Notes under the pieces: model-generated
Database searches by the model: none
What the model was told of the DNA's origin: nothing
What the model saw: the letters and a program-made list of their open reading frames with translations, nothing else
In this document: positions 1 to 64,000 of the stretch, piece by piece
Numbering within the stretch: the first letter of the stretch is position 1
Layout: every line of letters starts with the position of its first letter
Assembly: GCF_038397745.1 (NCBI RefSeq)
Contig: NZ_CP151636.1
Location: forward strand, 1,860,001-1,924,000
Reading direction: 5' to 3'
DNA length: 64,000 nucleotides
Source of the DNA: Microbacterium sp. LWH11-1.2
GTDB lineage: Bacteria > Actinomycetota > Actinomycetes > Actinomycetales > Microbacteriaceae
Program-made: the position numbers and the translations under genes

Positions 1-622
1 CGTACTCGACGGCGATGCGCAGCTCGGGCAACAGGATGTCGGGCCACACCTCGGTGTGACGGAAGAACGGGCGCGTCACCTTGATCGCGTTGACCTCGCC
101 GGTGAACACCAGGCGCGCGGTGAGCGCCGCGCGCAGCTTCTCCTCGGCAGCCGACGCCGGCTTCGGTGCGCACGCGCTGAGGAAGGCCGTCCCCTTCGGC
201 AGATCCGGGGTCTTCGTGCACACGGCCGGAGCCGGTTTCCGCGGTCGTGCGGGGATCGCGCGGGCCTCGCCCAGCACGACGGGCTGCGGCCGGGCGAGGG
301 CCGAGCACTCCGGGCACCACGCCGAGCGTCGGCGGACCCGCCCCGGCCGCTCGCGCTGCTCGGTCGGGGTCGCGGCGAAGCGATGGCCGACCGCGCACTC
401 CCAGCAGAGCAGCACGTCGGCCGCCAGCGGCACCTGCGAGAGGGCGACGCCGTGGTTGAGCTCCGGGTGGTACTGCCGGATCAGCTCCGGGTACGCCGCC
501 CACCCGCTGCGGAACGCGCCCACCTCATAGGGCACGGCGGCGCCGCGCGAGAACTGCCTCCTCGCCCACCACTGCTGCACTGGCTCCGGCACGAGGGCGA
601 CGATAGCCGTGCCGACCGACAT
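1..622 (-). CDS. Zinc-ribbon plus restriction-endonuclease-like protein, C-terminus cut by window edge
   Basis: The minus-strand frame stays open from an ATG at 622 to the window edge, giving 207 codons with no stop. Residues 44-106 resemble the actinobacterial probable zinc-ribbon (treble-clef) domain: CWEC at 73-76, a Gly-His at 79-80 and CPEC at 103-106. The last 50 visible residues, with a Glu-rich helix and then PDILLPELRIAVEYD, resemble the core of DUF559/Vsr-type PD-(D/E)XK nucleases. A role in nucleic-acid binding or cleavage is inferred. The long plus-strand frames over the same bases are Arg/Pro-rich shadows. It diverges from the MerR gene. No strong Shine-Dalgarno precedes the chosen start. 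Confidence 0.7.
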   Translation of the reverse strand, partial: MSVGTAIVALVPEPVQQWWARRQFSRGAAVPYEVGAFRSGWAAYPELIRQYHPELNHGVALSQVPLAADVLLCWECAVGHRFAATPTEQRERPGRVRRRSAWCPECSALARPQPVVLGEARAIPARPRKPAPAVCTKTPDLPKGTAFLSACAPKPASAAEEKLRAALTARLVFTGEVNAIKVTRPFFRHTEVWPDILLPELRIAVEY

Positions 623-645
623 CGAGATCCGCTTCGCGGGGATAC

Positions 646-666
646 TTGACCCTGACACTGTGGCAG
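646..666 (+). promoter_or_regulatory. Probable MerR-type operator with -35 hexamer
   Basis: TTGACC at 646-651 is followed directly by CTGACACTGTGGCAG at 652-666, a 7+1+7 inverted repeat with one mismatch per arm. MerR-family regulators bind such dyads inside long-spacer promoters. It sits 16 bases before the MerR start, so autoregulation is likely. No convincing -10 box was seen. Confidence 0.5.
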
Positions 667-682
667 ACGGGAGAACAGAGAC

Positions 683-1486
683 ATGTTGTCCATCGGAGCC
701 TTCGCGCAGATCGGCCAGGTGACCCATCGGATGCTGCGGCATTGGGACACCTCCGGCCTGCTCGAGCCCGCCCACGTGGACGAGTTCAGCGGCTACCGCT
801 CGTACGATCCCTCGCAACTGGAGCGCCTGCACCGGATCGTCGCCCTGCGTCAGCTCGGCTTCGGGCTCGATGACATCGCGTCGATCCTCGATCAGGGGGT
901 CGATGCGGATCGCATCGCGGCGCTGCTGCGGATCCGCCGCGCGGAGGTCGAGGAAGAGCATCGGGTGGCCGCGGGAAGACTCGTCGACGTGGAGCGGCGG
1001 CTCCACCTCATCGAAAGAGAGAACCACATGTCCCAGATCGAGATCATCGAGAAGCCCCTCCCGGCCCTCCGCCTCGCGGCGAGCCGCACGGTCGTCGCGG
1101 ATCAGCCCGAAGTCGCAGGCGTCGTGGGACCGGCCTTCGACGCCATCGCCGAGATCATCGGGGACGAGAGCGGCGCACTCACGACGCCGATCGCGCAGTA
1201 CGAGACGATCGACGACGGACTGGAGATCATCGTCGGCTACGCGTACAGCGGACCCGCTCGCGACGGCTTCGACATCATCGAGCTCCCCGCGGCGGAGACC
1301 GCCGTGTGCGGCATCCACCTCGGTGCGATGGAGCGCATCGCCGAGAGCTGGCAGGCGATCCACGCCGAGGTCTTCGCGCGCGGCCTGGTGCACGACGGCC
1401 CGTGCCGCGAGCTGTACGTGCGCGCGGTCTCGGACGACCAGTCCGACTGGGTGACCGAGCTGCAGCAGCCCGTCCGCCGCGGGTAG
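683..1486 (+). CDS. MerR family transcriptional regulator with GyrI-like effector domain
   Basis: 267 aa. Residues 1-70 form a MerR winged helix-turn-helix: an IGAFAQIGQVTHRMLRHWD start, a GYRSYDPSQL wing and an LRQLGFGLDDI helix. A coiled-coil dimerisation helix follows to about 112. Residues 113-267 resemble the GyrI/AraC effector-binding fold, as in BmrR and TipA-like multidrug sensors. It probably binds a hydrophobic or cationic ligand and activates a nearby promoter. A GGGAG Shine-Dalgarno lies just before the start, and the dyad at 652-666 is the likely operator. No efflux pump is adjacent, so the target is unknown. Confidence 0.88.
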   Translation: MLSIGAFAQIGQVTHRMLRHWDTSGLLEPAHVDEFSGYRSYDPSQLERLHRIVALRQLGFGLDDIASILDQGVDADRIAALLRIRRAEVEEEHRVAAGRLVDVERRLHLIERENHMSQIEIIEKPLPALRLAASRTVVADQPEVAGVVGPAFDAIAEIIGDESGALTTPIAQYETIDDGLEIIVGYAYSGPARDGFDIIELPAAETAVCGIHLGAMERIAESWQAIHAEVFARGLVHDGPCRELYVRAVSDDQSDWVTELQQPVRRG

Positions 1487-1628
1487 GCGCCGGCCGGCCC
1501 GGCGCAATGGCCGCGCGCGATCGTCGAATCGGACGATCATGCGCGGTCGTTCCTGTCCGAAGCGCCGATGCGGCGCCGATCGCAGACGATCAGAGTGATC
1601 CCATGCGGGCTGCGCGAGAGGATGTGGA

Positions 1629-2438
1629 ATGAGAGTCTTCGTCTCTGTCGACATGGAGGGCGTCGCCGGGGTCTCCACCCCGGATCAGGCTTACCGCGGC
1701 GGTCACAATTACGCCGCGTCGCAGCGCCTCATGACCGAGGAGGCCAATGCGGCCATCGCGGGCGCGTTCGACGCCGGCGCGACGTCGGTCGTGGTGAACG
1801 ACGCCCACGGGACGATGGACAATCTGCTCCCGGAGCAGCTGGACGAACGTGCCGAGCTCGTCAACGGACGACCCAAGGCGCAGTGCATGATCCAGGGGCT
1901 GACCCGCGAGCACGATGTCGCGCTCTTCGTCGGATTCCATGCCCCGGCCGGTTCCCCCGGGGTGTTCTCGCACACGCTGTCGTCTCTCGCGTTCACCCGA
2001 TTCCGCGTGAACGGGGAGACGGCGTCGGAGACCGATCTCGGCGTTCTCCAGGCGGCGGCTCTCGGGGTGCCGGTGGGGCTGGTCACCGGCGACGACCAGA
2101 TCTGCGGGCTCACGCGCACCGCGTACCCGTGGATCCGCACGGCCCAGGTGAAGCAGGCGGTCGGGCAGTTCTCCGCGCACTCGGTGCATCCGCTCCGCGC
2201 ACGGGAGGCGATCCGCGCCGAGGCCCGCGCCGCGGTCGAGAACGCCGGGCGGATGCCGGTGCCCGCGGTGCCCGACCGGCTCGTGCTCACCGTCGACCTG
2301 AAGACCCCGTTGCACGCCGAGATCGGGGCGCTGATCCCGGGGATGCGGCAGATCGATCGTCTGCAGCTCTCGTTCGACGCGGAGTCCCCGCAGCAGCTGC
2401 TCGACGTCTGCGCGCTGCTCTGGGAGACCGCGGGCTGA
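1629..2438 (+). CDS. dppA: M55 family zinc D-aminopeptidase (DppA-like)
   Basis: 269 aa, normal for the family. These self-compartmentalising zinc enzymes release N-terminal D-amino acids from peptides such as D-Ala-D-Ala. The metal and catalytic residues fall at the Bacillus subtilis DppA positions: Asp8 and Glu10 in SVDMEG, His60 in NDAHG, His104 in GFHAPAG and His115 in FSHT, with Glu134 as the likely fifth ligand. AGAGG lies seven bases upstream of the ATG. No peptide transporter adjoins it, so a free-standing role in cell-wall peptide recycling is inferred. An imperfect hairpin at 1513-1545 lies in the upstream gap. Confidence 0.9.
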   Translation: MRVFVSVDMEGVAGVSTPDQAYRGGHNYAASQRLMTEEANAAIAGAFDAGATSVVVNDAHGTMDNLLPEQLDERAELVNGRPKAQCMIQGLTREHDVALFVGFHAPAGSPGVFSHTLSSLAFTRFRVNGETASETDLGVLQAAALGVPVGLVTGDDQICGLTRTAYPWIRTAQVKQAVGQFSAHSVHPLRAREAIRAEARAAVENAGRMPVPAVPDRLVLTVDLKTPLHAEIGALIPGMRQIDRLQLSFDAESPQQLLDVCALLWETAG

Positions 2439-2467
2439 CGATCCGCGGTGCGGGCCGCGCCCGGCCG

Positions 2468-3130
2468 TCAGGCGGGGGCGAGGCGGGCGACGAACCCGCG
2501 GATGCGTCGGTGCAGGGTCTCGAGCGCGGCGTCGAACGCGGCGGCCGTCCCGATCCGAGCAGGGTCGCGGATCGACCAGTGCAGGTCGTCGCGGGTCAGG
2601 AGCCGCTCGTGCGCGTCGTCGCAGACAGTGATGACCAGGTCGCCCGGGGTGCGGACATCGTCGATGTGGCGGGGAGGGCGTCGCTCGTCGATCGCCAGGC
2701 CATGCCTCTCGGCCGAGGCGACGGCGCCGGGGTTCACCGCATCCGCCGGCCGGGTGCCCGCGGAAGCGACCGGGATGGCGCTCATGTCCTGCCAGACGAC
2801 TTCCGCGAGCTGCGATCGCGCGGAGTTGGCCGTGCAGACGAACACGACGCGGTCCGGGGGCGGCACGCTGGGCGGAGCGAGCGTGTCGAAGACCTCGGGC
2901 CGCAGGCCGATGTAGCTGCGCCGCTGATCGAACTCCGAGCGCGCCCGCGCGATGATCTGGGCCGATTCGAGAACGCCGAGGTGGTGGGCGACGAGATTGG
3001 ATCGGAGCCCGAGCTGCGCGCCGATCTCCGACGATGACAGGTCGCCGAGAGTGAGGAGATCGACCATGCGCAGGCGCGTCTGATCCGCGAGTGCGGCGAA
3101 GATGCCGGCGCGGCGTTCGAGATCGGTCAT
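2468..3130 (-). CDS. ArsR-type HTH fused to low-molecular-weight protein tyrosine phosphatase/arsenate reductase domain
   Basis: 220 aa from the ATG at 3130; in-frame starts at 3139 and 3148 would add three or six residues. Residues 1-80 are an ArsR winged helix (LADQTRLRMVDLL, then SSSEIGAQLGLRSNLVAHHL). Residues 95-215 are an LMW-PTPase/ArsC-like fold with P-loop CTANSARS (Cys99) and a late WSIRDP whose Asp189 fits the general acid. Such fusions occur in actinobacterial arsenic or phosphate stress loci, but no arsenite pump is beside it here. Whether the HTH lacks the usual metal-binding cysteines deserves checking. Divergent from the DUF6458 gene. Confidence 0.85.
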   Translation of the reverse strand: MTDLERRAGIFAALADQTRLRMVDLLTLGDLSSSEIGAQLGLRSNLVAHHLGVLESAQIIARARSEFDQRRSYIGLRPEVFDTLAPPSVPPPDRVVFVCTANSARSQLAEVVWQDMSAIPVASAGTRPADAVNPGAVASAERHGLAIDERRPPRHIDDVRTPGDLVITVCDDAHERLLTRDDLHWSIRDPARIGTAAAFDAALETLHRRIRGFVARLAPA

Positions 3131-3173
3131 CGCCTTCATCCATACCACGGTCGCGAGGCTGTGTCCATGAGGG

Positions 3174-3201
3174 TTGACTCAACGGTCATTGACCCTATTC
3201 T
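3174..3201 (+). promoter_or_regulatory. Putative promoter and operator in the arsR/DUF6458 divergent gap
   Basis: TTGACT at 3174-3179 and TATTCT at 3196-3201 are spaced 16 bases apart, a good sigma-70-type promoter reading toward the kinase operon. TTGACTCAA at 3174-3182 is a small perfect dyad over the -35 box that could bind the divergent ArsR protein. Confidence 0.5.
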
Positions 3202-3245
3202 CGTACTGCGCATCGCACGTGCGGTCGCAGAGAGGCATGGCAATC

Positions 3246-3506
3246 ATGGGAATCGGAAGCGGTATCGCGCTCTTCGTCATCGGCATCATCCTCGCGTTCG
3301 CGGTCAACATCGACACCGGCGGATTCGTCGACCTCGACCTGATCGGCTACATCCTCATGGGTGCAGGCGTCGTGGTGTTCCTCATCAGCCTCGTCCTGAC
3401 CATGCGGAGCCGTCGCACCGAGACCGTCGCACGCACCTCGGTCGACCCCGTCAGCGGCGAGCAGGTGACCCGGCGGAGCCGCCGCGACACCGACCCCGTC
3501 GTCTGA
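3246..3506 (+). CDS. DUF6458 small membrane protein
   Basis: 86 aa starting MGIGSGIALFVIG, the usual start of this actinobacterial family. Two hydrophobic helices (about 5-24 and 36-56) are separated by a short acidic loop. A basic cytoplasmic tail follows with a T-R-R repeat. AGAGAGG at 3229-3235 is ten bases from this ATG; the ATG at 3237 is only one base away, so 3246 is preferred. Function unknown. First gene of a run reaching the DUF1206 gene, ending four bases before the kinase. Confidence 0.75.
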   Translation: MGIGSGIALFVIGIILAFAVNIDTGGFVDLDLIGYILMGAGVVVFLISLVLTMRSRRTETVARTSVDPVSGEQVTRRSRRDTDPVV

Positions 3507-3509
3507 GTC

Positions 3510-4643
3510 GTGGCGTCGCCTCGCTCCGGTGACCTGACCGGCCGTCTCCTCGGTGATCGGTACGAGCTCGCAACCCGACTGGGTGAGGGCGGGATGGGGG
3601 TGGTCTATCGCGGTCACGACACCATGCTGCGCCGTGACGTCGCCGTGAAGGTGTTCCGTGAGGGAACCACGGAGATCGCGAGGACAGCCTCCGAGTCGCA
3701 GCTGCTGGCCGCACTCAACCACCCGTCCCTCGTGACCCTCTACGACGCCCATCTGGGCACGGAGGACCCGCGATATCTGGTGATGGAGTACGTCGAGGGC
3801 CCCACGCTCGACGAGCGGCTCCGCCGGGGACCTCTGCCGGAGGCCGCGGTGTCGCGGCTCGCCGAGGATCTCGCCGACGCGCTCGACGCCGTGCACCGGG
3901 CGGGCATCGTGCATCGAGACGTCAAGCCCGCGAACGTGCTGCTGCGTTCGCCCGGGGTCTCGGGGGAGGAGTTCTCCGCCAAGCTCGCCGATTTCGGGAT
4001 CGCCTATCTAGTCGATGCCACGCGGCTGACGACGCCCGGAACGGTCATCGGGTCGGCCGCGTACCTGAGCCCGGAGCAGATCACCGGGGCGGATCCGCGG
4101 GCCTCGACGGATGTCTACTCCCTCGGCCTCGTGCTGCTCGAAGCGCTCACGGGACGACGGGCGTTCGCCCAGAACGACCTGCGAGAGGCCGTGCTCGCAC
4201 GCCTCTCGCAGGACCCGGTCATCCCGTCCGAGGTCGGCCACGAGTGGGGTGCCCTGCTCACGGCCATGACCGCACGGGATCCTGCCGATCGACCCACCGC
4301 TCGGGAGGTCGTCGCCGCGGCGCGGAACCTGCGTGCGGGCGGCGGAGCCGCCGTCGCCTCGTCGGCCACCGTGGCTATCCCGCCCGATTCCGGGATGACC
4401 CGCACGGCTGTGCTGACGACGGAGACAGCGGCGCTTCCGCCGGACACCGCCGACGGGGCGCCGCGACGACGACGCCGATGGCTGGCCGGCGCGGCACTGG
4501 CCGCGGTCGTCGTCGCCGGGGTGATCACGGGGATCTCGCTCGGGGGTGCAGGCGATCAGCCCGGCCCTCCGCCCGAGCTTCCCGCGCTCGAGGAGCCGCT
4601 CGCTGCACACCTGCAGCAGCTGATGGACGCGGTGTCGCCGTGA
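3510..4643 (+). CDS. Membrane-anchored serine/threonine protein kinase (PknB-like)
   Basis: 377 aa from a GTG start. Kinase domain at residues 18-280: P-loop GEGGMGVVYRG (25-35), catalytic Lys47 in VAVKVF, HRDVKPAN with Asp137, DFG at 161-163, and SPE in place of APE near 187. A Ser/Thr/Pro-containing linker leads to one transmembrane helix at about 322-345. The extracellular tail is only about 30 residues and has no PASTA repeats, so it is probably not the main cell-wall kinase. It overlaps the next gene by GTGA, implying coupled translation with the lipoprotein. Confidence 0.93.
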   Translation: MASPRSGDLTGRLLGDRYELATRLGEGGMGVVYRGHDTMLRRDVAVKVFREGTTEIARTASESQLLAALNHPSLVTLYDAHLGTEDPRYLVMEYVEGPTLDERLRRGPLPEAAVSRLAEDLADALDAVHRAGIVHRDVKPANVLLRSPGVSGEEFSAKLADFGIAYLVDATRLTTPGTVIGSAAYLSPEQITGADPRASTDVYSLGLVLLEALTGRRAFAQNDLREAVLARLSQDPVIPSEVGHEWGALLTAMTARDPADRPTAREVVAAARNLRAGGGAAVASSATVAIPPDSGMTRTAVLTTETAALPPDTADGAPRRRRRWLAGAALAAVVVAGVITGISLGGAGDQPGPPPELPALEEPLAAHLQQLMDAVSP

Positions 4644-5089
4644 ACCGCCGTCTTCGCCTCGGCTGCGCGGCCGCCGTCATCGCCGCGGCCCTCGCGGTCG
4701 CCGGCTGCTCGGCCACGGCGTCGGGGCTCGACACGCAGACGAGTGCGGAGTGGCAGTCGCGCGTGCTGGCGATCGCCGAGAGCGCCGAGGCCGGCGACAT
4801 CCCGACGGCTCTGCTCGACCTCGATGCCCTCGAGACGGAGACGACGCAGGCCCGCGCGGACGGGGAGATCAGCGCCGAGCGGGCGGCGATCATCCAGCAG
4901 TCCATCGCCGTGGTGCGCTCGGACCTCGAAGCGGATGTCGCCGTCACGCCCTCACCCGAGGAGACCACCACCGACGACACCACGGACACCGACAAGGGCG
5001 ACAAGGGCAACAGCGAGAACAAGAGCGACAACGGCAAGAAGAACGACGACAACGGCAACGGGAACAACGGCAAGGACGACGATGACTGA
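4640..5089 (+). CDS. Lipoprotein with Asp/Asn/Lys-rich C-terminal tail
   Basis: 149 aa, GTG start overlapping the kinase stop. The signal peptide ends in a lipobox AVAGC with Cys23, so it should be anchored outside the membrane. Residues 30-100 are a helical domain, and from about 105 onward the chain is acidic, low-complexity and probably disordered, made of Thr, Asp, Lys, Gly and Asn. The tight coupling suggests it serves the extracellular side of the kinase, as sensor or partner. No family recognised. Confidence 0.75.
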   Translation: MNRRLRLGCAAAVIAAALAVAGCSATASGLDTQTSAEWQSRVLAIAESAEAGDIPTALLDLDALETETTQARADGEISAERAAIIQQSIAVVRSDLEADVAVTPSPEETTTDDTTDTDKGDKGNSENKSDNGKKNDDNGNGNNGKDDDD

Positions 5090-5098
5090 GGATGCCGC

Positions 5099-5791
5099 GT
5101 GAACCCTGACCGCGTCTCCCGGCCGAGAGATCGCGCCGTCGCGCTCATCGTGGGCGTCTCGGCCACCGTCGCCTTCGTCGTGCTCCGCGTCTTCGTTGCG
5201 GCGGGCGGCCACGAACCCCTGGATGTCGACATCCGCTGGCACGATCTGATGACCGCGTCGCGGAGCGACGTGGGCGTGATCATCGCGTGGGTGCCGGCCA
5301 TCGTCGGCGGCACGGTCGGCATGATCGTCGTCGGAGCCCTCCTGGTCGCGCTGTTCGTGTGGCGTCGGAGAAGGGCGGATGCCGCGACCCTGGCGACCGC
5401 GATGATCGTGGTCGTCGCCGTGGGCGCGACGATGGCCGCCGTCATCGGACGCACTCGGCCCGCCGACTCTCTCGCGGAGCGCATGGCCACGTCGTTCCCG
5501 TCCGGCCACACGGCGGTCGCGACGACCGTGGTGGTGATCCTCGCCCTCGCGCTCCGACGCTGGTACGTCTGGCTGCTCGGCGCCGGGTGGGTGTTCACGA
5601 TGATGTGGAGTCGCACCTACCTCAACGCCCATTGGCTCAGCGACGTCGTCGCGGGCATGCTCGAGGGCGTCGCCGTGGCCTCGCTCGTCTGGATCGCCGC
5701 CGAAGCGGTACGGGACCGCCGTGCCCTGCGTCGAACCGAGAGCTCCATCGCACCACCGATCGAAGGACCTCGACCCCATGAACTCCACTGA
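5099..5791 (+). CDS. PAP2-family membrane phosphatase
   Basis: 230 aa from GTG, with five or six hydrophobic helices. The PAP2 motifs are GRTRP (118-121), FPSGHTA with His137, and SRTYLNAHWLSD with Arg172, His178 and Asp182. These residues form the phosphohistidine active site that removes phosphate from lipid phosphates such as phosphatidate or undecaprenyl diphosphate. The lysine normally found seven residues before the first Arg-Pro is not at its usual position. Its C-terminus overlaps the DUF1206 start by 14 bases. Confidence 0.88.
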   Translation: MNPDRVSRPRDRAVALIVGVSATVAFVVLRVFVAAGGHEPLDVDIRWHDLMTASRSDVGVIIAWVPAIVGGTVGMIVVGALLVALFVWRRRRADAATLATAMIVVVAVGATMAAVIGRTRPADSLAERMATSFPSGHTAVATTVVVILALALRRWYVWLLGAGWVFTMMWSRTYLNAHWLSDVVAGMLEGVAVASLVWIAAEAVRDRRALRRTESSIAPPIEGPRPHELH

Positions 5792-6587
5792 TTCCGCCGC
5801 CTCAGCGGCTCGGGCCGCACAGGACTCCACCGTCTTCCGCACCCTCGCCCGCGTCGGCTACGTGGTCCTCGGCATCCTCCATCTCCTGATCGGCGGCATC
5901 GCGATCTCGATCGCGACCGGCGGCGGCGGCGAAGCGGACCAGGGCGGGGCGATGCAGCAGATCCAGCAGGCCCCGGCGGGCATGGTCCTGCTGTGGGTCA
6001 TCGCGCTGGGACTCGTGGCGCTGGCGATCTGGCAGATCGCCGAGGCCGTCCTCGAACGCGATCCCGACGCCAAGAAGAAGTGGGGCCATCGGGTCAAGTT
6101 CCTCGGCACCGCCGCCGCGTACGTCGCGATCGCCGGGACGGCGCTCGTGTACGCGTTGGGCGGCCGGTCGCAGTCGTCCGACTCCTCGCAGTCGCTCAGC
6201 GCCCGTCTGCTGGCGGCACCGGCGGGCGTCGTGCTGCTCGTGCTGGTCGGGCTGATCGTCGTCGCCGTCGGTGCGGCGTTCGTCGTGCGCGGCATCACCC
6301 GCGCCTTCACGAAGCGCCTCGATCTGCCTGCGGGACCGGCACGAAAGGGAATCACCGCCTTCGGCATCGTCGGCTACATCGCGAAGGGCATCGCCGTCGG
6401 AGTGGCCGGCGTCCTGTTCGTGGTCGCCGCGCTCACCCACGATCCGGAGACAGCCGGGGGACTGGATGCCGCGCTCCACGCGCTGGCAGGGCTTCCCTTC
6501 GGCGTCGTCATCCTCTGGACCGTCGGCGCCGGACTCATCCTCTACGGCCTGTTCTGCTTCGCCCGGGCGCGGTACGCGAGGATGTGA
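5778..6587 (+). CDS. DUF1206 membrane protein
   Basis: 269 aa with six predicted helices arranged as three similar two-helix units, each with a GYxxxG-like start and a basic linker (about 20-75, 105-160, 190-265). This is the DUF1206 pattern, a common actinobacterial membrane family of unknown function. Last gene of the kinase/PAP2 run; its start overlaps the PAP2 gene, so co-translation is likely. Confidence 0.82.
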   Translation: MNSTDSAASAARAAQDSTVFRTLARVGYVVLGILHLLIGGIAISIATGGGGEADQGGAMQQIQQAPAGMVLLWVIALGLVALAIWQIAEAVLERDPDAKKKWGHRVKFLGTAAAYVAIAGTALVYALGGRSQSSDSSQSLSARLLAAPAGVVLLVLVGLIVVAVGAAFVVRGITRAFTKRLDLPAGPARKGITAFGIVGYIAKGIAVGVAGVLFVVAALTHDPETAGGLDAALHALAGLPFGVVILWTVGAGLILYGLFCFARARYARM

Positions 6588-6625
6588 CGCAGGGCGCCAC
6601 TCAGTGCGTCCGCAGGTGCCCCGGC

Positions 6626-6631
6626 TACCCT
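6626..6631 (+). promoter_or_regulatory. -10 box of a leaderless promoter
   Basis: TACCCT matches TANNNT and ends six bases before the ATG at 6638, so transcription should begin at the start codon. No Shine-Dalgarno is present. Same geometry as seven other genes in the window. Confidence 0.55.
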
Positions 6632-6637
6632 CGGGGC

Positions 6638-7006
6638 ATGCGCCGTCTCGTCGTCCTCCCCCTTCTGCTCGTCGCCGGTCTTCTCGCGGGATGCTCGCAG
6701 GTGACCCAGTTCGCCGGAGACGTCGTCGGCGTCCCTGTCGAGGAGACCTGCGCGACCATCGACGACGCCTACGGCCAGTACCAGTCGGTCATCGACCAGG
6801 GCGGTGCCACGGAGGAGCAGCTCGATGCGGCGCGCGACGAACTCGTCGCGACGCTCGACGGACTCGCCGACGACGTCGACGGACAGCTGGGCGATCTCAT
6901 CCGCTCCGGTGCCCAGCAGCTCGGCGAGGTCACCGACCTGCAGGCGCCCGAGACCATCGAGGCGATCGAGCAGCTCAAGGAATCGGCCTCGGCCTTCTGC
7001 GGCTGA
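6638..7006 (+). CDS. Small lipoprotein, function unknown
   Basis: 122 aa. The signal peptide is MRRLVVLPLLLVAGLLAGC with lipobox LAGC and lipidated Cys19. The mature part is predicted all-helical and acidic with one pair of cysteines (in EETCATI and at the extreme C-terminus, AFCG) that could form a disulfide. No family recognised. It is a single gene with its own leaderless promoter, downstream of DUF1206. Confidence 0.75.
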   Translation: MRRLVVLPLLLVAGLLAGCSQVTQFAGDVVGVPVEETCATIDDAYGQYQSVIDQGGATEEQLDAARDELVATLDGLADDVDGQLGDLIRSGAQQLGEVTDLQAPETIEAIEQLKESASAFCG

Positions 7007-7047
7007 GGCCGGGTCCTGCTCACCGCCCCGGTGCTCGGGGCCCGTCA

Positions 7048-7053
7048 TAGGCT
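7048..7053 (+). promoter_or_regulatory. -10 box of a leaderless promoter
   Basis: TAGGCT ends six bases before the ATG at 7060. It supports the small zinc-ribbon gene as a real, separately expressed gene. Confidence 0.5.
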
Positions 7054-7059
7054 GGATGC

Positions 7060-7200
7060 ATGAGCGCGCGTGCCGTGGATCCTCGGGTCTGTCCTACCTG
7101 CGGCGACGCCCTGACGTTCGAGATCCTCGACGACGAGCGGTTCCTCGTCGTGTGGTCGTGCGTCGAATGCGGTCTGGTCCGCGCCACCGAACCGGTGTGA
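7060..7200 (+). CDS. 46-residue zinc-ribbon protein
   Basis: The protein runs MSARAVDPRVCPTCGDAL, then an acidic strand, then WSCVECGL. Two CxxC knuckles (Cys11/Cys14 and Cys34/Cys37) are spaced 19 residues apart, enough to bind one zinc. The start has a TAGGCT box at the leaderless distance. It is too short for most gene finders and could be missed. It ends ten bases before the convergent LacI gene. Role unknown; a protein- or nucleic-acid-binding adaptor is plausible. Confidence 0.65.
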   Translation: MSARAVDPRVCPTCGDALTFEILDDERFLVVWSCVECGLVRATEPV

Positions 7201-7210
7201 CCGCGGGCTC

Positions 7211-8200
7211 TCACGTGCTCGCCCGCACGACCAGCGAGGGCGTGAGGTCGACCCGGCGCACGGGGCCGGCGTTGCCCGCCGCGATGCCGAGCAGCAGGTC
7301 GAGCGCGACGCGGCCCGACTCCTCGAACGGCTGACGCACCGTCGTGAGGCCGAGTCCGTCGGCGAGCGGACCGTCGTCGAAGCCGACGATCGCGACGTCG
7401 TCCGGCACCGACAGGCCGCTCTGCCTCAACCCGCGCCATGCCCGCGAAGCCAGCTCGTCGTGGTTCGCCATGACCGCCGTCGGCGCATCCGGTCCCGAGA
7501 GGGCGCGCAGCAGGGCGGGCGTCGGGTCGGTGTCGAGGGGGGAGCGGACCTGCTCGATCGTCACGTACTCCGCGAGTCCCTGCATGCGCAGCATCCCGGC
7601 GGAGATGTAGTCCTGTGAGAGCTGAGGCTCCCCGAGGTAGATCACGCGACGGTGTCCGCGCTCGCGCAGGTGCTCGCCCACCATGCGTCCGCCGGCCTCG
7701 TCGTCGAGCAGCACGACCGGCGCATCGTCGCCGACGGGACGGGCGCGGCGCACGTCGATGAGCACCAGGGGGAGCGCGGCTTCGCGGCTCGCGCGCATCG
7801 CCGCGCTGCCGAGCGGCACGCCCATCACGATGAGCCCCTCGATCCCGCGGCGCACGGGCAGCGCATCCAGCAGCGGGGCGTCGACGCTGGCTGCGGACTC
7901 GAGGTCGTGGGCGGTCAGCTCGATCGCGGTCTCGCGCGCCCGCACGAGCATCCCGGAGAAGCGACGGAAGTACGTGGAGTAGGTGCTGAACGGCGCGGCG
8001 ACGGCGATCCGCGTGCCGCCTGCCGAGCGTCCGCCCGCCGGGCCCGCGCGGTAGCCGAGGGCGCCGGCGGCGGCGATGACCCTGGCGCGGGTCTGCTCGC
8101 TGACCCGATGGGGTGCGTTGATAACGAGGGAGACCGTGGAGATGCTCACCCCCGCCCGCTCGGCGACCGTGTAGATCGTGACCTTGCTCGCGTCCGGCAT
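7211..8200 (-). CDS. LacI family transcriptional regulator
   Basis: 329 aa from the ATG at 8200, preceded by AGGAGG; an upstream in-frame start at 8254 lies beyond the operator and is less likely. Residues 8-55 are the LacI HTH (IYTVAERAGVSISTVSLVIN, then VSEQTRARVIAAAGALGY with the hinge helix). Residues 65-325 are a periplasmic-binding-protein-like sensor domain. It faces two alpha/beta-hydrolases and an MFS permease across an 83-bp gap holding a perfect operator, so it probably represses them until a substrate-derived inducer binds. Confidence 0.93.
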   Translation of the reverse strand: MPDASKVTIYTVAERAGVSISTVSLVINAPHRVSEQTRARVIAAAGALGYRAGPAGGRSAGGTRIAVAAPFSTYSTYFRRFSGMLVRARETAIELTAHDLESAASVDAPLLDALPVRRGIEGLIVMGVPLGSAAMRASREAALPLVLIDVRRARPVGDDAPVVLLDDEAGGRMVGEHLRERGHRRVIYLGEPQLSQDYISAGMLRMQGLAEYVTIEQVRSPLDTDPTPALLRALSGPDAPTAVMANHDELASRAWRGLRQSGLSVPDDVAIVGFDDGPLADGLGLTTVRQPFEESGRVALDLLLGIAAGNAGPVRRVDLTPSLVVRAST

Positions 8201-8229
8201 CCGATTCGCCTCCTCGTCAAAAAGTACTT

Positions 8230-8247
8230 CATCGAAGTGCTTCGATG
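8230..8247. promoter_or_regulatory. LacI-type operator, perfect 18-bp palindrome
   Basis: CATCGAAGTGCTTCGATG is two perfect 8-bp arms around TG, midway between the LacI start (8200) and the hydrolase start (8284). AAGTACTT at 8222-8229 adjoins it and may belong to the promoter or a second weak site. It is likely bound by the adjacent LacI protein. Confidence 0.72.
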
Positions 8248-8283
8248 CGCCCACAATGATCCTGACACCAAAGGAGGGGTCGC

Positions 8284-9306
8284 ATGAGGTTCACCAAAGC
8301 GCAGCTCGATTCGTCCGTCGTCGCCGTCGAGGCGCGGCTCGCCCCGCTGCAGAAGCCGCGCGGCAGGACCGCGCAGGACCGCCGCCGCGACGCGGAGGCG
8401 TTCGATGTGGTGATGACGAGAGAGCTCGGCATCGGCCCCGTCGACGTCGCGACCGAGGAGCACACCGTCCCCGTCGCGGGCCACCCCGACGCCCGGTTGC
8501 GCGTCTACTGGCCCACGCCCGATCGACCCGATCCCGTGATCGCCGACCGACTCCCCGTGCTCGTCTACTTCTTCGGCGGCGGGTTCGAGATCGCCGGCAT
8601 CGACTGGGTCTGGTGGGATGCGGCGTTCAGAGAGCGCGCCCGCGACGCCGGGATCATCGTGGTCGCCGGCGAGTACTCGCATGCGCCGGAGGTGAAGTAT
8701 CCTGCGCAGCCGGAGCAATGCTGGTCGGTGTTCGAGTGGGCGGCCGCCCATGCCGCCGAGCTCGGCGGCGATCCCGAGAAGCTGGCGCTCGGCGGAGCAT
8801 CCGCCGGCGGCAATCTCGCCGCCGCGACGGCGCTCATGAACCGCGATCGTGCCGACCGGCCCGTGCGCCTGCAGCTGCTCGAGATGCCGCTCCTCGACAT
8901 GACCATGAAGCACCTCGACCTCGAGGACCAGTCCGCCATCGTGCCCAAGCCGTTCTTCCGTCGGATGGCGGGCATGATCGTCGACCAGTACCTGGGTCGA
9001 CGCAGGGCGACGCGGCTCGAGCCCTACGCCTCGCCCCTGCTCGCCCCGTCGCTCGCGGGGCTGCCGCCCGCGGTCATCTACACCGCGGAGCTCGATGCGC
9101 TCCGCGGCGACGGCGAGGCCTATGCGCGCGCGCTGAGCGCGGCCGGTGTTCCCGTGACGTGCCTGCGGCTCATCGGGCAGAACCACGGCTCGGGCAGCTA
9201 CCGCGGCCACGTGCCGGCGGCAGACCACCTTCACCGCGACATCGTCGCCACCCTGCGGACGCTCCACGACGAACCGGCGCACTCTGCGCGGAAGGCGGCA
9301 TCATGA
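8284..9306 (+). CDS. Alpha/beta-hydrolase, hormone-sensitive-lipase type
   Basis: 340 aa. The oxyanion-hole region reads YFFGGGFE, a variant of the usual HGGG, and the nucleophile elbow is GGASAGGN. A late Asp near ELDALRGDGE and a His in the QNHGSG stretch complete a plausible triad. Such proteins hydrolyse esters or carbamates, or form acyl-enzyme lactonases; the substrate is not evident. AAAGGAGG precedes the start. It overlaps the second hydrolase by ATGA, so the two are translated together. Confidence 0.87.
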   Translation: MRFTKAQLDSSVVAVEARLAPLQKPRGRTAQDRRRDAEAFDVVMTRELGIGPVDVATEEHTVPVAGHPDARLRVYWPTPDRPDPVIADRLPVLVYFFGGGFEIAGIDWVWWDAAFRERARDAGIIVVAGEYSHAPEVKYPAQPEQCWSVFEWAAAHAAELGGDPEKLALGGASAGGNLAAATALMNRDRADRPVRLQLLEMPLLDMTMKHLDLEDQSAIVPKPFFRRMAGMIVDQYLGRRRATRLEPYASPLLAPSLAGLPPAVIYTAELDALRGDGEAYARALSAAGVPVTCLRLIGQNHGSGSYRGHVPAADHLHRDIVATLRTLHDEPAHSARKAAS

Positions 9307-10295
9307 CCACGCTCACGGACATCGATCTCGACGCCGGCATCCGGCGGTGGATCGCCCGCCTCGAAGAGCTCTCGCCCGGGATCCCCGGCATCGACAGCCC
9401 CGACCCGACGGTGCAGCGCGCGGCGGCGCGAGTGCTGTCCGACCTGCTCGCCGTCGACTTCACCCTCCCGATCCCCGAGGGCGTCTCGATCGACGACGTC
9501 GAGATCGCGGGTCCCGCCGGGCCGCTGCGGATGCGACGCTATCGCCCGGATGCCGTGCCGGATGCCGCGCCCACGCAGCTCTGGCTGCACGGCGGCGGCT
9601 TCTACGCCGGCACGATCGACGAGATCCTCAACGACCGGCTCTGCGCGCGCCGCGCCCTCGAGAGCGGCGTGCAGCTCCTCTCCCTCGAATACCGGCTCGC
9701 CCCCGAGCATCCGTATCCCGCCCCTGTGCTCGACGCCGTCGCCGCGCTCGACGCGCTCGCCGCCGACCCGCAGAGGTTCGCCGTCGACCCCGAGCGCCTC
9801 GGCGTCGGCGGCAACTCCGCCGGCGCGGCGATCGCGGCGAGCACGGCTCTGCGTCTGCGCGATCTGGGCGGTGTCCGCCTCGTGCACGTCGACCTGGAGG
9901 TGCCGCCGCTCGCGATGCACCGGGTGGGGCGATCGGCGGAGGACTATGCGATCGGGTTCGGCCTCGATCAGCTCGAGCAGATCGTCGGCATGTACACCGG
10001 GCCCGACGGCCCCGCCGACGCACGCATCTCGCCGCTCGATGCGGACGATCTGCGGGGTCTCCCGTCGACCCTCGTCATGGCCGGCGAGCACGACCCGTTG
10101 CGCGACTCCGGCGTCCTCTACGCCGAGCGTCTGCAGGAGGCCGGCGTGCCCGTCGAGCTCCACATCGGCGCCGGCCACCTGCACGGCACACCCGGTCTCA
10201 CCGCCGCATTCGACGGCGCGCGCGCGTGGCAGGAGCTCCACGCCCGCCACCTCGCATCCGCCTATGGCACCATTCCCGTCCGGTCCGCCGGCTGA
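9303..10295 (+). CDS. Alpha/beta-hydrolase (HSL/esterase family), second copy
   Basis: 330 aa. Canonical LHGGGFYAGT oxyanion hole, nucleophile elbow GGNSAGAA, triad Asp in AGEHDPLRDSG and His in GAGHLHGT. It keeps the HGGG motif that its upstream neighbour has lost, so the two probably act on different substrates or steps. Cytoplasmic, with no signal peptide. Middle gene of the LacI-controlled operon, followed 25 bases later by the permease. Confidence 0.9.
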   Translation: MTTLTDIDLDAGIRRWIARLEELSPGIPGIDSPDPTVQRAAARVLSDLLAVDFTLPIPEGVSIDDVEIAGPAGPLRMRRYRPDAVPDAAPTQLWLHGGGFYAGTIDEILNDRLCARRALESGVQLLSLEYRLAPEHPYPAPVLDAVAALDALAADPQRFAVDPERLGVGGNSAGAAIAASTALRLRDLGGVRLVHVDLEVPPLAMHRVGRSAEDYAIGFGLDQLEQIVGMYTGPDGPADARISPLDADDLRGLPSTLVMAGEHDPLRDSGVLYAERLQEAGVPVELHIGAGHLHGTPGLTAAFDGARAWQELHARHLASAYGTIPVRSAG

Positions 10296-10320
10296 ACGAC
10301 CCACCCTCGAGGAGACGATG

Positions 10321-11598
10321 ATGTCCCAGACCACACTCGACCCGATCGGCGCCCTCGGCCCCGATGCCGTTCCCGGATCGACGCAGCCGCGCGGCTTCCT
10401 GTTCACCTTCGTCGCCGCATGGTTCGGGCTGAGTCTGGTGCTCAGCACGCTCATGGGCGCGTCGATCCCGAAGGTGTTCGCCTTCCTGGACGACGCGACC
10501 AAGGGGGTGAACCTGTCGATCGTCGCCGCGGTCGGCGGTGTCGTGGTGATCGTCATCACGCCCCTGTTCGGCCGACTCAGCGACCGCACGATGTCGCGGC
10601 TCGGCAAGCGCCGCCCGTGGATCCTCGGCGGAGCCCTGGGCGGCATGGTCGGCGTCGTCCTCCTCGCGTTCTCGACCGAGCTCTGGCAGGTCATCGTCGG
10701 CTGGGCGATCGTGCAGACCGGGTTCGGGGCGACGAACGCCGCGGTGCACGCGCTGCTCGCGGACCAGATCCGGATGAGCATCCGCGCGCGGGTCTCCGCC
10801 GCCGCCAGTGCCGCCAACGCGATCGCCCTGATCTTCGGGTCGCTGCTGATCGCGGGGCTGCCCAACGAGCAGCAGTGGACGTGGTTCCTCGTGCCCGGCG
10901 CGATCGGCGCGATCTTCAGCGTGCTCCTCTTCTTCCGCCTGCACGACATCGTGCGCACCGAGAAGCCGGCGCCCTGGAGCTGGGCGGACGTGGTGTCGAC
11001 CTACTGGCTCAACCCGCTGCGGTACCGCGACTTCTTCTGGGCCTGGGCCTGCCGCCTGTTCGTGACGATGTCGATCCTCACGGTGTCGACCTATCTGCTG
11101 TTCTTCATCATCGATCGGCTCGGCGTGCCGAAGGAGCAGGCATCCGGCGTCTTCGCCACGGTGCTCATCGCCTTCACGCTCACCAGCATCCTCACCACCG
11201 TCGTGTTCGGCTGGATCTCCGACCGGACGGGCCGGCGCAAGGCGATCGTCTGGGTGTCGGCGCTGCTGTCCGCCGGAGGGCTCATCATCGCCGCACTGTC
11301 TCCGGATCTCACGACCTTCCTGATCGCGATGGCTCTCGTCGGCGGGGCGCAGGGCGCGTTCGTCTCGGTCGACATCGCGATGATGACCGAGGTGCTGCCG
11401 ACCTTCGATGAGGCGGGCAAAGACCTCGGCATCGTCTCGCTGTCGTTCCAGGTGCCGCAGGTGCTGGTCCCGGTGCTCGCGATCCCCCTGCTGGCGATCG
11501 GCGGGTCGGGGGAGAACTACGCGGCCCTCTTCATCGCCGCGATCGTGTTCGGCGTGCTCGGCGGGCTGTCGGTGCTGCCGATCAGGAGCGTCAAGTAG
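10321..11598 (+). CDS. MFS transporter
   Basis: 425 aa with about 12 transmembrane helices. Cytoplasmic loop 2-3 reads GRLSDRTMSRLGKRRPWI, and its counterpart in the second half is GWISDRTGRRKA. The first motif resembles GPH-like and sugar/glycoside MFS proteins. Two ATGs are adjacent (10318 and 10321); GAGGAGA is better spaced for 10321. It presumably imports the ester or glycoside handled by the two hydrolases. A terminator follows. Confidence 0.9.
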   Translation: MSQTTLDPIGALGPDAVPGSTQPRGFLFTFVAAWFGLSLVLSTLMGASIPKVFAFLDDATKGVNLSIVAAVGGVVVIVITPLFGRLSDRTMSRLGKRRPWILGGALGGMVGVVLLAFSTELWQVIVGWAIVQTGFGATNAAVHALLADQIRMSIRARVSAAASAANAIALIFGSLLIAGLPNEQQWTWFLVPGAIGAIFSVLLFFRLHDIVRTEKPAPWSWADVVSTYWLNPLRYRDFFWAWACRLFVTMSILTVSTYLLFFIIDRLGVPKEQASGVFATVLIAFTLTSILTTVVFGWISDRTGRRKAIVWVSALLSAGGLIIAALSPDLTTFLIAMALVGGAQGAFVSVDIAMMTEVLPTFDEAGKDLGIVSLSFQVPQVLVPVLAIPLLAIGGSGENYAALFIAAIVFGVLGGLSVLPIRSVK

Positions 11599-11607
11599 GA
11601 GTCGAGA

Positions 11608-11644
11608 GCCGCGGGCCCGCCGATCCGGTGGGTTCGCGGCTTTT
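11608..11644 (+). terminator. Rho-independent terminator after the MFS gene
   Basis: A 14-bp stem (GCCGCGGGCCCGCC paired with GGTGGGTTCGCGGC, including G-T wobbles), loop GATCC, then TTTT. It separates the LacI operon from the carbohydrate cluster. Confidence 0.75.
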
Positions 11645-11655
11645 CCCGACCCATC

Positions 11656-11696
11656 GAAAGCAATTTCCGCGCACCTCTCGACAAAACAGAAATTTC
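11656..11696. promoter_or_regulatory. A/T-rich palindromes upstream of the sugar ABC operon (site A)
   Basis: GAAAGCAATTTC at 11656-11667 and GAAATTTC at 11689-11696 are islands of A/T in G+C-rich DNA, overlapping the promoter spacer. Similar motifs occur at the other transcription-unit starts of the cluster and may bind the RpiR protein encoded at 19460. Confidence 0.45.
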
Positions 11697-11705
11697 CGGT
11701 AGAGT
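11678..11705 (+). promoter_or_regulatory. Putative promoter of the sugar ABC operon
   Basis: TCGACA (11678-11683), 16-base spacer, TAGAGT (11700-11705). The GAAATTTC palindrome lies in the spacer. A 46-base leader then carries a GAGAGGAAA Shine-Dalgarno before the ATG at 11752. Confidence 0.5.
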
Positions 11706-11751
11706 CGCCACGTCGGTAATCATTTCTCACTTTTCGTGTCGAGAGGAAATC

Positions 11752-12786
11752 ATGCACGCACGAACTCGCAGCATCGTCGCTGCGGCAGCGGCCGGAGCGA
11801 TGGCGCTCGTCGGCCTCAGCGGCTGCGCCGCCTCCGCAGGATCCGACGAACCCCTCGTGGGGCTCGTCATCAAGACGCAGGACAACCCCTTCTACGTCAA
11901 GATGACGGAAGGGGCCAAGGACGAGGCGGAAGCCCTCGGACTCAATCTGCAGGTCGCCAGCGGCGACGGGCAGAGCGACGTCGACTCGCAGATCAAGGCC
12001 ATCGAGAACTTCACGGCGCAGGGCGCCAAGGCGATCCTCGTCACACCCGCCGGCGACGGGATCATCCCCGCCGTCAAGAAGGCGCAGGAGGCTGGCGTCG
12101 TCGTGTTCGCGATGGACTCGCCGCTCGGTGCGGACTCCGGCATCGACGGCACGTTCGCGACCGACAACTACCTCGCGGGCGTGCTCGTCGGCGAGTGGGC
12201 CAAGGCCGCACTCGGCGACACCGAGCCCCGGGTCGCCACGCTCGACCTCAGCACCGATCAGATCCCCGTCGACGTGGCCCGCAACCAGGGCTTCCTCGAG
12301 GGCTTCGGCATCGAGCTCGGCGATCCGTCGAAGATGTGGGACGAGACCGATCCGCGACTGATCGGGCACGAGGTGACCGACGCCAACGAAGCGGGCGGGC
12401 GCACCGGCATGGAGAAGCTCCTGCAGAAGGATCCGACCATCAACCTCGTCTACACGATCAACGAGCCCACGGCCGCAGGCGCCTATCAGGCCGTCGTCGC
12501 CGCGGGGCTCGAGGACCAGATCACGATCGTCTCGGTCGACGGCGGATGCCCCGGCGTGACCAACGTGCAGAAGGGCATCATCGCCGCGACCTCGATGCAG
12601 TTCCCGCTCGAGATGGCGAAGCAGGCCCTGCAGGCCGTCGAGGACTACCTGGCCGACGGCACCAAGCCGAAGAACAGCGACGGCCTCGACTTCACCAACA
12701 CCGGAGTCACGCTCGTGACCGACCAGCCGCAGGACGGCGTCGAATCCGAGGACACGACGTTCGGACTGGAGCAGTGCTGGGGCTGA
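11752..12786 (+). CDS. Sugar ABC transporter substrate-binding lipoprotein (RbsB/FrcB-like)
   Basis: 344 aa. Signal peptide with lipobox LSGC, Cys25. The mature protein is a type I periplasmic-binding fold: VGLVIKTQDNPFYVKM start, then the repeated NFTAQGAKAILVTPAGDG and SVDGGCPGV elements that line the sugar pocket. The family binds ribose, fructose, xylose, polyols or inositol. First gene of the operon and, by the hairpin after it, probably the most abundant product. Confidence 0.92.
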   Translation: MHARTRSIVAAAAAGAMALVGLSGCAASAGSDEPLVGLVIKTQDNPFYVKMTEGAKDEAEALGLNLQVASGDGQSDVDSQIKAIENFTAQGAKAILVTPAGDGIIPAVKKAQEAGVVVFAMDSPLGADSGIDGTFATDNYLAGVLVGEWAKAALGDTEPRVATLDLSTDQIPVDVARNQGFLEGFGIELGDPSKMWDETDPRLIGHEVTDANEAGGRTGMEKLLQKDPTINLVYTINEPTAAGAYQAVVAAGLEDQITIVSVDGGCPGVTNVQKGIIAATSMQFPLEMAKQALQAVEDYLADGTKPKNSDGLDFTNTGVTLVTDQPQDGVESEDTTFGLEQCWG

Positions 12787-12808
12787 GTCGCCCCGCTGCC
12801 TCCCTACC

Positions 12809-12844
12809 GGGTGAGGGTCGGCTCTTGCCGACCGGCCCTCACCC
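12809..12844 (+). other. Intergenic mRNA hairpin after the binding-protein gene
   Basis: GGGTGAGGGTCGGC pairs with GCCGACC and CCCTCACCC around loop TCTT, with a two-base bulge. No T-run follows, so a stabilising or attenuating hairpin that raises binding-protein mRNA over the permease is more likely than full termination. Confidence 0.6.
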
Positions 12845-12878
12845 TCCTCCTCCATACAACGACGTAGGAAAGCCCATC

Positions 12879-13952
12879 ATGAACCGAAGCGCCACCGATC
12901 TCCCGGATGACGAGCGACCGAGCACCGTCACCGCCGGATTCTCGATGGGACTGGTCGAGATCGACCAGGGAGCCCGTCTCAGCCCTCTCCAGTGGATCGA
13001 ACGACGGATGCTGTCGCGCCCGCTGATCGGTCCCGTCGCGGTGCTCATCATCGCGCTGATCGTCTTCTCGATCGTGTCGCCGAACTTCGGCACGCTCCAG
13101 AACTTCTCCCTGATCCTGCAGCAGGTGCAGGTGATCGCGATGCTCGGCATCGCGCAGACCCTCATCATCCTCACCGCAGGGATCGACCTCTCCGTCGCGG
13201 CGGTCATGCTGCTGTCGCAGGTCGCCATGGGTCGTTTCGCCGTCTCGGTCGGACTCCCTGTCGAGATCTCGCTCGTGCTCGGCATCGTCGTCGGCATCGC
13301 CTGCGGGGCGATCAACGGCTTCATCGTGACGAAGCTCAACATCCCGCCGTTCATCGCGACCCTCGGCACCCTGAGCATCTTCTACGCGCTGAACATCTTC
13401 ATCTCCGACGGGGAGAGCGTGCCGTACGCCGACGTGCCCCCGCTGTTCAACTGGCTCGGAACGGGCTTCCGCGTGTTCGGCACGACGTTCACCTTCGGCC
13501 AGGTGCTCACGATCCTCATGTTCATCCTGTTCGCCTACATCCTGCGCAACACCGCCTGGGGCACGCACATCTACGCCGTGGGCGACAACCTCGAGGCCGC
13601 GCGCCTCAGCGGCATCCGCGTCAACCGCGTGCTCATGTCGGTGTACGTGGTGGCCGGTCTCATCATCGGCGTCACCGCCTGGCTGCTCATCGGGCGCATC
13701 GGCTCGATCTCGCCCACCGCGGGCGCCGCCTACAACCTCGCGTCGATCACCGCGGTGGTCATCGGCGGCACGAGCCTCTTCGGCGGGCGCGGACGGATCA
13801 TGGGCACGCTGCTCGGATCCCTCATCGTCGGCGTCTTCTCCAGCGGACTGTCCCTCGCAGGATTCGACAGCCTCTGGCAGGAGTTCACCATCGGCCTCCT
13901 CATCATCGGCGCGGTCGCCGTCGACCAGCGCCTCCGCAAGATCGGACGTTGA
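12879..13952 (+). CDS. Sugar ABC transporter permease (RbsC/FrcC-like)
   Basis: 357 aa with eight to ten hydrophobic helices. It carries the RbsC-family stretches ILTAGIDLSVAAVM, VTKLNIPPFIATLGTL and AYNLASITAVVIGGTSLFGG. An unusually long, hydrophilic N-terminus of about 45 residues precedes the first helix. GTAGGAAAG precedes the ATG. Two bases before the ATPase gene. Confidence 0.92.
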   Translation: MNRSATDLPDDERPSTVTAGFSMGLVEIDQGARLSPLQWIERRMLSRPLIGPVAVLIIALIVFSIVSPNFGTLQNFSLILQQVQVIAMLGIAQTLIILTAGIDLSVAAVMLLSQVAMGRFAVSVGLPVEISLVLGIVVGIACGAINGFIVTKLNIPPFIATLGTLSIFYALNIFISDGESVPYADVPPLFNWLGTGFRVFGTTFTFGQVLTILMFILFAYILRNTAWGTHIYAVGDNLEAARLSGIRVNRVLMSVYVVAGLIIGVTAWLLIGRIGSISPTAGAAYNLASITAVVIGGTSLFGGRGRIMGTLLGSLIVGVFSSGLSLAGFDSLWQEFTIGLLIIGAVAVDQRLRKIGR

Positions 13953-13954
13953 CC

Positions 13955-14761
13955 ATGACCACCGGAACCCAGACCCCGCGCTCCACCGACCTGGTGCTCG
14001 AAGCGCGCGGCATCGTGAAGCGCTACGGACGCGTCGTCGCCCTCGACCAGACGGACTTCGAGATCCGTCAGGGGGAGGTGCTCGCCGTGATCGGCGACAA
14101 CGGCGCCGGCAAGTCCTCACTGATCCAATGCCTGTCGGGCGCCGTGCAGCCCGACGAGGGCGAGCTGCTGGTGAGCGGGGAGCCCACGACGCTGAGGACG
14201 CCGGTCGACGCTCGCCGGCTCGGAATCGAGACCGTCTTCCAGAGCCTCGCCGTCTCGCCGGCGCTCGACATCGCCAGCAACATCTTCCTCGGCCGGGAGC
14301 TGCGCCGCCCCGGCATCGCCGGCTCCGTGTTCCGCATGCTCGACAAGAAGCGGATGCGGGCGGAGTCGCTCGAGGTGATGTCGCAGCTCGGGCTGCAGAC
14401 GCTCCAGAACATCGGCCAGTCGGTCGAGACCCTCTCCGGCGGTCAGCGTCAGGGCGTCGCTGTGGCGCGTGCCGCGGCCTTCGGCTCGAAGGTCGTCATC
14501 CTCGACGAGCCGACCGCGGCCCTCGGCGTCAAGGAGTCGGGGCGCGTCGTCAAGCTCATCAAGGACATCAACGCCCGCGGCATCCCGGTCATCCTGATCA
14601 GCCACAACATGCCGCAGATCTTCGAGGTCGCCGACCGCATCCACATCCAGCGTCTCGGAAAGCGCATCGCGCTCGTCGAGACGTCGCAGATCGACATGGC
14701 GGGTGCCGTGGCGCTGATGGTCGGTGCGAAGACCCCCGAGCAGCTCGGGCTCGCCTCATGA
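13955..14761 (+). CDS. Sugar ABC transporter ATPase, single domain (FrcA-like)
   Basis: 268 aa with one ATPase domain, unlike the fused double RbsA. Walker A GDNGAGKSS, Q-loop VFQSLAVSP, signature LSGGQRQGVAVARA, Walker B VVILDEPTAAL, switch His in LISHN. The order and sequence closely follow my recollection of FrcA from the rhizobial fructose/mannose/ribose importer. Energises uptake with the preceding permease and binding protein. Confidence 0.93.
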   Translation: MTTGTQTPRSTDLVLEARGIVKRYGRVVALDQTDFEIRQGEVLAVIGDNGAGKSSLIQCLSGAVQPDEGELLVSGEPTTLRTPVDARRLGIETVFQSLAVSPALDIASNIFLGRELRRPGIAGSVFRMLDKKRMRAESLEVMSQLGLQTLQNIGQSVETLSGGQRQGVAVARAAAFGSKVVILDEPTAALGVKESGRVVKLIKDINARGIPVILISHNMPQIFEVADRIHIQRLGKRIALVETSQIDMAGAVALMVGAKTPEQLGLAS

Positions 14762-14808
14762 GCCCGCAGCAGGACCCCGCAGACAATCTTCAAGAAAGGA
14801 GCACCCGC

Positions 14809-15645
14809 ATGGTGCCCAACTACCTCCCCGCGCCCGGCACGGCCCTCGACGGCAAGGTGGCGCTCATCACCGGCGCCGCCTCCGGGATCGGCGAAGCGGT
14901 CGCCCGCATCTACGCCGCCAACGGATGTCGCGTCGCCCTGATCGACATCGACGCGGCCCGCCTCGAAGAGGTCGCCGCCGACATCGCGGAACGCGGCGGC
15001 GAGGTGCTCTCCCTCGTCGGGAACGTCGTGGAGGAGGACGAGGTGCGCGCGTTCTTCGCCGCGACCGTGGCCCGCTGGGGCCGGATCGACCTCGTCATCA
15101 ACAGCGCCGGCCGGGACTCCCTCGCACCGCCCGTCACCCAGGTGACGCTCGAGGAGTGGAACAAGACGATCGGGCCGAACCTCACCGGCGTCTTCCTCTG
15201 CTGCCGCGAGGCCTTCCTCGTCATGGATGGCCAGGAGACGGGCGGGCGCATCATCAACATGGGCTCCTCCTCGACCAAGGTCGCCTCGGGGCCGGGGCAC
15301 AGCCCGTACCGCGCCTCGAAGCACGGCATGCTCGGATTCTCGAAGAACATCCTGATCGAGGGCATGCACAAGAACATCGGCGTCACGGTCCTGAACCCCT
15401 CGCACGTGCGCACGCCGATGACCGAGATCATCGACAAGGGCCTGTACGACGGCGACCTGCCCGCCTACACCGACGGGTGGCTCGACGAGAAGGAGATCGA
15501 GGAGGGCCTCTCGGCCAGCTGCATCGATGTCGGGAACGTCGCGGAGGCCGCGCTCTACATCGGGACGCGCACGCCGGACGTGACCATCCCCACCTTCTCG
15601 CTGTACCCGACGCACAAGGTGCTGCGGTACGGCATGGAGGTCTAG
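14809..15645 (+). CDS. SDR family NAD(P)-dependent oxidoreductase
   Basis: 278 aa. Rossmann start VALITGAASGIGEAVA, NNAG variant NSAGRD, catalytic Ser in MGSSSTK and YRASKHG with Tyr and Lys. Probably oxidises a polyol or sugar alcohol hydroxyl. An in-frame ATG at 14758 overlaps the ATPase stop, but AAGAAAGGAG seven bases before 14809 favours the shorter form. It lacks the usual C-terminal DGG tail and ends in a longer FSLYPTHK tail. Confidence 0.9.
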   Translation: MVPNYLPAPGTALDGKVALITGAASGIGEAVARIYAANGCRVALIDIDAARLEEVAADIAERGGEVLSLVGNVVEEDEVRAFFAATVARWGRIDLVINSAGRDSLAPPVTQVTLEEWNKTIGPNLTGVFLCCREAFLVMDGQETGGRIINMGSSSTKVASGPGHSPYRASKHGMLGFSKNILIEGMHKNIGVTVLNPSHVRTPMTEIIDKGLYDGDLPAYTDGWLDEKEIEEGLSASCIDVGNVAEAALYIGTRTPDVTIPTFSLYPTHKVLRYGMEV

Positions 15646-15651
15646 GCGATC

Positions 15652-16755
15652 GTGAAGGCTGCAGTTCTGCGCGGCATCCGCGACATCGCCGTCCTCGATG
15701 TGCCCGTGCCGGAGCCCGTCGGCGTCGACTCGGTCCTCGTGCGGATCGGGGCGGTGGGCGTCTGCGGGTCCGACGTCCTCCGCTTCGGCATCGGCAAGGG
15801 ATACGGCTTCCCGCGGGTGCTCGGCCACGAGATGTCGGGCACCCTGGTCGAGGACTCCCCGTCGGGAGTGCTCAAGGCCGGCGATCGCGTCGCGATCTTC
15901 CCGTGCATCCCCGAGCCCTCGGACCCGATGAGCGAGATCGGCGAGTACGCGCTCGCCGATCGCTACGACTACTTCGGCTCCCGGCGCGACGGCGGACTCG
16001 AGGAGTATCTGCGGGTGCCCGAGCGCAACCTGATCCCACTGCGTCCCGGCACCTCTCTGATCGACGGTGCGATGGTGGAGCCGGCGGGGGTGGCCCTGCA
16101 TGCCGTCCGCAAGGCCGTGGTCCCCCCGAACGCGACGGCGCTCGTCATCGGCGCAGGGCCGATCGGCATCCTCGCCGCGCAGTGGCTGCGCATCCTCGGC
16201 GTCGTGCGCGTGCTCGTGGCGGATGTCGATGCGCGCAAGCGCGAGATCGCCGAGAGCCTCGGCTTCGAGACGCTCGACGCGTCGACGGCGCCGTCCGACG
16301 AGCTCGCGACGGCGGCGACCGCCGGCCGCGGCGTCGACATCGCCGTCGAGGCCTCCGGTATCTCCGTGACGTTCCTCCAGGCGATCCGCGCGGCGGCGCA
16401 CCGCGGACAGGTCGTCCTGCTCGGCGACCTCGCCGACGACGTCGCACTGCCGAAGGAGCTCGTCTCCCGCGTGCTGCGCCGGGAGCTCGTGCTGCGCGGA
16501 ACATGGAACGCCGTCATCACGCCCCGGGTGACGAACGACTGGGAGATGGTGGTGGCCTGCCTCGGCCGGTCGCTCATCGTCGACGGGCTCGTGAGCCACG
16601 TCGAGCGCATCGACGACGCGCAGGAGGTCTTCACCCGCCTCGCCGACCGCGGAGCATGGTCGAACAAGACGATCTTCGCGGTCTCCGACGAGGCCGTCGC
16701 CGAGGCGGACGCCGCACTCAGCGGATCCCTCTCCGCACGATTGGCGCGGCGATGA
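15652..16755 (+). CDS. Zinc-type (MDR) dehydrogenase, galactitol-1-phosphate dehydrogenase-like
   Basis: 367 aa, GTG start. MDR fold with catalytic zinc Cys in GVCGSDV, the GHEMSG His-Glu pair and Rossmann VIGAGPIG. YDYFGSRRDGG is close to the corresponding motif of GatD, which oxidises galactitol 1-phosphate to tagatose 6-phosphate. The four cysteines of the structural zinc lobe are missing; one FPC remains. The C-terminus has an extra Ala-rich tail of about 25 residues. Overlaps the next MDR by ATGA. Confidence 0.87.
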   Translation: MKAAVLRGIRDIAVLDVPVPEPVGVDSVLVRIGAVGVCGSDVLRFGIGKGYGFPRVLGHEMSGTLVEDSPSGVLKAGDRVAIFPCIPEPSDPMSEIGEYALADRYDYFGSRRDGGLEEYLRVPERNLIPLRPGTSLIDGAMVEPAGVALHAVRKAVVPPNATALVIGAGPIGILAAQWLRILGVVRVLVADVDARKREIAESLGFETLDASTAPSDELATAATAGRGVDIAVEASGISVTFLQAIRAAAHRGQVVLLGDLADDVALPKELVSRVLRRELVLRGTWNAVITPRVTNDWEMVVACLGRSLIVDGLVSHVERIDDAQEVFTRLADRGAWSNKTIFAVSDEAVAEADAALSGSLSARLARR

Positions 16756-17810
16756 AGGCCGCGGTGTTCCTGGGACCGGGACGCATCGAGGTCACGGACA
16801 TCCCGGTGCCCGAGGTGGGCCCCGGCGACGTGCTGGTCGAGGTGAGGGCGGCCAGCATCTGCGGCACCGACCTGCGCATCATGAAGCACGGGCACTTCCG
16901 CATCCCCGAGGGCACGCGCCGCGTGCTCGGGCACGAGCTCACGGGTCGGATCGTCGAGGCGGGGGCGGATGTCCGCGGCTTCGCGGTCGGCGACCGGGTC
17001 AGCGTCGCTCCGAACGTCGGCTGCGGCGTCTGCGCCATGTGCCGCCGCGGGCTGAACCAGCTGTGCCCGACGTACGACGCGTTCGGCATCACGCTGAACG
17101 GCGGGTTCGAGGAGTACATGCTCGTCCCGGCGGTGGCGATCGAACGCGGGAACCTCTTCCACGTCCCGGATGCCGTGGGCGACGAGATCGCCGCGATCAT
17201 GGAGCCGATGTCCTGCTGCCTCCACGGTCAGCGCAAGGTCGAGGTCTCACCCGAGGACTCGGTGCTCATCATCGGCGCGGGCCCCATCGGATGCTTCCAC
17301 ACCGTGCTCGCGAAGCGGGCCGGCGCCCGTCAGGTGATCGTGGCCAACACCCGACAGCCGCGGCTCGACATCGCCGGCCGGCTGGGAGCCGACCATCTCA
17401 TCAACGTGTCGGAACAGGACCTGCACGAGGAGGTCATGGCGCTGACCGGAGGCGAGGGCGTGGATGTCGTCATCACCTGCGTCTCCAAGCCCGACGTGAT
17501 CGCCTCGACGACCGACCTCGCCGGACGCCTCGGACGGATCAACGTGTTCTCCGGACTCGGCGATCAGGCCAGGCCCGCGATCGACGTGAACGCGCTCCAC
17601 TACCAGGAGCAGACCCTCACCGGGACGACGGGGTCGAGCGTGACCGACTACGGCGACGTCATCGGCATCATCGCGGAGAGCGATGTGGATCTCACGCCGA
17701 TCATCACCGCGCGATTCGCCCTCGACGACATCGAGGCGGCGATGGAGCACTCGCGCTCCGGAGTCGGCATGAAGTCGCTGATCACCTTCGACCGAGGAGA
17801 CGCGCGATGA
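16752..17810 (+). CDS. Zinc-type (MDR) dehydrogenase, sorbitol/threonine dehydrogenase-like
   Basis: 352 aa. SICGTDL catalytic zinc site, GHELTG, the full structural zinc lobe (GCGVCAMCRRGLNQLC), Rossmann IIGAGPIGCF. Belongs to the sorbitol/threonine dehydrogenase group of NAD-dependent polyol oxidisers. Unlike its neighbour, it keeps structural zinc. Overlaps ATGA at both ends, so strictly co-translated within the operon. Confidence 0.9.
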   Translation: MKAAVFLGPGRIEVTDIPVPEVGPGDVLVEVRAASICGTDLRIMKHGHFRIPEGTRRVLGHELTGRIVEAGADVRGFAVGDRVSVAPNVGCGVCAMCRRGLNQLCPTYDAFGITLNGGFEEYMLVPAVAIERGNLFHVPDAVGDEIAAIMEPMSCCLHGQRKVEVSPEDSVLIIGAGPIGCFHTVLAKRAGARQVIVANTRQPRLDIAGRLGADHLINVSEQDLHEEVMALTGGEGVDVVITCVSKPDVIASTTDLAGRLGRINVFSGLGDQARPAIDVNALHYQEQTLTGTTGSSVTDYGDVIGIIAESDVDLTPIITARFALDDIEAAMEHSRSGVGMKSLITFDRGDAR

Positions 17811-18751
17811 CCGCGGAGGTCTACACCCCCGACACGCTCGTGCCCGCGACGGAGCCGACGTTCGCCTTCGTCGGCGTCACGACCGGGGCGTCGTCGATCA
17901 TGGAGGTCTTCCCGCGGTGGGCCGCGCATCTCGGCATCCCGTCGCGCATCGTCGGCATCGATGTGCCGCTGGATGCCGACCCCGAGACGTACCGCCGCGT
18001 CGTCCGGTTCTTCACGGACGACCCGCTCTCGCTCGGCGCCCTGGTCACGACGCACAAGCTGAACCTGTTCCAGGCGAGCCGTGACCTGTTCGACGAGATC
18101 GGGGAGTCGGCCGCGCAGCTCGACGAGATCAGCAGCATCTCGAAGCGCGACGGGCGCCTCCTCGGCCACGCGATGGACGACGTCACGAGCGGTCTGGCGT
18201 ACGACGCCATCGTCGGCGAGGCCGACGAAGAGGTGCTCCTGCTCGGCGCCGGCGGGTCCTCGCTCGCCCTCACGCTGCACCTGCACCGGAAGCACCGGGC
18301 GGGCGGCGGGGCACCGCGTCGGATCGTCGTGACCAACCGGCGCCCCGGACGCATCGACGAGATGCGCGCGTTCCACGAGCGGATCGGGTTCGCGCTGCCG
18401 ATCGAGTACGTGGTGGCGCCGGAGCCGACGGTCAACGACGCCGCTCTCGCGACCATGGCCCCGCGTTCCACGGTCATCAACGCGACCGGACTGGGCAAGG
18501 ATCGGCCGGGCTCCCCTCTCACGGACGCGGCGCGGTTCCCCGACGGCGCCGTCGCCTGGGACTTCAACTACCGCGGCGACCTCGTGTTCCTCGACCAGGC
18601 GCGGTCGCAGGCCGATCGCGGCATCCGCGCCGTCGACGGGTGGTTCTACTTCCTCCACGGGTGGACGCGCGTGATCGCGCAGGTCTTCGACATCGCCATC
18701 CCGACATCCGGTCCCGCATTCGACGAGCTCTCCCGCATCGCGCGCGCCTAG
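17807..18751 (+). CDS. Shikimate-dehydrogenase-like oxidoreductase, copy 1
   Basis: 314 aa. The N-terminal half resembles the AroE substrate domain, with the catalytic Lys in VTTHKLN (usually TxPHK) and Asp in AMDDVTSG (usually NTDxxG). The second half is Rossmann (LLLGAGGSSLALT), then NATGLGKDRPGSPLTD in place of NATxxG. The Lys-Asp pair is kept while shikimate-contacting neighbours changed. An NAD(P)-dependent oxidation of a non-shikimate hydroxy or cyclic polyol substrate is inferred. A paralogue with the same changes lies at 26315-27241. Confidence 0.8.
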   Translation: MTAEVYTPDTLVPATEPTFAFVGVTTGASSIMEVFPRWAAHLGIPSRIVGIDVPLDADPETYRRVVRFFTDDPLSLGALVTTHKLNLFQASRDLFDEIGESAAQLDEISSISKRDGRLLGHAMDDVTSGLAYDAIVGEADEEVLLLGAGGSSLALTLHLHRKHRAGGGAPRRIVVTNRRPGRIDEMRAFHERIGFALPIEYVVAPEPTVNDAALATMAPRSTVINATGLGKDRPGSPLTDAARFPDGAVAWDFNYRGDLVFLDQARSQADRGIRAVDGWFYFLHGWTRVIAQVFDIAIPTSGPAFDELSRIARA

Positions 18752-18806
18752 CGGCGCCACGCCCGAAGAAGACACAGACAAGAAACGACACAGAGAAGGA
18801 CCACGC

Positions 18807-19400
18807 ATGAGCACCGCATCCCTCACTCCCACCACCCGATCCGTCGTCACCCGGTTCGACCTGACCACCGGACTCGCCGACGGCACCCCGTCGCTGCGTC
18901 GCCCGCTGTCGGCGATGGCCGGCATGTACGCGGACGCGGCGGCGTTCGAGGCCGCCGTCGCCGCGGACGACGTGCTCAGCTACGAGTTCTACGACATGGG
19001 CGTTCCCGCGCTCGAGACCGAGATCGCCTACGGGACGAGCATCACCTACCCCGGTCGCGTCGGCGACGAGTACTTCATGACCAAGGGGCACTTCCACACC
19101 CGCCTCGAGGCCGCGGAGATCTATCTGTGCCTCTCGGGCGAGGGCCTCATGCTGATGGAGAGTCCCGAGGGTGACGTGCAGGTCGAGGAGTTCCGGGCCG
19201 GTCGTTCGGTGTACGTGCCCGGCCGCTACGCGCATCGCAGCATCAACACCTCGGCCACCGAGCCGCTGATCACCTTCTTCGCGTTCCCCGGGGACGCGGG
19301 GCACGACTACGGCACGATCGAGACGAAGGGCTTCCGCAAGATCGTCGTCGATCGCGACGGGGTGCCCACGCTGCAGGACAACCCGCGCTGGCAGAGCTGA
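18807..19400 (+). CDS. Cupin-type glucose-6-phosphate isomerase-like protein
   Basis: 197 aa. Matches the archaeal-type phosphoglucose isomerase family (GPI cupin). The metal motif is TKGHFHTRLEAAEIYLCLSG with His95, His97 and Glu104 (or Glu101), then His143 in GRYAHRSIN. The enzyme binds Fe or another divalent metal and interconverts aldose and ketose phosphates. An isolated copy in a bacterial catabolic cluster suggests a dedicated isomerisation of the pathway sugar. GAGAAGGA precedes the start. Confidence 0.87.
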   Translation: MSTASLTPTTRSVVTRFDLTTGLADGTPSLRRPLSAMAGMYADAAAFEAAVAADDVLSYEFYDMGVPALETEIAYGTSITYPGRVGDEYFMTKGHFHTRLEAAEIYLCLSGEGLMLMESPEGDVQVEEFRAGRSVYVPGRYAHRSINTSATEPLITFFAFPGDAGHDYGTIETKGFRKIVVDRDGVPTLQDNPRWQS

Positions 19401-19447
19401 CGCCCGGAGCCCCGGAGCGCTGCCATGGGAACGGCCGGACGACCGTC

Positions 19448-19453
19448 TAGACT
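19448..19453 (+). promoter_or_regulatory. -10 box of a leaderless promoter for the RpiR gene
   Basis: TAGACT ends six bases before the GTG at 19460, so the regulator has its own leaderless promoter and need not depend on the operon it lies in. Confidence 0.55.
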
Positions 19454-19459
19454 CCACAC

Positions 19460-20362
19460 GTGACTGACCAGGACACGGGAGGGAATCTCCTCCACCAGAT
19501 CTCCCGTCGCGCCGGAGCGATGAGCCCGGCCCTGCGCGGCGTCGCCGATGTGATCCTCGCGGATCCCGAAGAGGCGCAGGCCCTGTCGATCACCGAGCTC
19601 GCCGGGCGAGCGGGCGTCGCGGACTCCACGGTGTCGCGGTTCCTCCGCGAGCTCCAGCTCGACGGGTACAACCAGCTGCGGCTCGGCATCGCGCAGGCGA
19701 TCTACTCGCGTCCCGTCTCGACTGAGCAGCGCACCAACTGGGTGTACGAGGGCGTGCTCAAGGGTGACAGCAGCGAGCAGATCGTCGAGAAGGTGCTGCA
19801 CGGCAGCTTCGAGTCGCTGACGCGCACGACGGAGCGGCTCGACCCTGAGATCATGAGCGCCGCGGTCGACCGCATCCACGACGCGTCGGCCGTCTACTTC
19901 GCCGCGATGGGGTCGTCGGCGACCGCGGCCGAGAGTGCGATGATGCGCTTCGTCCGCGCGGGCAAGCGCTGCCACTTCTTCCGCGATCAGAGCGTGCAGA
20001 CCATGGGCAGCGCGACGCTGCGCGAAGGAGATGTGCTGATCGCGATCAGCGACTCCGGCGACTCGACCTCGGTCGTCTCGTCGGCCCAGATCGCGAAGTT
20101 CCACGGCGCCTACGTGCTCGGGGTCACCTCGAACGTGGACTCCGCGCTGGCGTCGGTGGTCGACGATGTGCTCCTCACCGCCGGCACCGTCGCGAGCTCC
20201 GACGTCTACGGCGAGTCGGTCACCGCGAAGTGGGGTCAGCTGCTGGCGATCGATGTGCTGTACGCGACATACGCCACGCGCTTCTTCGAGGAGACGGCCG
20301 ACTATCTGCAGGAGAGCTACCTGTCGGCGATCAAGCCGACGCGGGGGAGCGGCGGCGACTGA
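19460..20362 (+). CDS. RpiR/MurR family transcriptional regulator
   Basis: 300 aa, GTG start. Residues 10-85 are the RpiR HTH (SITELAGRAGVADSTVSRFLREL). Residues 125-265 are a SIS sugar-phosphate-binding domain (AAMGSSATAAESAMMRF, then DVLIAISDSGDSTSVV). The family senses phosphosugars. It is the only obvious regulator in the 11.7-28 kb cluster, so it is the best candidate for the shared A/T-rich palindromes. It converges with the FGGY kinase gene. Confidence 0.92.
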   Translation: MTDQDTGGNLLHQISRRAGAMSPALRGVADVILADPEEAQALSITELAGRAGVADSTVSRFLRELQLDGYNQLRLGIAQAIYSRPVSTEQRTNWVYEGVLKGDSSEQIVEKVLHGSFESLTRTTERLDPEIMSAAVDRIHDASAVYFAAMGSSATAAESAMMRFVRAGKRCHFFRDQSVQTMGSATLREGDVLIAISDSGDSTSVVSSAQIAKFHGAYVLGVTSNVDSALASVVDDVLLTAGTVASSDVYGESVTAKWGQLLAIDVLYATYATRFFEETADYLQESYLSAIKPTRGSGGD

Positions 20363-20369
20363 CACCGCC

Positions 20370-20394
20370 CGCCCCGTTCCGGGATCGTGGGGCG
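20370..20394. terminator. Possible bidirectional terminator between rpiR and the kinase gene
   Basis: CGCCCC at 20370-20375 and GGGGCG at 20389-20394 form a short stem with a CCGGGATC-containing loop in the 33-base gap of convergent genes. Weak: short stem, no T-run. Confidence 0.35.
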
Positions 20395-20395
20395 C

Positions 20396-21895
20396 TCAGT
20401 GGTCGGTCCAGTCGAGCGACCGCGACACGGCCTTCGTCCACCCGGCGTAGAGGCGCTCGCGCGTCTCGGCATCCATCTGCGGCTCGAACGTGCGCTCGAT
20501 CTCGATCGAGGCGCGCAGCTCGTCCTGCGAGGCCCAGAATCCCACCGCGAGGCCCGCGAGGAACGCGGCGCCGCGGGCGGTCGACTCGGTCACACGCGGA
20601 CGGTGCACCGGCACGCCGAGCTGATCGGCCTGGAACTGCAGGTGGAAGTCGTTGGCCACCGCGCCGCCGTCGACCCGCAGCTCGGGGAGCGGCGTGCCCG
20701 ACTCCGCGGTCATGGCGTCGATGACGTCGCGATAGGAGTAGCTCATCGACTCCAGTGCCGCGCGCACCAGCTGCGCGCGACCCGTGCCGGGGGTGATGCC
20801 GAACACGGCGGCACGCGCGTACTGATCCCAATAGGGTGAGGCGAGACCCGTGAAGGCGGGCACGAGATAGACCCCGCCGGTGTCGGGGACGGATGCCGCG
20901 ATCGCCGCGGTCTCCTCGACGTCGTCGATGATGCGGAGTTCGTCGCGGAGCCATTTGATGGTCACCCCGACGCCGAAGAACACGCCCTCCAGCGCGTACT
21001 CGACGCGGCCGTCGAGTCCCCACGCGATCGTCGTGATCAGACCCGCCTCGGAGTGGACCGGCGTCGTTCCGGTGTTCATCATCACCGAGCCGCCCGTGCC
21101 GTACGTGGCCTTCACGGCCCCGGGCGTGAAGCACGCCTGTCCGAAGAGGGCGCCCTGCTGATCGCCGGTGGCGGAGGCGACCGGGATGGCCGTTCCGAAT
21201 CCCGCCGTCGCGCCCGTCGTGCCGTACACCTCGCTCGAGGGACGTACCTCGGGCAGGATGCCGCGCGGGATGTCGAGAATGTCGAGGATCTTCTGGTCCC
21301 ACGTGAGCTCCCGGATGTTGAAGCACATCGTGCGGGAGGCGTTGGAGTAGTCGGTCACGTGCGCGGCGCCGTCGGTCAGCTTCCAGATGAGCCAGGAGTC
21401 GATGGTCCCGCACAGCAGGTCGCCGGCCTCGGCCCGTTCGCGCACGCCGGGGACGTTCTCGAGGAGCCAGCGGATCTTCGTGCCGGAGAAGTAGGTGTCG
21501 ATCGGCAGCCCGGTCGATTCGCGGATGTACTCGGCATGACCGTCCGCGCGCAGCACGTCGCAGAACTCGGCGGTGCGGCCGTCCTGCCACACGAGGGCGT
21601 TGTGGACGGGCTCTCCTGTCACGCGGTCCCAGATGACGCAGGTCTCGCGCTGATTGGTGATGCCGATCGCCGCGACGGCCTCGGCCGGCACTCCCGAGTC
21701 GGACAGCACCCGGTGCGCGACCCGGAGCTGGGACTCCCAGATCACCTCGGCGTCGTGCTCCGCCCAGCCGGGGGCGGGGTAGTGCTGCTCGAACTCCTCC
21801 TGCGCGATGTGCTCGATGGACCCGTCATCTCTGAAGAGAATCGCGCGAACGCTGCCGGTGCCGGCGTCGAGCGCCATCACGTGTGTCTTGTTCAT
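20396..21895 (-). CDS. glpK: Glycerol kinase-like FGGY carbohydrate kinase
   Basis: 499 aa, full length. Hallmarks: DAGTGSVRAI, ITNQRETCVIWD (Arg-Glu of the polyol site), IDTYFSGTKIRWLLENV, catalytic Asp in TGDQQGALFGQ, and GGxxAND-like VDGGAVANDF. By sequence this is the glycerol kinase branch, phosphorylating glycerol or a related short polyol or ketose with ATP. Its placement in a polyol cluster with no glpF/glpD suggests a pathway-specific role, e.g. erythritol, threitol or dihydroxyacetone; this is inference. Confidence 0.9.
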   Translation of the reverse strand: MNKTHVMALDAGTGSVRAILFRDDGSIEHIAQEEFEQHYPAPGWAEHDAEVIWESQLRVAHRVLSDSGVPAEAVAAIGITNQRETCVIWDRVTGEPVHNALVWQDGRTAEFCDVLRADGHAEYIRESTGLPIDTYFSGTKIRWLLENVPGVRERAEAGDLLCGTIDSWLIWKLTDGAAHVTDYSNASRTMCFNIRELTWDQKILDILDIPRGILPEVRPSSEVYGTTGATAGFGTAIPVASATGDQQGALFGQACFTPGAVKATYGTGGSVMMNTGTTPVHSEAGLITTIAWGLDGRVEYALEGVFFGVGVTIKWLRDELRIIDDVEETAAIAASVPDTGGVYLVPAFTGLASPYWDQYARAAVFGITPGTGRAQLVRAALESMSYSYRDVIDAMTAESGTPLPELRVDGGAVANDFHLQFQADQLGVPVHRPRVTESTARGAAFLAGLAVGFWASQDELRASIEIERTFEPQMDAETRERLYAGWTKAVSRSLDWTDH

Positions 21896-21899
21896 CCTC

Positions 21900-21909
21900 G
21901 AACCGGTTC
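21900..21909. promoter_or_regulatory. GAACCGGTTC palindrome just upstream of the kinase start
   Basis: A perfect 10-bp dyad (12 bp counting flanks G/C) four bases from the kinase ATG. LacI- or IclR-type operators have this shape. It may also interfere with ribosome binding, as no well-spaced Shine-Dalgarno is seen. Confidence 0.35.
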
Positions 21910-21957
21910 CACTTCGTCGTGTGTTGACCGGGCATCATGCCCGTGACTAGAGTGACC

Positions 21958-21999
21958 GAAGTTTATTCTGAAAGCAAGTGAATCAGAGAAATATTTACC
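21958..21999. promoter_or_regulatory. A/T-rich palindromes in the kinase/MDR divergent promoter (site B)
   Basis: GAAGTTTATTC at 21958-21968 is nearly identical to GAAATTTATTC of site C. AAATATTT at 21989-21996 is a perfect 8-bp dyad. This is the only A/T-rich stretch in the 117-bp gap and lies 14 bases before the MDR start. Confidence 0.48.
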
Positions 22000-22012
22000 G
22001 AATGGAGCATCC

Positions 22013-23116
22013 ATGCGCGCCGCCGTCCTGTTCAGCCCCCATGAGCCGCTGCGGATCGAGGATGTCGAGACGCCTGCCGTCCTCGAGCCGCACGAGGTGC
22101 GCGTCGCGACGGCCGCCGTCGGGCTCTGTCACTCCGACCTCCATGTGATCGACGGTCGCGTCGCGCGGCCCATGCCGATCGTGCTCGGCCACGAGGCCTC
22201 CGGCATCGTCAGCGAGGTGGGGTCCGCCGTGGCGGACGTGGCTGTCGGAGATCACGTCATCGCGTGCTTCGTCGTGTTCTGCGGCGCGTGCCGCATGTGC
22301 CGTGCGGGGAAGCCGGCCATGTGCCAGGACCGGGAGGCGACGATGCGCGGTCGCGGTGCGGAGCCGCGGCTGTCGCAGCACGGGGCCGAGGTGCAGCAGT
22401 GGACCAACATCGCCGGATTCGCGGAGGAGATGGTCCTGCACCGGAACGCGGTGACGGTCATCGACCGCCGGATGCCGCTCGACCTCGCGGCGATGCTCGG
22501 GTGCGCCGTCGCGACGGGGGTCGGCTCGGCGCGGAAGGTCGCCGGAGTCTCCGAGGGCGACCACGTGGTCGTGATCGGCGCCGGCGGTGTCGGGCTGAAC
22601 GTCTGCCAGGGCGCGGCGCTCGCCGGGGCGGCGACCGTGATCGCGATCGACCGCAGCGATGAGCGCCTGCGTCTCGCCCAGGAGCGGTTCGGCGCGACCC
22701 ACGGGATCAACACCTCGGTGGTGGCGGATGCCGCGGCCGCTGTGCGCGCACTGACGGACGGCGGTGCCGATCACGTGTTCGAGGCGGTCGGCGTTCCGGG
22801 CCTGATCGGGCTCGCCCTCGACGCGACGGCCCGCGGCGGGTCGGTCTGGGCGGTCGGCGTGTTCGGCGACGAGGCCGAGATCGCCTTCCCGGCCGGGCAT
22901 CTGCACGCGGGCAAGGGCGTGCAGGGCGTGCGCGCGGGATCCCTCGAGCCGCAGAAGGATCTGCCGCGGCTCGTCGAGGAGTACCTCGCCGGGCGGCTCG
23001 AGCTCGACGCGCTCGCCGGTCGGCGGATCCCGCTCGACGAGATCAACGACGGGATCGCCGACCTCGAGGCCGGGGTCGGCGCCCGCACGCTGGTGGTGTT
23101 TCAGCCGATCGAGTAG
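22013..23116 (+). CDS. Zinc-type (MDR) alcohol dehydrogenase
   Basis: 367 aa. Class III/mycothiol-like MDR: catalytic Cys in GLCHSDLHV, GHEASG, structural lobe CGACRMCRAGKPAMC, Rossmann VIGAGGVGLNVCQG. NAD-dependent oxidation of an alcohol or reduction of an aldehyde is expected. Third MDR of the cluster and the most distant from the other two. Its 3' end overlaps the convergent SDR gene by 16 bases. Confidence 0.9.
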   Translation: MRAAVLFSPHEPLRIEDVETPAVLEPHEVRVATAAVGLCHSDLHVIDGRVARPMPIVLGHEASGIVSEVGSAVADVAVGDHVIACFVVFCGACRMCRAGKPAMCQDREATMRGRGAEPRLSQHGAEVQQWTNIAGFAEEMVLHRNAVTVIDRRMPLDLAAMLGCAVATGVGSARKVAGVSEGDHVVVIGAGGVGLNVCQGAALAGAATVIAIDRSDERLRLAQERFGATHGINTSVVADAAAAVRALTDGGADHVFEAVGVPGLIGLALDATARGGSVWAVGVFGDEAEIAFPAGHLHAGKGVQGVRAGSLEPQKDLPRLVEEYLAGRLELDALAGRRIPLDEINDGIADLEAGVGARTLVVFQPIE

Positions 23117-23808
23117 CCGCCGTCGACGTTGAGGACCGTGCCGGTGATGTAGGCGGCGTCGCGGGAGACGAGGAAGCCGATCGCGCGCGCCACGTCGTCG
23201 GCCTCGCCCCAGCGCGCGAGCGGGATGCGCGCGCTGATGCGCTCGAAGCGCTCGGCGTCGTCGCGTGCGCGACGCGACATCGGCGTCGCGATCCAGCCCG
23301 GAGCCACGGCGTTCACGCGGATGCCCTCCGGAGCGTAAGCCACAGCCTGCGAGCGGGTGAGCGCGACGACGGCACCCTTCGACGCCGCGTAGGCGGGGGA
23401 GTTCGCCGAGCCGAAGTAGCTCCACATCGAGGCGAAGTTCACGATCGATCCGCCGGCATCCGCGAGGCGTGAGCGGAGCAGCTCGCCGACCGCGAGCACA
23501 CCCGTGACGTTCACTCCGAGCACCGCGTCGAACTGGTCGGGCTGCCACTCGTCGTCGCGCAGTACGGCCGCGCAGGTCACCAGGGCGCTGACCGGCCCGA
23601 CGTCGGCGAGCGACTCCTCGAGCGCCGCGCCGTCGCTGACGTCGCAGCGGCGGAACGTGATGCCGTCGGGGAGGTCTGCGTCGGCGTCGAGGCCCAGCGC
23701 CACGATGCGCCAGCCGCGCTCCACCAACAGGTCTGCGACTGCCCGGCCGATGCCGGTGCCTCCTCCGGTGATCACGGCGAGCGGTTCGGTGAGGGGCGTG
23801 CTGGACAT
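23101..23808 (-). CDS. SDR family oxidoreductase
   Basis: 235 aa from the ATG at 23808 with AGGAGA. VITGGGTGIGRAVA cofactor site, CAAV in place of NNAG, Ser in NFASMWS, YAASKGA, and C-terminal ITGTVLNVDGGYS. Typical classical SDR acting on a sugar, polyol or keto acid. An upstream in-frame start would run through the shared promoter and is rejected. Divergent from the transketolase genes. Confidence 0.9.
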   Translation of the reverse strand: MSSTPLTEPLAVITGGGTGIGRAVADLLVERGWRIVALGLDADADLPDGITFRRCDVSDGAALEESLADVGPVSALVTCAAVLRDDEWQPDQFDAVLGVNVTGVLAVGELLRSRLADAGGSIVNFASMWSYFGSANSPAYAASKGAVVALTRSQAVAYAPEGIRVNAVAPGWIATPMSRRARDDAERFERISARIPLARWGEADDVARAIGFLVSRDAAYITGTVLNVDGGYSIG

Positions 23809-23826
23809 ATCTTCTCCTGACGTATC

Positions 23827-23866
23827 GAAATTTATTCGACCGTAGCTTGACACCGGGGGAAATTTC
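23827..23866. promoter_or_regulatory. A/T-rich palindromes in the SDR/transketolase divergent promoter (site C)
   Basis: GAAATTTATTC at 23827-23837, flanked by TC and GA, and GAAATTTC at 23859-23866 directly before the transketolase ATG. Both motifs recur at sites A, B or D. The gap is only 59 bp, so one bound regulator could control both directions. Confidence 0.5.
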
Positions 23867-23867
23867 A

Positions 23868-24752
23868 ATGAGCATGTCTCCCGTGCCCTCATCGACGACG
23901 CTCACACCCGACCGACCCACCGCCGACGCCGCTCTCCTGGCCGATCGAGCCGCCTTCGTGCGGACCGAGACGATCCGCCTCATCGAGATCGCGAAGGTCG
24001 GACACTACAGCTCTGTCTTCTCGGCCGCCGAGATCTTCGCCGCGCTCTACTACGGCGTGATGCGCACGGATGCCGCTCGCCCCGACTGGCCCGACCGCGA
24101 CCGATTCCTGATGGGCAAGGGGCATGCCGCCGTCGGTCTCTTCCCGATCCTGGCCGACCTCGGGTACTTCCCGACCGAGGTCCTCGACGGCTACACGCGC
24201 CTCGGCAGCCCGCTGGGCGACCACCCGGACATGACCAAGGTGCCCGGGATCGACTTCAGCTCGGGGTCGATCGGCCACGCGCTGTCGAACGGGCTCGGCA
24301 TGGCGCTCGGCGGCCGGATGGCAGGGCGCGACTTCAGCGTCTTCGTCATGCTCGGCGACGGCGAGATGCAGGAGGGCCAGGTCTGGGAGGCCGCGCTCGG
24401 CGCCGCCCACCACCGGCTCGGAAAGCTCGTCGCCATCGTCGACCGCAACGGCTTCCAGCTCGACGGCAGCGTCGATGACGTGATCGGCATCGAACCGCTC
24501 GCCGACAAGTGGCGCGCGTTCGGCTGGAACGTCCACGAGGTCGACGGCCACGACGCGGCCGCCGTGCGCGATCTGCTGCTCGCGCTGGCGGAGCGCCCCG
24601 ACGGTGCAGCGCCCAGCTGCGTCATCGCGCAGACGAAGAAGGGAAAGGGAGTGTCGTACATGGAGGAGGAGCCCGGATGGCACCTCGGATACCTCATGCC
24701 CGCCGATGCCGAGAGAGCCGTCGCCGAGATCCTGGAAGGGGGTCGGGCATGA
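23868..24752 (+). CDS. Transketolase N-terminal (TPP-binding) subunit
   Basis: 294 aa from the ATG at 23868 (GGGGGA seven bases upstream). Contains the thiamine diphosphate motif GDGEMQEGQVWEAAL to DRNGFQ, and catalytic-loop GKGHAAVG. Only the first half of a transketolase; the second half is the next gene, overlapping by ATGA. Split transketolases often serve dedicated ketose-phosphate pathways, such as apulose-4-phosphate transketolase AptAB, rather than the pentose phosphate pathway. Confidence 0.93.
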   Translation: MSMSPVPSSTTLTPDRPTADAALLADRAAFVRTETIRLIEIAKVGHYSSVFSAAEIFAALYYGVMRTDAARPDWPDRDRFLMGKGHAAVGLFPILADLGYFPTEVLDGYTRLGSPLGDHPDMTKVPGIDFSSGSIGHALSNGLGMALGGRMAGRDFSVFVMLGDGEMQEGQVWEAALGAAHHRLGKLVAIVDRNGFQLDGSVDDVIGIEPLADKWRAFGWNVHEVDGHDAAAVRDLLLALAERPDGAAPSCVIAQTKKGKGVSYMEEEPGWHLGYLMPADAERAVAEILEGGRA

Positions 24753-25729
24753 GCGCGCCGCAGTTGGCCCAGGGCTCCTGGCAGTACCGGAGCATCAACG
24801 CGCAGAACCCGGGCCTCGACCACCTCTCCGACGGTCTGCTCGACCTCGTCGAGGCGGGAGTGCCCGTCGTCGCCGGCACCGCCGACCTGCAGTACTCGAA
24901 CGGGCTCGTCAAGTTCGCGCAGCGGCATCCGGATCGCTTCGTCCAGTTCGGGATCTCCGAGCAGAACATGGTCTCGGCCGCGGCGGGGCTCGCCACGACC
25001 GGCGCCGTGCCGTTCGTGGCGACCTTCGCGTCGTTCCTCGCGCTGCTGTGCTGCGAGCAGATCCGCATGGACGTCGCCTACACCCAGCTCCCCGTGCGCC
25101 TCATCGGGCATCACACCGGCATCGCGCTCGGCTTCTACGGAACCAGCCATCACGCCACCGAGGACATCTCGGCGCTGCGCGCCATCGCCGGGCTCACGAT
25201 CGTCTCGCCCGCCGACGGACCGCAGCTCCGCGCGGCGATCAGGGCGTCGGCGGACTGGCCGGAGCCGATCTACTTCCGCACCAGCCGCGGCCGCGATCCG
25301 CAGGTGTACGGCGATGACGTGGTCTTCGAGTTCGGGAAGGGCATCGAGCACGCGACCGGGACCGACCTCACGATCATCGCGTGCGGCACGCAGGTGCACC
25401 CGGCGCTCGCCGCGGCCGAGGAACTCCGGGCCGAGGGGCTCTCGGTGGGAGTCATCGACATGCCGACGATCAAGCCGCTCGACGACGAGCTCGTCCGCGC
25501 CGCCGCCGGGCGCAGCGGGGTCGTGCTCACCGTGGAGGAGCACAACGTCCTCGGGGGCCTGGGTGCCGCGGTCGCCGAGGTCATGGCGGAGACGCCCTCA
25601 CGTGCCCGGCTCGTACGCCACGGCATCCACGATGAGTACAGTCTCATCGCGCCGCCGACGCATCTCTACGCCCACTACCGGCTGGACGCGCCCGGCATCG
25701 CCGCCGTCGCGCGGGAGGCTCTCGCATGA
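24749..25729 (+). CDS. Transketolase C-terminal (PYR) subunit
   Basis: 326 aa. Pyrimidine-binding domain with the conserved Glu in FGISEQNMVSAAAGLA, then HHTGIALGFYGTSHHATED and a C-terminal domain (TVEEHNVLGGLGAAVAE). Forms the alpha2beta2 enzyme with the upstream subunit and transfers a two-carbon ketol group. Overlaps the HAD gene by ATGA. Confidence 0.93.
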   Translation: MSAPQLAQGSWQYRSINAQNPGLDHLSDGLLDLVEAGVPVVAGTADLQYSNGLVKFAQRHPDRFVQFGISEQNMVSAAAGLATTGAVPFVATFASFLALLCCEQIRMDVAYTQLPVRLIGHHTGIALGFYGTSHHATEDISALRAIAGLTIVSPADGPQLRAAIRASADWPEPIYFRTSRGRDPQVYGDDVVFEFGKGIEHATGTDLTIIACGTQVHPALAAAEELRAEGLSVGVIDMPTIKPLDDELVRAAAGRSGVVLTVEEHNVLGGLGAAVAEVMAETPSRARLVRHGIHDEYSLIAPPTHLYAHYRLDAPGIAAVAREALA

Positions 25730-26256
25730 CCGCCGCGACCCTCCCGCACGCGCACTGGCATGCCGCCACCGAGGTGCGCCCCGGCCCGGCGGTCGTCTTC
25801 GATCTCGACGGTGTGCTCGCGGATGCGATGCACCGGCAGCACTTCCTGCACCGTGAGACGCCCGACTGGGAGTCGTTCTATCGCGATGTCCACGCGGATG
25901 CCGTGATCGAGGCGGGGAGCGCCCTGCTGTCGTGCATGCGCGACGATGTGACGATCATCATCCTCACCGCCCGGGTCGACGAGGTCGCGATCGTGACCCG
26001 GGAGTGGCTCGCCGCGCAGGGGCTCCGCTTCGACCTGCTCGTGTGCCGGCCGCCGCAGGAGGACGACGACGCCACCGTCGCCGTTGACTACAAGCGGATC
26101 GAGATCGGGCGGATGCTCGCGTGGGGCATCGAGCCGATCCTCGGCATCGACGACAACCGCAAGATCATCGACATGTACGGGGAGTTCGGCATCCCGAGCC
26201 TGTACTTCCCGAGCGGCTACTACGACAGCACCTCGCGCTACGACGGCGGCGTGTAG
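25726..26256 (+). CDS. HAD-like phosphatase
   Basis: 176 aa. Motif I FDLDGVLADA (Asp nucleophile and acid), motif II Thr in IIILTARVDE, Lys in VDYKRIEI, motif III GIDDNRKIIDMYG. It resembles the phosphatase domain of polynucleotide-kinase/phosphatase-like HAD proteins and lacks a large cap. Co-translated with transketolase, so dephosphorylating a pathway sugar phosphate is plausible. Confidence 0.83.
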   Translation: MTAATLPHAHWHAATEVRPGPAVVFDLDGVLADAMHRQHFLHRETPDWESFYRDVHADAVIEAGSALLSCMRDDVTIIILTARVDEVAIVTREWLAAQGLRFDLLVCRPPQEDDDATVAVDYKRIEIGRMLAWGIEPILGIDDNRKIIDMYGEFGIPSLYFPSGYYDSTSRYDGGV

Positions 26257-26280
26257 GCGCACGGGAGCACACGAGGCCCG

Positions 26281-26314
26281 GAGGAGGGGCGGCGGGATCC
26301 CGCCGCCCCTCCTC
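26281..26314. terminator. Perfect 34-bp palindrome, bidirectional terminator
   Basis: Two complementary 17-base arms, starting GAGGAGGGGCGGCGGGA and ending CCGCCGCCCCTCCTC. It lies between the convergent HAD gene (ends 26256) and the shikimate-dehydrogenase-like gene, whose stop follows directly at 26315-26317. TTAT follows on the plus strand. Confidence 0.8.
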
Positions 26315-27241
26315 TTATGCGATCGTGGAGCGGGCGATCTGCGAGAGGCGATCGAAGAGCTCGCCGCGGGCGGGGATGTCGATCCCGTGCACCTCCGCGA
26401 CCACCGAGGTCCAGGAGTGGACGAAGTAGTCCCAGCCGTCCTCGACGATGAGTTCGCGCTCCGTCCGTCGGGCTTCGGCCTGGGTGAGGAACAGCCTCGG
26501 TCCGCGGTAGTTCATGTCCCAGATGATCGAACCGAGCGGGTAGTCGACGTCGTCGGTGAGCGGAGAGCCCGGTCGATCCTTGCCCATGCCCGTCGCATTG
26601 ACGAGGACGGATGCCGGGGGCAGGGCGGCGACGACGGCATCCGCCTCGCTGGGGTCGGCCGTGACAAGCGGGACGACGGGGATGGGGAAGCCGATCTGCT
26701 CGTGCAGCGCGCGCATCTCCTCGAGCCGCTGCGGGGAGCGCGCGGTGACGTGGATGCGCGACGGGACCGGCAGGCCTTCGGCGGCCGCCCGGTGCAGGCC
26801 CAGCGTCGTCGCGATCGACGCGCCTCCCGCGCCGAGGAGTAGGAGCTCTCCGCCGCGGTCCCAGTGGCCGTCGGGGATCAGCGCCTCGAGGGCGCGTCGG
26901 CTCGTGCGGTCGTCGAGGGCCGCGCCATGAAGCTCGCCGTCGCGCATCGCCAGGCAGCTCACCTCGTGCAGCAGGCGGGCCGAGTCGTCGAGGTCCGCGA
27001 ACAGATCGCGGGCCGCCGCGAGCACGTTGAGCTTGTGCGTCGTGATGAGTCCGCCGATCGAACCGGGCTCCGCGATCACGCGCTCGACGGCGGCCCGATA
27101 CTCGGCGGCAGGAGCATCGAGGGGGAAGTCGACGCCGACGAGCGTGGATCGGATGCCGAGCTCGTCCATCCACAGCGGATAAATCCGCTGCATCGCGGAC
27201 TCGGCCGTGGAGACGCCGAAGAACCAGAAGGTGGAGGTCAT
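26315..27241 (-). CDS. Shikimate-dehydrogenase-like oxidoreductase, copy 2
   Basis: 308 aa. Same architecture as the protein at 17807-18751: catalytic Lys in ITTHKLN, Asp in ALDDRTS, Rossmann LLLGAGGASIATT, NATGMGKDRPGSPLTDD and IIWDMNYRGPRLFL. The shared departures from AroE show that the two copies form one subfamily. Second gene of a minus-strand pair with the lactonase, overlapping it by ATGA. Probably a different step or the reverse stereochemistry on the same ring or chain. Confidence 0.82.
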   Translation of the reverse strand: MTSTFWFFGVSTAESAMQRIYPLWMDELGIRSTLVGVDFPLDAPAAEYRAAVERVIAEPGSIGGLITTHKLNVLAAARDLFADLDDSARLLHEVSCLAMRDGELHGAALDDRTSRRALEALIPDGHWDRGGELLLLGAGGASIATTLGLHRAAAEGLPVPSRIHVTARSPQRLEEMRALHEQIGFPIPVVPLVTADPSEADAVVAALPPASVLVNATGMGKDRPGSPLTDDVDYPLGSIIWDMNYRGPRLFLTQAEARRTERELIVEDGWDYFVHSWTSVVAEVHGIDIPARGELFDRLSQIARSTIA

Positions 27242-28089
27242 GCTGACGCTCCCACCGCGATGAACGGCACGCCGAGTTCGGGGATGCGCCAGGCGATGTC
27301 ATCCACGTCGGACAGCCGCTGGGCGAGGTCGACGGGGTCGGCGGAGTTGAACTCGAACAGACCCCAGTGGTGGCAGACCAGGGAGGGGATGCCGGCGTCG
27401 CGGCAGAGCGCCACCGCCTCCTCCAGCGTGAAGTTCCCCGGAACGCCGTGGTCGCGGCGATGCGGATCGCGGCCGTTCACGGGCAGGAGGGCGACGTCGA
27501 CGTCCAGGGCGCGGACGATGTCGGCCTGGCCGCGGTACGGGGCGCAGTCGCCGGAGTGGTAGATCCGCACGGAGCCGACCTCGATGACGTAGCCGAGGAA
27601 CAGGTTCTGCGCGTGGTCGTCGGCCGTGAGCTCCTCGTGCGCGGCGGGGACGGCGGTCACCGTGATGCCGCCGCGGCTGCGGAACGACTCACCGGCGTCG
27701 AGACCCAGCAGCCGCTGTGCCGGGATGCCGCGCGCGACGCCCTTCACCGCTTCGGAGCGGGGGACGACGAAGAGCGGGTCGCTCGCGCTCTGCAGGTAGG
27801 GGATGGACCCGAGATCCATGTGGTCCGTGTGCCCGTGCGTGCACAGCACCAGGGAGAGTCCGGTGACGTCTGAGGGGTTCACGGGGCTCGGATGCATCCG
27901 GCTGTGCGGGAAGATCCGGCCGCGGTACTTGTCGGCGAGCACGTCGCTCAGATACGGATCGATGAACAGGAGCTCGTCGCCGGAGCGGATCGCGAACCCC
28001 GCCTGGCCGAGCCACCAGAGGACGACGGCATCCTCCTGGTCGGCGGGTGCAGGGAATCGGGGGTCCAGTGGGAATCGGGCGGGCGTCAT
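27238..28089 (-). CDS. UlaG-like metallo-beta-lactamase-fold hydrolase
   Basis: 283 aa. WLGQAGFAI start, metal motif CTHGHTDHMD, His in AHEEL, YHSGDCAPY and a final HHWGLF. Matches the UlaG group (L-ascorbate-6-phosphate lactonase) and related MBL-fold hydrolases, but is shorter than UlaG. A lactonase step, opening a sugar lactone made by one of the dehydrogenases, is inferred. GAAGGAGC precedes the ATG. Confidence 0.85.
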   Translation of the reverse strand: MTPARFPLDPRFPAPADQEDAVVLWWLGQAGFAIRSGDELLFIDPYLSDVLADKYRGRIFPHSRMHPSPVNPSDVTGLSLVLCTHGHTDHMDLGSIPYLQSASDPLFVVPRSEAVKGVARGIPAQRLLGLDAGESFRSRGGITVTAVPAAHEELTADDHAQNLFLGYVIEVGSVRIYHSGDCAPYRGQADIVRALDVDVALLPVNGRDPHRRDHGVPGNFTLEEAVALCRDAGIPSLVCHHWGLFEFNSADPVDLAQRLSDVDDIAWRIPELGVPFIAVGASA

Positions 28090-28101
28090 CGCAGCTCCTT
28101 C

Positions 28102-28139
28102 GAAAGAATTTCTCTAACGATAGCTAGCCCAGAAATATC
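28102..28139. promoter_or_regulatory. A/T-rich palindromes upstream of the lactonase gene (site D)
   Basis: GAAAGAATTTC at 28102-28112 and GAAATATC at 28132-28139 lie 13 to 50 bases before the minus-strand ATG. They resemble GAAAGCAATTTC of site A and mark the cluster's right edge. Confidence 0.45.
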
Positions 28140-28313
28140 CTGCAAGATCGAGTGGGTGGCGAGCATGGGTTCCGCGGTCTGTTGCGCGCCGTCGCAGGCG
28201 GGGTCGGGGTGAGGCGCTCTCGCCGGTGCAACGTATGCCGGAATATCAGATTTAGCCGTTGAGCTGGTGATTCTCGGGGTCTGAATGTCGGTGGCCCCGG
28301 GTTGACTGGGGGT

Positions 28314-29858
28314 ATGAACAGCACCAAGGAACTCCTGGATCGGGTCATCGCCGACCTCGATGCGGTGCTGTCCGCGGACGTGCTGGCGGGGTTGCCGGAT
28401 GAAAAGCGGATGGACGTGCTGCGCGTCGCGGGAGACGCATTCCGGCGGGTCGAGGCCGTGGTGGTGGAGACGACCGCGTCCGCACACGCGGACTTCTCGC
28501 ACACGTTCGGATGCCGTGGGCAGAACGAGCTGCTGCAGCGGGTGCTGCGGACGGATGTGGCGGGCGCGACGCGGGTCGGGAAGACCGCGGATGCCGTGCG
28601 GCGGCAGATCAGCGTCAGTTCCGGGGAGCGGCTGCAGGCGAGGTTTCCGGCGTTGCGAGAGGCGATGCTCGACGGGGTGATCGGTGTCGCAGGTCTCCTG
28701 GCGGCGGTGGGGCCGATCGACAAGGCGGCGCACAAGGTCGGGCGGGAGACGGTCCTCGAGGCGGATGCCCTGTTGGCGGCCTGCGCCCGCGGGTACCGCA
28801 CGATGTTCGATGACCCGGTTGACCCCGTTGACGTGGATGCGGGCGCCGAAGCCGAGGCGGCCGAGGGCACTGACGAGCCAGGTCCGCCGGCGACACCGGA
28901 GGACCTGCGACAGTACGCGCAGATGATCGCCGCGGCGATGGACCCCGACGGGCCGGAGCCTTCGGATCGGAGTGCGCAGAACCAGCGGTTCTTCACGATC
29001 GGCCGCCTTCGCAACGGCCTCCACGCGATCCGCGGGAACATCCTCCCGGATGTCGCAGCCCAGATGCAGGCGGTGTTCGACGCGCAGTGCAACCCGAAGA
29101 CCGACGGACCCCCGAAGCCCGGAGTGCAGTTCGAAGACAGCGAAAGCGCAAGTGGTAGCGACAGCGGCGGCGACAGCGACGCCGAATGCGGCGGCGAATG
29201 CGGCGGCGACAGCGAAAGCGCCGGCGCGGGCGCGGGCGCGGATGCGGATGCGCCTGACGGCGACGAGCCGTTCGATCGGCGCAGTTCCGCGCAGAAGCGG
29301 CACGATGCCCTCGCCGCCGCGCTGGGCATCGCCGCGCGCCACGCCGACACGCCCACGCTGGGTGGAGCATCCCCGACCCTGGTCGTCCACGTCGACGCGA
29401 AAGACCTCGCCGCAGGGCGCGGGTGGGCGACGATGGCCGGGTCGGAGTCCCCGGTCCCGCTGCATGTGGCCGCGCACACCGCCTGCACCGGCGCGATCCA
29501 GCGGGTGCTGTTCGACGAGGGCAGGATCGTGGGCATCAGCGTGACCGATCGGGTGTTCACCGTGCATCAACGGCGAGCGATCATCGCCCGTGACAGGGAG
29601 TGCCTCATCCCCGGCTGCCACGTGCCCGCGTCGTGGTGCGAGATCCACCATGTCACCGAGCACGCCCGCGGCGGTCCGACACATACCGACAACGGTGTCC
29701 CGCTGTGCTGGTGGCACCACCGATCGCTGGACTGGTCCGGGTGGGAGATCAGGATGAACGACGGCGTCCCCGAGATCCGTGGACCCGCCTGGTGGGACCC
29801 TCTCGGGCGCTGGCGCGCACCGCGTCCGCGCGCCCTGAGACACCTCGCCACCGCCTGA
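28314..29858 (+). CDS. DUF222/HNH endonuclease (13E12 repeat family)
   Basis: 514 aa. N-terminal DUF222 helical domain (about 10-380) interrupted at about 280-310 by a Ser/Gly/Asp/Ala/Glu low-complexity insert, then a C-terminal HNH domain: CLIPGCHVPASWCEIHHV and DNGVPLCWWHHR with two CxxC-like pairs and the catalytic His-His. These genes are multicopy in actinobacteria, behave like selfish elements and have no proven role. A TTG start at 28302 is possible; the ATG at 28314 is preferred. Confidence 0.9.
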   Translation: MNSTKELLDRVIADLDAVLSADVLAGLPDEKRMDVLRVAGDAFRRVEAVVVETTASAHADFSHTFGCRGQNELLQRVLRTDVAGATRVGKTADAVRRQISVSSGERLQARFPALREAMLDGVIGVAGLLAAVGPIDKAAHKVGRETVLEADALLAACARGYRTMFDDPVDPVDVDAGAEAEAAEGTDEPGPPATPEDLRQYAQMIAAAMDPDGPEPSDRSAQNQRFFTIGRLRNGLHAIRGNILPDVAAQMQAVFDAQCNPKTDGPPKPGVQFEDSESASGSDSGGDSDAECGGECGGDSESAGAGAGADADAPDGDEPFDRRSSAQKRHDALAAALGIAARHADTPTLGGASPTLVVHVDAKDLAAGRGWATMAGSESPVPLHVAAHTACTGAIQRVLFDEGRIVGISVTDRVFTVHQRRAIIARDRECLIPGCHVPASWCEIHHVTEHARGGPTHTDNGVPLCWWHHRSLDWSGWEIRMNDGVPEIRGPAWWDPLGRWRAPRPRALRHLATA

Positions 29859-29931
29859 CGCAGCCGCCTGACGAAGCCGCCTGACGGAGCCGCCTGACGG
29901 GGCCGCCTGACGGAGCCGTCTGACGGAGCCG
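29854..29931 (+). repeat. Six 13-bp tandem repeats at the 3' end of the HNH gene
   Basis: The unit is CCTGACGGAGCCG with one or two changes per copy. The first copy contains the HNH stop codon. Each unit carries TGA, and 13 is not a multiple of three, so the array supplies stops in all frames. Confidence 0.8.
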
Positions 29932-29948
29932 GCCCGGCGTCGAGAGGA

Positions 29949-30155
29949 TCAGTCGTCGGTCCGGAACCCCGCGGCCTTGTGCGTGCCGTCGCAGAACGGC
30001 TTGATGACCGACAGTCCGCACCGGCACAGCGCCATCGTGCGGCGATGCGGGCGGATGAGCTCGCCCTCCGGCGTGCGCAGCTCGATCTCGCCCCGAACCA
30101 GCAGCGGGCCGTCGGGGTACGGGGTGATCGTCGTCGGTTCGACGTCAGCGCTCAT
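29949..30155 (-). CDS. CDGSH iron-sulfur domain protein
   Basis: 68 aa from the ATG at 30155. Full CDGSH motif: Cys44-x-Cys46, then KPFCDGTHKAAGF with Cys55 and His59, the three-Cys one-His ligand set of a [2Fe-2S] cluster. Overlaps the stop of the haem-oxygenase-like gene by ATGA, so translated with it; the pair suggests the CDGSH protein supplies electrons or Fe-S to that enzyme. Confidence 0.9.
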   Translation of the reverse strand: MSADVEPTTITPYPDGPLLVRGEIELRTPEGELIRPHRRTMALCRCGLSVIKPFCDGTHKAAGFRTDD

Positions 30156-31201
30156 GACGTCGCCGCTCTCCGCAGAGAGGACTCGCCGGCCGACCACGCG
30201 TCCAGCATGTGCGCGCCCGACCAGCCGTCGACCGTGAGGCATGCGGCGGCGCCGAACATGATGTCGGCGAGCAGCTCCGGCCGGTCCTCGGCCAGACCGC
30301 CCGCCAGGTCGCGCGCGGCGATCTGCTCGTGCACGGCATCCGCTTCGATGTGCTCGTCGAAGTACTCCACGACGTCCTGGTCGAAGCCGAGTCGGCGCAG
30401 GCCGTCGGCGTAGAGCCGGCAGGGGATCGACGAGGTCATCTCGAACGCGGCGAGGTGACCGACGACCGCGCCGACCAGGCGGCGGTTGAGCCCGAACATC
30501 GACATCATGTTGAACGACGCGAGGGTGAGCGCCGGGACCTCGTCGACATAGGCGCCGTAGGCGGCATCGAGACCCGCCGCCCGCATCGCGTTCGCGAAGA
30601 GCACCGCGTGCACGCGATGGGGGCGCCCGCCGCCGTACTCGTCGGACTGGATCTCGACGAGCGCGGCCTTGGCTCGGCCCTCGAGCCGCGGGATCGCCCA
30701 GGAGTGCGGGTCTGCTTCGCGCAGCGTGTAGATCGAGCGCTGCCGGAGCATCTCCTCGGCCTGCTGCGTGGTCGCCTTCCTCGCGAAGTAGCGCGACAGG
30801 CTGGGGCCCGTGTCGGCCGCGGCGAGGGCGAACAGCGCCCGCCCGACGGCATCCACCGTCGGCTCCGGGATCTCCGGCATCGGGACCATCTCACGCAGTG
30901 CGCGCTCGAACGCGTCCTCCAGGATGCGACGGGTCGTGAGGAGTGCCGGATCCCACTCCAGGTCGGCATCGAGCTCGGGAAGAGAGCCGTACGCGGAGGA
31001 GTAGAGGAGGAAGAGGGCGAGCTGGATGTCGTCGTCGTGCACGATATCGGCGGTCGCGGCGACGGCATCCATCGCGAGGGCGGAGGTGTCGAAGCCGCCC
31101 GAGTCCTCGCCGCCGGTGAGCCGCGACAGGATCGCGTGGCTGAGCGGCCCGCGGTCCGCGAAGGCGAGAGCGGTGTCGGGGGAGAGGGTGGAAAGGGTCA
31201 T
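30152..31201 (-). CDS. Iron-containing redox enzyme, haem-oxygenase-like fold
   Basis: 349 aa from the ATG at 31201 with AGGAG; 68 further upstream codons are basic and non-coding in character. An all-helical protein with helix motifs typical of haem-oxygenase-like diiron oxidases (HDOs): EIQSDEYGGG in the middle and FDEHIEADAVHEQIA near the end, each with Glu/His candidates for iron ligands. Substrate unknown. Operon with CDGSH. Confidence 0.78.
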   Translation of the reverse strand: MTLSTLSPDTALAFADRGPLSHAILSRLTGGEDSGGFDTSALAMDAVAATADIVHDDDIQLALFLLYSSAYGSLPELDADLEWDPALLTTRRILEDAFERALREMVPMPEIPEPTVDAVGRALFALAAADTGPSLSRYFARKATTQQAEEMLRQRSIYTLREADPHSWAIPRLEGRAKAALVEIQSDEYGGGRPHRVHAVLFANAMRAAGLDAAYGAYVDEVPALTLASFNMMSMFGLNRRLVGAVVGHLAAFEMTSSIPCRLYADGLRRLGFDQDVVEYFDEHIEADAVHEQIAARDLAGGLAEDRPELLADIMFGAAACLTVDGWSGAHMLDAWSAGESSLRRAATS

Positions 31202-31314
31202 GATCAGGCTCCTGGGGGTTCGAACGTTCCGAGCCTGACGCGAAAGCGACGTGCGTCCAAGGGACTTGACGCGCGGCCATCGGTCAGGCATGCGGAGCGT
31301 CTGTTCCGACACGC

Positions 31315-31330
31315 GACGACATGTGTCGTC
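31315..31330. promoter_or_regulatory. Palindrome in the HDO/DUF427 divergent gap
   Basis: GACGACATGTGTCGTC has 7-bp perfect arms around TG, in the 206-bp region between divergent genes. TTATAT at 31371-31376 is a possible -10 toward the DUF427 gene. Regulator unknown. Confidence 0.4.
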
Positions 31331-31407
31331 ACGGTGCGGAACCTCCCTTCGCCGTCTGCGGCGGTGGCGCTTATATGGGCGTACCCACGAACGACGAAGG
31401 AGCATCC

Positions 31408-31782
31408 ATGTCCCTCACCACCGCCGAGAGCACGCACCGCGTCACCACGGAACCCGCCGCTCACCGGGTGCGCGTCACCGCCAGCGACCAGGTGATCGCG
31501 GACTCGACACGCGCCATCGTGCTGCACGAGACGAAGCATGCCGATCGCTACTACCTGCCTCGTGAAGACGTCATCTGGGATCTGCTGCAGCCGACCGAGT
31601 CCCGCAGCCACTGTCCGGTCAAGGGCGATGCGGACGACTACTGGGCCCTCCGGACCGACCCGGCCACCGACATCGCCTGGTCGTACCCGACCCCGTTCGA
31701 CTACCTGGAGTCCATCGCCGGGTACGTCGCCTTCTACTCCGAGCGCGTCCAGGTGGACGTCGCGGAACTCCTGCCGCAGTGA
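31408..31782 (+). CDS. DUF427 protein
   Basis: 124 aa from the ATG at 31408 with GAAGGAG. Typical DUF427 core: RVRVTASDQVIADS, YYLPREDVIWDLL, SHCPVKGDADDYW, IAWSYPTPFDYLESIAGYVAFYSERV. A small beta-tent protein of unknown catalytic role. First of four DUF427 domains within 9 kb. Followed 33 bases later by an ABC transporter binding protein. Confidence 0.87.
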   Translation: MSLTTAESTHRVTTEPAAHRVRVTASDQVIADSTRAIVLHETKHADRYYLPREDVIWDLLQPTESRSHCPVKGDADDYWALRTDPATDIAWSYPTPFDYLESIAGYVAFYSERVQVDVAELLPQ

Positions 31783-31815
31783 CAGCACCCGTACAGATAC
31801 CCGAGGACACCGCAC

Positions 31816-33372
31816 ATGACCCTTCTCACCTCTCCGCCCGCCCGACGACGAGGCGCGCTCGCGCTCGTCGCGACGGTCAGCGCGACCCTGCTGGCCCTCA
31901 CCGGCTGCGCGACCTCCTCGGCCTCGGGTGACGGCGCCGACGGAGCCGCAGAAGCCGTCTATCGCATCGGCATCACCGAGCCCGGAGCCGAGATCGATCC
32001 GCTCACCGTCGCTGACAGCGACGCGCAGCTGATCGCCGGCCTCGTCACCGAGCAGCTCGTCAGCTTCACGGCCGACGGCGAGGCGCTGCCCCGCCTCGCC
32101 ACGGAATGGTCGGCATCAGAGGACGGTCTCACCTGGACCTTCACGCTCCGCGACGGTGCGCTGTTCAACGACGGCTCCCCGGTCACGGCCGCCGACGTGG
32201 TGGCGACGTTCGACGCGATCATCGGCGACGACAGCATCTCGCCGGCGAAGAGCGCGTTCGCCGGCATCCTCGATTCCGCGTCGGATGCCGGGGAGGGCCA
32301 GGTCGCGTTCACGCTCGCCCGTCCGTTCTCCGACTTCCCCCGTCTGCTCGCCGGCAACAACACCGGCATCCTCCCCGCCGACTACGAGCCCGGCACATGG
32401 CTCGACGCGCCGGTCGGAGCCGGGCAGTTCCTGCTCGAGGACTACGAGGTGGGGCAGAGCGTCACCTACGTGAAGAACCCCGACTACTGGAACGCCGACG
32501 AGATTCAGCTCGACGGCATCGAGCTGAAGATCTACAAGGATCCGCAGGCGTCGGTGCTCGCGTTCCAGGCCGGCGACATCGATCGCATCTCGGTCACCCC
32601 CGATGTGCTCGCGACCGTCGACGTCGACGACTACGACACCCTCTCCAGCGGCTACAGCTACTTCTACGGCATCCATCTCGATGTCACGAAGGCGCCCTTC
32701 GACGACCCCACGATCCGCGAGGCGCTCGCGTGGGCCGTCGACCGACAGGGCATCGTCGACAACGTCTACGGCGGAACCGCCGCGGTCGGCAACGACTACC
32801 CCGTGCTGCCGGACTACCTGCCGCAGCCGGAGGGCATCCCGCAGCGCGAGCAGGATCTCGAGAAGGTCGCCGACCTGCTCGACGGGCGCACGGTGTCGTT
32901 CACGATCACGACCTCGTTCCAGCTGTTCGGCGAGGTGCTGCAGCAGCAGCTCAACGCGGTCGACGGGTTCGACGTCGAGCTCGAGATCCTCTCGGACGAG
33001 CAGTACTACGCCGAGGGCGCCGACTCCCCGTGGCTCAATGCGCCGCTCACGGTGACCAGCTGGGGCAAGCGCGTGCCGTCGCAGTACTACGGTCTGTTCT
33101 ACGCCGAGGGTGCCGCCTGGAACGCGGCGCACTACGCCAACCCGGAGCTGGCCCGACTCGTCACCGCGTTCGACGCGACGACCGATGAGACCGAGCGGCA
33201 GGAGCTCCTCACCGAGATCTCCGAGATCCAGTGGACCGATGTGCCGACCATCATCCCCGCCCTGGTGCGCTCCGAGGTGCTGGAGAGCAAGCGGGTGACG
33301 GGCGAGTTCATCGCCCCGATCGACTTCTGGTCCGGCTACAACTTCGCCGGCATCTCCGTCGAAGGGAAGTGA
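31816..33372 (+). CDS. ABC transporter substrate-binding lipoprotein, family 5 (peptide/nickel type)
   Basis: 518 aa. Lipobox LTGC with Cys31, then the SBP_bac_5 fold: EQLVSF, LATEWSASEDGLTWTFTLRDG, FNDGSPVTAADVVATF, IREALAWAVDRQGIVDNVYGG. Binds oligopeptides, Ni-chelates or other solutes outside the membrane. The two permeases and fused ATPase follow without gaps, giving a complete importer. Confidence 0.93.
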   Translation: MTLLTSPPARRRGALALVATVSATLLALTGCATSSASGDGADGAAEAVYRIGITEPGAEIDPLTVADSDAQLIAGLVTEQLVSFTADGEALPRLATEWSASEDGLTWTFTLRDGALFNDGSPVTAADVVATFDAIIGDDSISPAKSAFAGILDSASDAGEGQVAFTLARPFSDFPRLLAGNNTGILPADYEPGTWLDAPVGAGQFLLEDYEVGQSVTYVKNPDYWNADEIQLDGIELKIYKDPQASVLAFQAGDIDRISVTPDVLATVDVDDYDTLSSGYSYFYGIHLDVTKAPFDDPTIREALAWAVDRQGIVDNVYGGTAAVGNDYPVLPDYLPQPEGIPQREQDLEKVADLLDGRTVSFTITTSFQLFGEVLQQQLNAVDGFDVELEILSDEQYYAEGADSPWLNAPLTVTSWGKRVPSQYYGLFYAEGAAWNAAHYANPELARLVTAFDATTDETERQELLTEISEIQWTDVPTIIPALVRSEVLESKRVTGEFIAPIDFWSGYNFAGISVEGK

Positions 33373-33377
33373 GTGCG

Positions 33378-34421
33378 ATGACCGTCGGCTTCTCGTCGGA
33401 TGCGCCTGCCTCGGCGCAGGCGAACGCCCGACGAGGGCTGGCGGTCCTCCGCTCCCGGCACAGCCAGGTGCCGCGCCTGATCGGCCAGCGTCTCCTCCAG
33501 GTGCCCCTCGTGCTGCTGGTGGTGTCGGTGCTGGTGTTCTGGCTCATCAAGATCGTGCCCGGCGACCCCGGTCGCAATGCCCTCGGGCAGTACGCCACGG
33601 CCGAGCAGGTGCAGGCCTGGAACGAGGCGCACGGCCTGACCGGACCGGTCATCGAGCGCTACTTCTCCTGGCTGATCGGCTTCGTCACCGGCGACTGGGG
33701 GACGAGCCTCATCTACGGCGCCCCCGTGCGGGAGCTCGTGCTCGAGCGGCTCGGCAACTCCCTCTTCCTGGGGGCGGTGGCGTTCATGATCCTCGTGCCG
33801 GTGGCGTTCGCGCTCGGCGCGCTCCAGGCGCGGCGGGAGGGCTCGCGCACCGACCGTGCCCTCACGGTCGGGCTGATGTCGCTCGCCTCGGTGCCGGAGT
33901 TCGTCGTCGGCGTGCTGCTGCTGATCGTGTTCAGCCTGACGCTCGGGTGGTTCCCCATCCAGTCGTCGATCAGTCTCGACGGCCCTCCCGGCGACGTGCT
34001 CCGCGCGCTCGTGCTGCCGGCGGTCACGCTCGCGCTCGGCTACCTCTCCGTGCTGGCGCGGATGACTCGCACCGGCGTCCTCGAGACGCTCGATTCGCAG
34101 TACTACCGCACGGCCGTCATCAAGGGACTGCACGGCCCGCAGCTCACGCTGGGACACGTCGCGCGCAACGCCGTGATCCCGACGGTCTCGCTGCTCGGTA
34201 TCTACCTCGGCAGCCTCCTCGGAGGCAGCGCGATCGTCGAGACGCTCTTCGGGTATCCGGGGCTCGGTGCGCTGCTCGTCTCCGCCACGGTCGAGAAGGA
34301 CATCTTCCTTCTCGAATCCGGCGTGATGGTGACGGGCGTGATCTCGCTGCTCGCCCTGCTCCTGACCGACATCGCGCTCGTGCTGATCGACCCCCGTGTC
34401 CGCTTCGAAGAGGGGGAATGA
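33378..34421 (+). CDS. ABC transporter permease (DppB/OppB-like)
   Basis: 347 aa with about six helices. Family start RLLQVPLVLLVVSVLVFWL, and the EAA-type loop with TAVIKGLHGPQL before ARNAVIPTVSLLGIYLG. A long hydrophilic leader of about 35 residues precedes helix 1. Ends two bases before the partner permease ATG. Confidence 0.92.
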   Translation: MTVGFSSDAPASAQANARRGLAVLRSRHSQVPRLIGQRLLQVPLVLLVVSVLVFWLIKIVPGDPGRNALGQYATAEQVQAWNEAHGLTGPVIERYFSWLIGFVTGDWGTSLIYGAPVRELVLERLGNSLFLGAVAFMILVPVAFALGALQARREGSRTDRALTVGLMSLASVPEFVVGVLLLIVFSLTLGWFPIQSSISLDGPPGDVLRALVLPAVTLALGYLSVLARMTRTGVLETLDSQYYRTAVIKGLHGPQLTLGHVARNAVIPTVSLLGIYLGSLLGGSAIVETLFGYPGLGALLVSATVEKDIFLLESGVMVTGVISLLALLLTDIALVLIDPRVRFEEGE

Positions 34422-34423
34422 CG

Positions 34424-35308
34424 ATGACCATCGCCGCATCGCGTCCGGATGCCGAGATCGCCGAGCTCGTGGTGACGCCGAAGGCGGGATCATCGCGACT
34501 CCGTCGCTGGCGCCTGCTCATCGCGCGACCGAGCTTCACGATCAGCGCCGTCATCGTGCTGTTCTGGGTCTTCGCCGCCGTCGGCTGGCGACTGCTCGGC
34601 CTGGACCCGTTCGGCGACACCGGCGAACGGCTCTCCCCGCCGAGCGCCGCGCACCTGTTCGGCACCGACCGGATCGGACGCGACGTGTTCGCGCGCGTGC
34701 TGGCGGGCGCGGAACCCGCTCTGCTGGTCGGACCGTTCGGCGCCGCCCTCGCCACCGCGCTGGGATCCACCCTCGGACTCATCGCCGGCTTCCGCCGCGG
34801 CTGGGTCGACCAGCTGTTCATGCGCGGCTTCGACATCTTCCTGACGCTGCCGACCCTGATCTTCCTGCTCGTCATCGTCGGCGCGTTCGGCGGGAGCCCT
34901 CTCACGATCATCATCGCCGTCGGCATCCTCTTCGCTCCCGGCATCGCCCGGATCGTGCGGGCGGCCGTGCTCGTCGAGATGGGCAAGCAGTACGTTCCGA
35001 GCGCACGCATCCAGGGCGAGAGCGCGGTCCGGCTGGTCTTCCGCGAGCTGCTGCCGAACGTGTGGCCCCAGATCCTCGTGCAGGCGACGCTGAGCATCGC
35101 CGGTGCGATCTTCATCTCGTCGTCGCTGTCGTTCCTCGGACTCGCCTCCGCGCCCCCGTCGCCGGACTGGGGGCTCGCGGTCAACGAGAACCGCACCTAC
35201 CTGCAGGCCGCGTGGTGGACACTCGCGTTCCCCACGCTCGCGATCGCCTCGCTCGTGGTCTCCCTCAACCTGATCGCCGACAACTTCCGAGAGGTCTTCC
35301 GACGATGA
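34424..35308 (+). CDS. ABC transporter permease (DppC/OppC-like)
   Basis: 294 aa. Contains HLFGTDRIGRDVFARVL, the standard DppC marker, and an EAA loop at PSARIQGESAVRLVFRELLPN. ATG at 34424 is chosen because AGAGGGGGA runs directly into the ATG at 34418. Overlaps the ATPase gene by ATGA. Confidence 0.92.
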   Translation: MTIAASRPDAEIAELVVTPKAGSSRLRRWRLLIARPSFTISAVIVLFWVFAAVGWRLLGLDPFGDTGERLSPPSAAHLFGTDRIGRDVFARVLAGAEPALLVGPFGAALATALGSTLGLIAGFRRGWVDQLFMRGFDIFLTLPTLIFLLVIVGAFGGSPLTIIIAVGILFAPGIARIVRAAVLVEMGKQYVPSARIQGESAVRLVFRELLPNVWPQILVQATLSIAGAIFISSSLSFLGLASAPPSPDWGLAVNENRTYLQAAWWTLAFPTLAIASLVVSLNLIADNFREVFRR

Positions 35309-36867
35309 CTGAACCCCTGGTGAGCGTCCGCGGGCTGACCGTGGACTACGAGGTCGACGGTCAGCGGCACCGCGCGGTCGACGGCGTCGACTTCGACGTG
35401 GCACCCCACGGAGCGCTGGGGCTGGTCGGCGAGTCCGGCTCCGGGAAGAGCACGATCGCGTTCGCGCTGGCACGCTTCCTCCCCGCGGGAGCGGTGATCG
35501 CCGCGGATCGCCTCACGGTCGACGGCGTCGATGTGCTGAGCCTGGGCCCGCGCGCCCTGCGCGACTACCGGCGCACGCGGATCGGCTTCGTGTACCAGGA
35601 GCCGTCCCGGGCGCTGAACCCCACCCGCACGGTCGGCAGCCAGGTCGCCGAGACCTACCGACTGCAGGGGCTGCGGGCGGCGGACGCCCGGAAGGCGACC
35701 CTCGCGGCCTTCGACGACGTCGGTCTGCCCGACCCCGGGCAGCTCGTGCACCGCTTCCCGCACGAGCTCTCCGGAGGGCAGCAGCAGCGCGTCGTGATCG
35801 CGATGGCGCTCGCTGCGGACCCGCGGCTGCTGATCCTCGATGAGCCGACGACCGGCCTCGACAGTCGCGTCGAGGCCGAGGTGATCGCGCTCGTGGGCCG
35901 GCTCCGTCGCGAGCGCGGTTTCGCGACCCTGCTCATCAGCCATGACCTCCCGCTCGTCGCGAGCCATGCGGAGCGCATCGGCGTGCTCGAGCGCGGGAAG
36001 CTCGTCGAGTACGGCGAGGCGGGCGACGTGGTCGAGCGACCGCAGCATGCCTACTCGCGGCTGCTCGTCGACGCGGTCCCGCCTCTCGATGCGCCCTCAC
36101 GACCGGGGGTCTCGTCGCACGCCGAGACCCTGCTCTCGGTGCGCGGGGGGACCAAGCGCTACGGCTCGGCCCTCGCGCTCGACGGCGTCGACCTCGACAT
36201 CGGCCGCGGAGAGGTCCTCGGTCTGGTCGGCGAGTCCGGGAGCGGCAAGACGACGCTCGGCCGCGTGATCGCCGGCCTCGCTCGCGCGGAAGGGACCGTG
36301 ACGCTCGAGAAGACGGATGCCGCGTCGAGGGTGCCCGTGCAGTTCGTGTTCCAGAGCCCCGACGCTTCGCTGAACCCGCGCCGGACGGTGCGCCAGACTC
36401 TCGCCCGCTCGATCCAGCTGCTGCACGGCGAGACCGATCCGGAGGAGCTCGCGCTGTCCACCGGCCTCCGGCCGGACGTGCTCGACAAGCTCCCCGACGA
36501 GCTCTCCGGCGGCCAGAAGCAGCGCGTCGCGATCGCCCGGGCGTTCGCGGGACGCAGCCCGCTCGTGATCTGCGACGAGCCGACCTCCGCACTGGACGTG
36601 AGCGTGCAGGCGAAGGTGCTCGACCTGCTCATCGAGCTGCAGGAGCGCACCGGCGTCTCGTACCTGTTCATCACGCACGATCTCGCGGTGGTGCGACGCA
36701 TCGCCCACCGTGTCGCGGTGCTGCACCACGGCCGCATCGTCGAGACCGGCGCGGTCGACGACGTGCTCGGCGACCCCCGGCATCCCTACTCGGCATCCCT
36801 CGTGGATGCCGCTCGCAGCCTGCGCGGCGACACTGCGCGAAGCGTCCCGGAGATCGTCGCCGCGTGA
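35305..36867 (+). CDS. Fused double ABC ATPase (DppD-DppF type)
   Basis: 520 aa containing two complete ATPase domains. Domain 1: GESGSGKST, LSGGQQQRV, LLILDEPTTGLD. Domain 2: GESGSGKTT, LSGGQKQRVAIARA, LVICDEPTSALD. DppD and DppF are separate in most bacteria; this fused form is frequent in actinobacteria. Energises the preceding permeases. Its transcript ends in a hairpin shared with the convergent catalase gene. Confidence 0.94.
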   Translation: MTEPLVSVRGLTVDYEVDGQRHRAVDGVDFDVAPHGALGLVGESGSGKSTIAFALARFLPAGAVIAADRLTVDGVDVLSLGPRALRDYRRTRIGFVYQEPSRALNPTRTVGSQVAETYRLQGLRAADARKATLAAFDDVGLPDPGQLVHRFPHELSGGQQQRVVIAMALAADPRLLILDEPTTGLDSRVEAEVIALVGRLRRERGFATLLISHDLPLVASHAERIGVLERGKLVEYGEAGDVVERPQHAYSRLLVDAVPPLDAPSRPGVSSHAETLLSVRGGTKRYGSALALDGVDLDIGRGEVLGLVGESGSGKTTLGRVIAGLARAEGTVTLEKTDAASRVPVQFVFQSPDASLNPRRTVRQTLARSIQLLHGETDPEELALSTGLRPDVLDKLPDELSGGQKQRVAIARAFAGRSPLVICDEPTSALDVSVQAKVLDLLIELQERTGVSYLFITHDLAVVRRIAHRVAVLHHGRIVETGAVDDVLGDPRHPYSASLVDAARSLRGDTARSVPEIVAA

Positions 36868-36872
36868 GGCCC

Positions 36873-36915
36873 CGCTGACCGCGCGCGAATCGGGAGGCTC
36901 CGCGCGCGGTCAGCG
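36873..36915. terminator. Bidirectional terminator, 15-bp perfect stem
   Basis: CGCTGACCGCGCGCG (36873-36887) pairs with its exact complement at 36901-36915 around a 13-base loop. The catalase stop codon (36910-36912) lies inside the right arm. Confidence 0.75.
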
Positions 36916-38157
36916 AACGGCTTGCACCTGCGAGCGGATCTCCGCACCCTCCGCGGCATCGATGCGATCCCAGAAAAGCAGCGCGCGCTCGCGGATCGCC
37001 GGATCGACGATCTCGGCGAGCTGTGAGACCACGGTCGCGCGCAGCCGCTCGCGCCCCGCGTCGTCGAGCACCCGGCGCACGAGGTCGCCGGCCTGGCGGA
37101 AGTCGTCGTCGGGATCCCAGCTCCGGGCGCGTCGGGCGAGATCCTCGTCCCAACCGGCGTCGACCGGCGCGAACGGCACGGCCGCCCGCCTCGCGTATCC
37201 CTCTTTGACGCGGTGCTGGTGGAAGCGCCAATAGGCGTCGATGCGGGAGAGCAGCATCGGGTCGGGGCTCGGCCCGATCCCGGGCACGAAGCTCGAGGGC
37301 GCGAACGCGGCCTGCTCGATCTCGGCCAGCTCGTCGTCGGGGTTGCGATCGAGCACGAGCGTCCCGACCTCGATCAGCGGGTACTCGGCCCGGGGCCAGA
37401 CCTTCGTCAGGTCGAAGGCGTTGAACGCGTCGGTGCGCGCATCCTCGTAGGGCATCACCTGCACCGACACCGTCCAGGACGGATTCTCGCCGCGGTCGAT
37501 CGCCGCGCGCAGATCGGCGCGCTGGTGGTCGACCTCGGTGTCGGCGATCGCGTCGGCCTGCTCGTCGGTCAGGTACGCGATGCCCTGATCCGTGCGCAGA
37601 TGGTACTTGACCCAGAAGCGCTCGCCTGCAGCGTTCACCCACTGATAGGTGTGCGAGCCGAAGCCGTCCTGGTGTCGCCAGGAGCGGGGGATGCCGCGGT
37701 CGCTCAGCAGCCAGGCGACCTGATGCGCCGTCTCGGGGTGGGTCGTCCAGAAGTCCCACAGCCGGTCGTAGTCGAAGACCGTCCCGTCGCGGTACATCTT
37801 GTGCGCCACGACGAGCGAGGCGAACGTGGCCTCGTCGCGGAGGAAGAACACGGGGGAGTTGTTGCCGACCAGGTCGTACTCGCCGTCGTCGGTGAGGAAC
37901 TTCACGGCGAAGCCCCGCAGGTCCCGCCATGCCTCCCGGCTGCCGCGGAACCCCACCGTGGCGGAGAACCGCACGACCACGTCGACACGGGTGTCGGGCT
38001 GGAACAGAGATGCGGCGGTGAAGGCGCTCACATCCCCGGTCGTCTGGAAGAAGCCGAGGCCGCCGCCGCCCTTCGAGTGCCGGATGCGCACGGGGACCGG
38101 GCCGGGATCGGCGGCCGGATGGTCGGCACGTCGCGGCGCGGTCCCCGTGCTGGTCAT
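36910..38157 (-). CDS. Monofunctional haem catalase
   Basis: 415 aa. Breaks down H2O2. Distal His27 in RIRHSKGGG, Asn100 in VGNNSPVFFLRD, proximal haem Tyr in SRIDAYWRF (usual RLFSY). The N-terminal arm is about 40 residues shorter than in typical small-subunit catalases, and the distal motif departs from the usual VHARG. Upstream neighbour is a DUF427 gene four bases away, so they are probably one operon. Confidence 0.9.
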   Translation of the reverse strand: MTSTGTAPRRADHPAADPGPVPVRIRHSKGGGGLGFFQTTGDVSAFTAASLFQPDTRVDVVVRFSATVGFRGSREAWRDLRGFAVKFLTDDGEYDLVGNNSPVFFLRDEATFASLVVAHKMYRDGTVFDYDRLWDFWTTHPETAHQVAWLLSDRGIPRSWRHQDGFGSHTYQWVNAAGERFWVKYHLRTDQGIAYLTDEQADAIADTEVDHQRADLRAAIDRGENPSWTVSVQVMPYEDARTDAFNAFDLTKVWPRAEYPLIEVGTLVLDRNPDDELAEIEQAAFAPSSFVPGIGPSPDPMLLSRIDAYWRFHQHRVKEGYARRAAVPFAPVDAGWDEDLARRARSWDPDDDFRQAGDLVRRVLDDAGRERLRATVVSQLAEIVDPAIRERALLFWDRIDAAEGAEIRSQVQAVR

Positions 38158-38161
38158 CGCG

Positions 38162-38551
38162 TCACGCCCGCTCGCCGACGGCGCGGATGTCGAGCGAGTC
38201 GTAGAACGCGATGTGCCCGGCGATGGGCGCGAACGCGCTGATCGGCTCCGGGTACGACCACGCCGCGGGGGCGTCGTCGTCGGTGCCGGTCAGGGTCCAG
38301 TACTCACTCGCCACACCCTTGAACGGGCAGAACGTGGTGCCCTCGATCGCGCGCAGCTGCGCGAGGTCGACATCGGCGCGCGGGAAGTACAGTCGCGTCG
38401 GCACATCGACCTCGTGCAACTCGATCGCGCGGGCGCTCGAGGCGATGCGCCGGTCGCCGCTCCACACCTCCACGACGCCCTCATGGCGTTCGAGGTGCAC
38501 CAGGCCGTCCGTGGCGATTCCGGGTGCATCCAGGACTCCGGCATCTGTCAT
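38162..38551 (-). CDS. DUF427 protein
   Basis: 129 aa, AAGGAG before the ATG. LVHLERHEGVVEVWSG start, LYFPRADVDLAQL, TTFCPFKGVASEYW, AAWSYPEPISAFAPIAGHIAFYDSL. Overlaps the EamA gene by ATGA on one side and lies next to catalase on the other, forming a DUF427x2 - EamA - DUF427 - catalase operon. Confidence 0.88.
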   Translation of the reverse strand: MTDAGVLDAPGIATDGLVHLERHEGVVEVWSGDRRIASSARAIELHEVDVPTRLYFPRADVDLAQLRAIEGTTFCPFKGVASEYWTLTGTDDDAPAAWSYPEPISAFAPIAGHIAFYDSLDIRAVGERA

Positions 38552-39564
38552 GTCACTGCTCCTTCTCTCTGGGGTGCTGCTTCTCCGCGGGGATCCGCGA
38601 AGCCGACGGGCATCCGCTCGCTCACCGCGCGCCCCGGTCGGACCGATGGCGCGGGCAGGGCGGCGAGCAGGATGCCGAGGAAGGCGAGCGTGCCGCCCAC
38701 GACCTTGATCGGCTCGGGAGGCTCGCCGAGCGCGACGGCGAACGCATAGCCGAGCGCGGGGACGGCCCCGGTGGCGGTGCCCGCGACGGCGGATGGCACG
38801 CGCTCGGCGCCGTAGTTGTAGAGCGCCATGGTGGGGCCGGTTACGATGAGCGACAGGAACAGGATGCTGACCCATCCCGGGCCGTCGGAGGGCCAGGCCG
38901 CCGAGCCGTTCGCCACCTCCCACGCGAACCACGGCAGCAGGAGCAGCGCGCCCCAGATCGCCGTCGCGGTCGCGAGCACGACGGCATCCGTCGGCGGTTC
39001 CGCCGGGGTGGGCGTGCGGTCGGATGCCGGCACGCCGGATCTCCGCAGCAGCACCGTGTAGAGCGCGTAGGAGGCGAGGCCCAGCACGAGCAGCAGGGCG
39101 CCGGGGCCGAACTCGACGGCGCCGGCCGACGCGACGACGATGCCGGCTGTGGTGATCGCGAGCCCCGCGAGCACCCGAGCGGTGATCCTCTCTCGGATCA
39201 GCCACCAGGCGATCAGCGCGGTCAGCACGGGGAGGGACGCCGACATCAGCGAAGCCGTGCCGGCGGTGGAGAGGACGAGCCCGAGGTTGCTCGGCAGGTA
39301 GAACAGGGCGACGCCGGTGAGAGCGAGCACCACGGTCGCCGGTCGGCGCAGCGCGCGCGTGACGGCAGGGAGTCCGAGCCGGGGGCGGAGGAGGATGACC
39401 AGTCCGAGCATGAGGGGGACGGCGAGCACGAGCCGCAGTTCCGAGAGCACGGCGGGAGAGGCGGTGACCAGCACGATCGCGCTCAACCCGTAGGTCGTCG
39501 ACCACAGCACGACCGAGACGACAACGGCGACGACCGGCACCCACGGACGCGCTGCGGCGGTCAC
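38548..39564 (-). CDS. EamA/DMT family transporter
   Basis: 338 aa from a GTG at 39564 overlapping the upstream DUF427 stop. Ten hydrophobic helices in two EamA repeats (WSTTYGLSAIVLVTASPAVLSELR, and MALYNYGAERVPSAVAGTATGAVPALGYAF). A drug/metabolite exporter, substrate unknown. The proline-rich upstream extension of the frame is not part of the gene. Confidence 0.88.
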   Translation of the reverse strand: MTAAARPWVPVVAVVVSVVLWSTTYGLSAIVLVTASPAVLSELRLVLAVPLMLGLVILLRPRLGLPAVTRALRRPATVVLALTGVALFYLPSNLGLVLSTAGTASLMSASLPVLTALIAWWLIRERITARVLAGLAITTAGIVVASAGAVEFGPGALLLVLGLASYALYTVLLRRSGVPASDRTPTPAEPPTDAVVLATATAIWGALLLLPWFAWEVANGSAAWPSDGPGWVSILFLSLIVTGPTMALYNYGAERVPSAVAGTATGAVPALGYAFAVALGEPPEPIKVVGGTLAFLGILLAALPAPSVRPGRAVSERMPVGFADPRGEAAPQREGAVT

Positions 39565-40382
39565 GGCCGACCCGCGCGACGGCCGGCGACCGCGACGCCG
39601 TCGACGGTGATGTCGAGCCGTTCCGAGTAGAAGGCGATGCGGCCGTCGATCGGCGCGATGACCGGAAGCGGAGCCGGGTACGACCACGCGATCTCACGGT
39701 CGGGGCGGTCGGCGGTGGCCCAGTACCTGCTCGCCTCGCCCTTGTACGGGCACTCGCTCCAGCCGTCGATCTCCGTCAGCGCGGACAAGTCGACGTCCTC
39801 GGCCGGCAGATAGTAGCGGGCCGGGAGCCCGGTCTCGTAGACGATGACCGGATGCCGCGAATCGGCGAGCACGCGGTCGCCGTCACGGACCACCACGTGC
39901 CGCGTGGAGGACAGCGCGTCGACGCGGTTGCGCGGGTCGCGCGGATGCGCGAACACGCGGTCCTCCTCCTCGGTCCATCGATCCAGCACGCCCGGGAACC
40001 AGGTGACGGCGAGGAAGCCGTCGAGCTCGTCGACGTCCCAGGTCCATGCGGCCGACGGAATACGTCGGCCGCTCACGACGAGGTCGAACCAGCGCCGGGC
40101 GGGCAGACGCGGTCGGTAGTACGCGGCGGCGGGCGGCTCTCCGGGGACGAGCAGGTCGGTGCGGACGTCGGCGAGCGGGAACCCGTACTCGGGCACCTTG
40201 GCGTCGGGTTCCCAGACGAGGATCGGGCGACGGGAGTCGACGACGGCGAGCTCACCGACCCAGCCGCGCAGCCATCTCTCGCTCGGCTCCCAGCGCCAGG
40301 TCGGCGCCGTGAGCGGAACGCGCCGCACCAGCCGAGCGCTCTCGCGCGGTGCCAGGGCGAGCGTCGCAGCGGTCTCCGACAT
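39561..40382 (-). CDS. Tandem DUF427 protein (two domains)
   Basis: 273 aa from the ATG at 40382 with GAGGAGG. Two DUF427 units in one chain, approximately 20-140 and 145-265. The second has the canonical YYLPAEDVDLSAL, SECPYKGEASRYW and IAWSYPAPLPVIAPIDGRIAFYSERL. The first is degenerate (WEPDAKVPEYGFPLADV) and lacks the CPxKG core. First gene of the operon ending in catalase. Confidence 0.87.
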   Translation of the reverse strand: MSETAATLALAPRESARLVRRVPLTAPTWRWEPSERWLRGWVGELAVVDSRRPILVWEPDAKVPEYGFPLADVRTDLLVPGEPPAAAYYRPRLPARRWFDLVVSGRRIPSAAWTWDVDELDGFLAVTWFPGVLDRWTEEEDRVFAHPRDPRNRVDALSSTRHVVVRDGDRVLADSRHPVIVYETGLPARYYLPAEDVDLSALTEIDGWSECPYKGEASRYWATADRPDREIAWSYPAPLPVIAPIDGRIAFYSERLDITVDGVAVAGRRAGRP

Positions 40383-40544
40383 CGGTCCTCCTCGGGTGAC
40401 GACAGACCCGTCTCCGGGCAGACCCATCCAAGAGCAGAACGTGCTCCTGCGCCCCGCCGGTTGCCGCCCGTGACATCACATGACTCCGGATGACGCGCGC
40501 TGACGTCTCGTGACCGCGCTCTCCGCGCCCGACGCACGGAGCTC

Positions 40545-40550
40545 TAGCGT
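40545..40550 (+). promoter_or_regulatory. -10 box of a leaderless promoter
   Basis: TAGCGT ends six bases before the ATG at 40557 of the first flavin monooxygenase gene. No Shine-Dalgarno between. Confidence 0.5.
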
Positions 40551-40556
40551 GGCGCC

Positions 40557-41606
40557 ATGTCTTCCCCTGCCGCGTCTTCTTCCGTCGCGCCCGTCGGCGC
40601 ATCCGCCCCGCTCCGTATCGGACTGTTCGCCCACCTGGCCGATCATCGCGGCGCGGTCGAGCAGACCTACCTCGATCATCTCGACCTGTTCGTGCATGCG
40701 GAGGCCCTCGGCGTGGACTCGGCCTGGGTGCGGCAGTTCCATCTGGCCAAGCCGGATGCCGGTCGGCTCGGCGGCCTGCCGTCGCCGTTCGTCTTCCTCG
40801 GGGTGCTCGCCGCGCAGACGAGCCGGCTGCGTCTCGGCACGGCGGCGATCACCCTTCCGCTCGAACAGGAGCTGCGCGTGGCGGAGGACGCTGCCGTGCT
40901 CGACGCCCTCAGCGGCGGACGTGTGGAGCTCGGACTCGCGAACGGCGGCCAGCCGCAGACCGCGGCGGCGTTCGGCGTCACACCGATCGACGATCGGGAG
41001 AAGAGCAGGAGGGCGTACCTCGGGTCGGTCGACAGGCTCACGGCCGCGCTGCGCGGGCACCCGGTCACGGTCGACGGGGAGGTGCTCTCGCCGGCCCGTC
41101 CGGGACTCGCGGATCGCGTGTGGCACGCGACCCTCACGGAGCGCAGCGCGTTCGAGACAGGGCGGCGCGGCGAAGGCGTGCTGATCGGCACGACGCAGGT
41201 GGTGCCGGCGGAGGTCTCGGCCGCGGCGTACCATCAGGGCCTCGCCGACGGAGCGACTCCTCGACTGGGGTTGTCGACCTGGATCTTCCCCGGCCGCAGC
41301 CGAGAAGAGGCGCTCGCTCGCGCCGAGGACGGACTCCGCGCCAAGTGGGAGTGGGCGAGGGACTTCCTTCCGGAAGCCCACTCCACGGCGCAGATCGCCG
41401 ACCGTCTCACCCTGCACTACGGGACGGCGGACGACATCGCCGCGTCGATAGCGCGGCATCCGGCCTTCGCGTACACGACGCACGTGCAGCTGCAGCTCGA
41501 CGGACTGTACCGCGACCTCGAGGAGCAGAAGGACGCGCTGGAGCTCTTCACGACCGAGGTCGCCCCCGCGCTCTCCGGTGCCACCCGTGCGGCGGTGGCG
41601 GCATGA
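40557..41606 (+). CDS. LLM class flavin-dependent oxidoreductase
   Basis: 349 aa luciferase-like TIM barrel: LRIGLFAHLADHRG strand 1, LGVDSAWVRQFH, LRLGTAAITLPLEQELRVAEDAAVLDALSGGRVELGLANGG. Uses reduced FMN or F420; hydroxylation or oxidative cleavage of a small substrate is expected. Leaderless. Overlaps the next monooxygenase gene by ATGA. Confidence 0.9.
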   Translation: MSSPAASSSVAPVGASAPLRIGLFAHLADHRGAVEQTYLDHLDLFVHAEALGVDSAWVRQFHLAKPDAGRLGGLPSPFVFLGVLAAQTSRLRLGTAAITLPLEQELRVAEDAAVLDALSGGRVELGLANGGQPQTAAAFGVTPIDDREKSRRAYLGSVDRLTAALRGHPVTVDGEVLSPARPGLADRVWHATLTERSAFETGRRGEGVLIGTTQVVPAEVSAAAYHQGLADGATPRLGLSTWIFPGRSREEALARAEDGLRAKWEWARDFLPEAHSTAQIADRLTLHYGTADDIAASIARHPAFAYTTHVQLQLDGLYRDLEEQKDALELFTTEVAPALSGATRAAVAA

Positions 41607-42931
41607 GCCGCGCGCCGCTCGTCTTCGCCGCCGGCGTGTTCTATCCGGGTGGTGAGCACATCACCGGATGGCGCTCGCCGGGGGCCGAGCCGGACTCCTA
41701 TCTCGGCCTCGACTACTGGACGCGCTTCGCGCAGACGGCGGAGGACGGGCGCTTCGCCACGCTGTTCCTGGCCGATGAGCTGTACGTCTGGGACCGCTTC
41801 CGCTCCGGCATCGAGCACGGCACCAACGTGCGCCTCGAGCCCTTCACGCTCCTCAGCGCGCTCTCGCAGCGCACGAAGAACATCGGTCTCGCGGCGACCG
41901 TGTCGACCACGTACAACGAGCCGTACCACGTGGCCCGCAAGCTCGCCTCGCTCGACCACCTCAGCGGCGGACGCGCGGCCTGGAACCTCGTCACGAGCGC
42001 GAGCGACGAGGAGGCCCGCAACTTCGGGCGCGACGCCCACCTCGAGCACGGCATCCGCTATGCCCGCGGCGAGGAGTTCGTCGATGTCGTGAACGGCCTC
42101 TGGGACGGATGGGACGACGACGCCTTCCTGTTCGACAAGGCTTCCGGACGCTACGCTGACCGGGCCAAGCTGCACGTCCTGCAGCACCGCGGCGAGCACT
42201 TCTCGGTGCGCGGACCGCTCAACATCCCGCGACCGGTGCAGGGGCATCCGCCGCTCTTCCAGGCCGGAGCATCGGAAGCAGGCCGTGCACTGGCGGGGAA
42301 GACCGCGGATGCCGTCTTCACGCTCGGCGGCGGATCGCTCGCCTCCGGGCAGGGGCTGTACGACGACTACCGGCGACGAGCGGTCGCCGCCGGACGCGAG
42401 GCGGACGACCTCAAGGTGCTGCCGTGGTTCTCGCCCATCATCGGCGACAGTCCCGCCGAGGCCGAGGAGAGGTTCCGCGAGCTCGCCGAGCTCACACCCG
42501 AACGCGTGCAGGTCGACCTGCTCGGGCACTACCTGGGCGTGGACCTCGGGGAACGCGACGTGGACGAGCCGTTCACATTCGACTTCGACGTCGAGAGCTT
42601 CAACCAGTCGAAGTCGGGATACCAGGCGATCGCCGACCTGCTCGCCCAGCGCCCCTACACGCTGCGCGAACTCGCCTGGGACGTGCTGCGGAAGCGGTTC
42701 ACGGTCGGCACCCCCGACACGCTCGCCGCGCACCTCATCGAGCGCTACGAGCAGCGCGCCGCCGACGGCTTCATCCTGATGGCGCCGACCCTGCCCGACA
42801 CCCTCGACCGCTTCGTCGAGCACATCGTGCCGCGGCTCACCGACCACGGCATCTACCCGAGCGAGTACGCGGGCAGCACGCTGCGGGAGAACCTCGGACT
42901 CGAGCGACCCGCCGGAAGGTACGCCGCATGA
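41603..42931 (+). CDS. NtaA/SnaA/DszA-type FMN-dependent monooxygenase
   Basis: 442 aa, usual family length. GWRSPGAEPDSYLGLDYWTRFAQTAEDGRF, FLADELYVWDR, TTYNEPYHVARKLASLDHLSGGRAAWNLVTSASDEEARNFG. These two-component monooxygenases act on nitrilotriacetate, dibenzothiophene sulfone, streptogramin or alkyl sulfonates. FMNH2 may come from the reductase encoded at 48536. Overlaps both neighbours by ATGA. Confidence 0.92.
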   Translation: MSRAPLVFAAGVFYPGGEHITGWRSPGAEPDSYLGLDYWTRFAQTAEDGRFATLFLADELYVWDRFRSGIEHGTNVRLEPFTLLSALSQRTKNIGLAATVSTTYNEPYHVARKLASLDHLSGGRAAWNLVTSASDEEARNFGRDAHLEHGIRYARGEEFVDVVNGLWDGWDDDAFLFDKASGRYADRAKLHVLQHRGEHFSVRGPLNIPRPVQGHPPLFQAGASEAGRALAGKTADAVFTLGGGSLASGQGLYDDYRRRAVAAGREADDLKVLPWFSPIIGDSPAEAEERFRELAELTPERVQVDLLGHYLGVDLGERDVDEPFTFDFDVESFNQSKSGYQAIADLLAQRPYTLRELAWDVLRKRFTVGTPDTLAAHLIERYEQRAADGFILMAPTLPDTLDRFVEHIVPRLTDHGIYPSEYAGSTLRENLGLERPAGRYAA

Positions 42932-44262
42932 CCCGTCGACTGCTCCTCGGAGCCTTCCTGTTCCACCCCGGCGGATCGCATGTCTCGGGCTGGCGCCACG
43001 AGACGGCGGAGCCGCATCGGCACGTCGACATCGACTACTACGCTGAGTTCGCGGAGACCGCCGAGCGGGGCGTGTTCGACACGATCTTCCTCGCGGACGG
43101 CCTGTACTTCTGGGACCGCTTCCCCTCGGGCGTCGACCATTACGGACAGACCCGGCTGGAGCCGCTGACCCTGCTGTCGGCGCTCGCCGCGCGCACCAGC
43201 CGCATCGGCCTCGCCGCCACCGTGTCGACCAGCTACAACGAGCCGTATCACGCGGCACGGGCGATCGCCTCGCTCGACCACATCAGCGAAGGCCGCGCGG
43301 CCTGGAACCTCGTCACGTCCCGCTACCCCGAGGAGGCGCGCAACTTCGGCGGCGACGCGCACCTCGATCATGCCCTGCGCTACGAGCGGGGTGCCGAGTT
43401 CGTCGACGTCGTGCAGCAGCTCTGGGACAGCTGGGCCGACGACGCGATCCTGGCCGACCGGGCGAGCGGGCTGTTCGCCGACCCCGACAGGCTGCAGACG
43501 GCCGAGCACCGCGGCGCGCATTTCGCGGTGCGCGGCCCGCTCAACGTGAGCCGTCCGCCGCAGGGGTACCCCGTCCTGTTCCAGGCGGGGGGATCGGAGG
43601 CAGGGCAGGAGCTCGCCGCGGCCACAGCGGATGCCGTCTTCGCCCGCTCCCTGCCCCTCGCCGAGGCGCAGCGCTTCTACGCGGGGCTCAAGGCACGCGT
43701 CGTCGCGCACGGTCGGGATGCCGACGACCTCGCGATCCTGCCACAGCTGCGACCGGTCGTCGCGGAGACCGGGGAGGAGGCTCGCGCGATCGCCGACGGC
43801 CTCCTCGCCTCGACGCCCGACGCGATCGTCGTCGAGGACGTGGCGCACTCCATCGGGCAGGCGCTGCCCGATGATCCGGATGCCGTGATCGCCGTCGCCC
43901 GCGACACCGACAGCGACATCGCGAACGAGTCGAAGTCGCCGAACCGCGAGCTGGCCCGCCTGCAGTCGGGGGAGCGACTCACGCCCCGTCAGCTCTACGC
44001 GGAGTCGTTCTGGGAATCGGTCACGGTCGGAAGCGCCCGCGAGATCGCGGACGACGTGCAGGAGCGCTTCGAGAACGGCGCGGCCGACGGCTTCGTCGTG
44101 CAGGCCCTCACGCAGCCGCAGGGGTTCCGCGACTTCGTCGACCTCGTCGTGCCGGAGCTGCAGCGCCGCGGGCTCACGCGCACCGCATACGAGGAGAGCA
44201 CCCTGCGCGAGCGCCTGGGTCTCGCGCGCCCCGCCCGCCGTGCGGCGGAGACGGTGGGCTGA
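42928..44262 (+). CDS. NtaA/SnaA/DszA-type FMN-dependent monooxygenase, second copy
   Basis: 444 aa, clearly a tandem paralogue of the previous protein (HPGGSHVSGWRHETAEPHRHVD, STSYNEPYHAARAIASLDHISEGRAAWNLVTSRYPEEARNFG). Divergence is large enough for a different substrate. Third gene of the leaderless monooxygenase operon. Confidence 0.92.
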   Translation: MTRRLLLGAFLFHPGGSHVSGWRHETAEPHRHVDIDYYAEFAETAERGVFDTIFLADGLYFWDRFPSGVDHYGQTRLEPLTLLSALAARTSRIGLAATVSTSYNEPYHAARAIASLDHISEGRAAWNLVTSRYPEEARNFGGDAHLDHALRYERGAEFVDVVQQLWDSWADDAILADRASGLFADPDRLQTAEHRGAHFAVRGPLNVSRPPQGYPVLFQAGGSEAGQELAAATADAVFARSLPLAEAQRFYAGLKARVVAHGRDADDLAILPQLRPVVAETGEEARAIADGLLASTPDAIVVEDVAHSIGQALPDDPDAVIAVARDTDSDIANESKSPNRELARLQSGERLTPRQLYAESFWESVTVGSAREIADDVQERFENGAADGFVVQALTQPQGFRDFVDLVVPELQRRGLTRTAYEESTLRERLGLARPARRAAETVG

Positions 44263-44284
44263 ATCGCGGGCGATGCCGACCCGA

Positions 44285-44290
44285 TACGGT
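44285..44290 (+). promoter_or_regulatory. -10 box of a leaderless promoter
   Basis: TACGGT ends six bases before the ATG at 44297. The GGGGG in between also resembles a Shine-Dalgarno but lies too close to the ATG. Confidence 0.45.
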
Positions 44291-44296
44291 GGGGGC

Positions 44297-45562
44297 ATGC
44301 TCCAGGCCCTCCGCACCTTCGGGCGCATCCTCGCGCGGCATTGGCCGGCGCTCGTGGCCTGGTATCTCGGCGGCGAGGCGGTGCACCAGCTGCTCGTGCA
44401 GCTGGCCGGATTCGTCGGCGGCCTGACCACGCTCGGCGGTCTGCTCCTGCTCCCGCTCGCGGTCGCGGCGCGACTCATCTCCTACGTCGCGATGTACCTC
44501 ACGGTGCAGCCCTCGCTGCCGCATGCCGCTCCCGAGGGGGAGCCGGGACCGCGACGTTTCGCCCAGGCCATCCTCACGGCGATCCTGCCGTTCTTCGCGT
44601 TCTCGGCGGCCTGGGGTCTGCTCGACGCCGACCTCATCGAGTTCTTCCGGATCGCCAGCAGCATCGCTCTGCGCGATGCCGGATACGACCTCGACCAGCT
44701 CGGCGACCGCGGTGGGCTCGTCGCCATCGGAGTGCTGCCGGTCGCGGTGCTCGTGATCGCGCTCGCCGTCCGTGTCGTCCTCGCCCGATTCGGCGCCCGG
44801 CTGCCCTCGTGGACGCTCGTCGTCGCGGCGTACGCCGAGGTGCTCTGGACCTTCATGCTGTTCACGCTCGTGGGGCAGTGGTGGGCGAACACGAAGGAGT
44901 GGCTGGCCGAGCGGGCTGCGGCCGTCTGGCTCGACGGAGTCGGCGACTGGTTCGCCGCGAACCTGGTCCCCGTCGCCGCGCTGTGGGAGGGTGCGCTCTG
45001 GCTCGTCGGCTTCCTGGTCGCGGCCGTCTTCGTTCCCGCTGCCTGGCTGACCATCGCCGGTGTCACCTACGGCACCGCGTTCGATGAGACGCCGCCCGTG
45101 CTGCGTCGCTTCGCGGGCGCGTCGAACGGGACGGTGTCGCGCCTCGTCACGATCGTCACCCGCCGCTTCGAGGAGCTGTGGGCCGCGGTCGCCCTGATCT
45201 GGCGGGGCGGACCGGTCGTCTTCGGATGCCTGGCGGTCGCCTACGCGGTGTGGGCCTGGGCGACGCAGGTCGGCTCCCGGGCCGTGCTCGGCATCTTCGG
45301 AGGACAGGAGACGTCGTTCTGGGCGGCCTTCCTCCCGCTCCTGCTCGTGGCCGTCGGAGTGATCGCCGAGCCGCTCCGCGTCGCGATCGTGGCCACCGCC
45401 TTCGATGCGGTCATCGGACGTCCTGAGGCCGAGATGGGGACGCGGGACTCAGAGCTCGACGGGGAACCGGGCGATCTCGCCGTCGCCGGGGACCTCGAGC
45501 ACGAACGGGCCGTCGGCGTCGTCGGGAAGCAGGAAGACGGCGAGCAGGGCGTAGGGCCCTGA
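44297..45562 (+). CDS. Polytopic membrane protein, function unknown
   Basis: 421 aa with about eight hydrophobic helices and a long C-terminal hydrophilic tail. No transporter motif recognised. The last 38 codons (from about 45449) lie over the convergent gene's 3' end and give a Glu/Gly/Asp-rich sequence that is probably simply a run-on; the fold likely ends near residue 380. Confidence 0.7.
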   Translation: MLQALRTFGRILARHWPALVAWYLGGEAVHQLLVQLAGFVGGLTTLGGLLLLPLAVAARLISYVAMYLTVQPSLPHAAPEGEPGPRRFAQAILTAILPFFAFSAAWGLLDADLIEFFRIASSIALRDAGYDLDQLGDRGGLVAIGVLPVAVLVIALAVRVVLARFGARLPSWTLVVAAYAEVLWTFMLFTLVGQWWANTKEWLAERAAAVWLDGVGDWFAANLVPVAALWEGALWLVGFLVAAVFVPAAWLTIAGVTYGTAFDETPPVLRRFAGASNGTVSRLVTIVTRRFEELWAAVALIWRGGPVVFGCLAVAYAVWAWATQVGSRAVLGIFGGQETSFWAAFLPLLLVAVGVIAEPLRVAIVATAFDAVIGRPEAEMGTRDSELDGEPGDLAVAGDLEHERAVGVVGKQEDGEQGVGP

Positions 45563-45937
45563 CGCCTCCTGGCAGTACGACTCTCCGGCGTCGAAGGGCA
45601 CGTCCAGCACGGAGCGCGCGTTGCTCCAGACGCGGTCGCCCTCTGCCTCGGCGAGGGTGAACAGCCCGCAGGTCGTCGCCTGCGAACCGCCACCCGACTC
45701 GATCCGGATGCTGAGGGTGCGGGATCCCTCCGGAGCCTCGAACTCGCCCCAGCGGGCGGACTCGACGGAGAGCGTCTGTCCGGCGATCTCGGCGGAGCCG
45801 GCTTCTGCCTCGACCGTCGACGGGTCGCCGGTCGACGCGGGCAGCACGTCGAGCCACACGTGCACGGCGACGACAGCCGCGGCCGCCACGATCAGCGCCG
45901 TGAGGGCGACCCGCTGCCTGCGCCACCACGACGTCAT
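45449..45937 (-). CDS. Membrane-anchored hypothetical protein
   Basis: 162 aa. One N-terminal helix (about 10-27) after a WWRRQR anchor, then a beta-rich extracellular domain with Cys in TTCGLF and SYCQEAS that may form a disulfide. Third gene of a co-translated set (GTGA and ATGA overlaps) with the next two, all single-helix-anchored beta domains. Convergent overlap of 114 bases with the previous gene. Confidence 0.72.
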   Translation of the reverse strand: MTSWWRRQRVALTALIVAAAAVVAVHVWLDVLPASTGDPSTVEAEAGSAEIAGQTLSVESARWGEFEAPEGSRTLSIRIESGGGSQATTCGLFTLAEAEGDRVWSNARSVLDVPFDAGESYCQEASGPYALLAVFLLPDDADGPFVLEVPGDGEIARFPVEL

Positions 45938-46521
45938 GGCGTCCCCAGACGCGGGGCTTCGATCTCGACGCTCGGCGCCGTCGACGCCCGGTCGAGGTCG
46001 ACCCGGAAGGCGATCACGTCATCGAGCTCCGGCGTCGGATAGCGCCCGCTGAGCCGCAGCTCGCCGACGCCCGAGCGCAGGTCGTCGGGCAGTTCGAACG
46101 CCAGCATCCCCACCGTGTCCGTCCCTACGCGCAGATCCGTGGCGACGAGGGTCGCCGGCGGCCGTTCGCTCGCCTGGAACACCCGCCCGTCGATCAGCAG
46201 ACTGGCCACGCCGATCGCGGCATCGACCTCGGTCGTCGGAGCGGAGACGGCGAGCTCGACGACGAGCCAGTTCCCCTCGGCCTCCCATTCCTCATCCGTC
46301 ATCGTCACGTGCTCGGTGCGGGTGACGTCGACCACGACGACGGCGAGCGTGCGAGCCGTTGCCGGGCCGCCGTCGGCGGCACCGCGCACGACGAACGGAT
46401 CGAGTAGTGCCTGCTCGGGCGGAGTGGCGGCTGTCACGACGCCGGCCACGAGGACGAGGACGGCACCGATGACCCAGGGGAGAGCACGACCCGACGCCCG
46501 GCCCTTCGCGACGCGCTTCAC
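45934..46521 (-). CDS. Membrane-anchored hypothetical protein
   Basis: 195 aa from a GTG at 46521. Single helix at about 15-34, then a beta-rich domain (VVVVDVTRTEHV, NWLVVELAVSAPTTEV, TVGMLAFELPDDLRSG) of DUF4352-like character. Overlaps the neighbouring genes at both ends, so a three-protein surface complex is plausible. No function assigned. Confidence 0.72.
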   Translation of the reverse strand: MKRVAKGRASGRALPWVIGAVLVLVAGVVTAATPPEQALLDPFVVRGAADGGPATARTLAVVVVDVTRTEHVTMTDEEWEAEGNWLVVELAVSAPTTEVDAAIGVASLLIDGRVFQASERPPATLVATDLRVGTDTVGMLAFELPDDLRSGVGELRLSGRYPTPELDDVIAFRVDLDRASTAPSVEIEAPRLGTP

Positions 46522-47195
46522 GGAGCAGCCGCCAACTCGATCTGCGCGCTGAGCGCGGCCCGCCGCCAGTTGATCGTGGAGGCTGCGAGAATGACCTGAC
46601 CGGCCTGCTCCGTCGCGTCGTGGACGTCGAGCCGGGCCGTTCCGTCGGCGAGGGCGCGCACGGTGGCGTCGTCGTCGGCGACCGGCCACGCGATCGTCAC
46701 CTCGGCGGGGACGCCCGGCTGCAGGATGACGGCGCGGGGCGAGCCGTCCGCGCGCCACGAGCGCGCCGTGCCGGTCACGACGACGCCGGAGATCTCGAGC
46801 ATCGGCTCGCGCCCGACGATCATCCGCGAATCGACGCGGTCGGCCGAGCGCTCGACGCCGACCGCCCGGTCGGAGAGGTTCTCCAGCCGCACCGTCACCA
46901 CGAGCAGCGTCTCGCCGGGTTCCGCCTCCAGGAACTGGCTCTCGACGGCGTCGGTGAGCTCCGCGTCGAGCACGGAGACGGTGTACAGCGAGGTGCGCGC
47001 GCCGTCGCCGGCGGAGACCTGAGCCGGCGTCCGGGATGCCGGGGCGAGGCCGCCGAAGCCGATGACCCCGGCGAGCAGGGCGACGATCGCGGCGGCGGCG
47101 ATCCAGAACGGCAGCGCGGAGCGGCTCACGACCGTGCGCGCCGCGCCGGCAGCGGCAGCCCGCGCACCGGCCGCCACCCCCTGCGTCCTCGTCAC
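46518..47195 (-). CDS. Membrane-anchored hypothetical protein, first of a three-gene operon
   Basis: 225 aa, GTG start. One helix (about 28-48) then a domain with LLVVTVRLENLSDRAVGV, resembling DUF4352/Ig-like extracellular modules. Leaderless start. The three neighbouring proteins share topology and may be divergent duplicates. Confidence 0.75.
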   Translation of the reverse strand: MTRTQGVAAGARAAAAGAARTVVSRSALPFWIAAAAIVALLAGVIGFGGLAPASRTPAQVSAGDGARTSLYTVSVLDAELTDAVESQFLEAEPGETLLVVTVRLENLSDRAVGVERSADRVDSRMIVGREPMLEISGVVVTGTARSWRADGSPRAVILQPGVPAEVTIAWPVADDDATVRALADGTARLDVHDATEQAGQVILAASTINWRRAALSAQIELAAAP

Positions 47196-47201
47196 GACGT
47201 C

Positions 47202-47207
47202 AGCCTA
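47202..47207 (-). promoter_or_regulatory. -10 box of a leaderless promoter (minus strand)
   Basis: Read on the minus strand it is TAGGCT, six bases before the GTG at 47195. Confidence 0.55.
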
Positions 47208-47238
47208 GCGAGGGCTTCGCCCCGACTGTCGTCCGGTG

Positions 47239-47496
47239 TCAGTCCTCGTCGACGACGCTCATGTCGGGATCCGTGTTCGTCCGGGTGTCCAGCAGCTCGG
47301 GCCCGGCATCGTCCGCCGCGGGATCGTCGGTGCCGGAGCCGTCTCGATGGGCACCGCCGTACTGCACGGCATCGGGAGCGGCGGGGTCGTCATGGGTGGC
47401 CGGGTCGTCGGCCGTGAAGACCTTCTCGCCGTCCGGCGCGGCTGCGGCGGCGTCGAAGGGGCTGTGGTCCTCGGGGTAGCTGCGGGGGTCGCTCAT
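47239..47496 (-). CDS. Small acidic, probably disordered protein
   Basis: 85 aa rich in Asp, Ala, Pro and Thr (MSDPRSYPEDHSPFDAAAAA start, DPDMSVVDED end). No hydrophobic core, no signal peptide. AGAGAGGA precedes the ATG. Common as an unannotated gene in this group; role unknown. Confidence 0.6.
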   Translation of the reverse strand: MSDPRSYPEDHSPFDAAAAAPDGEKVFTADDPATHDDPAAPDAVQYGGAHRDGSGTDDPAADDAGPELLDTRTNTDPDMSVVDED

Positions 47497-47582
47497 GAGG
47501 GATCCTCTCTGGTCGGACCACCAGGATCGCGGTTCCGTCGCGATCCGGCTCTCCCGTTGACAGGCACGCGATCGTCTGGGTG

Positions 47583-48440
47583 TCAGTCCGGGCAGGTCTC
47601 GAACACGTGGCCCTCGTCCGCAGGGGTGAGCAGGTCGCGGTCGCGCAGCACCATCGACGCGGGGGAATCCTCGTCGGCGCACATCTCGGCGAACGTCCGC
47701 GGCAGCTCGTCGGAGTACTCGACGTCGATCACGGCATCCCCGTAGACCGCGGTGTACGCGCGACATTCCTCGTAGGCCGCGCATTCCTCCGCGACGGCGA
47801 AGTCGAATCCCGCCTGCTCGTGCAGTGCGGCGGCATCCTCGGCGGAGTTCTTCTGCCCCGCGGCGAGACCGGCGCGGTGCGCGGCGTCGACGAGAACAGC
47901 GGCGAGCGCCAGGTTGTCCTCGAGGGATAGCGCCTCGTCCGAGCGCGTGTAGGTGTCGAGATTGTCGAACTCGACCGCGTCGAATCCGGCATCCGCGCAG
48001 CCGTCGATCCAGGGGACGACCTGTGCGGCGATGCGCTCACGATTCTCCGGGGTCGCCGTGTCGAGCAGCGCCTCATCCGGCCAGTCCGGGTCGAACACGA
48101 CGTCGCCGTCGCGGTGCAGCAGCAGATCGGCATCCCAGGCGTCGAGCTCGCCGGGCTGGGTCTGGAAGCCGTTCACGTAGCAGACCGAGTAGATGCCGGG
48201 AGCGGGATCGGCTGCGCGGTCGCGCCCGACGACGGCGACCTCTGCGGCGGGCGCGTAGGCGCCGCCGAGCTGATAGTCGACCACGGCTCCCGCGGGAGGG
48301 AGCGACCAGTCGGTGGGCGGAGCGGATGCCGCGGGGGCGCCGGTCGCGGCGGTGCAGCCCGTGAGTCCGAGCAGGATGCCGACCGCCAGCGCGGCCAGCG
48401 CGGCCCGCGGCGTCCGGGCGGAGGAGGGGCGACGGAGCAC
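47583..48440 (-). CDS. GH114 family lipoprotein (endo-alpha-1,4-polygalactosaminidase-like)
   Basis: 285 aa, GTG start. Lipobox LTGC with Cys29. TIM-barrel features of GH114/TM1410: WSLPPAGAVVDYQLGGAY, VCYVNGFQTQPGELDAWDAD, PWIDGCADAGFDAVEFDNLD (likely acidic catalytic residues) and GLAAGQKNSAEDA. May cleave galactosaminoglycans in cell envelopes or biofilms. Leaderless promoter. Confidence 0.83.
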   Translation of the reverse strand: MLRRPSSARTPRAALAALAVGILLGLTGCTAATGAPAASAPPTDWSLPPAGAVVDYQLGGAYAPAAEVAVVGRDRAADPAPGIYSVCYVNGFQTQPGELDAWDADLLLHRDGDVVFDPDWPDEALLDTATPENRERIAAQVVPWIDGCADAGFDAVEFDNLDTYTRSDEALSLEDNLALAAVLVDAAHRAGLAAGQKNSAEDAAALHEQAGFDFAVAEECAAYEECRAYTAVYGDAVIDVEYSDELPRTFAEMCADEDSPASMVLRDRDLLTPADEGHVFETCPD

Positions 48441-48446
48441 TCCAGA

Positions 48447-48452
48447 AACCTA
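48447..48452 (-). promoter_or_regulatory. -10 box of a leaderless promoter (minus strand)
   Basis: Reads TAGGTT on the minus strand, six bases before the GTG at 48440. Confidence 0.5.
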
Positions 48453-48498
48453 CCCCGCCGATCGGGAATTCTCCGAGGGGAGGCGTCGTTGGCGTTAT

Positions 48499-48510
48499 AT
48501 GCAATTGCAT
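48499..48510. promoter_or_regulatory. ATGCAATTGCAT palindrome upstream of the FMN reductase
   Basis: A perfect 12-bp A/T-rich dyad overlapping TTATAT (48495-48500), a possible -10 box. It is 25 bases before the start codon and looks like a repressor operator, e.g. MarR-type. Confidence 0.42.
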
Positions 48511-48535
48511 GGACCTTGGAAAGGACCTCTTCGGT

Positions 48536-49102
48536 ATGACCATCTACAACGTCGGCTTCCTCGTCGGCAGCATCTCCTCGACCTCGATCAACCGCCGGCT
48601 CTCGCGCGCCCTGGTGAAGCTCGCGCCGCAGGCCGATCTGACGCTCACCGAGATCCCGATCGCCGACCTCCCGTTCTACTCCGCGGATCACGATGCCGCG
48701 ATCCCGGCCGAGGCGGCCGAGTTCAAGAAGGGCATCGAGGCGTCCGACGCGATCATCCTCGTGACGCCGGAGTACAACCGGTCGGTCCCCGGTGTGCTGA
48801 AGAACGCGCTCGACACCGCGAGCCGTCCGTGGGGTCAGAACAGCTTCGCCGGCAAGCCGTCCGCCGTCATCGGAGGCTCGATCGGACCGATCGGCACGGC
48901 CGTCGCCCAGCAGCAGCTGCGCTCGATCCTGTCGTTCCTCGCCTCGCCCGAGCTCGCGCAGCCCGAGGCGTACATCCACATGCGCGACGGACTGTTCACG
49001 GAGGACGGCGAGGTCACCGATGACTCGACCGTCGAGTTCCTCGTCTCCTGGCTGAAGGCCGTGCACACGCACATCGCGAAGACGCTCAGCCCCGTCACCT
49101 GA
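48536..49102 (+). CDS. NADPH-dependent FMN reductase
   Basis: 188 aa from the ATG at 48536, eleven bases after an AAGGA; the ATG at 48509 would add nine residues but lacks a ribosome site. Flavodoxin-like fold: VGSISSTSINRRLSRAL, LPFYSADHD, TPEYNRSVPGVLKNALDTASRP. Reduces FMN or quinones with NADPH. Could feed the monooxygenases at 41-44 kb. Confidence 0.9.
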   Translation: MTIYNVGFLVGSISSTSINRRLSRALVKLAPQADLTLTEIPIADLPFYSADHDAAIPAEAAEFKKGIEASDAIILVTPEYNRSVPGVLKNALDTASRPWGQNSFAGKPSAVIGGSIGPIGTAVAQQQLRSILSFLASPELAQPEAYIHMRDGLFTEDGEVTDDSTVEFLVSWLKAVHTHIAKTLSPVT

Positions 49103-49123
49103 CGCGGTCAGCTCGCGGTCGCT

Positions 49124-49208
49124 GTCCCGATCAGCGGTCGCTGTCCCGTTCTGCTGGCCCATCTCGGCGATGAGTCAGCAGAACGGGACAGGGTCAGCTG
49201 ATCGGGAC
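49124..49208. other. Nested two-tier inverted repeat in the convergent gap
   Basis: Outer arms GTCCCGATCAGC (49124-49135) and GCTGATCGGGAC (49197-49208), inner arms CTGTCCCGTTCTGCTG (49141-49156) and its complement (49176-49191). All are perfect. It could be a bidirectional terminator or a small mobile-repeat remnant. Confidence 0.6.
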
Positions 49209-49214
49209 CGGGCC

Positions 49215-49910
49215 TCAGCTTCCGGCGCCGTACAGCTGCGCGACCTCTTTCGACCCCATGCCCTGATCGTAGGTCCCGTGCTGCGGCCAGCCCTCCGGCG
49301 AGTCCTCCCACACCTCCTGCCGACCGTACGGGAGCACGTCGACGAGCGCCTGCAGGTGACTGAAGCGCTCGGTGCCTCGCCCGTTCGTGTGCCAGGTGCG
49401 GTAGACGGTGTCGCCGTCGCGCAGGAACACGTTCACCGCGAACCCGCCGTCCGGCGGCGCGTCGACGTCGGAGCCGAACGTGCTGTCGGCGCTCGAGTAC
49501 CACTCCATGCGGTTCCCCACCCGGTCGCGATAGGCGACGGCCTCGTCGATCGGGCCGTTCGTGACGATCACGAAGCGCGCGTCGTAGTAGCGGTCGAGGA
49601 AGTCCAGGCGCGTGAACTGCGAGGTGAACCCGGTGCAGCCAGGGCACTGCCACTCGTTGCCGTCGGACCACATGTGGTTGTAGACGATGAGCTGCGACTG
49701 CTCGCCGAAGACGTCGGCGAGCCGCACCGGGCCGTCGGCGCCCATGAGCGTGTAGTCCGGCACCCGCACCATCGGCAGGCGTCGTCGCTGCGCCGCGATG
49801 GCGTCGAGCTCGCGGGTGGCGGCCTTCTCGCGCACCCGCAGCGCATCGAGCTCGCGCTGCCAGGTCTCGGCGTCGACGACGGGCGGAAGGGGCGTCTGGG
49901 CAGTGCTCAC
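49215..49910 (-). CDS. DUF899 thioredoxin-like protein
   Basis: 231 aa from a GTG at 49910 with GGAGG. DUF899 markers: AETWQRELDALRVREKAATRELD, VRLADVFGEQSQLIVYNHMW, CPGCTGFTSQF, VNVFLRDGDTVYRTWHTNGRG. Thioredoxin-like fold with one CPGC, whose redox activity is not shown. Function unknown. Confidence 0.88.
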   Translation of the reverse strand: MSTAQTPLPPVVDAETWQRELDALRVREKAATRELDAIAAQRRRLPMVRVPDYTLMGADGPVRLADVFGEQSQLIVYNHMWSDGNEWQCPGCTGFTSQFTRLDFLDRYYDARFVIVTNGPIDEAVAYRDRVGNRMEWYSSADSTFGSDVDAPPDGGFAVNVFLRDGDTVYRTWHTNGRGTERFSHLQALVDVLPYGRQEVWEDSPEGWPQHGTYDQGMGSKEVAQLYGAGS

Positions 49911-50072
49911 GGTGACCTCCGGATGCTGATGAGACGATGCATCCAGTGTGCGCGCGGCCACCGACAGGGTCAACGGAGTTCAGCGCCGACCCACCCCGTT
50001 GTGGACGATCCGGCCTGTCGTGGGCGTTCGCAGAGGGCCGGTTCCCCCCGAAGGGGGTGGCCCGGCAGGGAC

Positions 50073-51458
50073 TTACTCGCCCGTGCTCTGTTCGGCGGCG
50101 CGTTGCTCGACCGGGTTCCGACGGATCCCGATCCACGACACGACGCCGCCGAGCACCAGCAGTGACGCGGTGACCCAGGCGGCGTTGTGGAAGCCGCCGA
50201 GGTCGAGCGCCCCGCCGACGATCGTCGACAGCATCGCCACCACGAGCAGGCCCGCGACGCGCGACACCGCGTTGTTCACCGCCGAGGCGATGCCGGAGTG
50301 CTTCTCATCGATCGCGCCGAGGATCGCCGCGGTGAGCGGAGCGACCGTGAGGGACAGCCCGAGCCCCATCACGATCATCGCCGGGAGCACCTGCCACCAG
50401 TAGTCGAAGTCCGCGCCGACCGTGAGCAGCAGCAGGGCGCCTCCGGCCATCACGATCGGGCCGACCGTCATGAAGATGCGCGGGCCCCAGCGCCCGGCCC
50501 ACGCTCCCGCGCGCGAGCTGAGCAGGATCATCAGGATCGTCATGGGGAGGCTGGCGAGACCGGCGGCCGTGGCGCTGAGCCCCGCGCCCTGCTGCAGGTA
50601 CACGCCGACGACGAAGCCGTTGAGCGAGAGGGCGGCGTAGACGAAGAGCGTCGCCAGGTTCCCCCAGCCGAAGTCGCGCACGCGGAAGAGCCAGAGCGGC
50701 ATCAGTGGCGTGGAGGAGGTGCGCTGACGCAGCAGGAACAGGACGAACAGCCCGGCACCGATCAGGGCGGGGAGCCAGATCGCGGGGGACTGCCAGCCGA
50801 GGTTCGGCTGCTCGATGAGCGCGAACACCACTGCGCCGAGGCCGAGGGCGCACAGCGCGCCGCTCCACCAGTCGACCCGCACCGTGCGCTCATGCTCCGG
50901 CAGGTGCAGGCGGGCGAGCAGGAGAAGCGTGATGGCGATCGGGACGACGTTGATGAGGAAGACGAAGCGCCAGGAGAGGAAGTCGACGAAGAGGCCGCCG
51001 AGCAGCGGACCGACGAGCATGGCGCCGGTCGTGAACGCCGTCCACACCCCGATCGCCCTGGCCTGCACCTCGGCGCGCATCGTGGCCGTGATCAGCGCGA
51101 GCGAGCTCGGAACGAGGAGCGCTCCCGCCGCGCCCTGCGCCGCGCGGGCGATGATGAGCGTCAGCGGATCGAACGCCGCGGCCACCGCGATCGAGGCCAC
51201 TCCGAACGCGATCAGCCCGATGCGCATCACCAGCACGCGACCGTAGGCGTCCGACACGGAGCCGGCCAGGAGGATGAGCGCGCTCAGCGTGATCAGGTAG
51301 GCGTCGACCACCCACTGCTGAGTCGTGATGCCACCGCCGATCTCGCGGCTGATCGCCGGCAGCGCGACGTTGACGACCGTGCCGTCGAGGAAGGTGACGA
51401 AGGAGGCGAGCACCGCGATCGAGATCACGAGACGCTGAACAGGGGCGAAGGATGCCAC
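50073..51458 (-). CDS. DHA2-type MFS efflux transporter
   Basis: 461 aa, GTG start, about 14 helices. Motif C-like ISREIGGGITTQQWVVDAYLITLSAL, motif A GSVSDAYGRVLVMRIG, helix 5 GPLLGGLFVDFLSWRFVFLINV. A proton-driven drug or metabolite exporter. Leaderless promoter on its 5' side. Confidence 0.92.
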   Translation of the reverse strand: MASFAPVQRLVISIAVLASFVTFLDGTVVNVALPAISREIGGGITTQQWVVDAYLITLSALILLAGSVSDAYGRVLVMRIGLIAFGVASIAVAAAFDPLTLIIARAAQGAAGALLVPSSLALITATMRAEVQARAIGVWTAFTTGAMLVGPLLGGLFVDFLSWRFVFLINVVPIAITLLLLARLHLPEHERTVRVDWWSGALCALGLGAVVFALIEQPNLGWQSPAIWLPALIGAGLFVLFLLRQRTSSTPLMPLWLFRVRDFGWGNLATLFVYAALSLNGFVVGVYLQQGAGLSATAAGLASLPMTILMILLSSRAGAWAGRWGPRIFMTVGPIVMAGGALLLLTVGADFDYWWQVLPAMIVMGLGLSLTVAPLTAAILGAIDEKHSGIASAVNNAVSRVAGLLVVAMLSTIVGGALDLGGFHNAAWVTASLLVLGGVVSWIGIRRNPVEQRAAEQSTGE

Positions 51459-51464
51459 AGGCCG

Positions 51465-51470
51465 AGACTA
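51465..51470 (-). promoter_or_regulatory. -10 box of a leaderless promoter (minus strand)
   Basis: Reads TAGTCT on the minus strand, six bases before the GTG at 51458. Confidence 0.55.
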
Positions 51471-51520
51471 CTCCCGGCTGCCCACCCCAAGGCGCGACGC
51501 GGGGCACGGCACCGCCCGGG

Positions 51521-52621
51521 TCACGGGGTCGGCGCCTGGTCCTGTTCGGTGATCGGGGCCGGGGTCCCCGCCCGGAGGAGCGCGGCCAGTCCGTGCACGC
51601 CCTCGTGTGCGACCGCACGTCGCTGCCGCGTCGCGCCGGTGCCGTCGCTGCGGATGCGCTCGAGCCGTTCGGTGACGAAGTCGTCGTCGCCGAACTCCTG
51701 GAGCGCGGGCGTGCTCGCTGCCCGCATCCGATCGACGACGGCCCAGGCATCGGCGGCCTCGCCCGTCGTGGGATCGATGATGCGTGCCTCCATGCCGGAG
51801 CGCGCGGCCGTCCACAGCGACGCATCGACCGCGTCGAGTCGGTCGCCCCGCAGGGAGCGGTCGTCCGAGAGCAGGAGGGCGCGGCAGAGCACGGCGGCGA
51901 GCACGGAGTCCTCGGGCTCCAGCTGCGCGTCGAACACCCGGACCTCGACCGTCGGGAAGCGCTCCGACAGCCGCACGGCCCAGGACAGCGACGCCGTCTC
52001 GCCGATCGCATCCAGGTCGAGGAGCTGCCGGATGCGGCCACGGTAGTCCTCGAGGTCGTGGAACCGGGGCGGGCACCAGGACGAGGGGAGACGGTGGATC
52101 AGCACGCTCCGCCAGCTGGCGAACGCCGTGTCGAGGCCGTTGGCGAAGGGACTGTTGCCGGTGAGGGCCAGCAGCACGGGGAGCCAGCCGCGGATCCGGT
52201 TGAGCGCGCGGACCCGCTCCTCGTCGTCGGCGATCTCGACGTGGACGTGCAGACCGTTCACCTCGTGGTCGCGGCTGAGATGCCCGAGACGGAAGGCGAC
52301 ATCGTCGTAGTGCGGGGAGGGGGAGACGATCGACGTCCGCGTCGTGGCGAACGGATGTCCGGTGGCGGCGGCGATCGCCCGCTGCTCCTGCGCATGCCAT
52401 CCGACCAGGCCGCGCAGGTGGCGCAGCTGCGTCTCGGCCTCGGCACGGTCATCGACCGGCTCGGTGGCGGTCTCGAGCTGCGAGGTCAGGTACTCGGCCG
52501 TGACGCTGCCGCCGGTGCGGAGCCGCGTGAAGCGCTCCCGCGTGCCCGCGGCCATCGCCAGGGGCACGAGGGCGTCTTGGTCGAGAAGGAGGAACTCCTC
52601 CTCGATGCCGAATCGCGCCAT
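51521..52621 (-). CDS. Glutamate-cysteine ligase family 2 (YbdK-like carboxylate-amine ligase)
   Basis: 366 aa. ATP-dependent carboxylate-amine ligase fold: FGIEEEFLLLD start, LRTGGSVTAEYLTSQLETAT, HVHVEIADDEERVRALNRI, FPTVEVRVFD. Forms gamma-glutamyl-amine bonds; physiological substrate unclear since actinobacteria use mycothiol rather than glutathione. Downstream of the DUF7218 gene by six bases. Confidence 0.88.
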   Translation of the reverse strand: MARFGIEEEFLLLDQDALVPLAMAAGTRERFTRLRTGGSVTAEYLTSQLETATEPVDDRAEAETQLRHLRGLVGWHAQEQRAIAAATGHPFATTRTSIVSPSPHYDDVAFRLGHLSRDHEVNGLHVHVEIADDEERVRALNRIRGWLPVLLALTGNSPFANGLDTAFASWRSVLIHRLPSSWCPPRFHDLEDYRGRIRQLLDLDAIGETASLSWAVRLSERFPTVEVRVFDAQLEPEDSVLAAVLCRALLLSDDRSLRGDRLDAVDASLWTAARSGMEARIIDPTTGEAADAWAVVDRMRAASTPALQEFGDDDFVTERLERIRSDGTGATRQRRAVAHEGVHGLAALLRAGTPAPITEQDQAPTP

Positions 52622-52627
52622 CGCGGG

Positions 52628-52894
52628 TCAGTGATTCCGGAGGGCGGAGATGAGCTCGGACTTCCGCTTCCCGCTGTAGCCGGTCAGGCCCAGCTCCTTG
52701 GCGCGCTTCTTCAACTTGGGGACGGTCCAGTCCTCGTAGTCGCCGCTCTCGCCGCCGCGGCGGCCGACCGCCTTGCGTCCGTCTCTGGCCGCGGCGTTCG
52801 AGATGCGTGCGGCCTTCTCCTTGGATGCTCCGTCATCGCGGAGCTCCTCGTAGAGTTCCGGATCCTTCAGAGAGTTGTTCCGTCTGCCCGGCAT
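52628..52894 (-). CDS. DUF7218 protein with Rho-N/HeH-like C-terminus
   Basis: 88 aa from the ATG at 52894. N-half PGRRNNSLKDPELYEELRDD and a KEKAARISNAAARDGR helix; C-half TVPKLKKRAKELGLTGYSG followed by KRKSELISALRNH, the SAP/Rho-N/HeH helix-extended-loop-helix. Suggests nucleic-acid binding, possibly stress-related. Operon with the ligase. Confidence 0.78.
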   Translation of the reverse strand: MPGRRNNSLKDPELYEELRDDGASKEKAARISNAAARDGRKAVGRRGGESGDYEDWTVPKLKKRAKELGLTGYSGKRKSELISALRNH

Positions 52895-53019
52895 GATCCT
52901 CAGCTCCTTGCGATGGCACCTGGGAGGTACCTGAGTCAACCCCCTGACGGGGAAAGTCGTACGTGGCTACGTTTGGTCGCTGTAGACGGGCGCACTGTGC
53001 CCCGGCGAAAGGAAATCTG

Positions 53020-53184
53020 ATGAACATTCTGTTGATCATCGTCATCGTCGTCGCTGTGATCCTCGCGATCACCGGCGGACTCGTGCAGTCGCTTCAGTTC
53101 CTGCTCTGGGTCGGACTGGTCCTGCTGGCCATCGCCGTGATCGCCTGGTTGATCCGTGCGATCAGCGGGAGCCGACGGGCCTGA
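53020..53184 (+). CDS. 54-residue two-helix membrane protein
   Basis: MNILLIIVIVVAVILAITGG, a short turn, then VGLVLLAIAVIAWLIRAISG and a basic end. GAAAGGAAA lies before the ATG; upstream in-frame start is implausible. Similar tiny proteins accompany CsbD genes in this group. Function unknown. Confidence 0.7.
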   Translation: MNILLIIVIVVAVILAITGGLVQSLQFLLWVGLVLLAIAVIAWLIRAISGSRRA

Positions 53185-53188
53185 CCCC

Positions 53189-53224
53189 ACAAGTGAGGCC
53201 CGCCCGTCGGCGGGCCTCACTTGT
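53189..53224. terminator. Bidirectional terminator, 16-bp perfect stem
   Basis: ACAAGTGAGGCCCGCC, loop CGTC, exact complement to 53224. It serves the 54-residue protein gene and the convergent CsbD gene, whose stop (53217-53219) lies inside the stem. Confidence 0.85.
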
Positions 53225-53402
53225 CGAAAGCCGTCTTGGCGGCGTCCTTCACGTTCTCGCCGGCCTGCTTGGCTGAGGCCTTGACCTGGTCGGCCTTGCC
53301 CTCGGCTTCGAGCCGCTCGTTGTCCGTGACCTTGCCGAGGCCTTCCTTCGCCTTGCCGGCGGCCTTCTCGGCGGCGTTCTTGATGTCATCTGCGGCACTC
53401 AT
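53217..53402 (-). CDS. CsbD family stress protein
   Basis: 61 aa. MSAADDIKNAAEKAAGKAKE start and ERLEAEGKADQVKASAKQA, the CsbD amphipathic helical pattern. General-stress protein of unknown mechanism; highly charged Ala/Lys/Glu helix. Confidence 0.9.
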   Translation of the reverse strand: MSAADDIKNAAEKAAGKAKEGLGKVTDNERLEAEGKADQVKASAKQAGENVKDAAKTAFDK

Positions 53403-53473
53403 GTGCTGCTCCTCTCCTAGGCGGATCGTTTGCCTTCACACCCTCGCAAACCGCGGCGAAGACGGCCAAGGGA

Positions 53474-53499
53474 TTGACAATCCGCAGGTGCCGTGTCAA
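53474..53499. promoter_or_regulatory. TTGACA-N14-TGTCAA inverted repeat
   Basis: Lies in the gap upstream of the cysteine-rich gene. The left arm is also a perfect -35 hexamer. A metal-responsive operator is possible but no -10 box is obvious. Confidence 0.35.
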
Positions 53500-53596
53500 C
53501 GATGCCGAACCCGTCGACGTGGCTCCGTCGAAGGACTAGCCTGGCGCCAGGCGGGTGTCCTGCCCGCGGACCTCTCGAAGAAGGAAGCGGTGTGCG

Positions 53597-54001
53597 ATGG
53601 ACTCGATGATGATGGGCGCCATGTCGAAGAACATGGAGTCGATGACCGATGACATGGCCATGATGGACATGTCCGTCCTGCAGGCCTGTATGGACGCGTG
53701 CTCGGCCTGCGAGCAGGCCTGTACGGTGTGCTCCACTCAGCTGATGGACTGCGCGCCGGCATGCATGAACTGCGCCGACATGTGCAATACGATGATGCGC
53801 TCGATGATGCGGATGCAGGGGATGACCCCCGCCACCATGATGTCGATGCTCAACGCCTGCATCGCGATGTGTCAGCTCTGCATGGACGAGTGCATGAAGC
53901 ACGCCGACCACAGCGAGGTCTGCAGGATGTGCGCTCAGGCATGCCAGGCCTGCATGGACGCGTGCATGGCCATGAAGGACATGATGATGGCGAGCGCCTG
54001 A
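53597..54001 (+). CDS. Cysteine- and methionine-rich four-helix copper-binding protein (Csp-like)
   Basis: 134 aa with 18 cysteines in CxxxCxxC helical spacing (QACMDACSACEQACTVC, CAPACMNCADMC, CIAMCQLCMDEC, CRMCAQACQACMDAC) and about 25 methionines, with a Met-rich start. The four-helix pattern fits copper storage proteins (Csp/DUF326), where Cys-lined cores hold many Cu(I) ions. No signal peptide, so a cytosolic Csp3-like store is inferred. GAAGGAAG lies upstream. Confidence 0.85.
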   Translation: MDSMMMGAMSKNMESMTDDMAMMDMSVLQACMDACSACEQACTVCSTQLMDCAPACMNCADMCNTMMRSMMRMQGMTPATMMSMLNACIAMCQLCMDECMKHADHSEVCRMCAQACQACMDACMAMKDMMMASA

Positions 54002-54020
54002 CCCTTCGACAGGCTCAGGG
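54002..54020 (-). repeat. Interspersed repeat copy 1
   Basis: CCCTTCGACAGGCTCAGGG, the complement of the repeat at 56282, directly after the copper-protein stop. A degraded second copy follows in 54024-54045. See also 57217-57235. Confidence 0.7.
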
Positions 54021-54095
54021 ACCCAGCGACAGGCTCCGGGACCCAGCGAGGCCCAGGATGGCTCGGCGCCCAGCGGGGCTTGGGGCCCGGAGGGC

Positions 54096-54443
54096 TCAGG
54101 CCGCGGCGACGTTGTACTGCGTGCGCCCGATCGCGAGCACGCCGTAGCGCGCGTGCAGGGCCACCGGCGTGCCGGGGCCCGCTTCGAGCGAGGCGCCCGA
54201 GCCGTTCCACAGTGCGTGCGCCGCGCCGTCGAGCCCGCGCACGACGAGGTCGCCGGTCACGGCATCCGCCGACTCCACGATGCCGTCGACCCATTCGGCC
54301 GGCGTCGCCGAGGCGATGCGCGCCTGGATCAGGTGCAGGGCGTGGCCGGGAGCGAACGAGGAGCACCGGTCGCCGTGCTGGCACATGCACGCCGCACGCT
54401 CACGCACCGGGAGGGGCGAAAGGCGGTTCAGCGGCGTGGACAC
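54096..54443 (-). CDS. Small hypothetical protein with Cys-rich N-terminus
   Basis: 115 aa from a GTG at 54443 with AAGGAG. N-terminus CMCQHGDRC and a beta-rich C-terminal part (LWNGSGASLEAGPGTPVALHARYGVLAIGRTQYNV) typical of a small DUF7882-like beta barrel. No clear function. Divergent from the FBP-domain gene across a long gap. Confidence 0.6.
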   Translation of the reverse strand: MSTPLNRLSPLPVRERAACMCQHGDRCSSFAPGHALHLIQARIASATPAEWVDGIVESADAVTGDLVVRGLDGAAHALWNGSGASLEAGPGTPVALHARYGVLAIGRTQYNVAAA

Positions 54444-54744
54444 GGTGGTCTCCTTCATGATCGGGCGTTTCAGAAAGCGTAGGTCGGCATCCCGCGGGGC
54501 GATAGGCGCACCGACACGGAGTGAAACAAACAGGTGTAAGCTCGCCGGGTGCTGTTTTCGATGAGCGCCGTTCCGGCGCAGAACGGAGCCGCAGGCGCCC
54601 CCCGCGCCGCGGACAGAGGCTGAGGACCAGCCGGAGGCGGAATCCCCGTCCCCGGTGCTGCGTCATACCCGGCATCCATCGCCGGTGACCTCCACCTCCG
54701 ATCGACTCGCCCGCTGCGGCGACCACTCCGAAAGCACCTCTCTC
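54444..54744 (+). other. 301-bp divergent gap, possible structured leader of the FBP gene
   Basis: No good reading frame. It contains several short inverted repeats (e.g. GCGCCGTTCCGGCGC near 54565). Transcription probably starts near GTGTAAGCT at about 54535, giving a leader of about 200 bases. No known riboswitch was recognised. Confidence 0.3.
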
Positions 54745-55239
54745 ATGCGTCCCATCGACGAGCGCGCCATCCGCGCCTCCTTCATCAACGCCTCCCGCAA
54801 GGAGGTCTCCGACCTCCACCTGCCCGCCGACTTCGCGGACATCGACTTCGACAAGCTCGACTACCTCGGCTGGACCGATCCGAAGATGCCGCGCCGCGCC
54901 TACGTCGTGGCCTGGATCGACGATGCTCCCGTCGGCGTCGTGCTGCAGCGCGCCGAGCAGCGCGTGCTCGCCCGCGCGCAGTGCTCCTGGTGCGAGGACG
55001 TCACGCTCCGCAACGACGTGCAGCTGTTCGTGGCACGCAAGGCGGGCGCGGCCGGTCGCAAGGGCGACGCCGTCGGCAACCTCGCGTGCGCGGAGTTCGG
55101 ATGCTCCCGCAACGTGCGGGTCCTGCCCCCGCTGGCGTACCAGGGCTACGACCGCGAGCTCGCGCGCGAGATGCGCATCCTGCGCCTGCAGGAGCACGTC
55201 ACAGGGTTCCTGCGCGAGGTCGCGGGGACGACGGCCTAG
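54745..55239 (+). CDS. FBP-domain (treble-clef zinc finger) protein
   Basis: 164 aa from the ATG at 54745. Helical N-half (IDERAIRASFINASRKEVSDLHLP), then the FBP zinc domain with CSWCEDVT and CAEFGCSRN (four Cys). FusB/FusC fusidic-acid-resistance proteins share this fold and rescue EF-G from stalled ribosomes, so an EF-G-binding role is possible. Confidence 0.85.
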   Translation: MRPIDERAIRASFINASRKEVSDLHLPADFADIDFDKLDYLGWTDPKMPRRAYVVAWIDDAPVGVVLQRAEQRVLARAQCSWCEDVTLRNDVQLFVARKAGAAGRKGDAVGNLACAEFGCSRNVRVLPPLAYQGYDRELAREMRILRLQEHVTGFLREVAGTTA

Positions 55240-55366
55240 GCGATCTCGAACGTCGCCACCGTCTCCTCGTCATCGCAGGCGCCGCCGACCCAGAGGCGGA
55301 ATCCGCCGGGCTCGACCCGGCGGATTCCGTCGAGGCCGGAGCCGATCGAGCAGACGCACGTGACTC
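55236..55366 (-). pseudogene. Fragment resembling the C-terminal FN3 domain end of a GH3 glycosidase
   Basis: Minus frame ending at 55236 reads GLDGIRRVEPGGFRLWVGGA, then a DDEETVATFEIA tail. This matches the FN3-like end of GH3 beta-glucosidases (RRxVEPGxFxxxVGxSSxD). Only about 40 codons remain, without a start or the catalytic domains. Lies just after the paaX stop. Confidence 0.42.
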
Positions 55367-55384
55367 TTCCGACGCGGCTCGTGG

Positions 55385-56311
55385 TCAGGGCGACGACGGC
55401 GCGTCCCGCCGGGTGACCGCCCGGACGTGCTCCCACGCGGGCTCGGCAAGGCCGACCGAGAGCCGGGCGAACTCGTCGAAGCTGCGGCGGCCGGGCCAGT
55501 CGGACGGCAGCATCGACGGCGGCAGGCCGGGGTCGGTGTACGGCAGCACGCGCCAGCTGTCGATCAGCCGCACGTACGCCGCGAAGGGTTCGGCGGGAAG
55601 GGCGGCGAGCGAGTCCTGGAAGGCGAGGTGCTCGGCGCGCAGCGCCTCGAGATCCCACCAGTGCGCCGCGGCGTCGATCAGCGAGCCGGCAGGCAGCGGG
55701 TCGGACGCCCGGAACAGGGTGGTCCAGGGGCGGGCACCCAGGTCGTCGAGGATCTCGAGCACCTCGTCCAGGAGGTGTCCCGGGCAGATCCAGAGGGCGG
55801 GTGACACGTTGCCGGCGCCGATCCACTGCAGCCGGCGGCGCAGCTGGTGACGCACGCTGCGGGCGCTCTCGGGGACCGAGAACGACACGAGGCACCAGGT
55901 GTCGGCATCCGTCATCTCGCGCATCTCGAAGATGCGACGGTCACCGCGCTCCAGCATCCCGACGGCAGCCGGGTTCAGGCGGTACCCGATCGCCTCGGAG
56001 CGCTCCGGGACGAGGAGGCCCTTCTGCTTCAGCCGCGTGATGCCGGTCCGCGCCTGTGCGGCGGGGATGCCGAGATCGCCCGCGAGCGCGACAAGGTCGG
56101 CGGCCGAGATCTCTCCACCCAGCGGCCGCAGGTAGAGCCCGATCAGCGTGCGCAGCAGCGACGCGGTGCTTCCGGGTCGCGCATCGATGTCGTCCAGCAC
56201 GGCCGGGCTCCCCGAGCCCGCCTGGGTCCCTGAGCCTCCCGGGGTCCCTGAGCCTCCCTGGGTCCCTGAGCCTCCCTGGGTCCCTGAGCCTGTCGAAGGG
56301 TCAGCGTCCAT
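55385..56311 (-). CDS. PaaX-family transcriptional regulator
   Basis: 308 aa from the ATG at 56311; a GTG at 56200 is a possible shorter start. Winged helix at about 45-115 (SLLRTLIGLYLRPLGGEISAADLVALAG, QARTGITRLKQKGLL), central PaaX domain, C-terminal ACT-like domain (LPAEPFAAYVRLIDSWRVLPYTDPGLP). The first 37 residues are low-complexity Gly/Ser/Thr/Gln encoded by a tandem repeat. Likely controls the kynurenine operon; overlaps kynU by 11 bases. Confidence 0.87.
   Translation of the reverse strand: MDADPSTGSGTQGGSGTQGGSGTPGGSGTQAGSGSPAVLDDIDARPGSTASLLRTLIGLYLRPLGGEISAADLVALAGDLGIPAAQARTGITRLKQKGLLVPERSEAIGYRLNPAAVGMLERGDRRIFEMREMTDADTWCLVSFSVPESARSVRHQLRRRLQWIGAGNVSPALWICPGHLLDEVLEILDDLGARPWTTLFRASDPLPAGSLIDAAAHWWDLEALRAEHLAFQDSLAALPAEPFAAYVRLIDSWRVLPYTDPGLPPSMLPSDWPGRRSFDEFARLSVGLAEPAWEHVRAVTRRDAPSSP
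56224..56300 (-). repeat. Four 18-bp tandem units ending in an interspersed repeat, inside paaX
   Basis: Plus-strand unit GGGTCCCTGAGCCTCCCT at 56224, 56242, 56260 and 56278; the last runs into CCCTGAGCCTGTCGAAGGG (56282-56300). Being 18 bp it stays in frame and adds six-residue Gly-Ser-Gly-Thr-Gln-Gly repeats to PaaX. Confidence 0.8.
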
Positions 56312-57563
56312 CGGACTTCAGAGCGTCGCGCACCGCGAGGATGCCCGTCACCGTCTCGACGTGCGACGTGCTCAGCGGCGAGAGCCCGAGGCGGATGCCG
56401 TCGGGGAAGCGGAAGTCGGGGATGATCCCGTCCTCCCACAGGCGCCGGGTGACCTCGCGGAAGTCGGGGTGGCCGATCGTCACGTGGCCGCCGCGGAGCT
56501 GCGGATCGCGCGGGCTGAGCAGGCGCACGTCGAGGGGGGCGAGGACCTCGTCGTAGGCCTGCACCGCGAGCTCGGTCAGCGATGTCGACTTCGCGCGCAC
56601 CTCAGCGATCGTCGCCTGCTCGATGAGGTCGAGCATCCCCTGCATCGCGAGCATGGACGTCACCGGCGGAGTGCCGCTGAGCAGCTGCCGGATGTCGCCT
56701 GCCGGGGCGTACTCGGGACCCATCGCGAAGATGTCGGCCGCACTCCACCACCCCTGGATGGGCTGGCGCAGCACGCCCTGCAGGTCGTGGCGGAGGTACG
56801 CGAACGCGGGGGAGCCGGGTCCGCCGTTGAGGTACTTGTACGTGCACCCCACGGCCATGTCGACCCCCCAGGCGTCGAGCTGCATCGGGACGACACCGGC
56901 GGAATGGCACAGGTCCCACATCATCAGCGCGCCCGACTCGTGCACGGCCGCCGTGATCGCCTCCATGTCGGCGAGGGCGCCCGAACGGTAGTCCACGTGG
57001 CTGAGCGAAACGAGCGCGGTGCGCTCCGACACCGCGTGGTGCACGTCGGCCACGGTCACGCCCCGCACCGGGTCGGGGTCGAGCCAGCGCAGCGTCATGC
57101 CGGCCTCGGCTGCCACGCCTTCGGCGAGGAAGCGGTCGGTCGGGAAGTTGCCCGCCTCGATGACGAGCTCGGTCCGCGCAGGCGCGCCGTTCGTGCCCTG
57201 ACGCCCATCCGTCGATCCCTGAGCGTGTCGAAGGGCGGCGCGCATGAGCTTGTAGATGAGCACGCTGGTCGAGTCGGCGACGACGGTCTGTCCGGCCGCG
57301 GCGCCCAGGGCGACGCGGCCGATGCGGTCGCCGAGCTCCATCGGCAGGGCCATCCACTGCTCGTCCCACGAGCGGATCAGTCGCGTGCCCCAGTCCTCGC
57401 GCACGAAGGTCGCGAGCTTCTCGGGGATGTCGCGCAGCGGGCGGCCGAGCGAGTTGCCGTCGAGGTACGCCGTGACGCCGGGGGCGTCGAGGAACGCGTC
57501 GCGGTGCGCACCGAGCGGGTCGGCGGCATCGAGGGCGCGGGCGGTGTCGAGGAGGTCGGTCAT
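56301..57563 (-). CDS. kynU: Kynureninase
   Basis: 420 aa. PLP enzyme cleaving kynurenine (or 3-hydroxykynurenine) to anthranilate and alanine. PLP lysine in CTYKYLNGGPG, YLDGNSLGRP start, EAGNFPTDRF, LSHVDYRSG, DLCHSAGVVP. A 15-20 residue insert (RHAQGSTDGRQGTNGAPA) precedes ELVIEAGNF and comes from an interspersed repeat. Operon kynA-amidohydrolase-kynU-paaX. Confidence 0.94.
   Translation of the reverse strand: MTDLLDTARALDAADPLGAHRDAFLDAPGVTAYLDGNSLGRPLRDIPEKLATFVREDWGTRLIRSWDEQWMALPMELGDRIGRVALGAAAGQTVVADSTSVLIYKLMRAALRHAQGSTDGRQGTNGAPARTELVIEAGNFPTDRFLAEGVAAEAGMTLRWLDPDPVRGVTVADVHHAVSERTALVSLSHVDYRSGALADMEAITAAVHESGALMMWDLCHSAGVVPMQLDAWGVDMAVGCTYKYLNGGPGSPAFAYLRHDLQGVLRQPIQGWWSAADIFAMGPEYAPAGDIRQLLSGTPPVTSMLAMQGMLDLIEQATIAEVRAKSTSLTELAVQAYDEVLAPLDVRLLSPRDPQLRGGHVTIGHPDFREVTRRLWEDGIIPDFRFPDGIRLGLSPLSTSHVETVTGILAVRDALKSDGR
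57217..57235. repeat. Interspersed repeat copy 3 inside kynU
   Basis: CCCTGAGCGTGTCGAAGGG, one base different from copy 2. It encodes part of the extra surface insert in kynureninase. Confidence 0.75.
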
Positions 57564-57564
57564 G

Positions 57565-58596
57565 TCACACCTTCAGATCGGCGGGGGTGAGGCGGCGGGC
57601 GCGGAGCGGGTCCGCGTCGCCGCGGAGGAAGAGGAGGACGGATGCCGGGTCGCGCGGGTCGGCCGGAGCGAGCGCGCGGACGAGGGCGAGGCTGTCGATG
57701 CCCGCCTCCCGGAGTGCGGCGACCTCGCCGGGATGCAGGTCGACGGGCGTCGGACCGTTGCCCATGTCGGTACCGTAGAGCACGGTTCCGCCCGCGGCGT
57801 GGAAGCGTCGGACGTTGTCGATCGCCGTCGCCCGCTCGGGGTCGTCGTGGATCGCGAGCGTCGAGATCCAGCGGACGGATGCCGCCTGCACCGCGATCTC
57901 CTCGTCGGAGAGCCGCTCGGAGAAAGGGGCGTGGGCGAGCGCGGCGGCACCGAGTCGGGCCGCCCGCTGCGCCTCGGCGGGGCCCTGCGCGTGCACGACG
58001 ACGGGGAGGTCGCGCGCGGCGGCGAGCTCGATGATCGTGCGGAGCAGGTCATCGTCGAACACGGGACCGGCATCGCTGTTGCTCGCGACCTTGATGCGGG
58101 TGGCGCCGGCATCCGCCATCTCCGCGACGGCCGCGGCGGCGTCGTCGGTGCTCGCGATCTCGCGGAAGGAACCGCTCGGCGCCCAGTCGCGGTCGGACGG
58201 GTATCCGCCCGGCGGGGTGAGAAAGGCGCCGGCGAACTCGACGGTGGGGCCAAGCGGCGTGCGTAACTCAGCAAGAACTTCGCCGAACCGGGCGGAACCC
58301 GGCGGGGAGATGCTGTTCGGCGACGTTCGTGCTGAATTGTGAACGGCCAGCTGTGCCAGCACCTCGACGTTCCCGCCCAGATCCACGACGCGACCCAGCA
58401 CCGAATCCGCCAGCAGGTCGGCGTCGACGAGCTGCAGGTGCACGTGGTGGTCGGTGAATCCGCCGACGATGACGCCGTCGAGGCGCGGCAGGTCCGCCGG
58501 CAGCGCGACTTCGCGCAGCAGCATCTGTCCGTCGTCGTCGGCCTCGACGACGCCCTCGCGCCATCCTTCGCCGTCGAAGAAGGTGACGGCGAACAT
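57565..58596 (-). CDS. Amidohydrolase, candidate N-formylkynurenine formamidase or related hydrolase
   Basis: 343 aa, ATG overlapping the kynA stop (TGATG). Metallo-dependent TIM barrel with HVH (51-53), Lys in IKVASNSD, VVVHAQGP, LAHAPFSE, and Asp in YGTDMGNGP, a complete amidohydrolase set. It lies between tryptophan dioxygenase and kynureninase, exactly where an arylformamidase is needed and none is present. Function inferred from context. Confidence 0.82.
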   Translation of the reverse strand: MFAVTFFDGEGWREGVVEADDDGQMLLREVALPADLPRLDGVIVGGFTDHHVHLQLVDADLLADSVLGRVVDLGGNVEVLAQLAVHNSARTSPNSISPPGSARFGEVLAELRTPLGPTVEFAGAFLTPPGGYPSDRDWAPSGSFREIASTDDAAAAVAEMADAGATRIKVASNSDAGPVFDDDLLRTIIELAAARDLPVVVHAQGPAEAQRAARLGAAALAHAPFSERLSDEEIAVQAASVRWISTLAIHDDPERATAIDNVRRFHAAGGTVLYGTDMGNGPTPVDLHPGEVAALREAGIDSLALVRALAPADPRDPASVLLFLRGDADPLRARRLTPADLKV

Positions 58597-59459
58597 CAGC
58601 CGCCGATCTCGGTGCGCACGGTGTACAGCTCGGGGAAGAACGTGAGATCCAGTGCGCGCTGCAGGAATTCCACCCCGCTCGATCCGCCGGTGCCGACCTT
58701 CATGCCGATCGTCCGGGCGACGGTCTTGAGGTGGCGGAAGCGCCAGAACTGGAAGTTGTCCTCGAGGTCGACGAGGTCTTCGCACGCCTCGTAAAGATCC
58801 CAGTTCTGCTGGTGGTTCTGGTAGATCTCGCGGATGGCCGGCACGAGCTCCGGGGTCTCGCGGTAGGGCTCGCGGACATCGCGCTCGAGGATCGAGGCGG
58901 GCACGGGCAGTCCACGCCGCGAGGCATAGCGGAGGAACTCGTCGTACAGGGTCGGCTTCTCCCACTCGGCCGTCAGCAGCGCGAGATTGGCGGGATGATC
59001 GGCGAAGACCTGCAGCATCTTCTCGTTCTTGTTGCCGAGGGCGAACTCCACCGCGCGGTACTGCACCGACTGGAAGCCGGACGAGTTGCCCAGCGCCCCG
59101 CGGAACTGCGCGTACTCGGTCGGCGTGAGCGTCGCCAGGATCGCCCACTGCTGCGTCATGACGTCCTGGATCCTCTTCACGCGCGCGACCCGCTTCAGCG
59201 CCTCGCGGAGGTCGTCGCTCGCGAGCAGTTCACGGGCCGAGGAGAGCTCGTGCAGCAGCTGCTTGAGCCAGAGCTCCGTGGTCTGGTGCTGGATGATGAA
59301 CAGCATCTCGTCGTGGTGCTGCGGGGCGCTGACCGGATGCTGCGCCGTGAGCAGCTGATCGAGCCCGAGGTACGACCCGTAGGTCATCTTTCCCGACAGG
59401 TCGGTGACGATGCCGGACTCCAGGGTGCGCTCGTTCTCGGTGCTCATGATCCCGAACAT
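58596..59459 (-). CDS. kynA: Tryptophan 2,3-dioxygenase
   Basis: 287 aa (or 283 from the ATG at 59447). Haem enzyme opening the indole ring to N-formylkynurenine. MTYGSYLGLDQLL, HDEMLFIIQHQTTELWLKQL with the distal His, QNWDLYEACEDLVDLEDNFQ, and RFRHLKTVARTIG with the proximal haem His; C-terminal GTGGSSGVEFL loop. First gene of the kyn operon. Confidence 0.94.
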   Translation of the reverse strand: MFGIMSTENERTLESGIVTDLSGKMTYGSYLGLDQLLTAQHPVSAPQHHDEMLFIIQHQTTELWLKQLLHELSSARELLASDDLREALKRVARVKRIQDVMTQQWAILATLTPTEYAQFRGALGNSSGFQSVQYRAVEFALGNKNEKMLQVFADHPANLALLTAEWEKPTLYDEFLRYASRRGLPVPASILERDVREPYRETPELVPAIREIYQNHQQNWDLYEACEDLVDLEDNFQFWRFRHLKTVARTIGMKVGTGGSSGVEFLQRALDLTFFPELYTVRTEIGG

Positions 59460-59518
59460 ATCACTTCTGTGGCGAACGTCATAGGTGTGAAATGCTGTCG
59501 CGCCGGTGGAGTTTCACA

Positions 59519-59532
59519 ACTGGACCGTACCA
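59519..59532 (+). promoter_or_regulatory. GntR-type operator 1
   Basis: ACTGGACCGTACCA followed by ATTG. The arms TGG and CCA with an ACT start match the HutC/DasR-type operator plan (ACTGG-N4-CCA). Identical to operator 2, 77 bases away. Upstream of the promoter. Confidence 0.7.
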
Positions 59533-59547
59533 ATTGTTTCGAGAAGG

Positions 59548-59576
59548 TTACATTTTGTCGTCATGGTTGCTATGGT
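59548..59576 (+). promoter_or_regulatory. Promoter of the amino-sugar ABC operon
   Basis: TTACAT (59548-59553), 17-base spacer, TATGGT (59571-59576). It lies between the two operators, an arrangement suited to repression by looping. Confidence 0.5.
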
Positions 59577-59595
59577 CTGGCATAGTCGAACCACC

Positions 59596-59609
59596 ACTGG
59601 ACCGTACCA
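59596..59609 (+). promoter_or_regulatory. GntR-type operator 2
   Basis: ACTGGACCGTACCA followed by CTTGG. It abuts the Shine-Dalgarno (GGAGGA at 59613) of the binding-protein gene, so it sits just after the transcription start. Confidence 0.7.
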
Positions 59610-59621
59610 CTTGGAGGAATG

Positions 59622-60956
59622 ATGCAGAAGAACCGAGCACTGACGCTGGGCGCAATCGCTGTGTCCGCAGCGCTGCTGGCCGGCTGCTCGACGGGATCGG
59701 GCGGCTCCGGCGGCTCCGACGGCTCGGGCGAGGGCACCGTGAAGCTCGTCGCCTGGCCGGGCCCGGAGGGCGATGCGATGGCTGAGGTCGTCGACGCCTA
59801 CAACGCCGGGCAGGGCAAGGAGGACGGCGTCGAGGTCGAGGTGACCCTGCTCTCACGGCAGGACACGTTCTCGAAGGAGACGGCGCTCATGGCATCGAAG
59901 TCCTCCGACGTCGACATCTACTGGACGGCGTCGTACAACGTCGGGCAGTTCGCTCCGTCGCTCGAACCCCTCACCGACATCGACACGTCCGCATACTTCC
60001 CGGTCGCCGCCGAGGGGCTCACGTACGAGGGCGAGCTCTATGCCCTTCCGCTCGACGTGAGCAATCACTTCCTCCTCTACCGGAAGGACCTCATCGACGC
60101 GCTGCTCAGCAACCCGGCCGCGCAGGCCGAGTACGAGAAGATCAGCGAGACGGTGCTCGGCGAGGCGCGCGCCCCGAAGGACCCGAGCGAGTGGGACCTC
60201 GACGACTTCAAGGTCGCCGCCGCCTACTTCTCGCAGAGCACGAACCCCGATTCGCCCACCGAGTACGGCACGATCCTGCAGGCCAAGAACCTGCTGTACA
60301 ACACGATGATCTGGAACGACGTGCTGTGGGGCTACGGCGGCAACTGGGAAGAGGACGGCAAGGCCGCCCTCACGAGCGACGCCGCGAAGAAGGCCGTCCA
60401 GCTCTACGCAGACATCTATGAGAACAAGTGGACGTCGCCGGACAGCGCGCAGGCCGAGTTCCCGGAGACCCAGGCGGCCCTGCAGTCGGGTGACACCGCT
60501 TTCGCGATCCAGTGGTCTGCGGCGTTCGCGGCACTCAACGACCCGGAGCAGTCGCCCGACGTCGCCGGCAAGATCGCCATCGCTCCCGTGCCGGGAGGGC
60601 AGACGCACGTGCACGCGCTCGCCGTCTCGCTGAACAAGTACAGCGAGAACAAGGATGCTGCGAAGAAGTTCCTCTCGTTCCTCGCCACCACCGATGCGAT
60701 GACGCAGTACGCCGAGGCGGGCGGGATCCCGGCGATGCCCGAGGTGCTCGAGGCCAAGGCCGACATCAACCCCGCGTTCGCGCAGGTCTCCGACAGCATC
60801 TCGGAGTACGGCTTCTCGGAGCCGGTGTTCCCGCAGACCTTCCAGGCCTACAGCAAGCTGGCCGAGGATCTGAGCGGAGCGTGGGTCGGTCAGTCCGACG
60901 TCGATGAGGCGCTCGAGACCGCGAACGCCAACCTGCAGGAGCTGCTGGACCGCTAG
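59622..60956 (+). CDS. Sugar ABC transporter substrate-binding lipoprotein (family 1)
   Basis: 444 aa from the ATG at 59622; the ATG at 59619 is too close to GGAGGA. Lipobox LLAGC with Cys22, then Gly/Ser-rich linker and an SBP_bac_1 fold (VKLVAWPGPEGDAMAEVVDAY, LYALPLDVSNHFLLYRKDLI, KKFLSFLATTDAM). Its operon carries nanE, so sialic acid, ManNAc or a related amino sugar is the likely ligand. Confidence 0.92.
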   Translation: MQKNRALTLGAIAVSAALLAGCSTGSGGSGGSDGSGEGTVKLVAWPGPEGDAMAEVVDAYNAGQGKEDGVEVEVTLLSRQDTFSKETALMASKSSDVDIYWTASYNVGQFAPSLEPLTDIDTSAYFPVAAEGLTYEGELYALPLDVSNHFLLYRKDLIDALLSNPAAQAEYEKISETVLGEARAPKDPSEWDLDDFKVAAAYFSQSTNPDSPTEYGTILQAKNLLYNTMIWNDVLWGYGGNWEEDGKAALTSDAAKKAVQLYADIYENKWTSPDSAQAEFPETQAALQSGDTAFAIQWSAAFAALNDPEQSPDVAGKIAIAPVPGGQTHVHALAVSLNKYSENKDAAKKFLSFLATTDAMTQYAEAGGIPAMPEVLEAKADINPAFAQVSDSISEYGFSEPVFPQTFQAYSKLAEDLSGAWVGQSDVDEALETANANLQELLDR

Positions 60957-60959
60957 CGA

Positions 60960-60992
60960 CTCCGGGGCGGGCCAGCGCGGCCCGCCCCGGAG
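60960..60992 (+). other. Hairpin between binding-protein and permease genes
   Basis: CTCCGGGGCGGGCC pairs perfectly with its complement around AGCGC. No T-run; a mRNA-stabilising or partial-termination hairpin that lets the binding protein be made in excess. Confidence 0.65.
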
Positions 60993-61019
60993 CACCCTGC
61001 ACATCGCACGACAGACCGG

Positions 61020-61940
61020 ATGGACGCCATGCCCCACACCGTCGAACGCGCCAAGACCATCGCCGCGGAGAGACACAAGAGGACGTTCGCGGCGACCGTT
61101 CTCAGCCTTCCCCTGATCCTCTTCGCGGCCGTCTTCGTGCTCTACCCGCTCGCATCGGGCGCGCTGACCGCGTTCCAGAGCAGCACTCTGCTCGACCAGT
61201 CCAACGAGCTGAACGGCATCGACAACTTCGTGTCGCTGTTCCGCAGCGACGGCTTCGCCAAGGCGGCCGGTTTCACGGTCGGCTTCTCCGCGATCGTCGT
61301 CGCCCTCGAGATGGTCCTCGGCTTCGCGCTCGCCCTGGTCATGAACCGCGCGTTCCCCGGCAAGAAGCTCTTCTTCACGTTGCTGCTGCTGCCGATCATG
61401 ATCGCGCCCGCCCTGCTCGGTGTGATGTTCCGGCTTCTGCTCAACGGCGACATCGGTGCCCTGCCCACGCTGCTGGAGAGCGTCGGCCTGAGCGTGTCGC
61501 TGTTCTCGCCGGACTCGGTCGTCCCGCTGCTGGTCGTGCTCGACGTTCTCCAGTGGACGCCCTTCACGTTCCTGATCATCTACGCAGGACTCCAGTCCCT
61601 GCCCAAGGAGCTGCTCGAGGCGTCGGCGATGGACGGAGCCGGGTACTTCCGCTCCCTGTTCTCGGTCGTCGTCCCGGTGCTCAAGCCCGTGCTGTTCGCC
61701 GCGTTCTTCCTGCGCGCGATCGATGCGATCCGCACGTTCGACGTGATCTATGTGCTCACGGCGGGTGGTCCGGGCACGACGACCACCACTCTCAGCATCT
61801 TCATCTACAAGACCGCCTTCGAGGCCGGTGACTTCGGGAAGGCCGCCGCCGCGGCACTGGTCGTGCTGCTCTGCCTGATCCCGTTCGTGCCGTTCATCGT
61901 GCGACGCATCTCCTCGACCGGAATGGAGGCCAGGCGATGA
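61020..61940 (+). CDS. Sugar ABC transporter permease (MalF-like)
   Basis: 306 aa (an ATG at 61029 would drop three residues), six helices. EAA loop EASAMDGAGYFRSLFSVVVPVLKPVLF and GGPGTTTTTLSIFIYKTAFE, typical of CUT1 permeases. Overlaps the second permease by ATGA. Confidence 0.92.
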   Translation: MDAMPHTVERAKTIAAERHKRTFAATVLSLPLILFAAVFVLYPLASGALTAFQSSTLLDQSNELNGIDNFVSLFRSDGFAKAAGFTVGFSAIVVALEMVLGFALALVMNRAFPGKKLFFTLLLLPIMIAPALLGVMFRLLLNGDIGALPTLLESVGLSVSLFSPDSVVPLLVVLDVLQWTPFTFLIIYAGLQSLPKELLEASAMDGAGYFRSLFSVVVPVLKPVLFAAFFLRAIDAIRTFDVIYVLTAGGPGTTTTTLSIFIYKTAFEAGDFGKAAAAALVVLLCLIPFVPFIVRRISSTGMEARR

Positions 61941-62821
61941 GCACGACGACCGTCCGACCCTCGACAGCGTCCATCCGCCCGCGTGCGACACGGAAGCCCG
62001 CGGCATCCGGAAGGAAGTGGCTGTTCACCGCGCTCGCCGGAGTCGTCGCCCTGATCGTGAACGTGCCGCTGCTGAACGCGGCGCTGGTCAGCTTCAAGCC
62101 CGACGGCGAGATCGCGAAGAACCCCCTGGCGCCGCCGGCATCCCCCACTCTCGATCACTACGCGAACGTGCTCTACGCCTCGGGATACGACTTCCCGCGC
62201 TTCTTCCTGAATTCGGCGCTGATCGCGATCGGCACCGTCCTCGTCGTCCTGGTCATCGCGATCCCCGCGACGTACGCGATCGTGCGGCTCGGCTTCGGCG
62301 GACGGTGGATCATCAGCAGCGCATCCGGGCTGCGCCTGCTTCCCGCGATCTTCTTCGTGGTGCCGTTCTTCATCCTGTTCTCGACGCTGGGTCTGCAGGA
62401 CACCATCCAGGGGCTGATCGCCGCGAACGCGTTCCTCAACCTCCCGCTCGCGATCATCCTGCTGTCGTCCGCCCTCGGAGACATCCCGCAGGAGATCGAG
62501 GAGGCGGCAGCGGTCGACGGCGCGAGCATCTACCGCACGCTGGGCTCGATCGTCCTGCCGCTGCTCGCTCCCACCGTGGTGGCGGTCGCCGTGCTCGTGT
62601 TCATCTTCAGCTGGAACGACTACCTCTTCGCACTGGTGCTGTCGACGTCGAACGCCACTCCGGTGACGCTCGGTGCGGCGAACTTCATCACCAGCACCGG
62701 CATCCGCTGGGGAGACATCTCCGCAGCCTCCGTGCTGTCGACGCTGCCGCCGCTGCTCTTCGCGGTGTTCGCCCAGCGATACCTTGTCAGTGGCCTGTCA
62801 TCGGGGGCGGTCAAGGGATGA
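61937..62821 (+). CDS. Sugar ABC transporter permease (MalG-like)
   Basis: 294 aa, six helices after a basic 28-residue start. EAA loop EEAAAVDGASIYRTLGSIVLPLLAPTVV and WNDYLFALVLSTSNATPVTLG. Forms the heterodimeric channel with MalF-like partner. No ATPase gene lies in the operon, so a shared MsiK-type ATPase elsewhere is likely. Confidence 0.92.
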   Translation: MSTTTVRPSTASIRPRATRKPAASGRKWLFTALAGVVALIVNVPLLNAALVSFKPDGEIAKNPLAPPASPTLDHYANVLYASGYDFPRFFLNSALIAIGTVLVVLVIAIPATYAIVRLGFGGRWIISSASGLRLLPAIFFVVPFFILFSTLGLQDTIQGLIAANAFLNLPLAIILLSSALGDIPQEIEEAAAVDGASIYRTLGSIVLPLLAPTVVAVAVLVFIFSWNDYLFALVLSTSNATPVTLGAANFITSTGIRWGDISAASVLSTLPPLLFAVFAQRYLVSGLSSGAVKG

Positions 62822-62848
62822 TGCGGTCAGCTCAGGAAGGACCAGACC

Positions 62849-63553
62849 ATGGCGCACAAGTATGAAGAGGTCGCTGCCAGCATCCGGGAGTCGATCGCGG
62901 AGTCCATGGCGCCGCACGATGCCCTGGCCTCCGAGCGTGAGCTCATGGCGATCCACGGGGTCAGTCGGATGACGGTGCGCAAGGCCATCGCGACGCTCGT
63001 CGAGGAGGGGCGGGTCTACAACGTCCACGGTTCGGGCACGTATGTCGGATCGGCCGACATCTTCTCCAAGACGCCGAAGCTGACCTCCTTCACAGAGGAC
63101 ATGATCAGCCGCGGAGCGGTCCCGTCATCCCGGGTTCTCGAGCTGGCCCGCATCGAAGCGCCCGAGAGCATCGCCGCCGCGCTCGGGCTCGCCCCGTCGG
63201 AGGAGACGACGCACATCCGGCGCCTCCGACTCGCCGACGATGTGCCGATCGCGATCGAGGACGTCTACGTTCCGCGGCTGGTGCTCGATCTCGAGTCGCT
63301 GAACCTCGGCGCCTCGCTGTACGAGCAGCTGCGCCTCGCCGGACACGAGGTGTTCCGTGCCGAGCAGGAGATCAAGGCGATCACGCTGACGGCGCAGGAG
63401 AGCCGGCTCTTGGAAGTCGCGAAGGGCGAGGCGGCGCTGTCGGTCACCCGGGTCAGCTCCTCTCGCCGTGGTCATCTGATCGAGTTCGCCCGCACCATCT
63501 ACCGCGCCGATCGCTACACGTTCCAGCTCGCCGTCACCCGGGACGACAAATGA
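62849..63553 (+). CDS. GntR family regulator with UTRA domain (HutC/DasR type)
   Basis: 234 aa. Winged helix at 5-72 (LASERELMAIHGVSRMTVRKAIATL, VYNVHGSGTYVG), UTRA effector domain at 85-230. HutC/DasR/NagR-like proteins sense amino-sugar phosphates; the operator pair at 59519 and 59596 fits this class. AAGGA precedes the ATG. Overlaps a possible nanE start by ATGA. Confidence 0.9.
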   Translation: MAHKYEEVAASIRESIAESMAPHDALASERELMAIHGVSRMTVRKAIATLVEEGRVYNVHGSGTYVGSADIFSKTPKLTSFTEDMISRGAVPSSRVLELARIEAPESIAAALGLAPSEETTHIRRLRLADDVPIAIEDVYVPRLVLDLESLNLGASLYEQLRLAGHEVFRAEQEIKAITLTAQESRLLEVAKGEAALSVTRVSSSRRGHLIEFARTIYRADRYTFQLAVTRDDK

Positions 63554-63582
63554 CATCCGCGCGCACGCAGAGAAAGCTCCCC

Positions 63583-64000
63583 ATGCTCCACAGCCTCCGC
63601 GGCGGCCTCATCGTCTCGTGTCAGGCGTATCCCGGCGAACCGCTCCGGAACGCCGAGGCCATGGCGCGCATCGCGCAGTCGGCCGTGCTCGGGGGCGCCG
63701 TCGCGATCCGGGCGCAGGGGATCCAGGACATCCGCGCCATCGCGCAGAGCGTGACGGTGCCGCAGATCGGACTGTGGAAGGTGGGCGCGGACGGCGTCTT
63801 CATCACCCCGACGCTGGATCACGCGCTGGCGGTGGCTGATGCCGGTGCCGACATCGTCGCGATCGACGGCACCCGCCGCGAGCGTCCTGACGGCCTGACG
63901 CTCGCGGAGACGGTCCGGCAGATCAGGGACCGCACCGGGCTCCTGGTGATGGCGGATGCCGGCAGCGTCGACGACGCGGTGGCCGCCGAAGACGCCGGGG
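63583..64000 (+). CDS. nanE: N-acetylmannosamine-6-phosphate 2-epimerase, cut by window end
   Basis: 139 codons visible, no stop. MLHSLRGGLIVSCQAYPGEP start, VAIRAQGIQDIRAI, VPQIGLWKVG, FITPTLDHALAVADAGADIVAIDGTRRERPDG and MADAGS match NanE, which converts ManNAc-6-P to GlcNAc-6-P. An ATG at 63550 overlapping the gntR stop would add eleven residues. Indicates sialic acid or ManNAc use. Confidence 0.92.
   Translation, partial: MLHSLRGGLIVSCQAYPGEPLRNAEAMARIAQSAVLGGAVAIRAQGIQDIRAIAQSVTVPQIGLWKVGADGVFITPTLDHALAVADAGADIVAIDGTRRERPDGLTLAETVRQIRDRTGLLVMADAGSVDDAVAAEDAG

Follow-up and report, generated by a model that had tools for sequence, protein, structure and literature searches.

Seventeen reading frames, all full length, span positions 11752–28089 of the window, the 64,000-nucleotide stretch of Microbacterium sp. 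LWH11-1.2 DNA that was analysed (Table 1). Pfam and NCBIfam profile searches assigned them to the families that an earlier note on this DNA had named. Its description of the genes as packed with ATGA overlaps applies to five of the 11 same-strand junctions (MDR1/MDR2, MDR2/SDH1, TKN/TKC, TKC/HAD and ULAG/SDH2) and not to the others, a sixth overlap (ATPase/SDR1) arising only if SDR1 starts at 14758. Since they fall into six strand blocks, the 17 genes do not form one operon.

Table 1. Genes and candidate operators of the cluster, in window coordinates.
Feature	Position	Strand	Evidence or remark
Candidate operator GAAATTTC, SBP promoter	11689..11696		weaker partner 11660-11667
SBP, sugar-binding lipoprotein (Peripla_BP_4)	11752..12786	+	PF13407, E 5.6e-44
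PERM, permease (BPD_transp_2)	12879..13952	+	PF02653, E 2.2e-38
ATP, single-domain ABC ATPase, FrcA-like architecture	13955..14761	+	NCBIfam YtfR/RbsA-type models match over one half only
SDR1, short-chain dehydrogenase	14809..15645	+	PF00106; alternative start 14758
MDR1, Zn-type dehydrogenase	15652..16755	+	nearest NCBIfam galactitol-1-phosphate 5-dehydrogenase, 180.7 bits (cut-off 550)
MDR2, Zn-type dehydrogenase	16752..17810	+	closest models L-threonine 3-dehydrogenase and IolM, none reaching its cut-off
SDH1, AroE-fold dehydrogenase	17807..18751	+	Lys84 and Asp124 invariant in 48/48 aligned members
CUP, cupin phosphoglucose-isomerase family	18807..19400	+	PF06560, E 2.1e-32, 112 bits (cut-off 20.7)
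RPIR, RpiR-type regulator with SIS domain	19460..20362	+	PF01418, PF01380; nearest HexR, 146 bits (cut-off 296)
GLPK, glycerol-kinase-family FGGY kinase	20396..21895	-	TIGR01311, 665 bits (cut-off 590); alignment, orthologues
Candidate operator, GLPK/MDR3 divergent promoter	21988..21995		possible partner 21958-21965 at background score
MDR3, NDMA/mycothiol-type alcohol dehydrogenase	22013..23116	+	TIGR03989, 280 bits (cut-off 440)
SDR2, short-chain dehydrogenase	23101..23808	-	Pfam, NCBIfam
Candidate operator GAAATTTC, SDR2/TKN divergent promoter	23859..23866		partner 23827-23834
TKN, N-terminal half of split transketolase	23868..24752	+	PF00456; 6yak, E 3.3e-73
TKC, C-terminal half of split transketolase	24749..25729	+	PF02779, PF02780
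HAD, small HAD phosphatase-like protein	25726..26256	+	PF25109, E 1.7e-7
SDH2, second AroE-like protein	26315..27241	-	47% identical to SDH1
ULAG, UlaG-like metallo-beta-lactamase-fold (MBL) hydrolase	27238..28089	-	metal site complete
Candidate operator, upstream of ULAG-SDH2	28105..28112		partner 28132-28139

A candidate operator would tie the 17 genes into one jointly switched set. The motif GAAATTTC is present in three copies in the 4.22-Mb genome, two in cluster promoters and one elsewhere. When a matrix was derived from relatives only, its seven best sites in the window all lay within the cluster's four promoter regions, a placement reproduced by none of 300 shuffled matrices. In one relative (L169), GAAATTTC lies upstream of that relative's own ULAG gene. 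The motif was absent from five core-carrying actinobacterial loci, which counts against the regulon part of the scheme proposed below. We infer that RPIR pairs with the candidate operator. HexR, its nearest model, senses KDPG; the score of RPIR, under the HexR cut-off, likewise counts against the scheme proposed below.

The two AroE-like proteins matched their best NCBIfam shikimate dehydrogenase models at E values of 4.6e-9 and 4.9e-11, far under cut-off, and fell short of the curated AroE cut-offs (SDH1, 35.8 versus 200 bits; SDH2, 42.4 versus 295 bits). SDH folds as AroE, and the conserved Lys/Asp pair is the catalytic pair of that enzyme. Structural comparison placed AroE, YdiB and 5-ketofructose reductase within about 2 Z units, singling out no one SDH subfamily. 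A search for the SDH family gave at least 7857 hits among 7994 scored candidates, the best 120 of which were listed; these hits may include true shikimate dehydrogenases. No assigned reaction was found for the family.

CUP belongs to PF06560 by score and by metal ligands. In an alignment to solved archaeal phosphoglucose isomerases it keeps HxH, Glu and His, the residues that bind the metal in cupin phosphoglucose isomerases, together with AGHDYG. Although GLPK passes TIGR01311, alignment revealed Ser at the position of E. coli Phe270, which we take to be an acceptor-site residue of GlpK; the housekeeping GLPK paralogue in the genome retains Phe. The structure of ULAG is closest to UlaG, a phospho-sugar lactonase, while its score with the curated UlaG model PRK11709 was 36 bits against a cut-off of 306. 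Clusters that lack the MBL protein often carry a phosphotriesterase-family (PTE) protein, from a family that includes lactonases, phospho-lactonases among them. Of 95 sources entered, 94 had any core gene; 39 of these carried MBL, 18 PTE, none both and 37 neither, counts in which L109 and L045 are one genome, and L039 and the window nearly so.

The widely conserved core is an FGGY kinase, SDH, the cupin and a lactonase-like hydrolase, joined by two further enzymes, 2HADH (a 2-hydroxyacid dehydrogenase) and EDA (a KDPG aldolase). Of the 98 genomes sampled, 20 had a strong match to SDH and exactly these 20 had one to the cupin (Fisher p 3e-21, shared descent ignored), a count that omits weak SDH matches (E 1e-7 to 1e-3) in G018, G045, G062, G063, G081 and G092, a second weak SDH in G043, and weak cupin matches in G051, G080 and G088. 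The set is co-conserved in relatives, a point on which the earlier note had staked its proposal. At the 36 SDH loci with at least 6 kb on each side, raw counts of partners were 27 for FGGY, 27 for CUP, 25 for 2HADH, 20 for EDA and 18 for MBL, PTE being left out; all five were present at 15 loci and none at six, and the latter count against an Entner–Doudoroff-like scheme. Three of 70 loci (L081, L106 and L108) had no complete SDH frame. The core was seen in Actinobacteria, rhizobia, Planctomycetes, Spirochaetes and a Lokiarchaeote contig. The loci examined outside Actinobacteria differ in how much of this six-enzyme core they carry, and no match to the transketolase queries was listed in them. 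Six plasmid records, rhizobial and other, carry the set, five of them with EDA. Some clusters add a DeoC-type aldolase, which also counts against the Entner–Doudoroff-like scheme. In Planctomycete-type clusters a Gfo/Idh protein adjoins the MDR.

Both 2HADH and EDA have been lost from the window cluster, leaving 47 and 59 bases between neighbouring genes, and so were not visible to the earlier note; the genome has a 40% homologue of the KDPG aldolase elsewhere. A reading of the 17 genes as the whole pathway is not supported. In a Herbiconiux MAG (L043), EDA passes TIGR01182 (232 versus 156 bits) and 2HADH is nearest to phosphoglycerate dehydrogenase (215 bits, under the cut-off of 454). SDR1 is 69–87% identical across actinobacterial clusters. 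TPD7012 has all 17 genes at 98–100% identity and G005 has 16 at 90–99%. G005 has lost SDH1, EDA and 2HADH and kept SDH2-ULAG, a pattern that a simple Entner–Doudoroff-like scheme leaves unexplained and that counts against it. The window genome, TPD7012 and G005 each have a second cluster of the PTE type, or at least the PTE gene of one.

The solved chain nearest to TKN, 6yak, is the N-terminal component of a split-chain transketolase. Among the seven Microbacteriaceae genomes L039–L045, six have TKN-TKC beside GLPK, 78–99% conserved; two Streptomyces have it beside SBP, at 64–65%. L045 has only a 43–45% homologue several kilobases away; the L046 and L050 genomes have no match above 34% and the L053 genome one of 40%. 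A restriction to Herbiconiux and the window lineage was ruled out, the split transketolase being found also at L042 and L054–L055. It persists in G005 despite the loss of EDA, 2HADH and SDH1. It shares the candidate regulon, and it adjoins the cluster in the majority of the Microbacteriaceae examined as well as in two Streptomyces.

We propose, with a probability of roughly 0.46, that the 17 genes form a single RpiR-type regulon serving a rare sugar or polyol taken up by the ABC importer, with an undescribed Entner–Doudoroff-like phosphorylated branch at its core. The reactions, their order and the substrate class are those we infer. A hexulose or hexitol is the most likely substrate, because the cupin keeps phosphoglucose-isomerase residues. 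The MDR and SDR enzymes would either generate the ketose or work on a phosphorylated polyol, and the GlpK-derived kinase would phosphorylate. The cupin would then convert ketose phosphate to aldose phosphate, the AroE-fold SDH aldose phosphate to phospho-lactone, and the UlaG-like hydrolase phospho-lactone to phospho-aldonate. In relatives, 2HADH and the KDPG-type aldolase would complete the route. The split transketolase would transfer two-carbon units from ketose phosphate or from released hydroxypyruvate, which transketolase can use. In this lineage the 2HADH/EDA step may be supplied in trans by the second cluster, or bypassed via transketolase. The earlier idea of stepwise oxidation, lactone opening and ketol transfer is partly supported: the data favour one carbohydrate or polyol catabolic set, oxidation before lactone opening and a transketolase that shares the candidate regulon.

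We advance more tentatively the claim that kinase, cupin isomerase, AroE-fold dehydrogenase, MBL/PTE lactonase, 2HADH and KDPG aldolase constitute an undescribed Entner–Doudoroff-type pathway, with the AroE fold recruited as a sugar-phosphate 1-dehydrogenase and ending in either of two ways. No dehydratase such as the 6-phosphogluconate dehydratase Edd was identified among the 17 genes or in scanned neighbours at other loci; unless its substrate is a 3-deoxy acid, a KDPG aldolase would release hydroxypyruvate, and these points count against the scheme. A 3-deoxyhexulose substrate, such as 3-deoxyfructose, would give pyruvate and glyceraldehyde-3-phosphate with no step missing. Alternatively, EDA would release hydroxypyruvate, and the actinobacterial split transketolase would take it as donor. 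In Marinovum (L131), a dehydratase was seen only beside a TRAP operon.

The proposed order of sugar phosphate, lactone, phospho-acid and KDPG-type aldolase resembles the Entner–Doudoroff pathway with HexR (Zwf, Pgl, Edd, Eda), as does the regulator's nearest model. In contrast to that pathway, the cluster has an AroE-fold protein for Zwf, an MBL or PTE hydrolase for Pgl, a 2-hydroxyacid dehydrogenase and no dehydratase, and its own kinase and isomerase. L-ascorbate utilisation shares the hydrolase fold and metal site of ULAG, but the 17 genes include no PTS or UlaD/E/F, and ULAG falls far below the UlaG model's cut-off. A Luteolibacter route for L-glucose and L-galactose (dehydrogenations, C-4 epimerisation, reduction, dehydration, KDG kinase, aldolase) was rejected as a match; the available part of its description names no cupin or lactonase step (PMC12632266). 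No paper describing the gene set was found in the open-licence literature, subscription literature being outside the scope, in agreement with the earlier note, which knew of no pathway with this exact set.

SDH might instead be an epimerising reductase of keto-sugars or their phosphates: an MDR would oxidise one carbon, SDH would reduce it with opposite stereochemistry, the cupin would lead to an ordinary hexose phosphate and the hydrolase would belong elsewhere. SDH1 has 5-ketofructose reductase, of the AroE family, as its best PDB sequence match (E 2e-5), with only 18% identity over the structural alignment, and MDR and SDR genes are many across clusters. According to passages on this enzyme (source among PMC5931981, PMC3750489, PMC7954740 and PMC9594981), an enzyme of this family reduces a sugar ketone, 5-keto-D-fructose, and does not act at the anomeric carbon, which counts against SDH as a sugar-phosphate 1-dehydrogenase; one Clostridium SDH-like protein was inactive on 5-ketofructose. 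We consider an epimerising SDH unlikely, as it leaves unexplained the company that SDH keeps with two unrelated lactonase-type families, 2HADH and KDPG aldolase. We give less credence to a route of the apulose-4-phosphate or sulfo-transketolase (sulfo-TK) kind, in which the split transketolase would cleave the kinase's ketose phosphate, and SDH, cupin and lactonase would form a side branch. The two-subunit transketolases AptAB and SqwGH likewise stand next to sugar genes, and the common candidate operator, the conservation beside GLPK and SBP and the persistence in G005 favour such a route. The cluster's transketolase, however, goes with the SDH/lactonase/cupin core, and it is distant or poorly matched in L045, L046, L050 and L053. 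Moreover, the sulfo-TK marker families named in passages from the same group of papers (sulfoquinovosidase, SqvB PF16161, SqwI PF02502) were not found among the 17 genes, nor was SqvD or any glycosidase or fucose-isomerase-type match; the sulfo-TK pathway itself was rejected on this ground.

The window copy could also be a decaying remnant of a pathway that no longer works, given the loss of EDA and 2HADH here and of SDH1 too in G005. This is improbable: the 17 genes are intact with their candidate operators, TPD7012 and G005 keep them at high identity, and the PTE-type second cluster or PTE gene in all three genomes fits sharing rather than decay. A cyclitol route, suggested earlier, is a minor and very improbable rival. 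As in Thermotoga myo-inositol catabolism (IolG, IolM, IolN, IolO), IolM-like MDR2 would form a diketo ring, ULAG would hydrolyse it and the open acid would be processed. An IolM-like MDR and a hydrolase do share one cluster, and the Gfo/Idh protein of Planctomycete-type clusters fits; but the 218 bits of MDR2 with the IolM model are far under the cut-off of 450 and under its L-threonine dehydrogenase scores, no Gfo/Idh-type gene is among the 17, and a phosphoglucose-isomerase-type cupin has no role there.

If the Entner–Doudoroff-like branch is correct, six gene families would be assigned at once, and bacteria of soil, marine and plant-associated habitats would possess an extra sugar-degrading route, with an aromatic-biosynthesis fold at work in sugar breakdown. 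Many proteins labelled 'shikimate dehydrogenase' belong to, or lie near, a family associated with sugar genes.

All 17 genes of the cluster were intact and full length, as the earlier note had claimed, and they lie in six strand blocks. The window (1,860,001-1,924,000) belongs to a genome of 4.22 Mb in a single contig, whose closest named relative among the searches made was Microbacterium sp. TPD7012. The two AroE-like proteins, SDH1 and SDH2, were 47% identical.

Positions and strands of the features discussed (window coordinates unless a locus or genome is named)
Feature	Position	Strand
Whole cluster, 17 genes	11752-28089	
Block 1, SBP-PERM-ATP-SDR1-MDR1-MDR2-SDH1-CUP-RPIR		+
Block 2, GLPK		-
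Block 3, MDR3		+
Block 4, SDR2		-
Block 5, TKN-TKC-HAD		+
Block 6, ULAG-SDH2		-
SDH1	17807-18751	
DUF222 protein, directly outside the regulon	28302-29858	
Haem_oxygenas_2 protein, directly outside the regulon	30152-31405	
Third GAAATTTC copy of the genome	G000:C1:4164055-4164062	
Second cluster: PTE-family protein, SDH, 2HADH, FGGY kinase, cupin	G000:C1:1,654,000-1,660,000 (L126:8330-13295)	
Stretch between RPIR and GLPK in TPD7012	L168:1222-9987	
DeoC-type aldolase	L110:7513-8202	
DeoC-type aldolase	L129:15639-16385	
Protein of ~440 aa	L069:12530-13849	

The candidate operator GAAATTTC occurred twice in the window, against 0.01 copies expected, and three times in the genome: in the SBP promoter, the SDR2/TKN promoter and one other place. 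A scan of 21 sources placed it between genes in Microbacteriaceae loci, upstream of SBP (L039, L040, L041, L043, L044, L045) and in the SDR2-TKN gap (L040, L043, L044, L115). It lay in the GLPK-MDR3 gap of an Agromyces locus (L042), and 236-297 bases upstream of SBP in four Streptomyces-type loci (L054, L055, L056, L094). It was not found in six of the sources scanned (L047, L048, L050, L051, L053, L129), and was present in L134 and L085, but not at the expected places. Additional sequence stretches had sites of this type upstream of TKN (L167, L169), upstream of ULAG (L169) and in the ULAG-SBP gap (L170). With a matrix of 17 sites from ten relatives, the window left out, the top seven sites in the 64 kb all fell within the cluster's four promoter regions (541 bases). 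Shuffled palindromic matrices placed a mean of 1.6 of seven there, a value above zero because promoters are AT-rich, and 0 of 300 reached seven. A second site lay 27-32 bases away in three promoters; the pair in the fourth was at background level. Judged from these sites, the 17 genes appear to be one regulon tied by a shared candidate operator, which RPIR would bind.

Relatives add to these 17 genes two that the earlier note could not have seen. An EDA (KDPG aldolase) gene lies between ATP and SDR1 in Herbiconiux, Agromyces, another Microbacterium (L045) and the genome of L041 and L169, and a 2HADH (2-hydroxyacid dehydrogenase) gene lies between CUP and RPIR in those relatives where that stretch is covered. 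The window retains 47 bases at the EDA place and 59 at the 2HADH place, and the closest homologues elsewhere in its genome are 40% and 39% identical, respectively. Neither gene is at the corresponding places in TPD7012, and a further close relative, G005, is without EDA, 2HADH and SDH1 at its cluster. Because these three genomes are close relatives, the loss counts as one event, not three. Compared with L040-L045, SDH1 matched Herbiconiux/Agromyces at 76-80% but the same-genus genome at 70%, which suggests intergeneric transfer.

The 39%-identical 2HADH belongs to a second cluster at 1.655 Mb, adjoined by an ABC importer, a LacI regulator and a TIM-barrel gene. Clusters of this type are frequent in related genomes (L116-L125); G005 carries the same one (L116), and TPD7012 has its phosphotriesterase-family (PTE) gene at 98% identity. 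No PTE match above 49% identity was found in the genomes of L040-L045, which retained EDA.

With SDH1 as query against genome contigs, 70 loci were recovered. They range from actinobacteria to Planctomycetes, Spirochaetes and Verrucomicrobia; one more, L084, is a MAG contig with the label Lokiarchaeota and carries SDH, CUP, 2HADH, EDA and a metallo-beta-lactamase-fold (MBL) gene. For the 36 loci in which SDH had 6 kb or more of flanking sequence on each side, the raw partner tally was FGGY kinase 27, cupin 27, 2HADH 25, EDA 20 and MBL 18; all five occurred in 15 loci and none in 6. Fifteen plasmid records matched, and in all six opened we found cupin, SDH, 2HADH, MBL, RpiR and FGGY kinase, with EDA in five; five had importer and kinase ahead of the cupin on the opposite strand, L129 being arranged otherwise. 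In a 98-genome sample centred on the window's own genome, strong SDH and strong cupin matches fell in the same 20 genomes, a few kilobases apart by the listed coordinates, and the MBL protein rose above background in just three. A ~440-aa protein with no match in Pfam or NCBIfam is conserved among Planctomycete-type clusters (L069, L080, L087, L100, L106).

The split transketolase, which the earlier note had counted in the set, is shared by a large part of the actinobacterial set, though not by all of it. Of the seven Microbacteriaceae genomes that L039-L045 come from, six had TKN conserved at 78-99%, adjoining GLPK and MDR3 in each, and TKN-TKC (64-65%) lies immediately upstream of SBP in Streptomyces iranensis and S. 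endocoffeicus. L045 had a homologue of just 43-45%, several kilobases off, and no match above 40% was found in the genomes of L046, L050 and L053. In TPD7012, ~8.8 kb of other sequence, not present in the window, separates RPIR from GLPK; the single match noticed there was 2HADH-like (38%).

A phosphorylated route is indicated because CUP aligns with the residues of archaeal phosphoglucose isomerases retained, GLPK scores above glycerol kinase cut-offs, and the relatives' EDA and 2HADH are closest to phosphate-handling enzymes. GLPK has Ser at the position of E. coli Phe270, with GGS or GAS in every one of the 16 of 18 orthologues in which the motif was resolved; the genome's other glycerol kinase retains Phe. 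This hints at an acceptor larger than glycerol. With no dehydratase, EDA would either require a 3-deoxy acid or release hydroxypyruvate. The former ending would have no need for a transketolase; the latter would suit one, since transketolase can use hydroxypyruvate. SDH2-ULAG is retained in G005 despite the lack of SDH1, EDA and 2HADH. Some SDH clusters (L110, L098, L129) add a DeoC-type aldolase; the L110 and L129 copies are 47% identical, and the L129 copy passes PF01791, but Pfam gave no DeoC match for the one in L110.

The gene set is real and coherent, and, in agreement with the earlier note, no described pathway with exactly this set was found in the open literature searched. The reading that fits best takes the cluster as a lineage-specific version of an Entner-Doudoroff-like core that is itself widespread, joined to an actinobacterial transketolase branch, with the chemistry inferred throughout.
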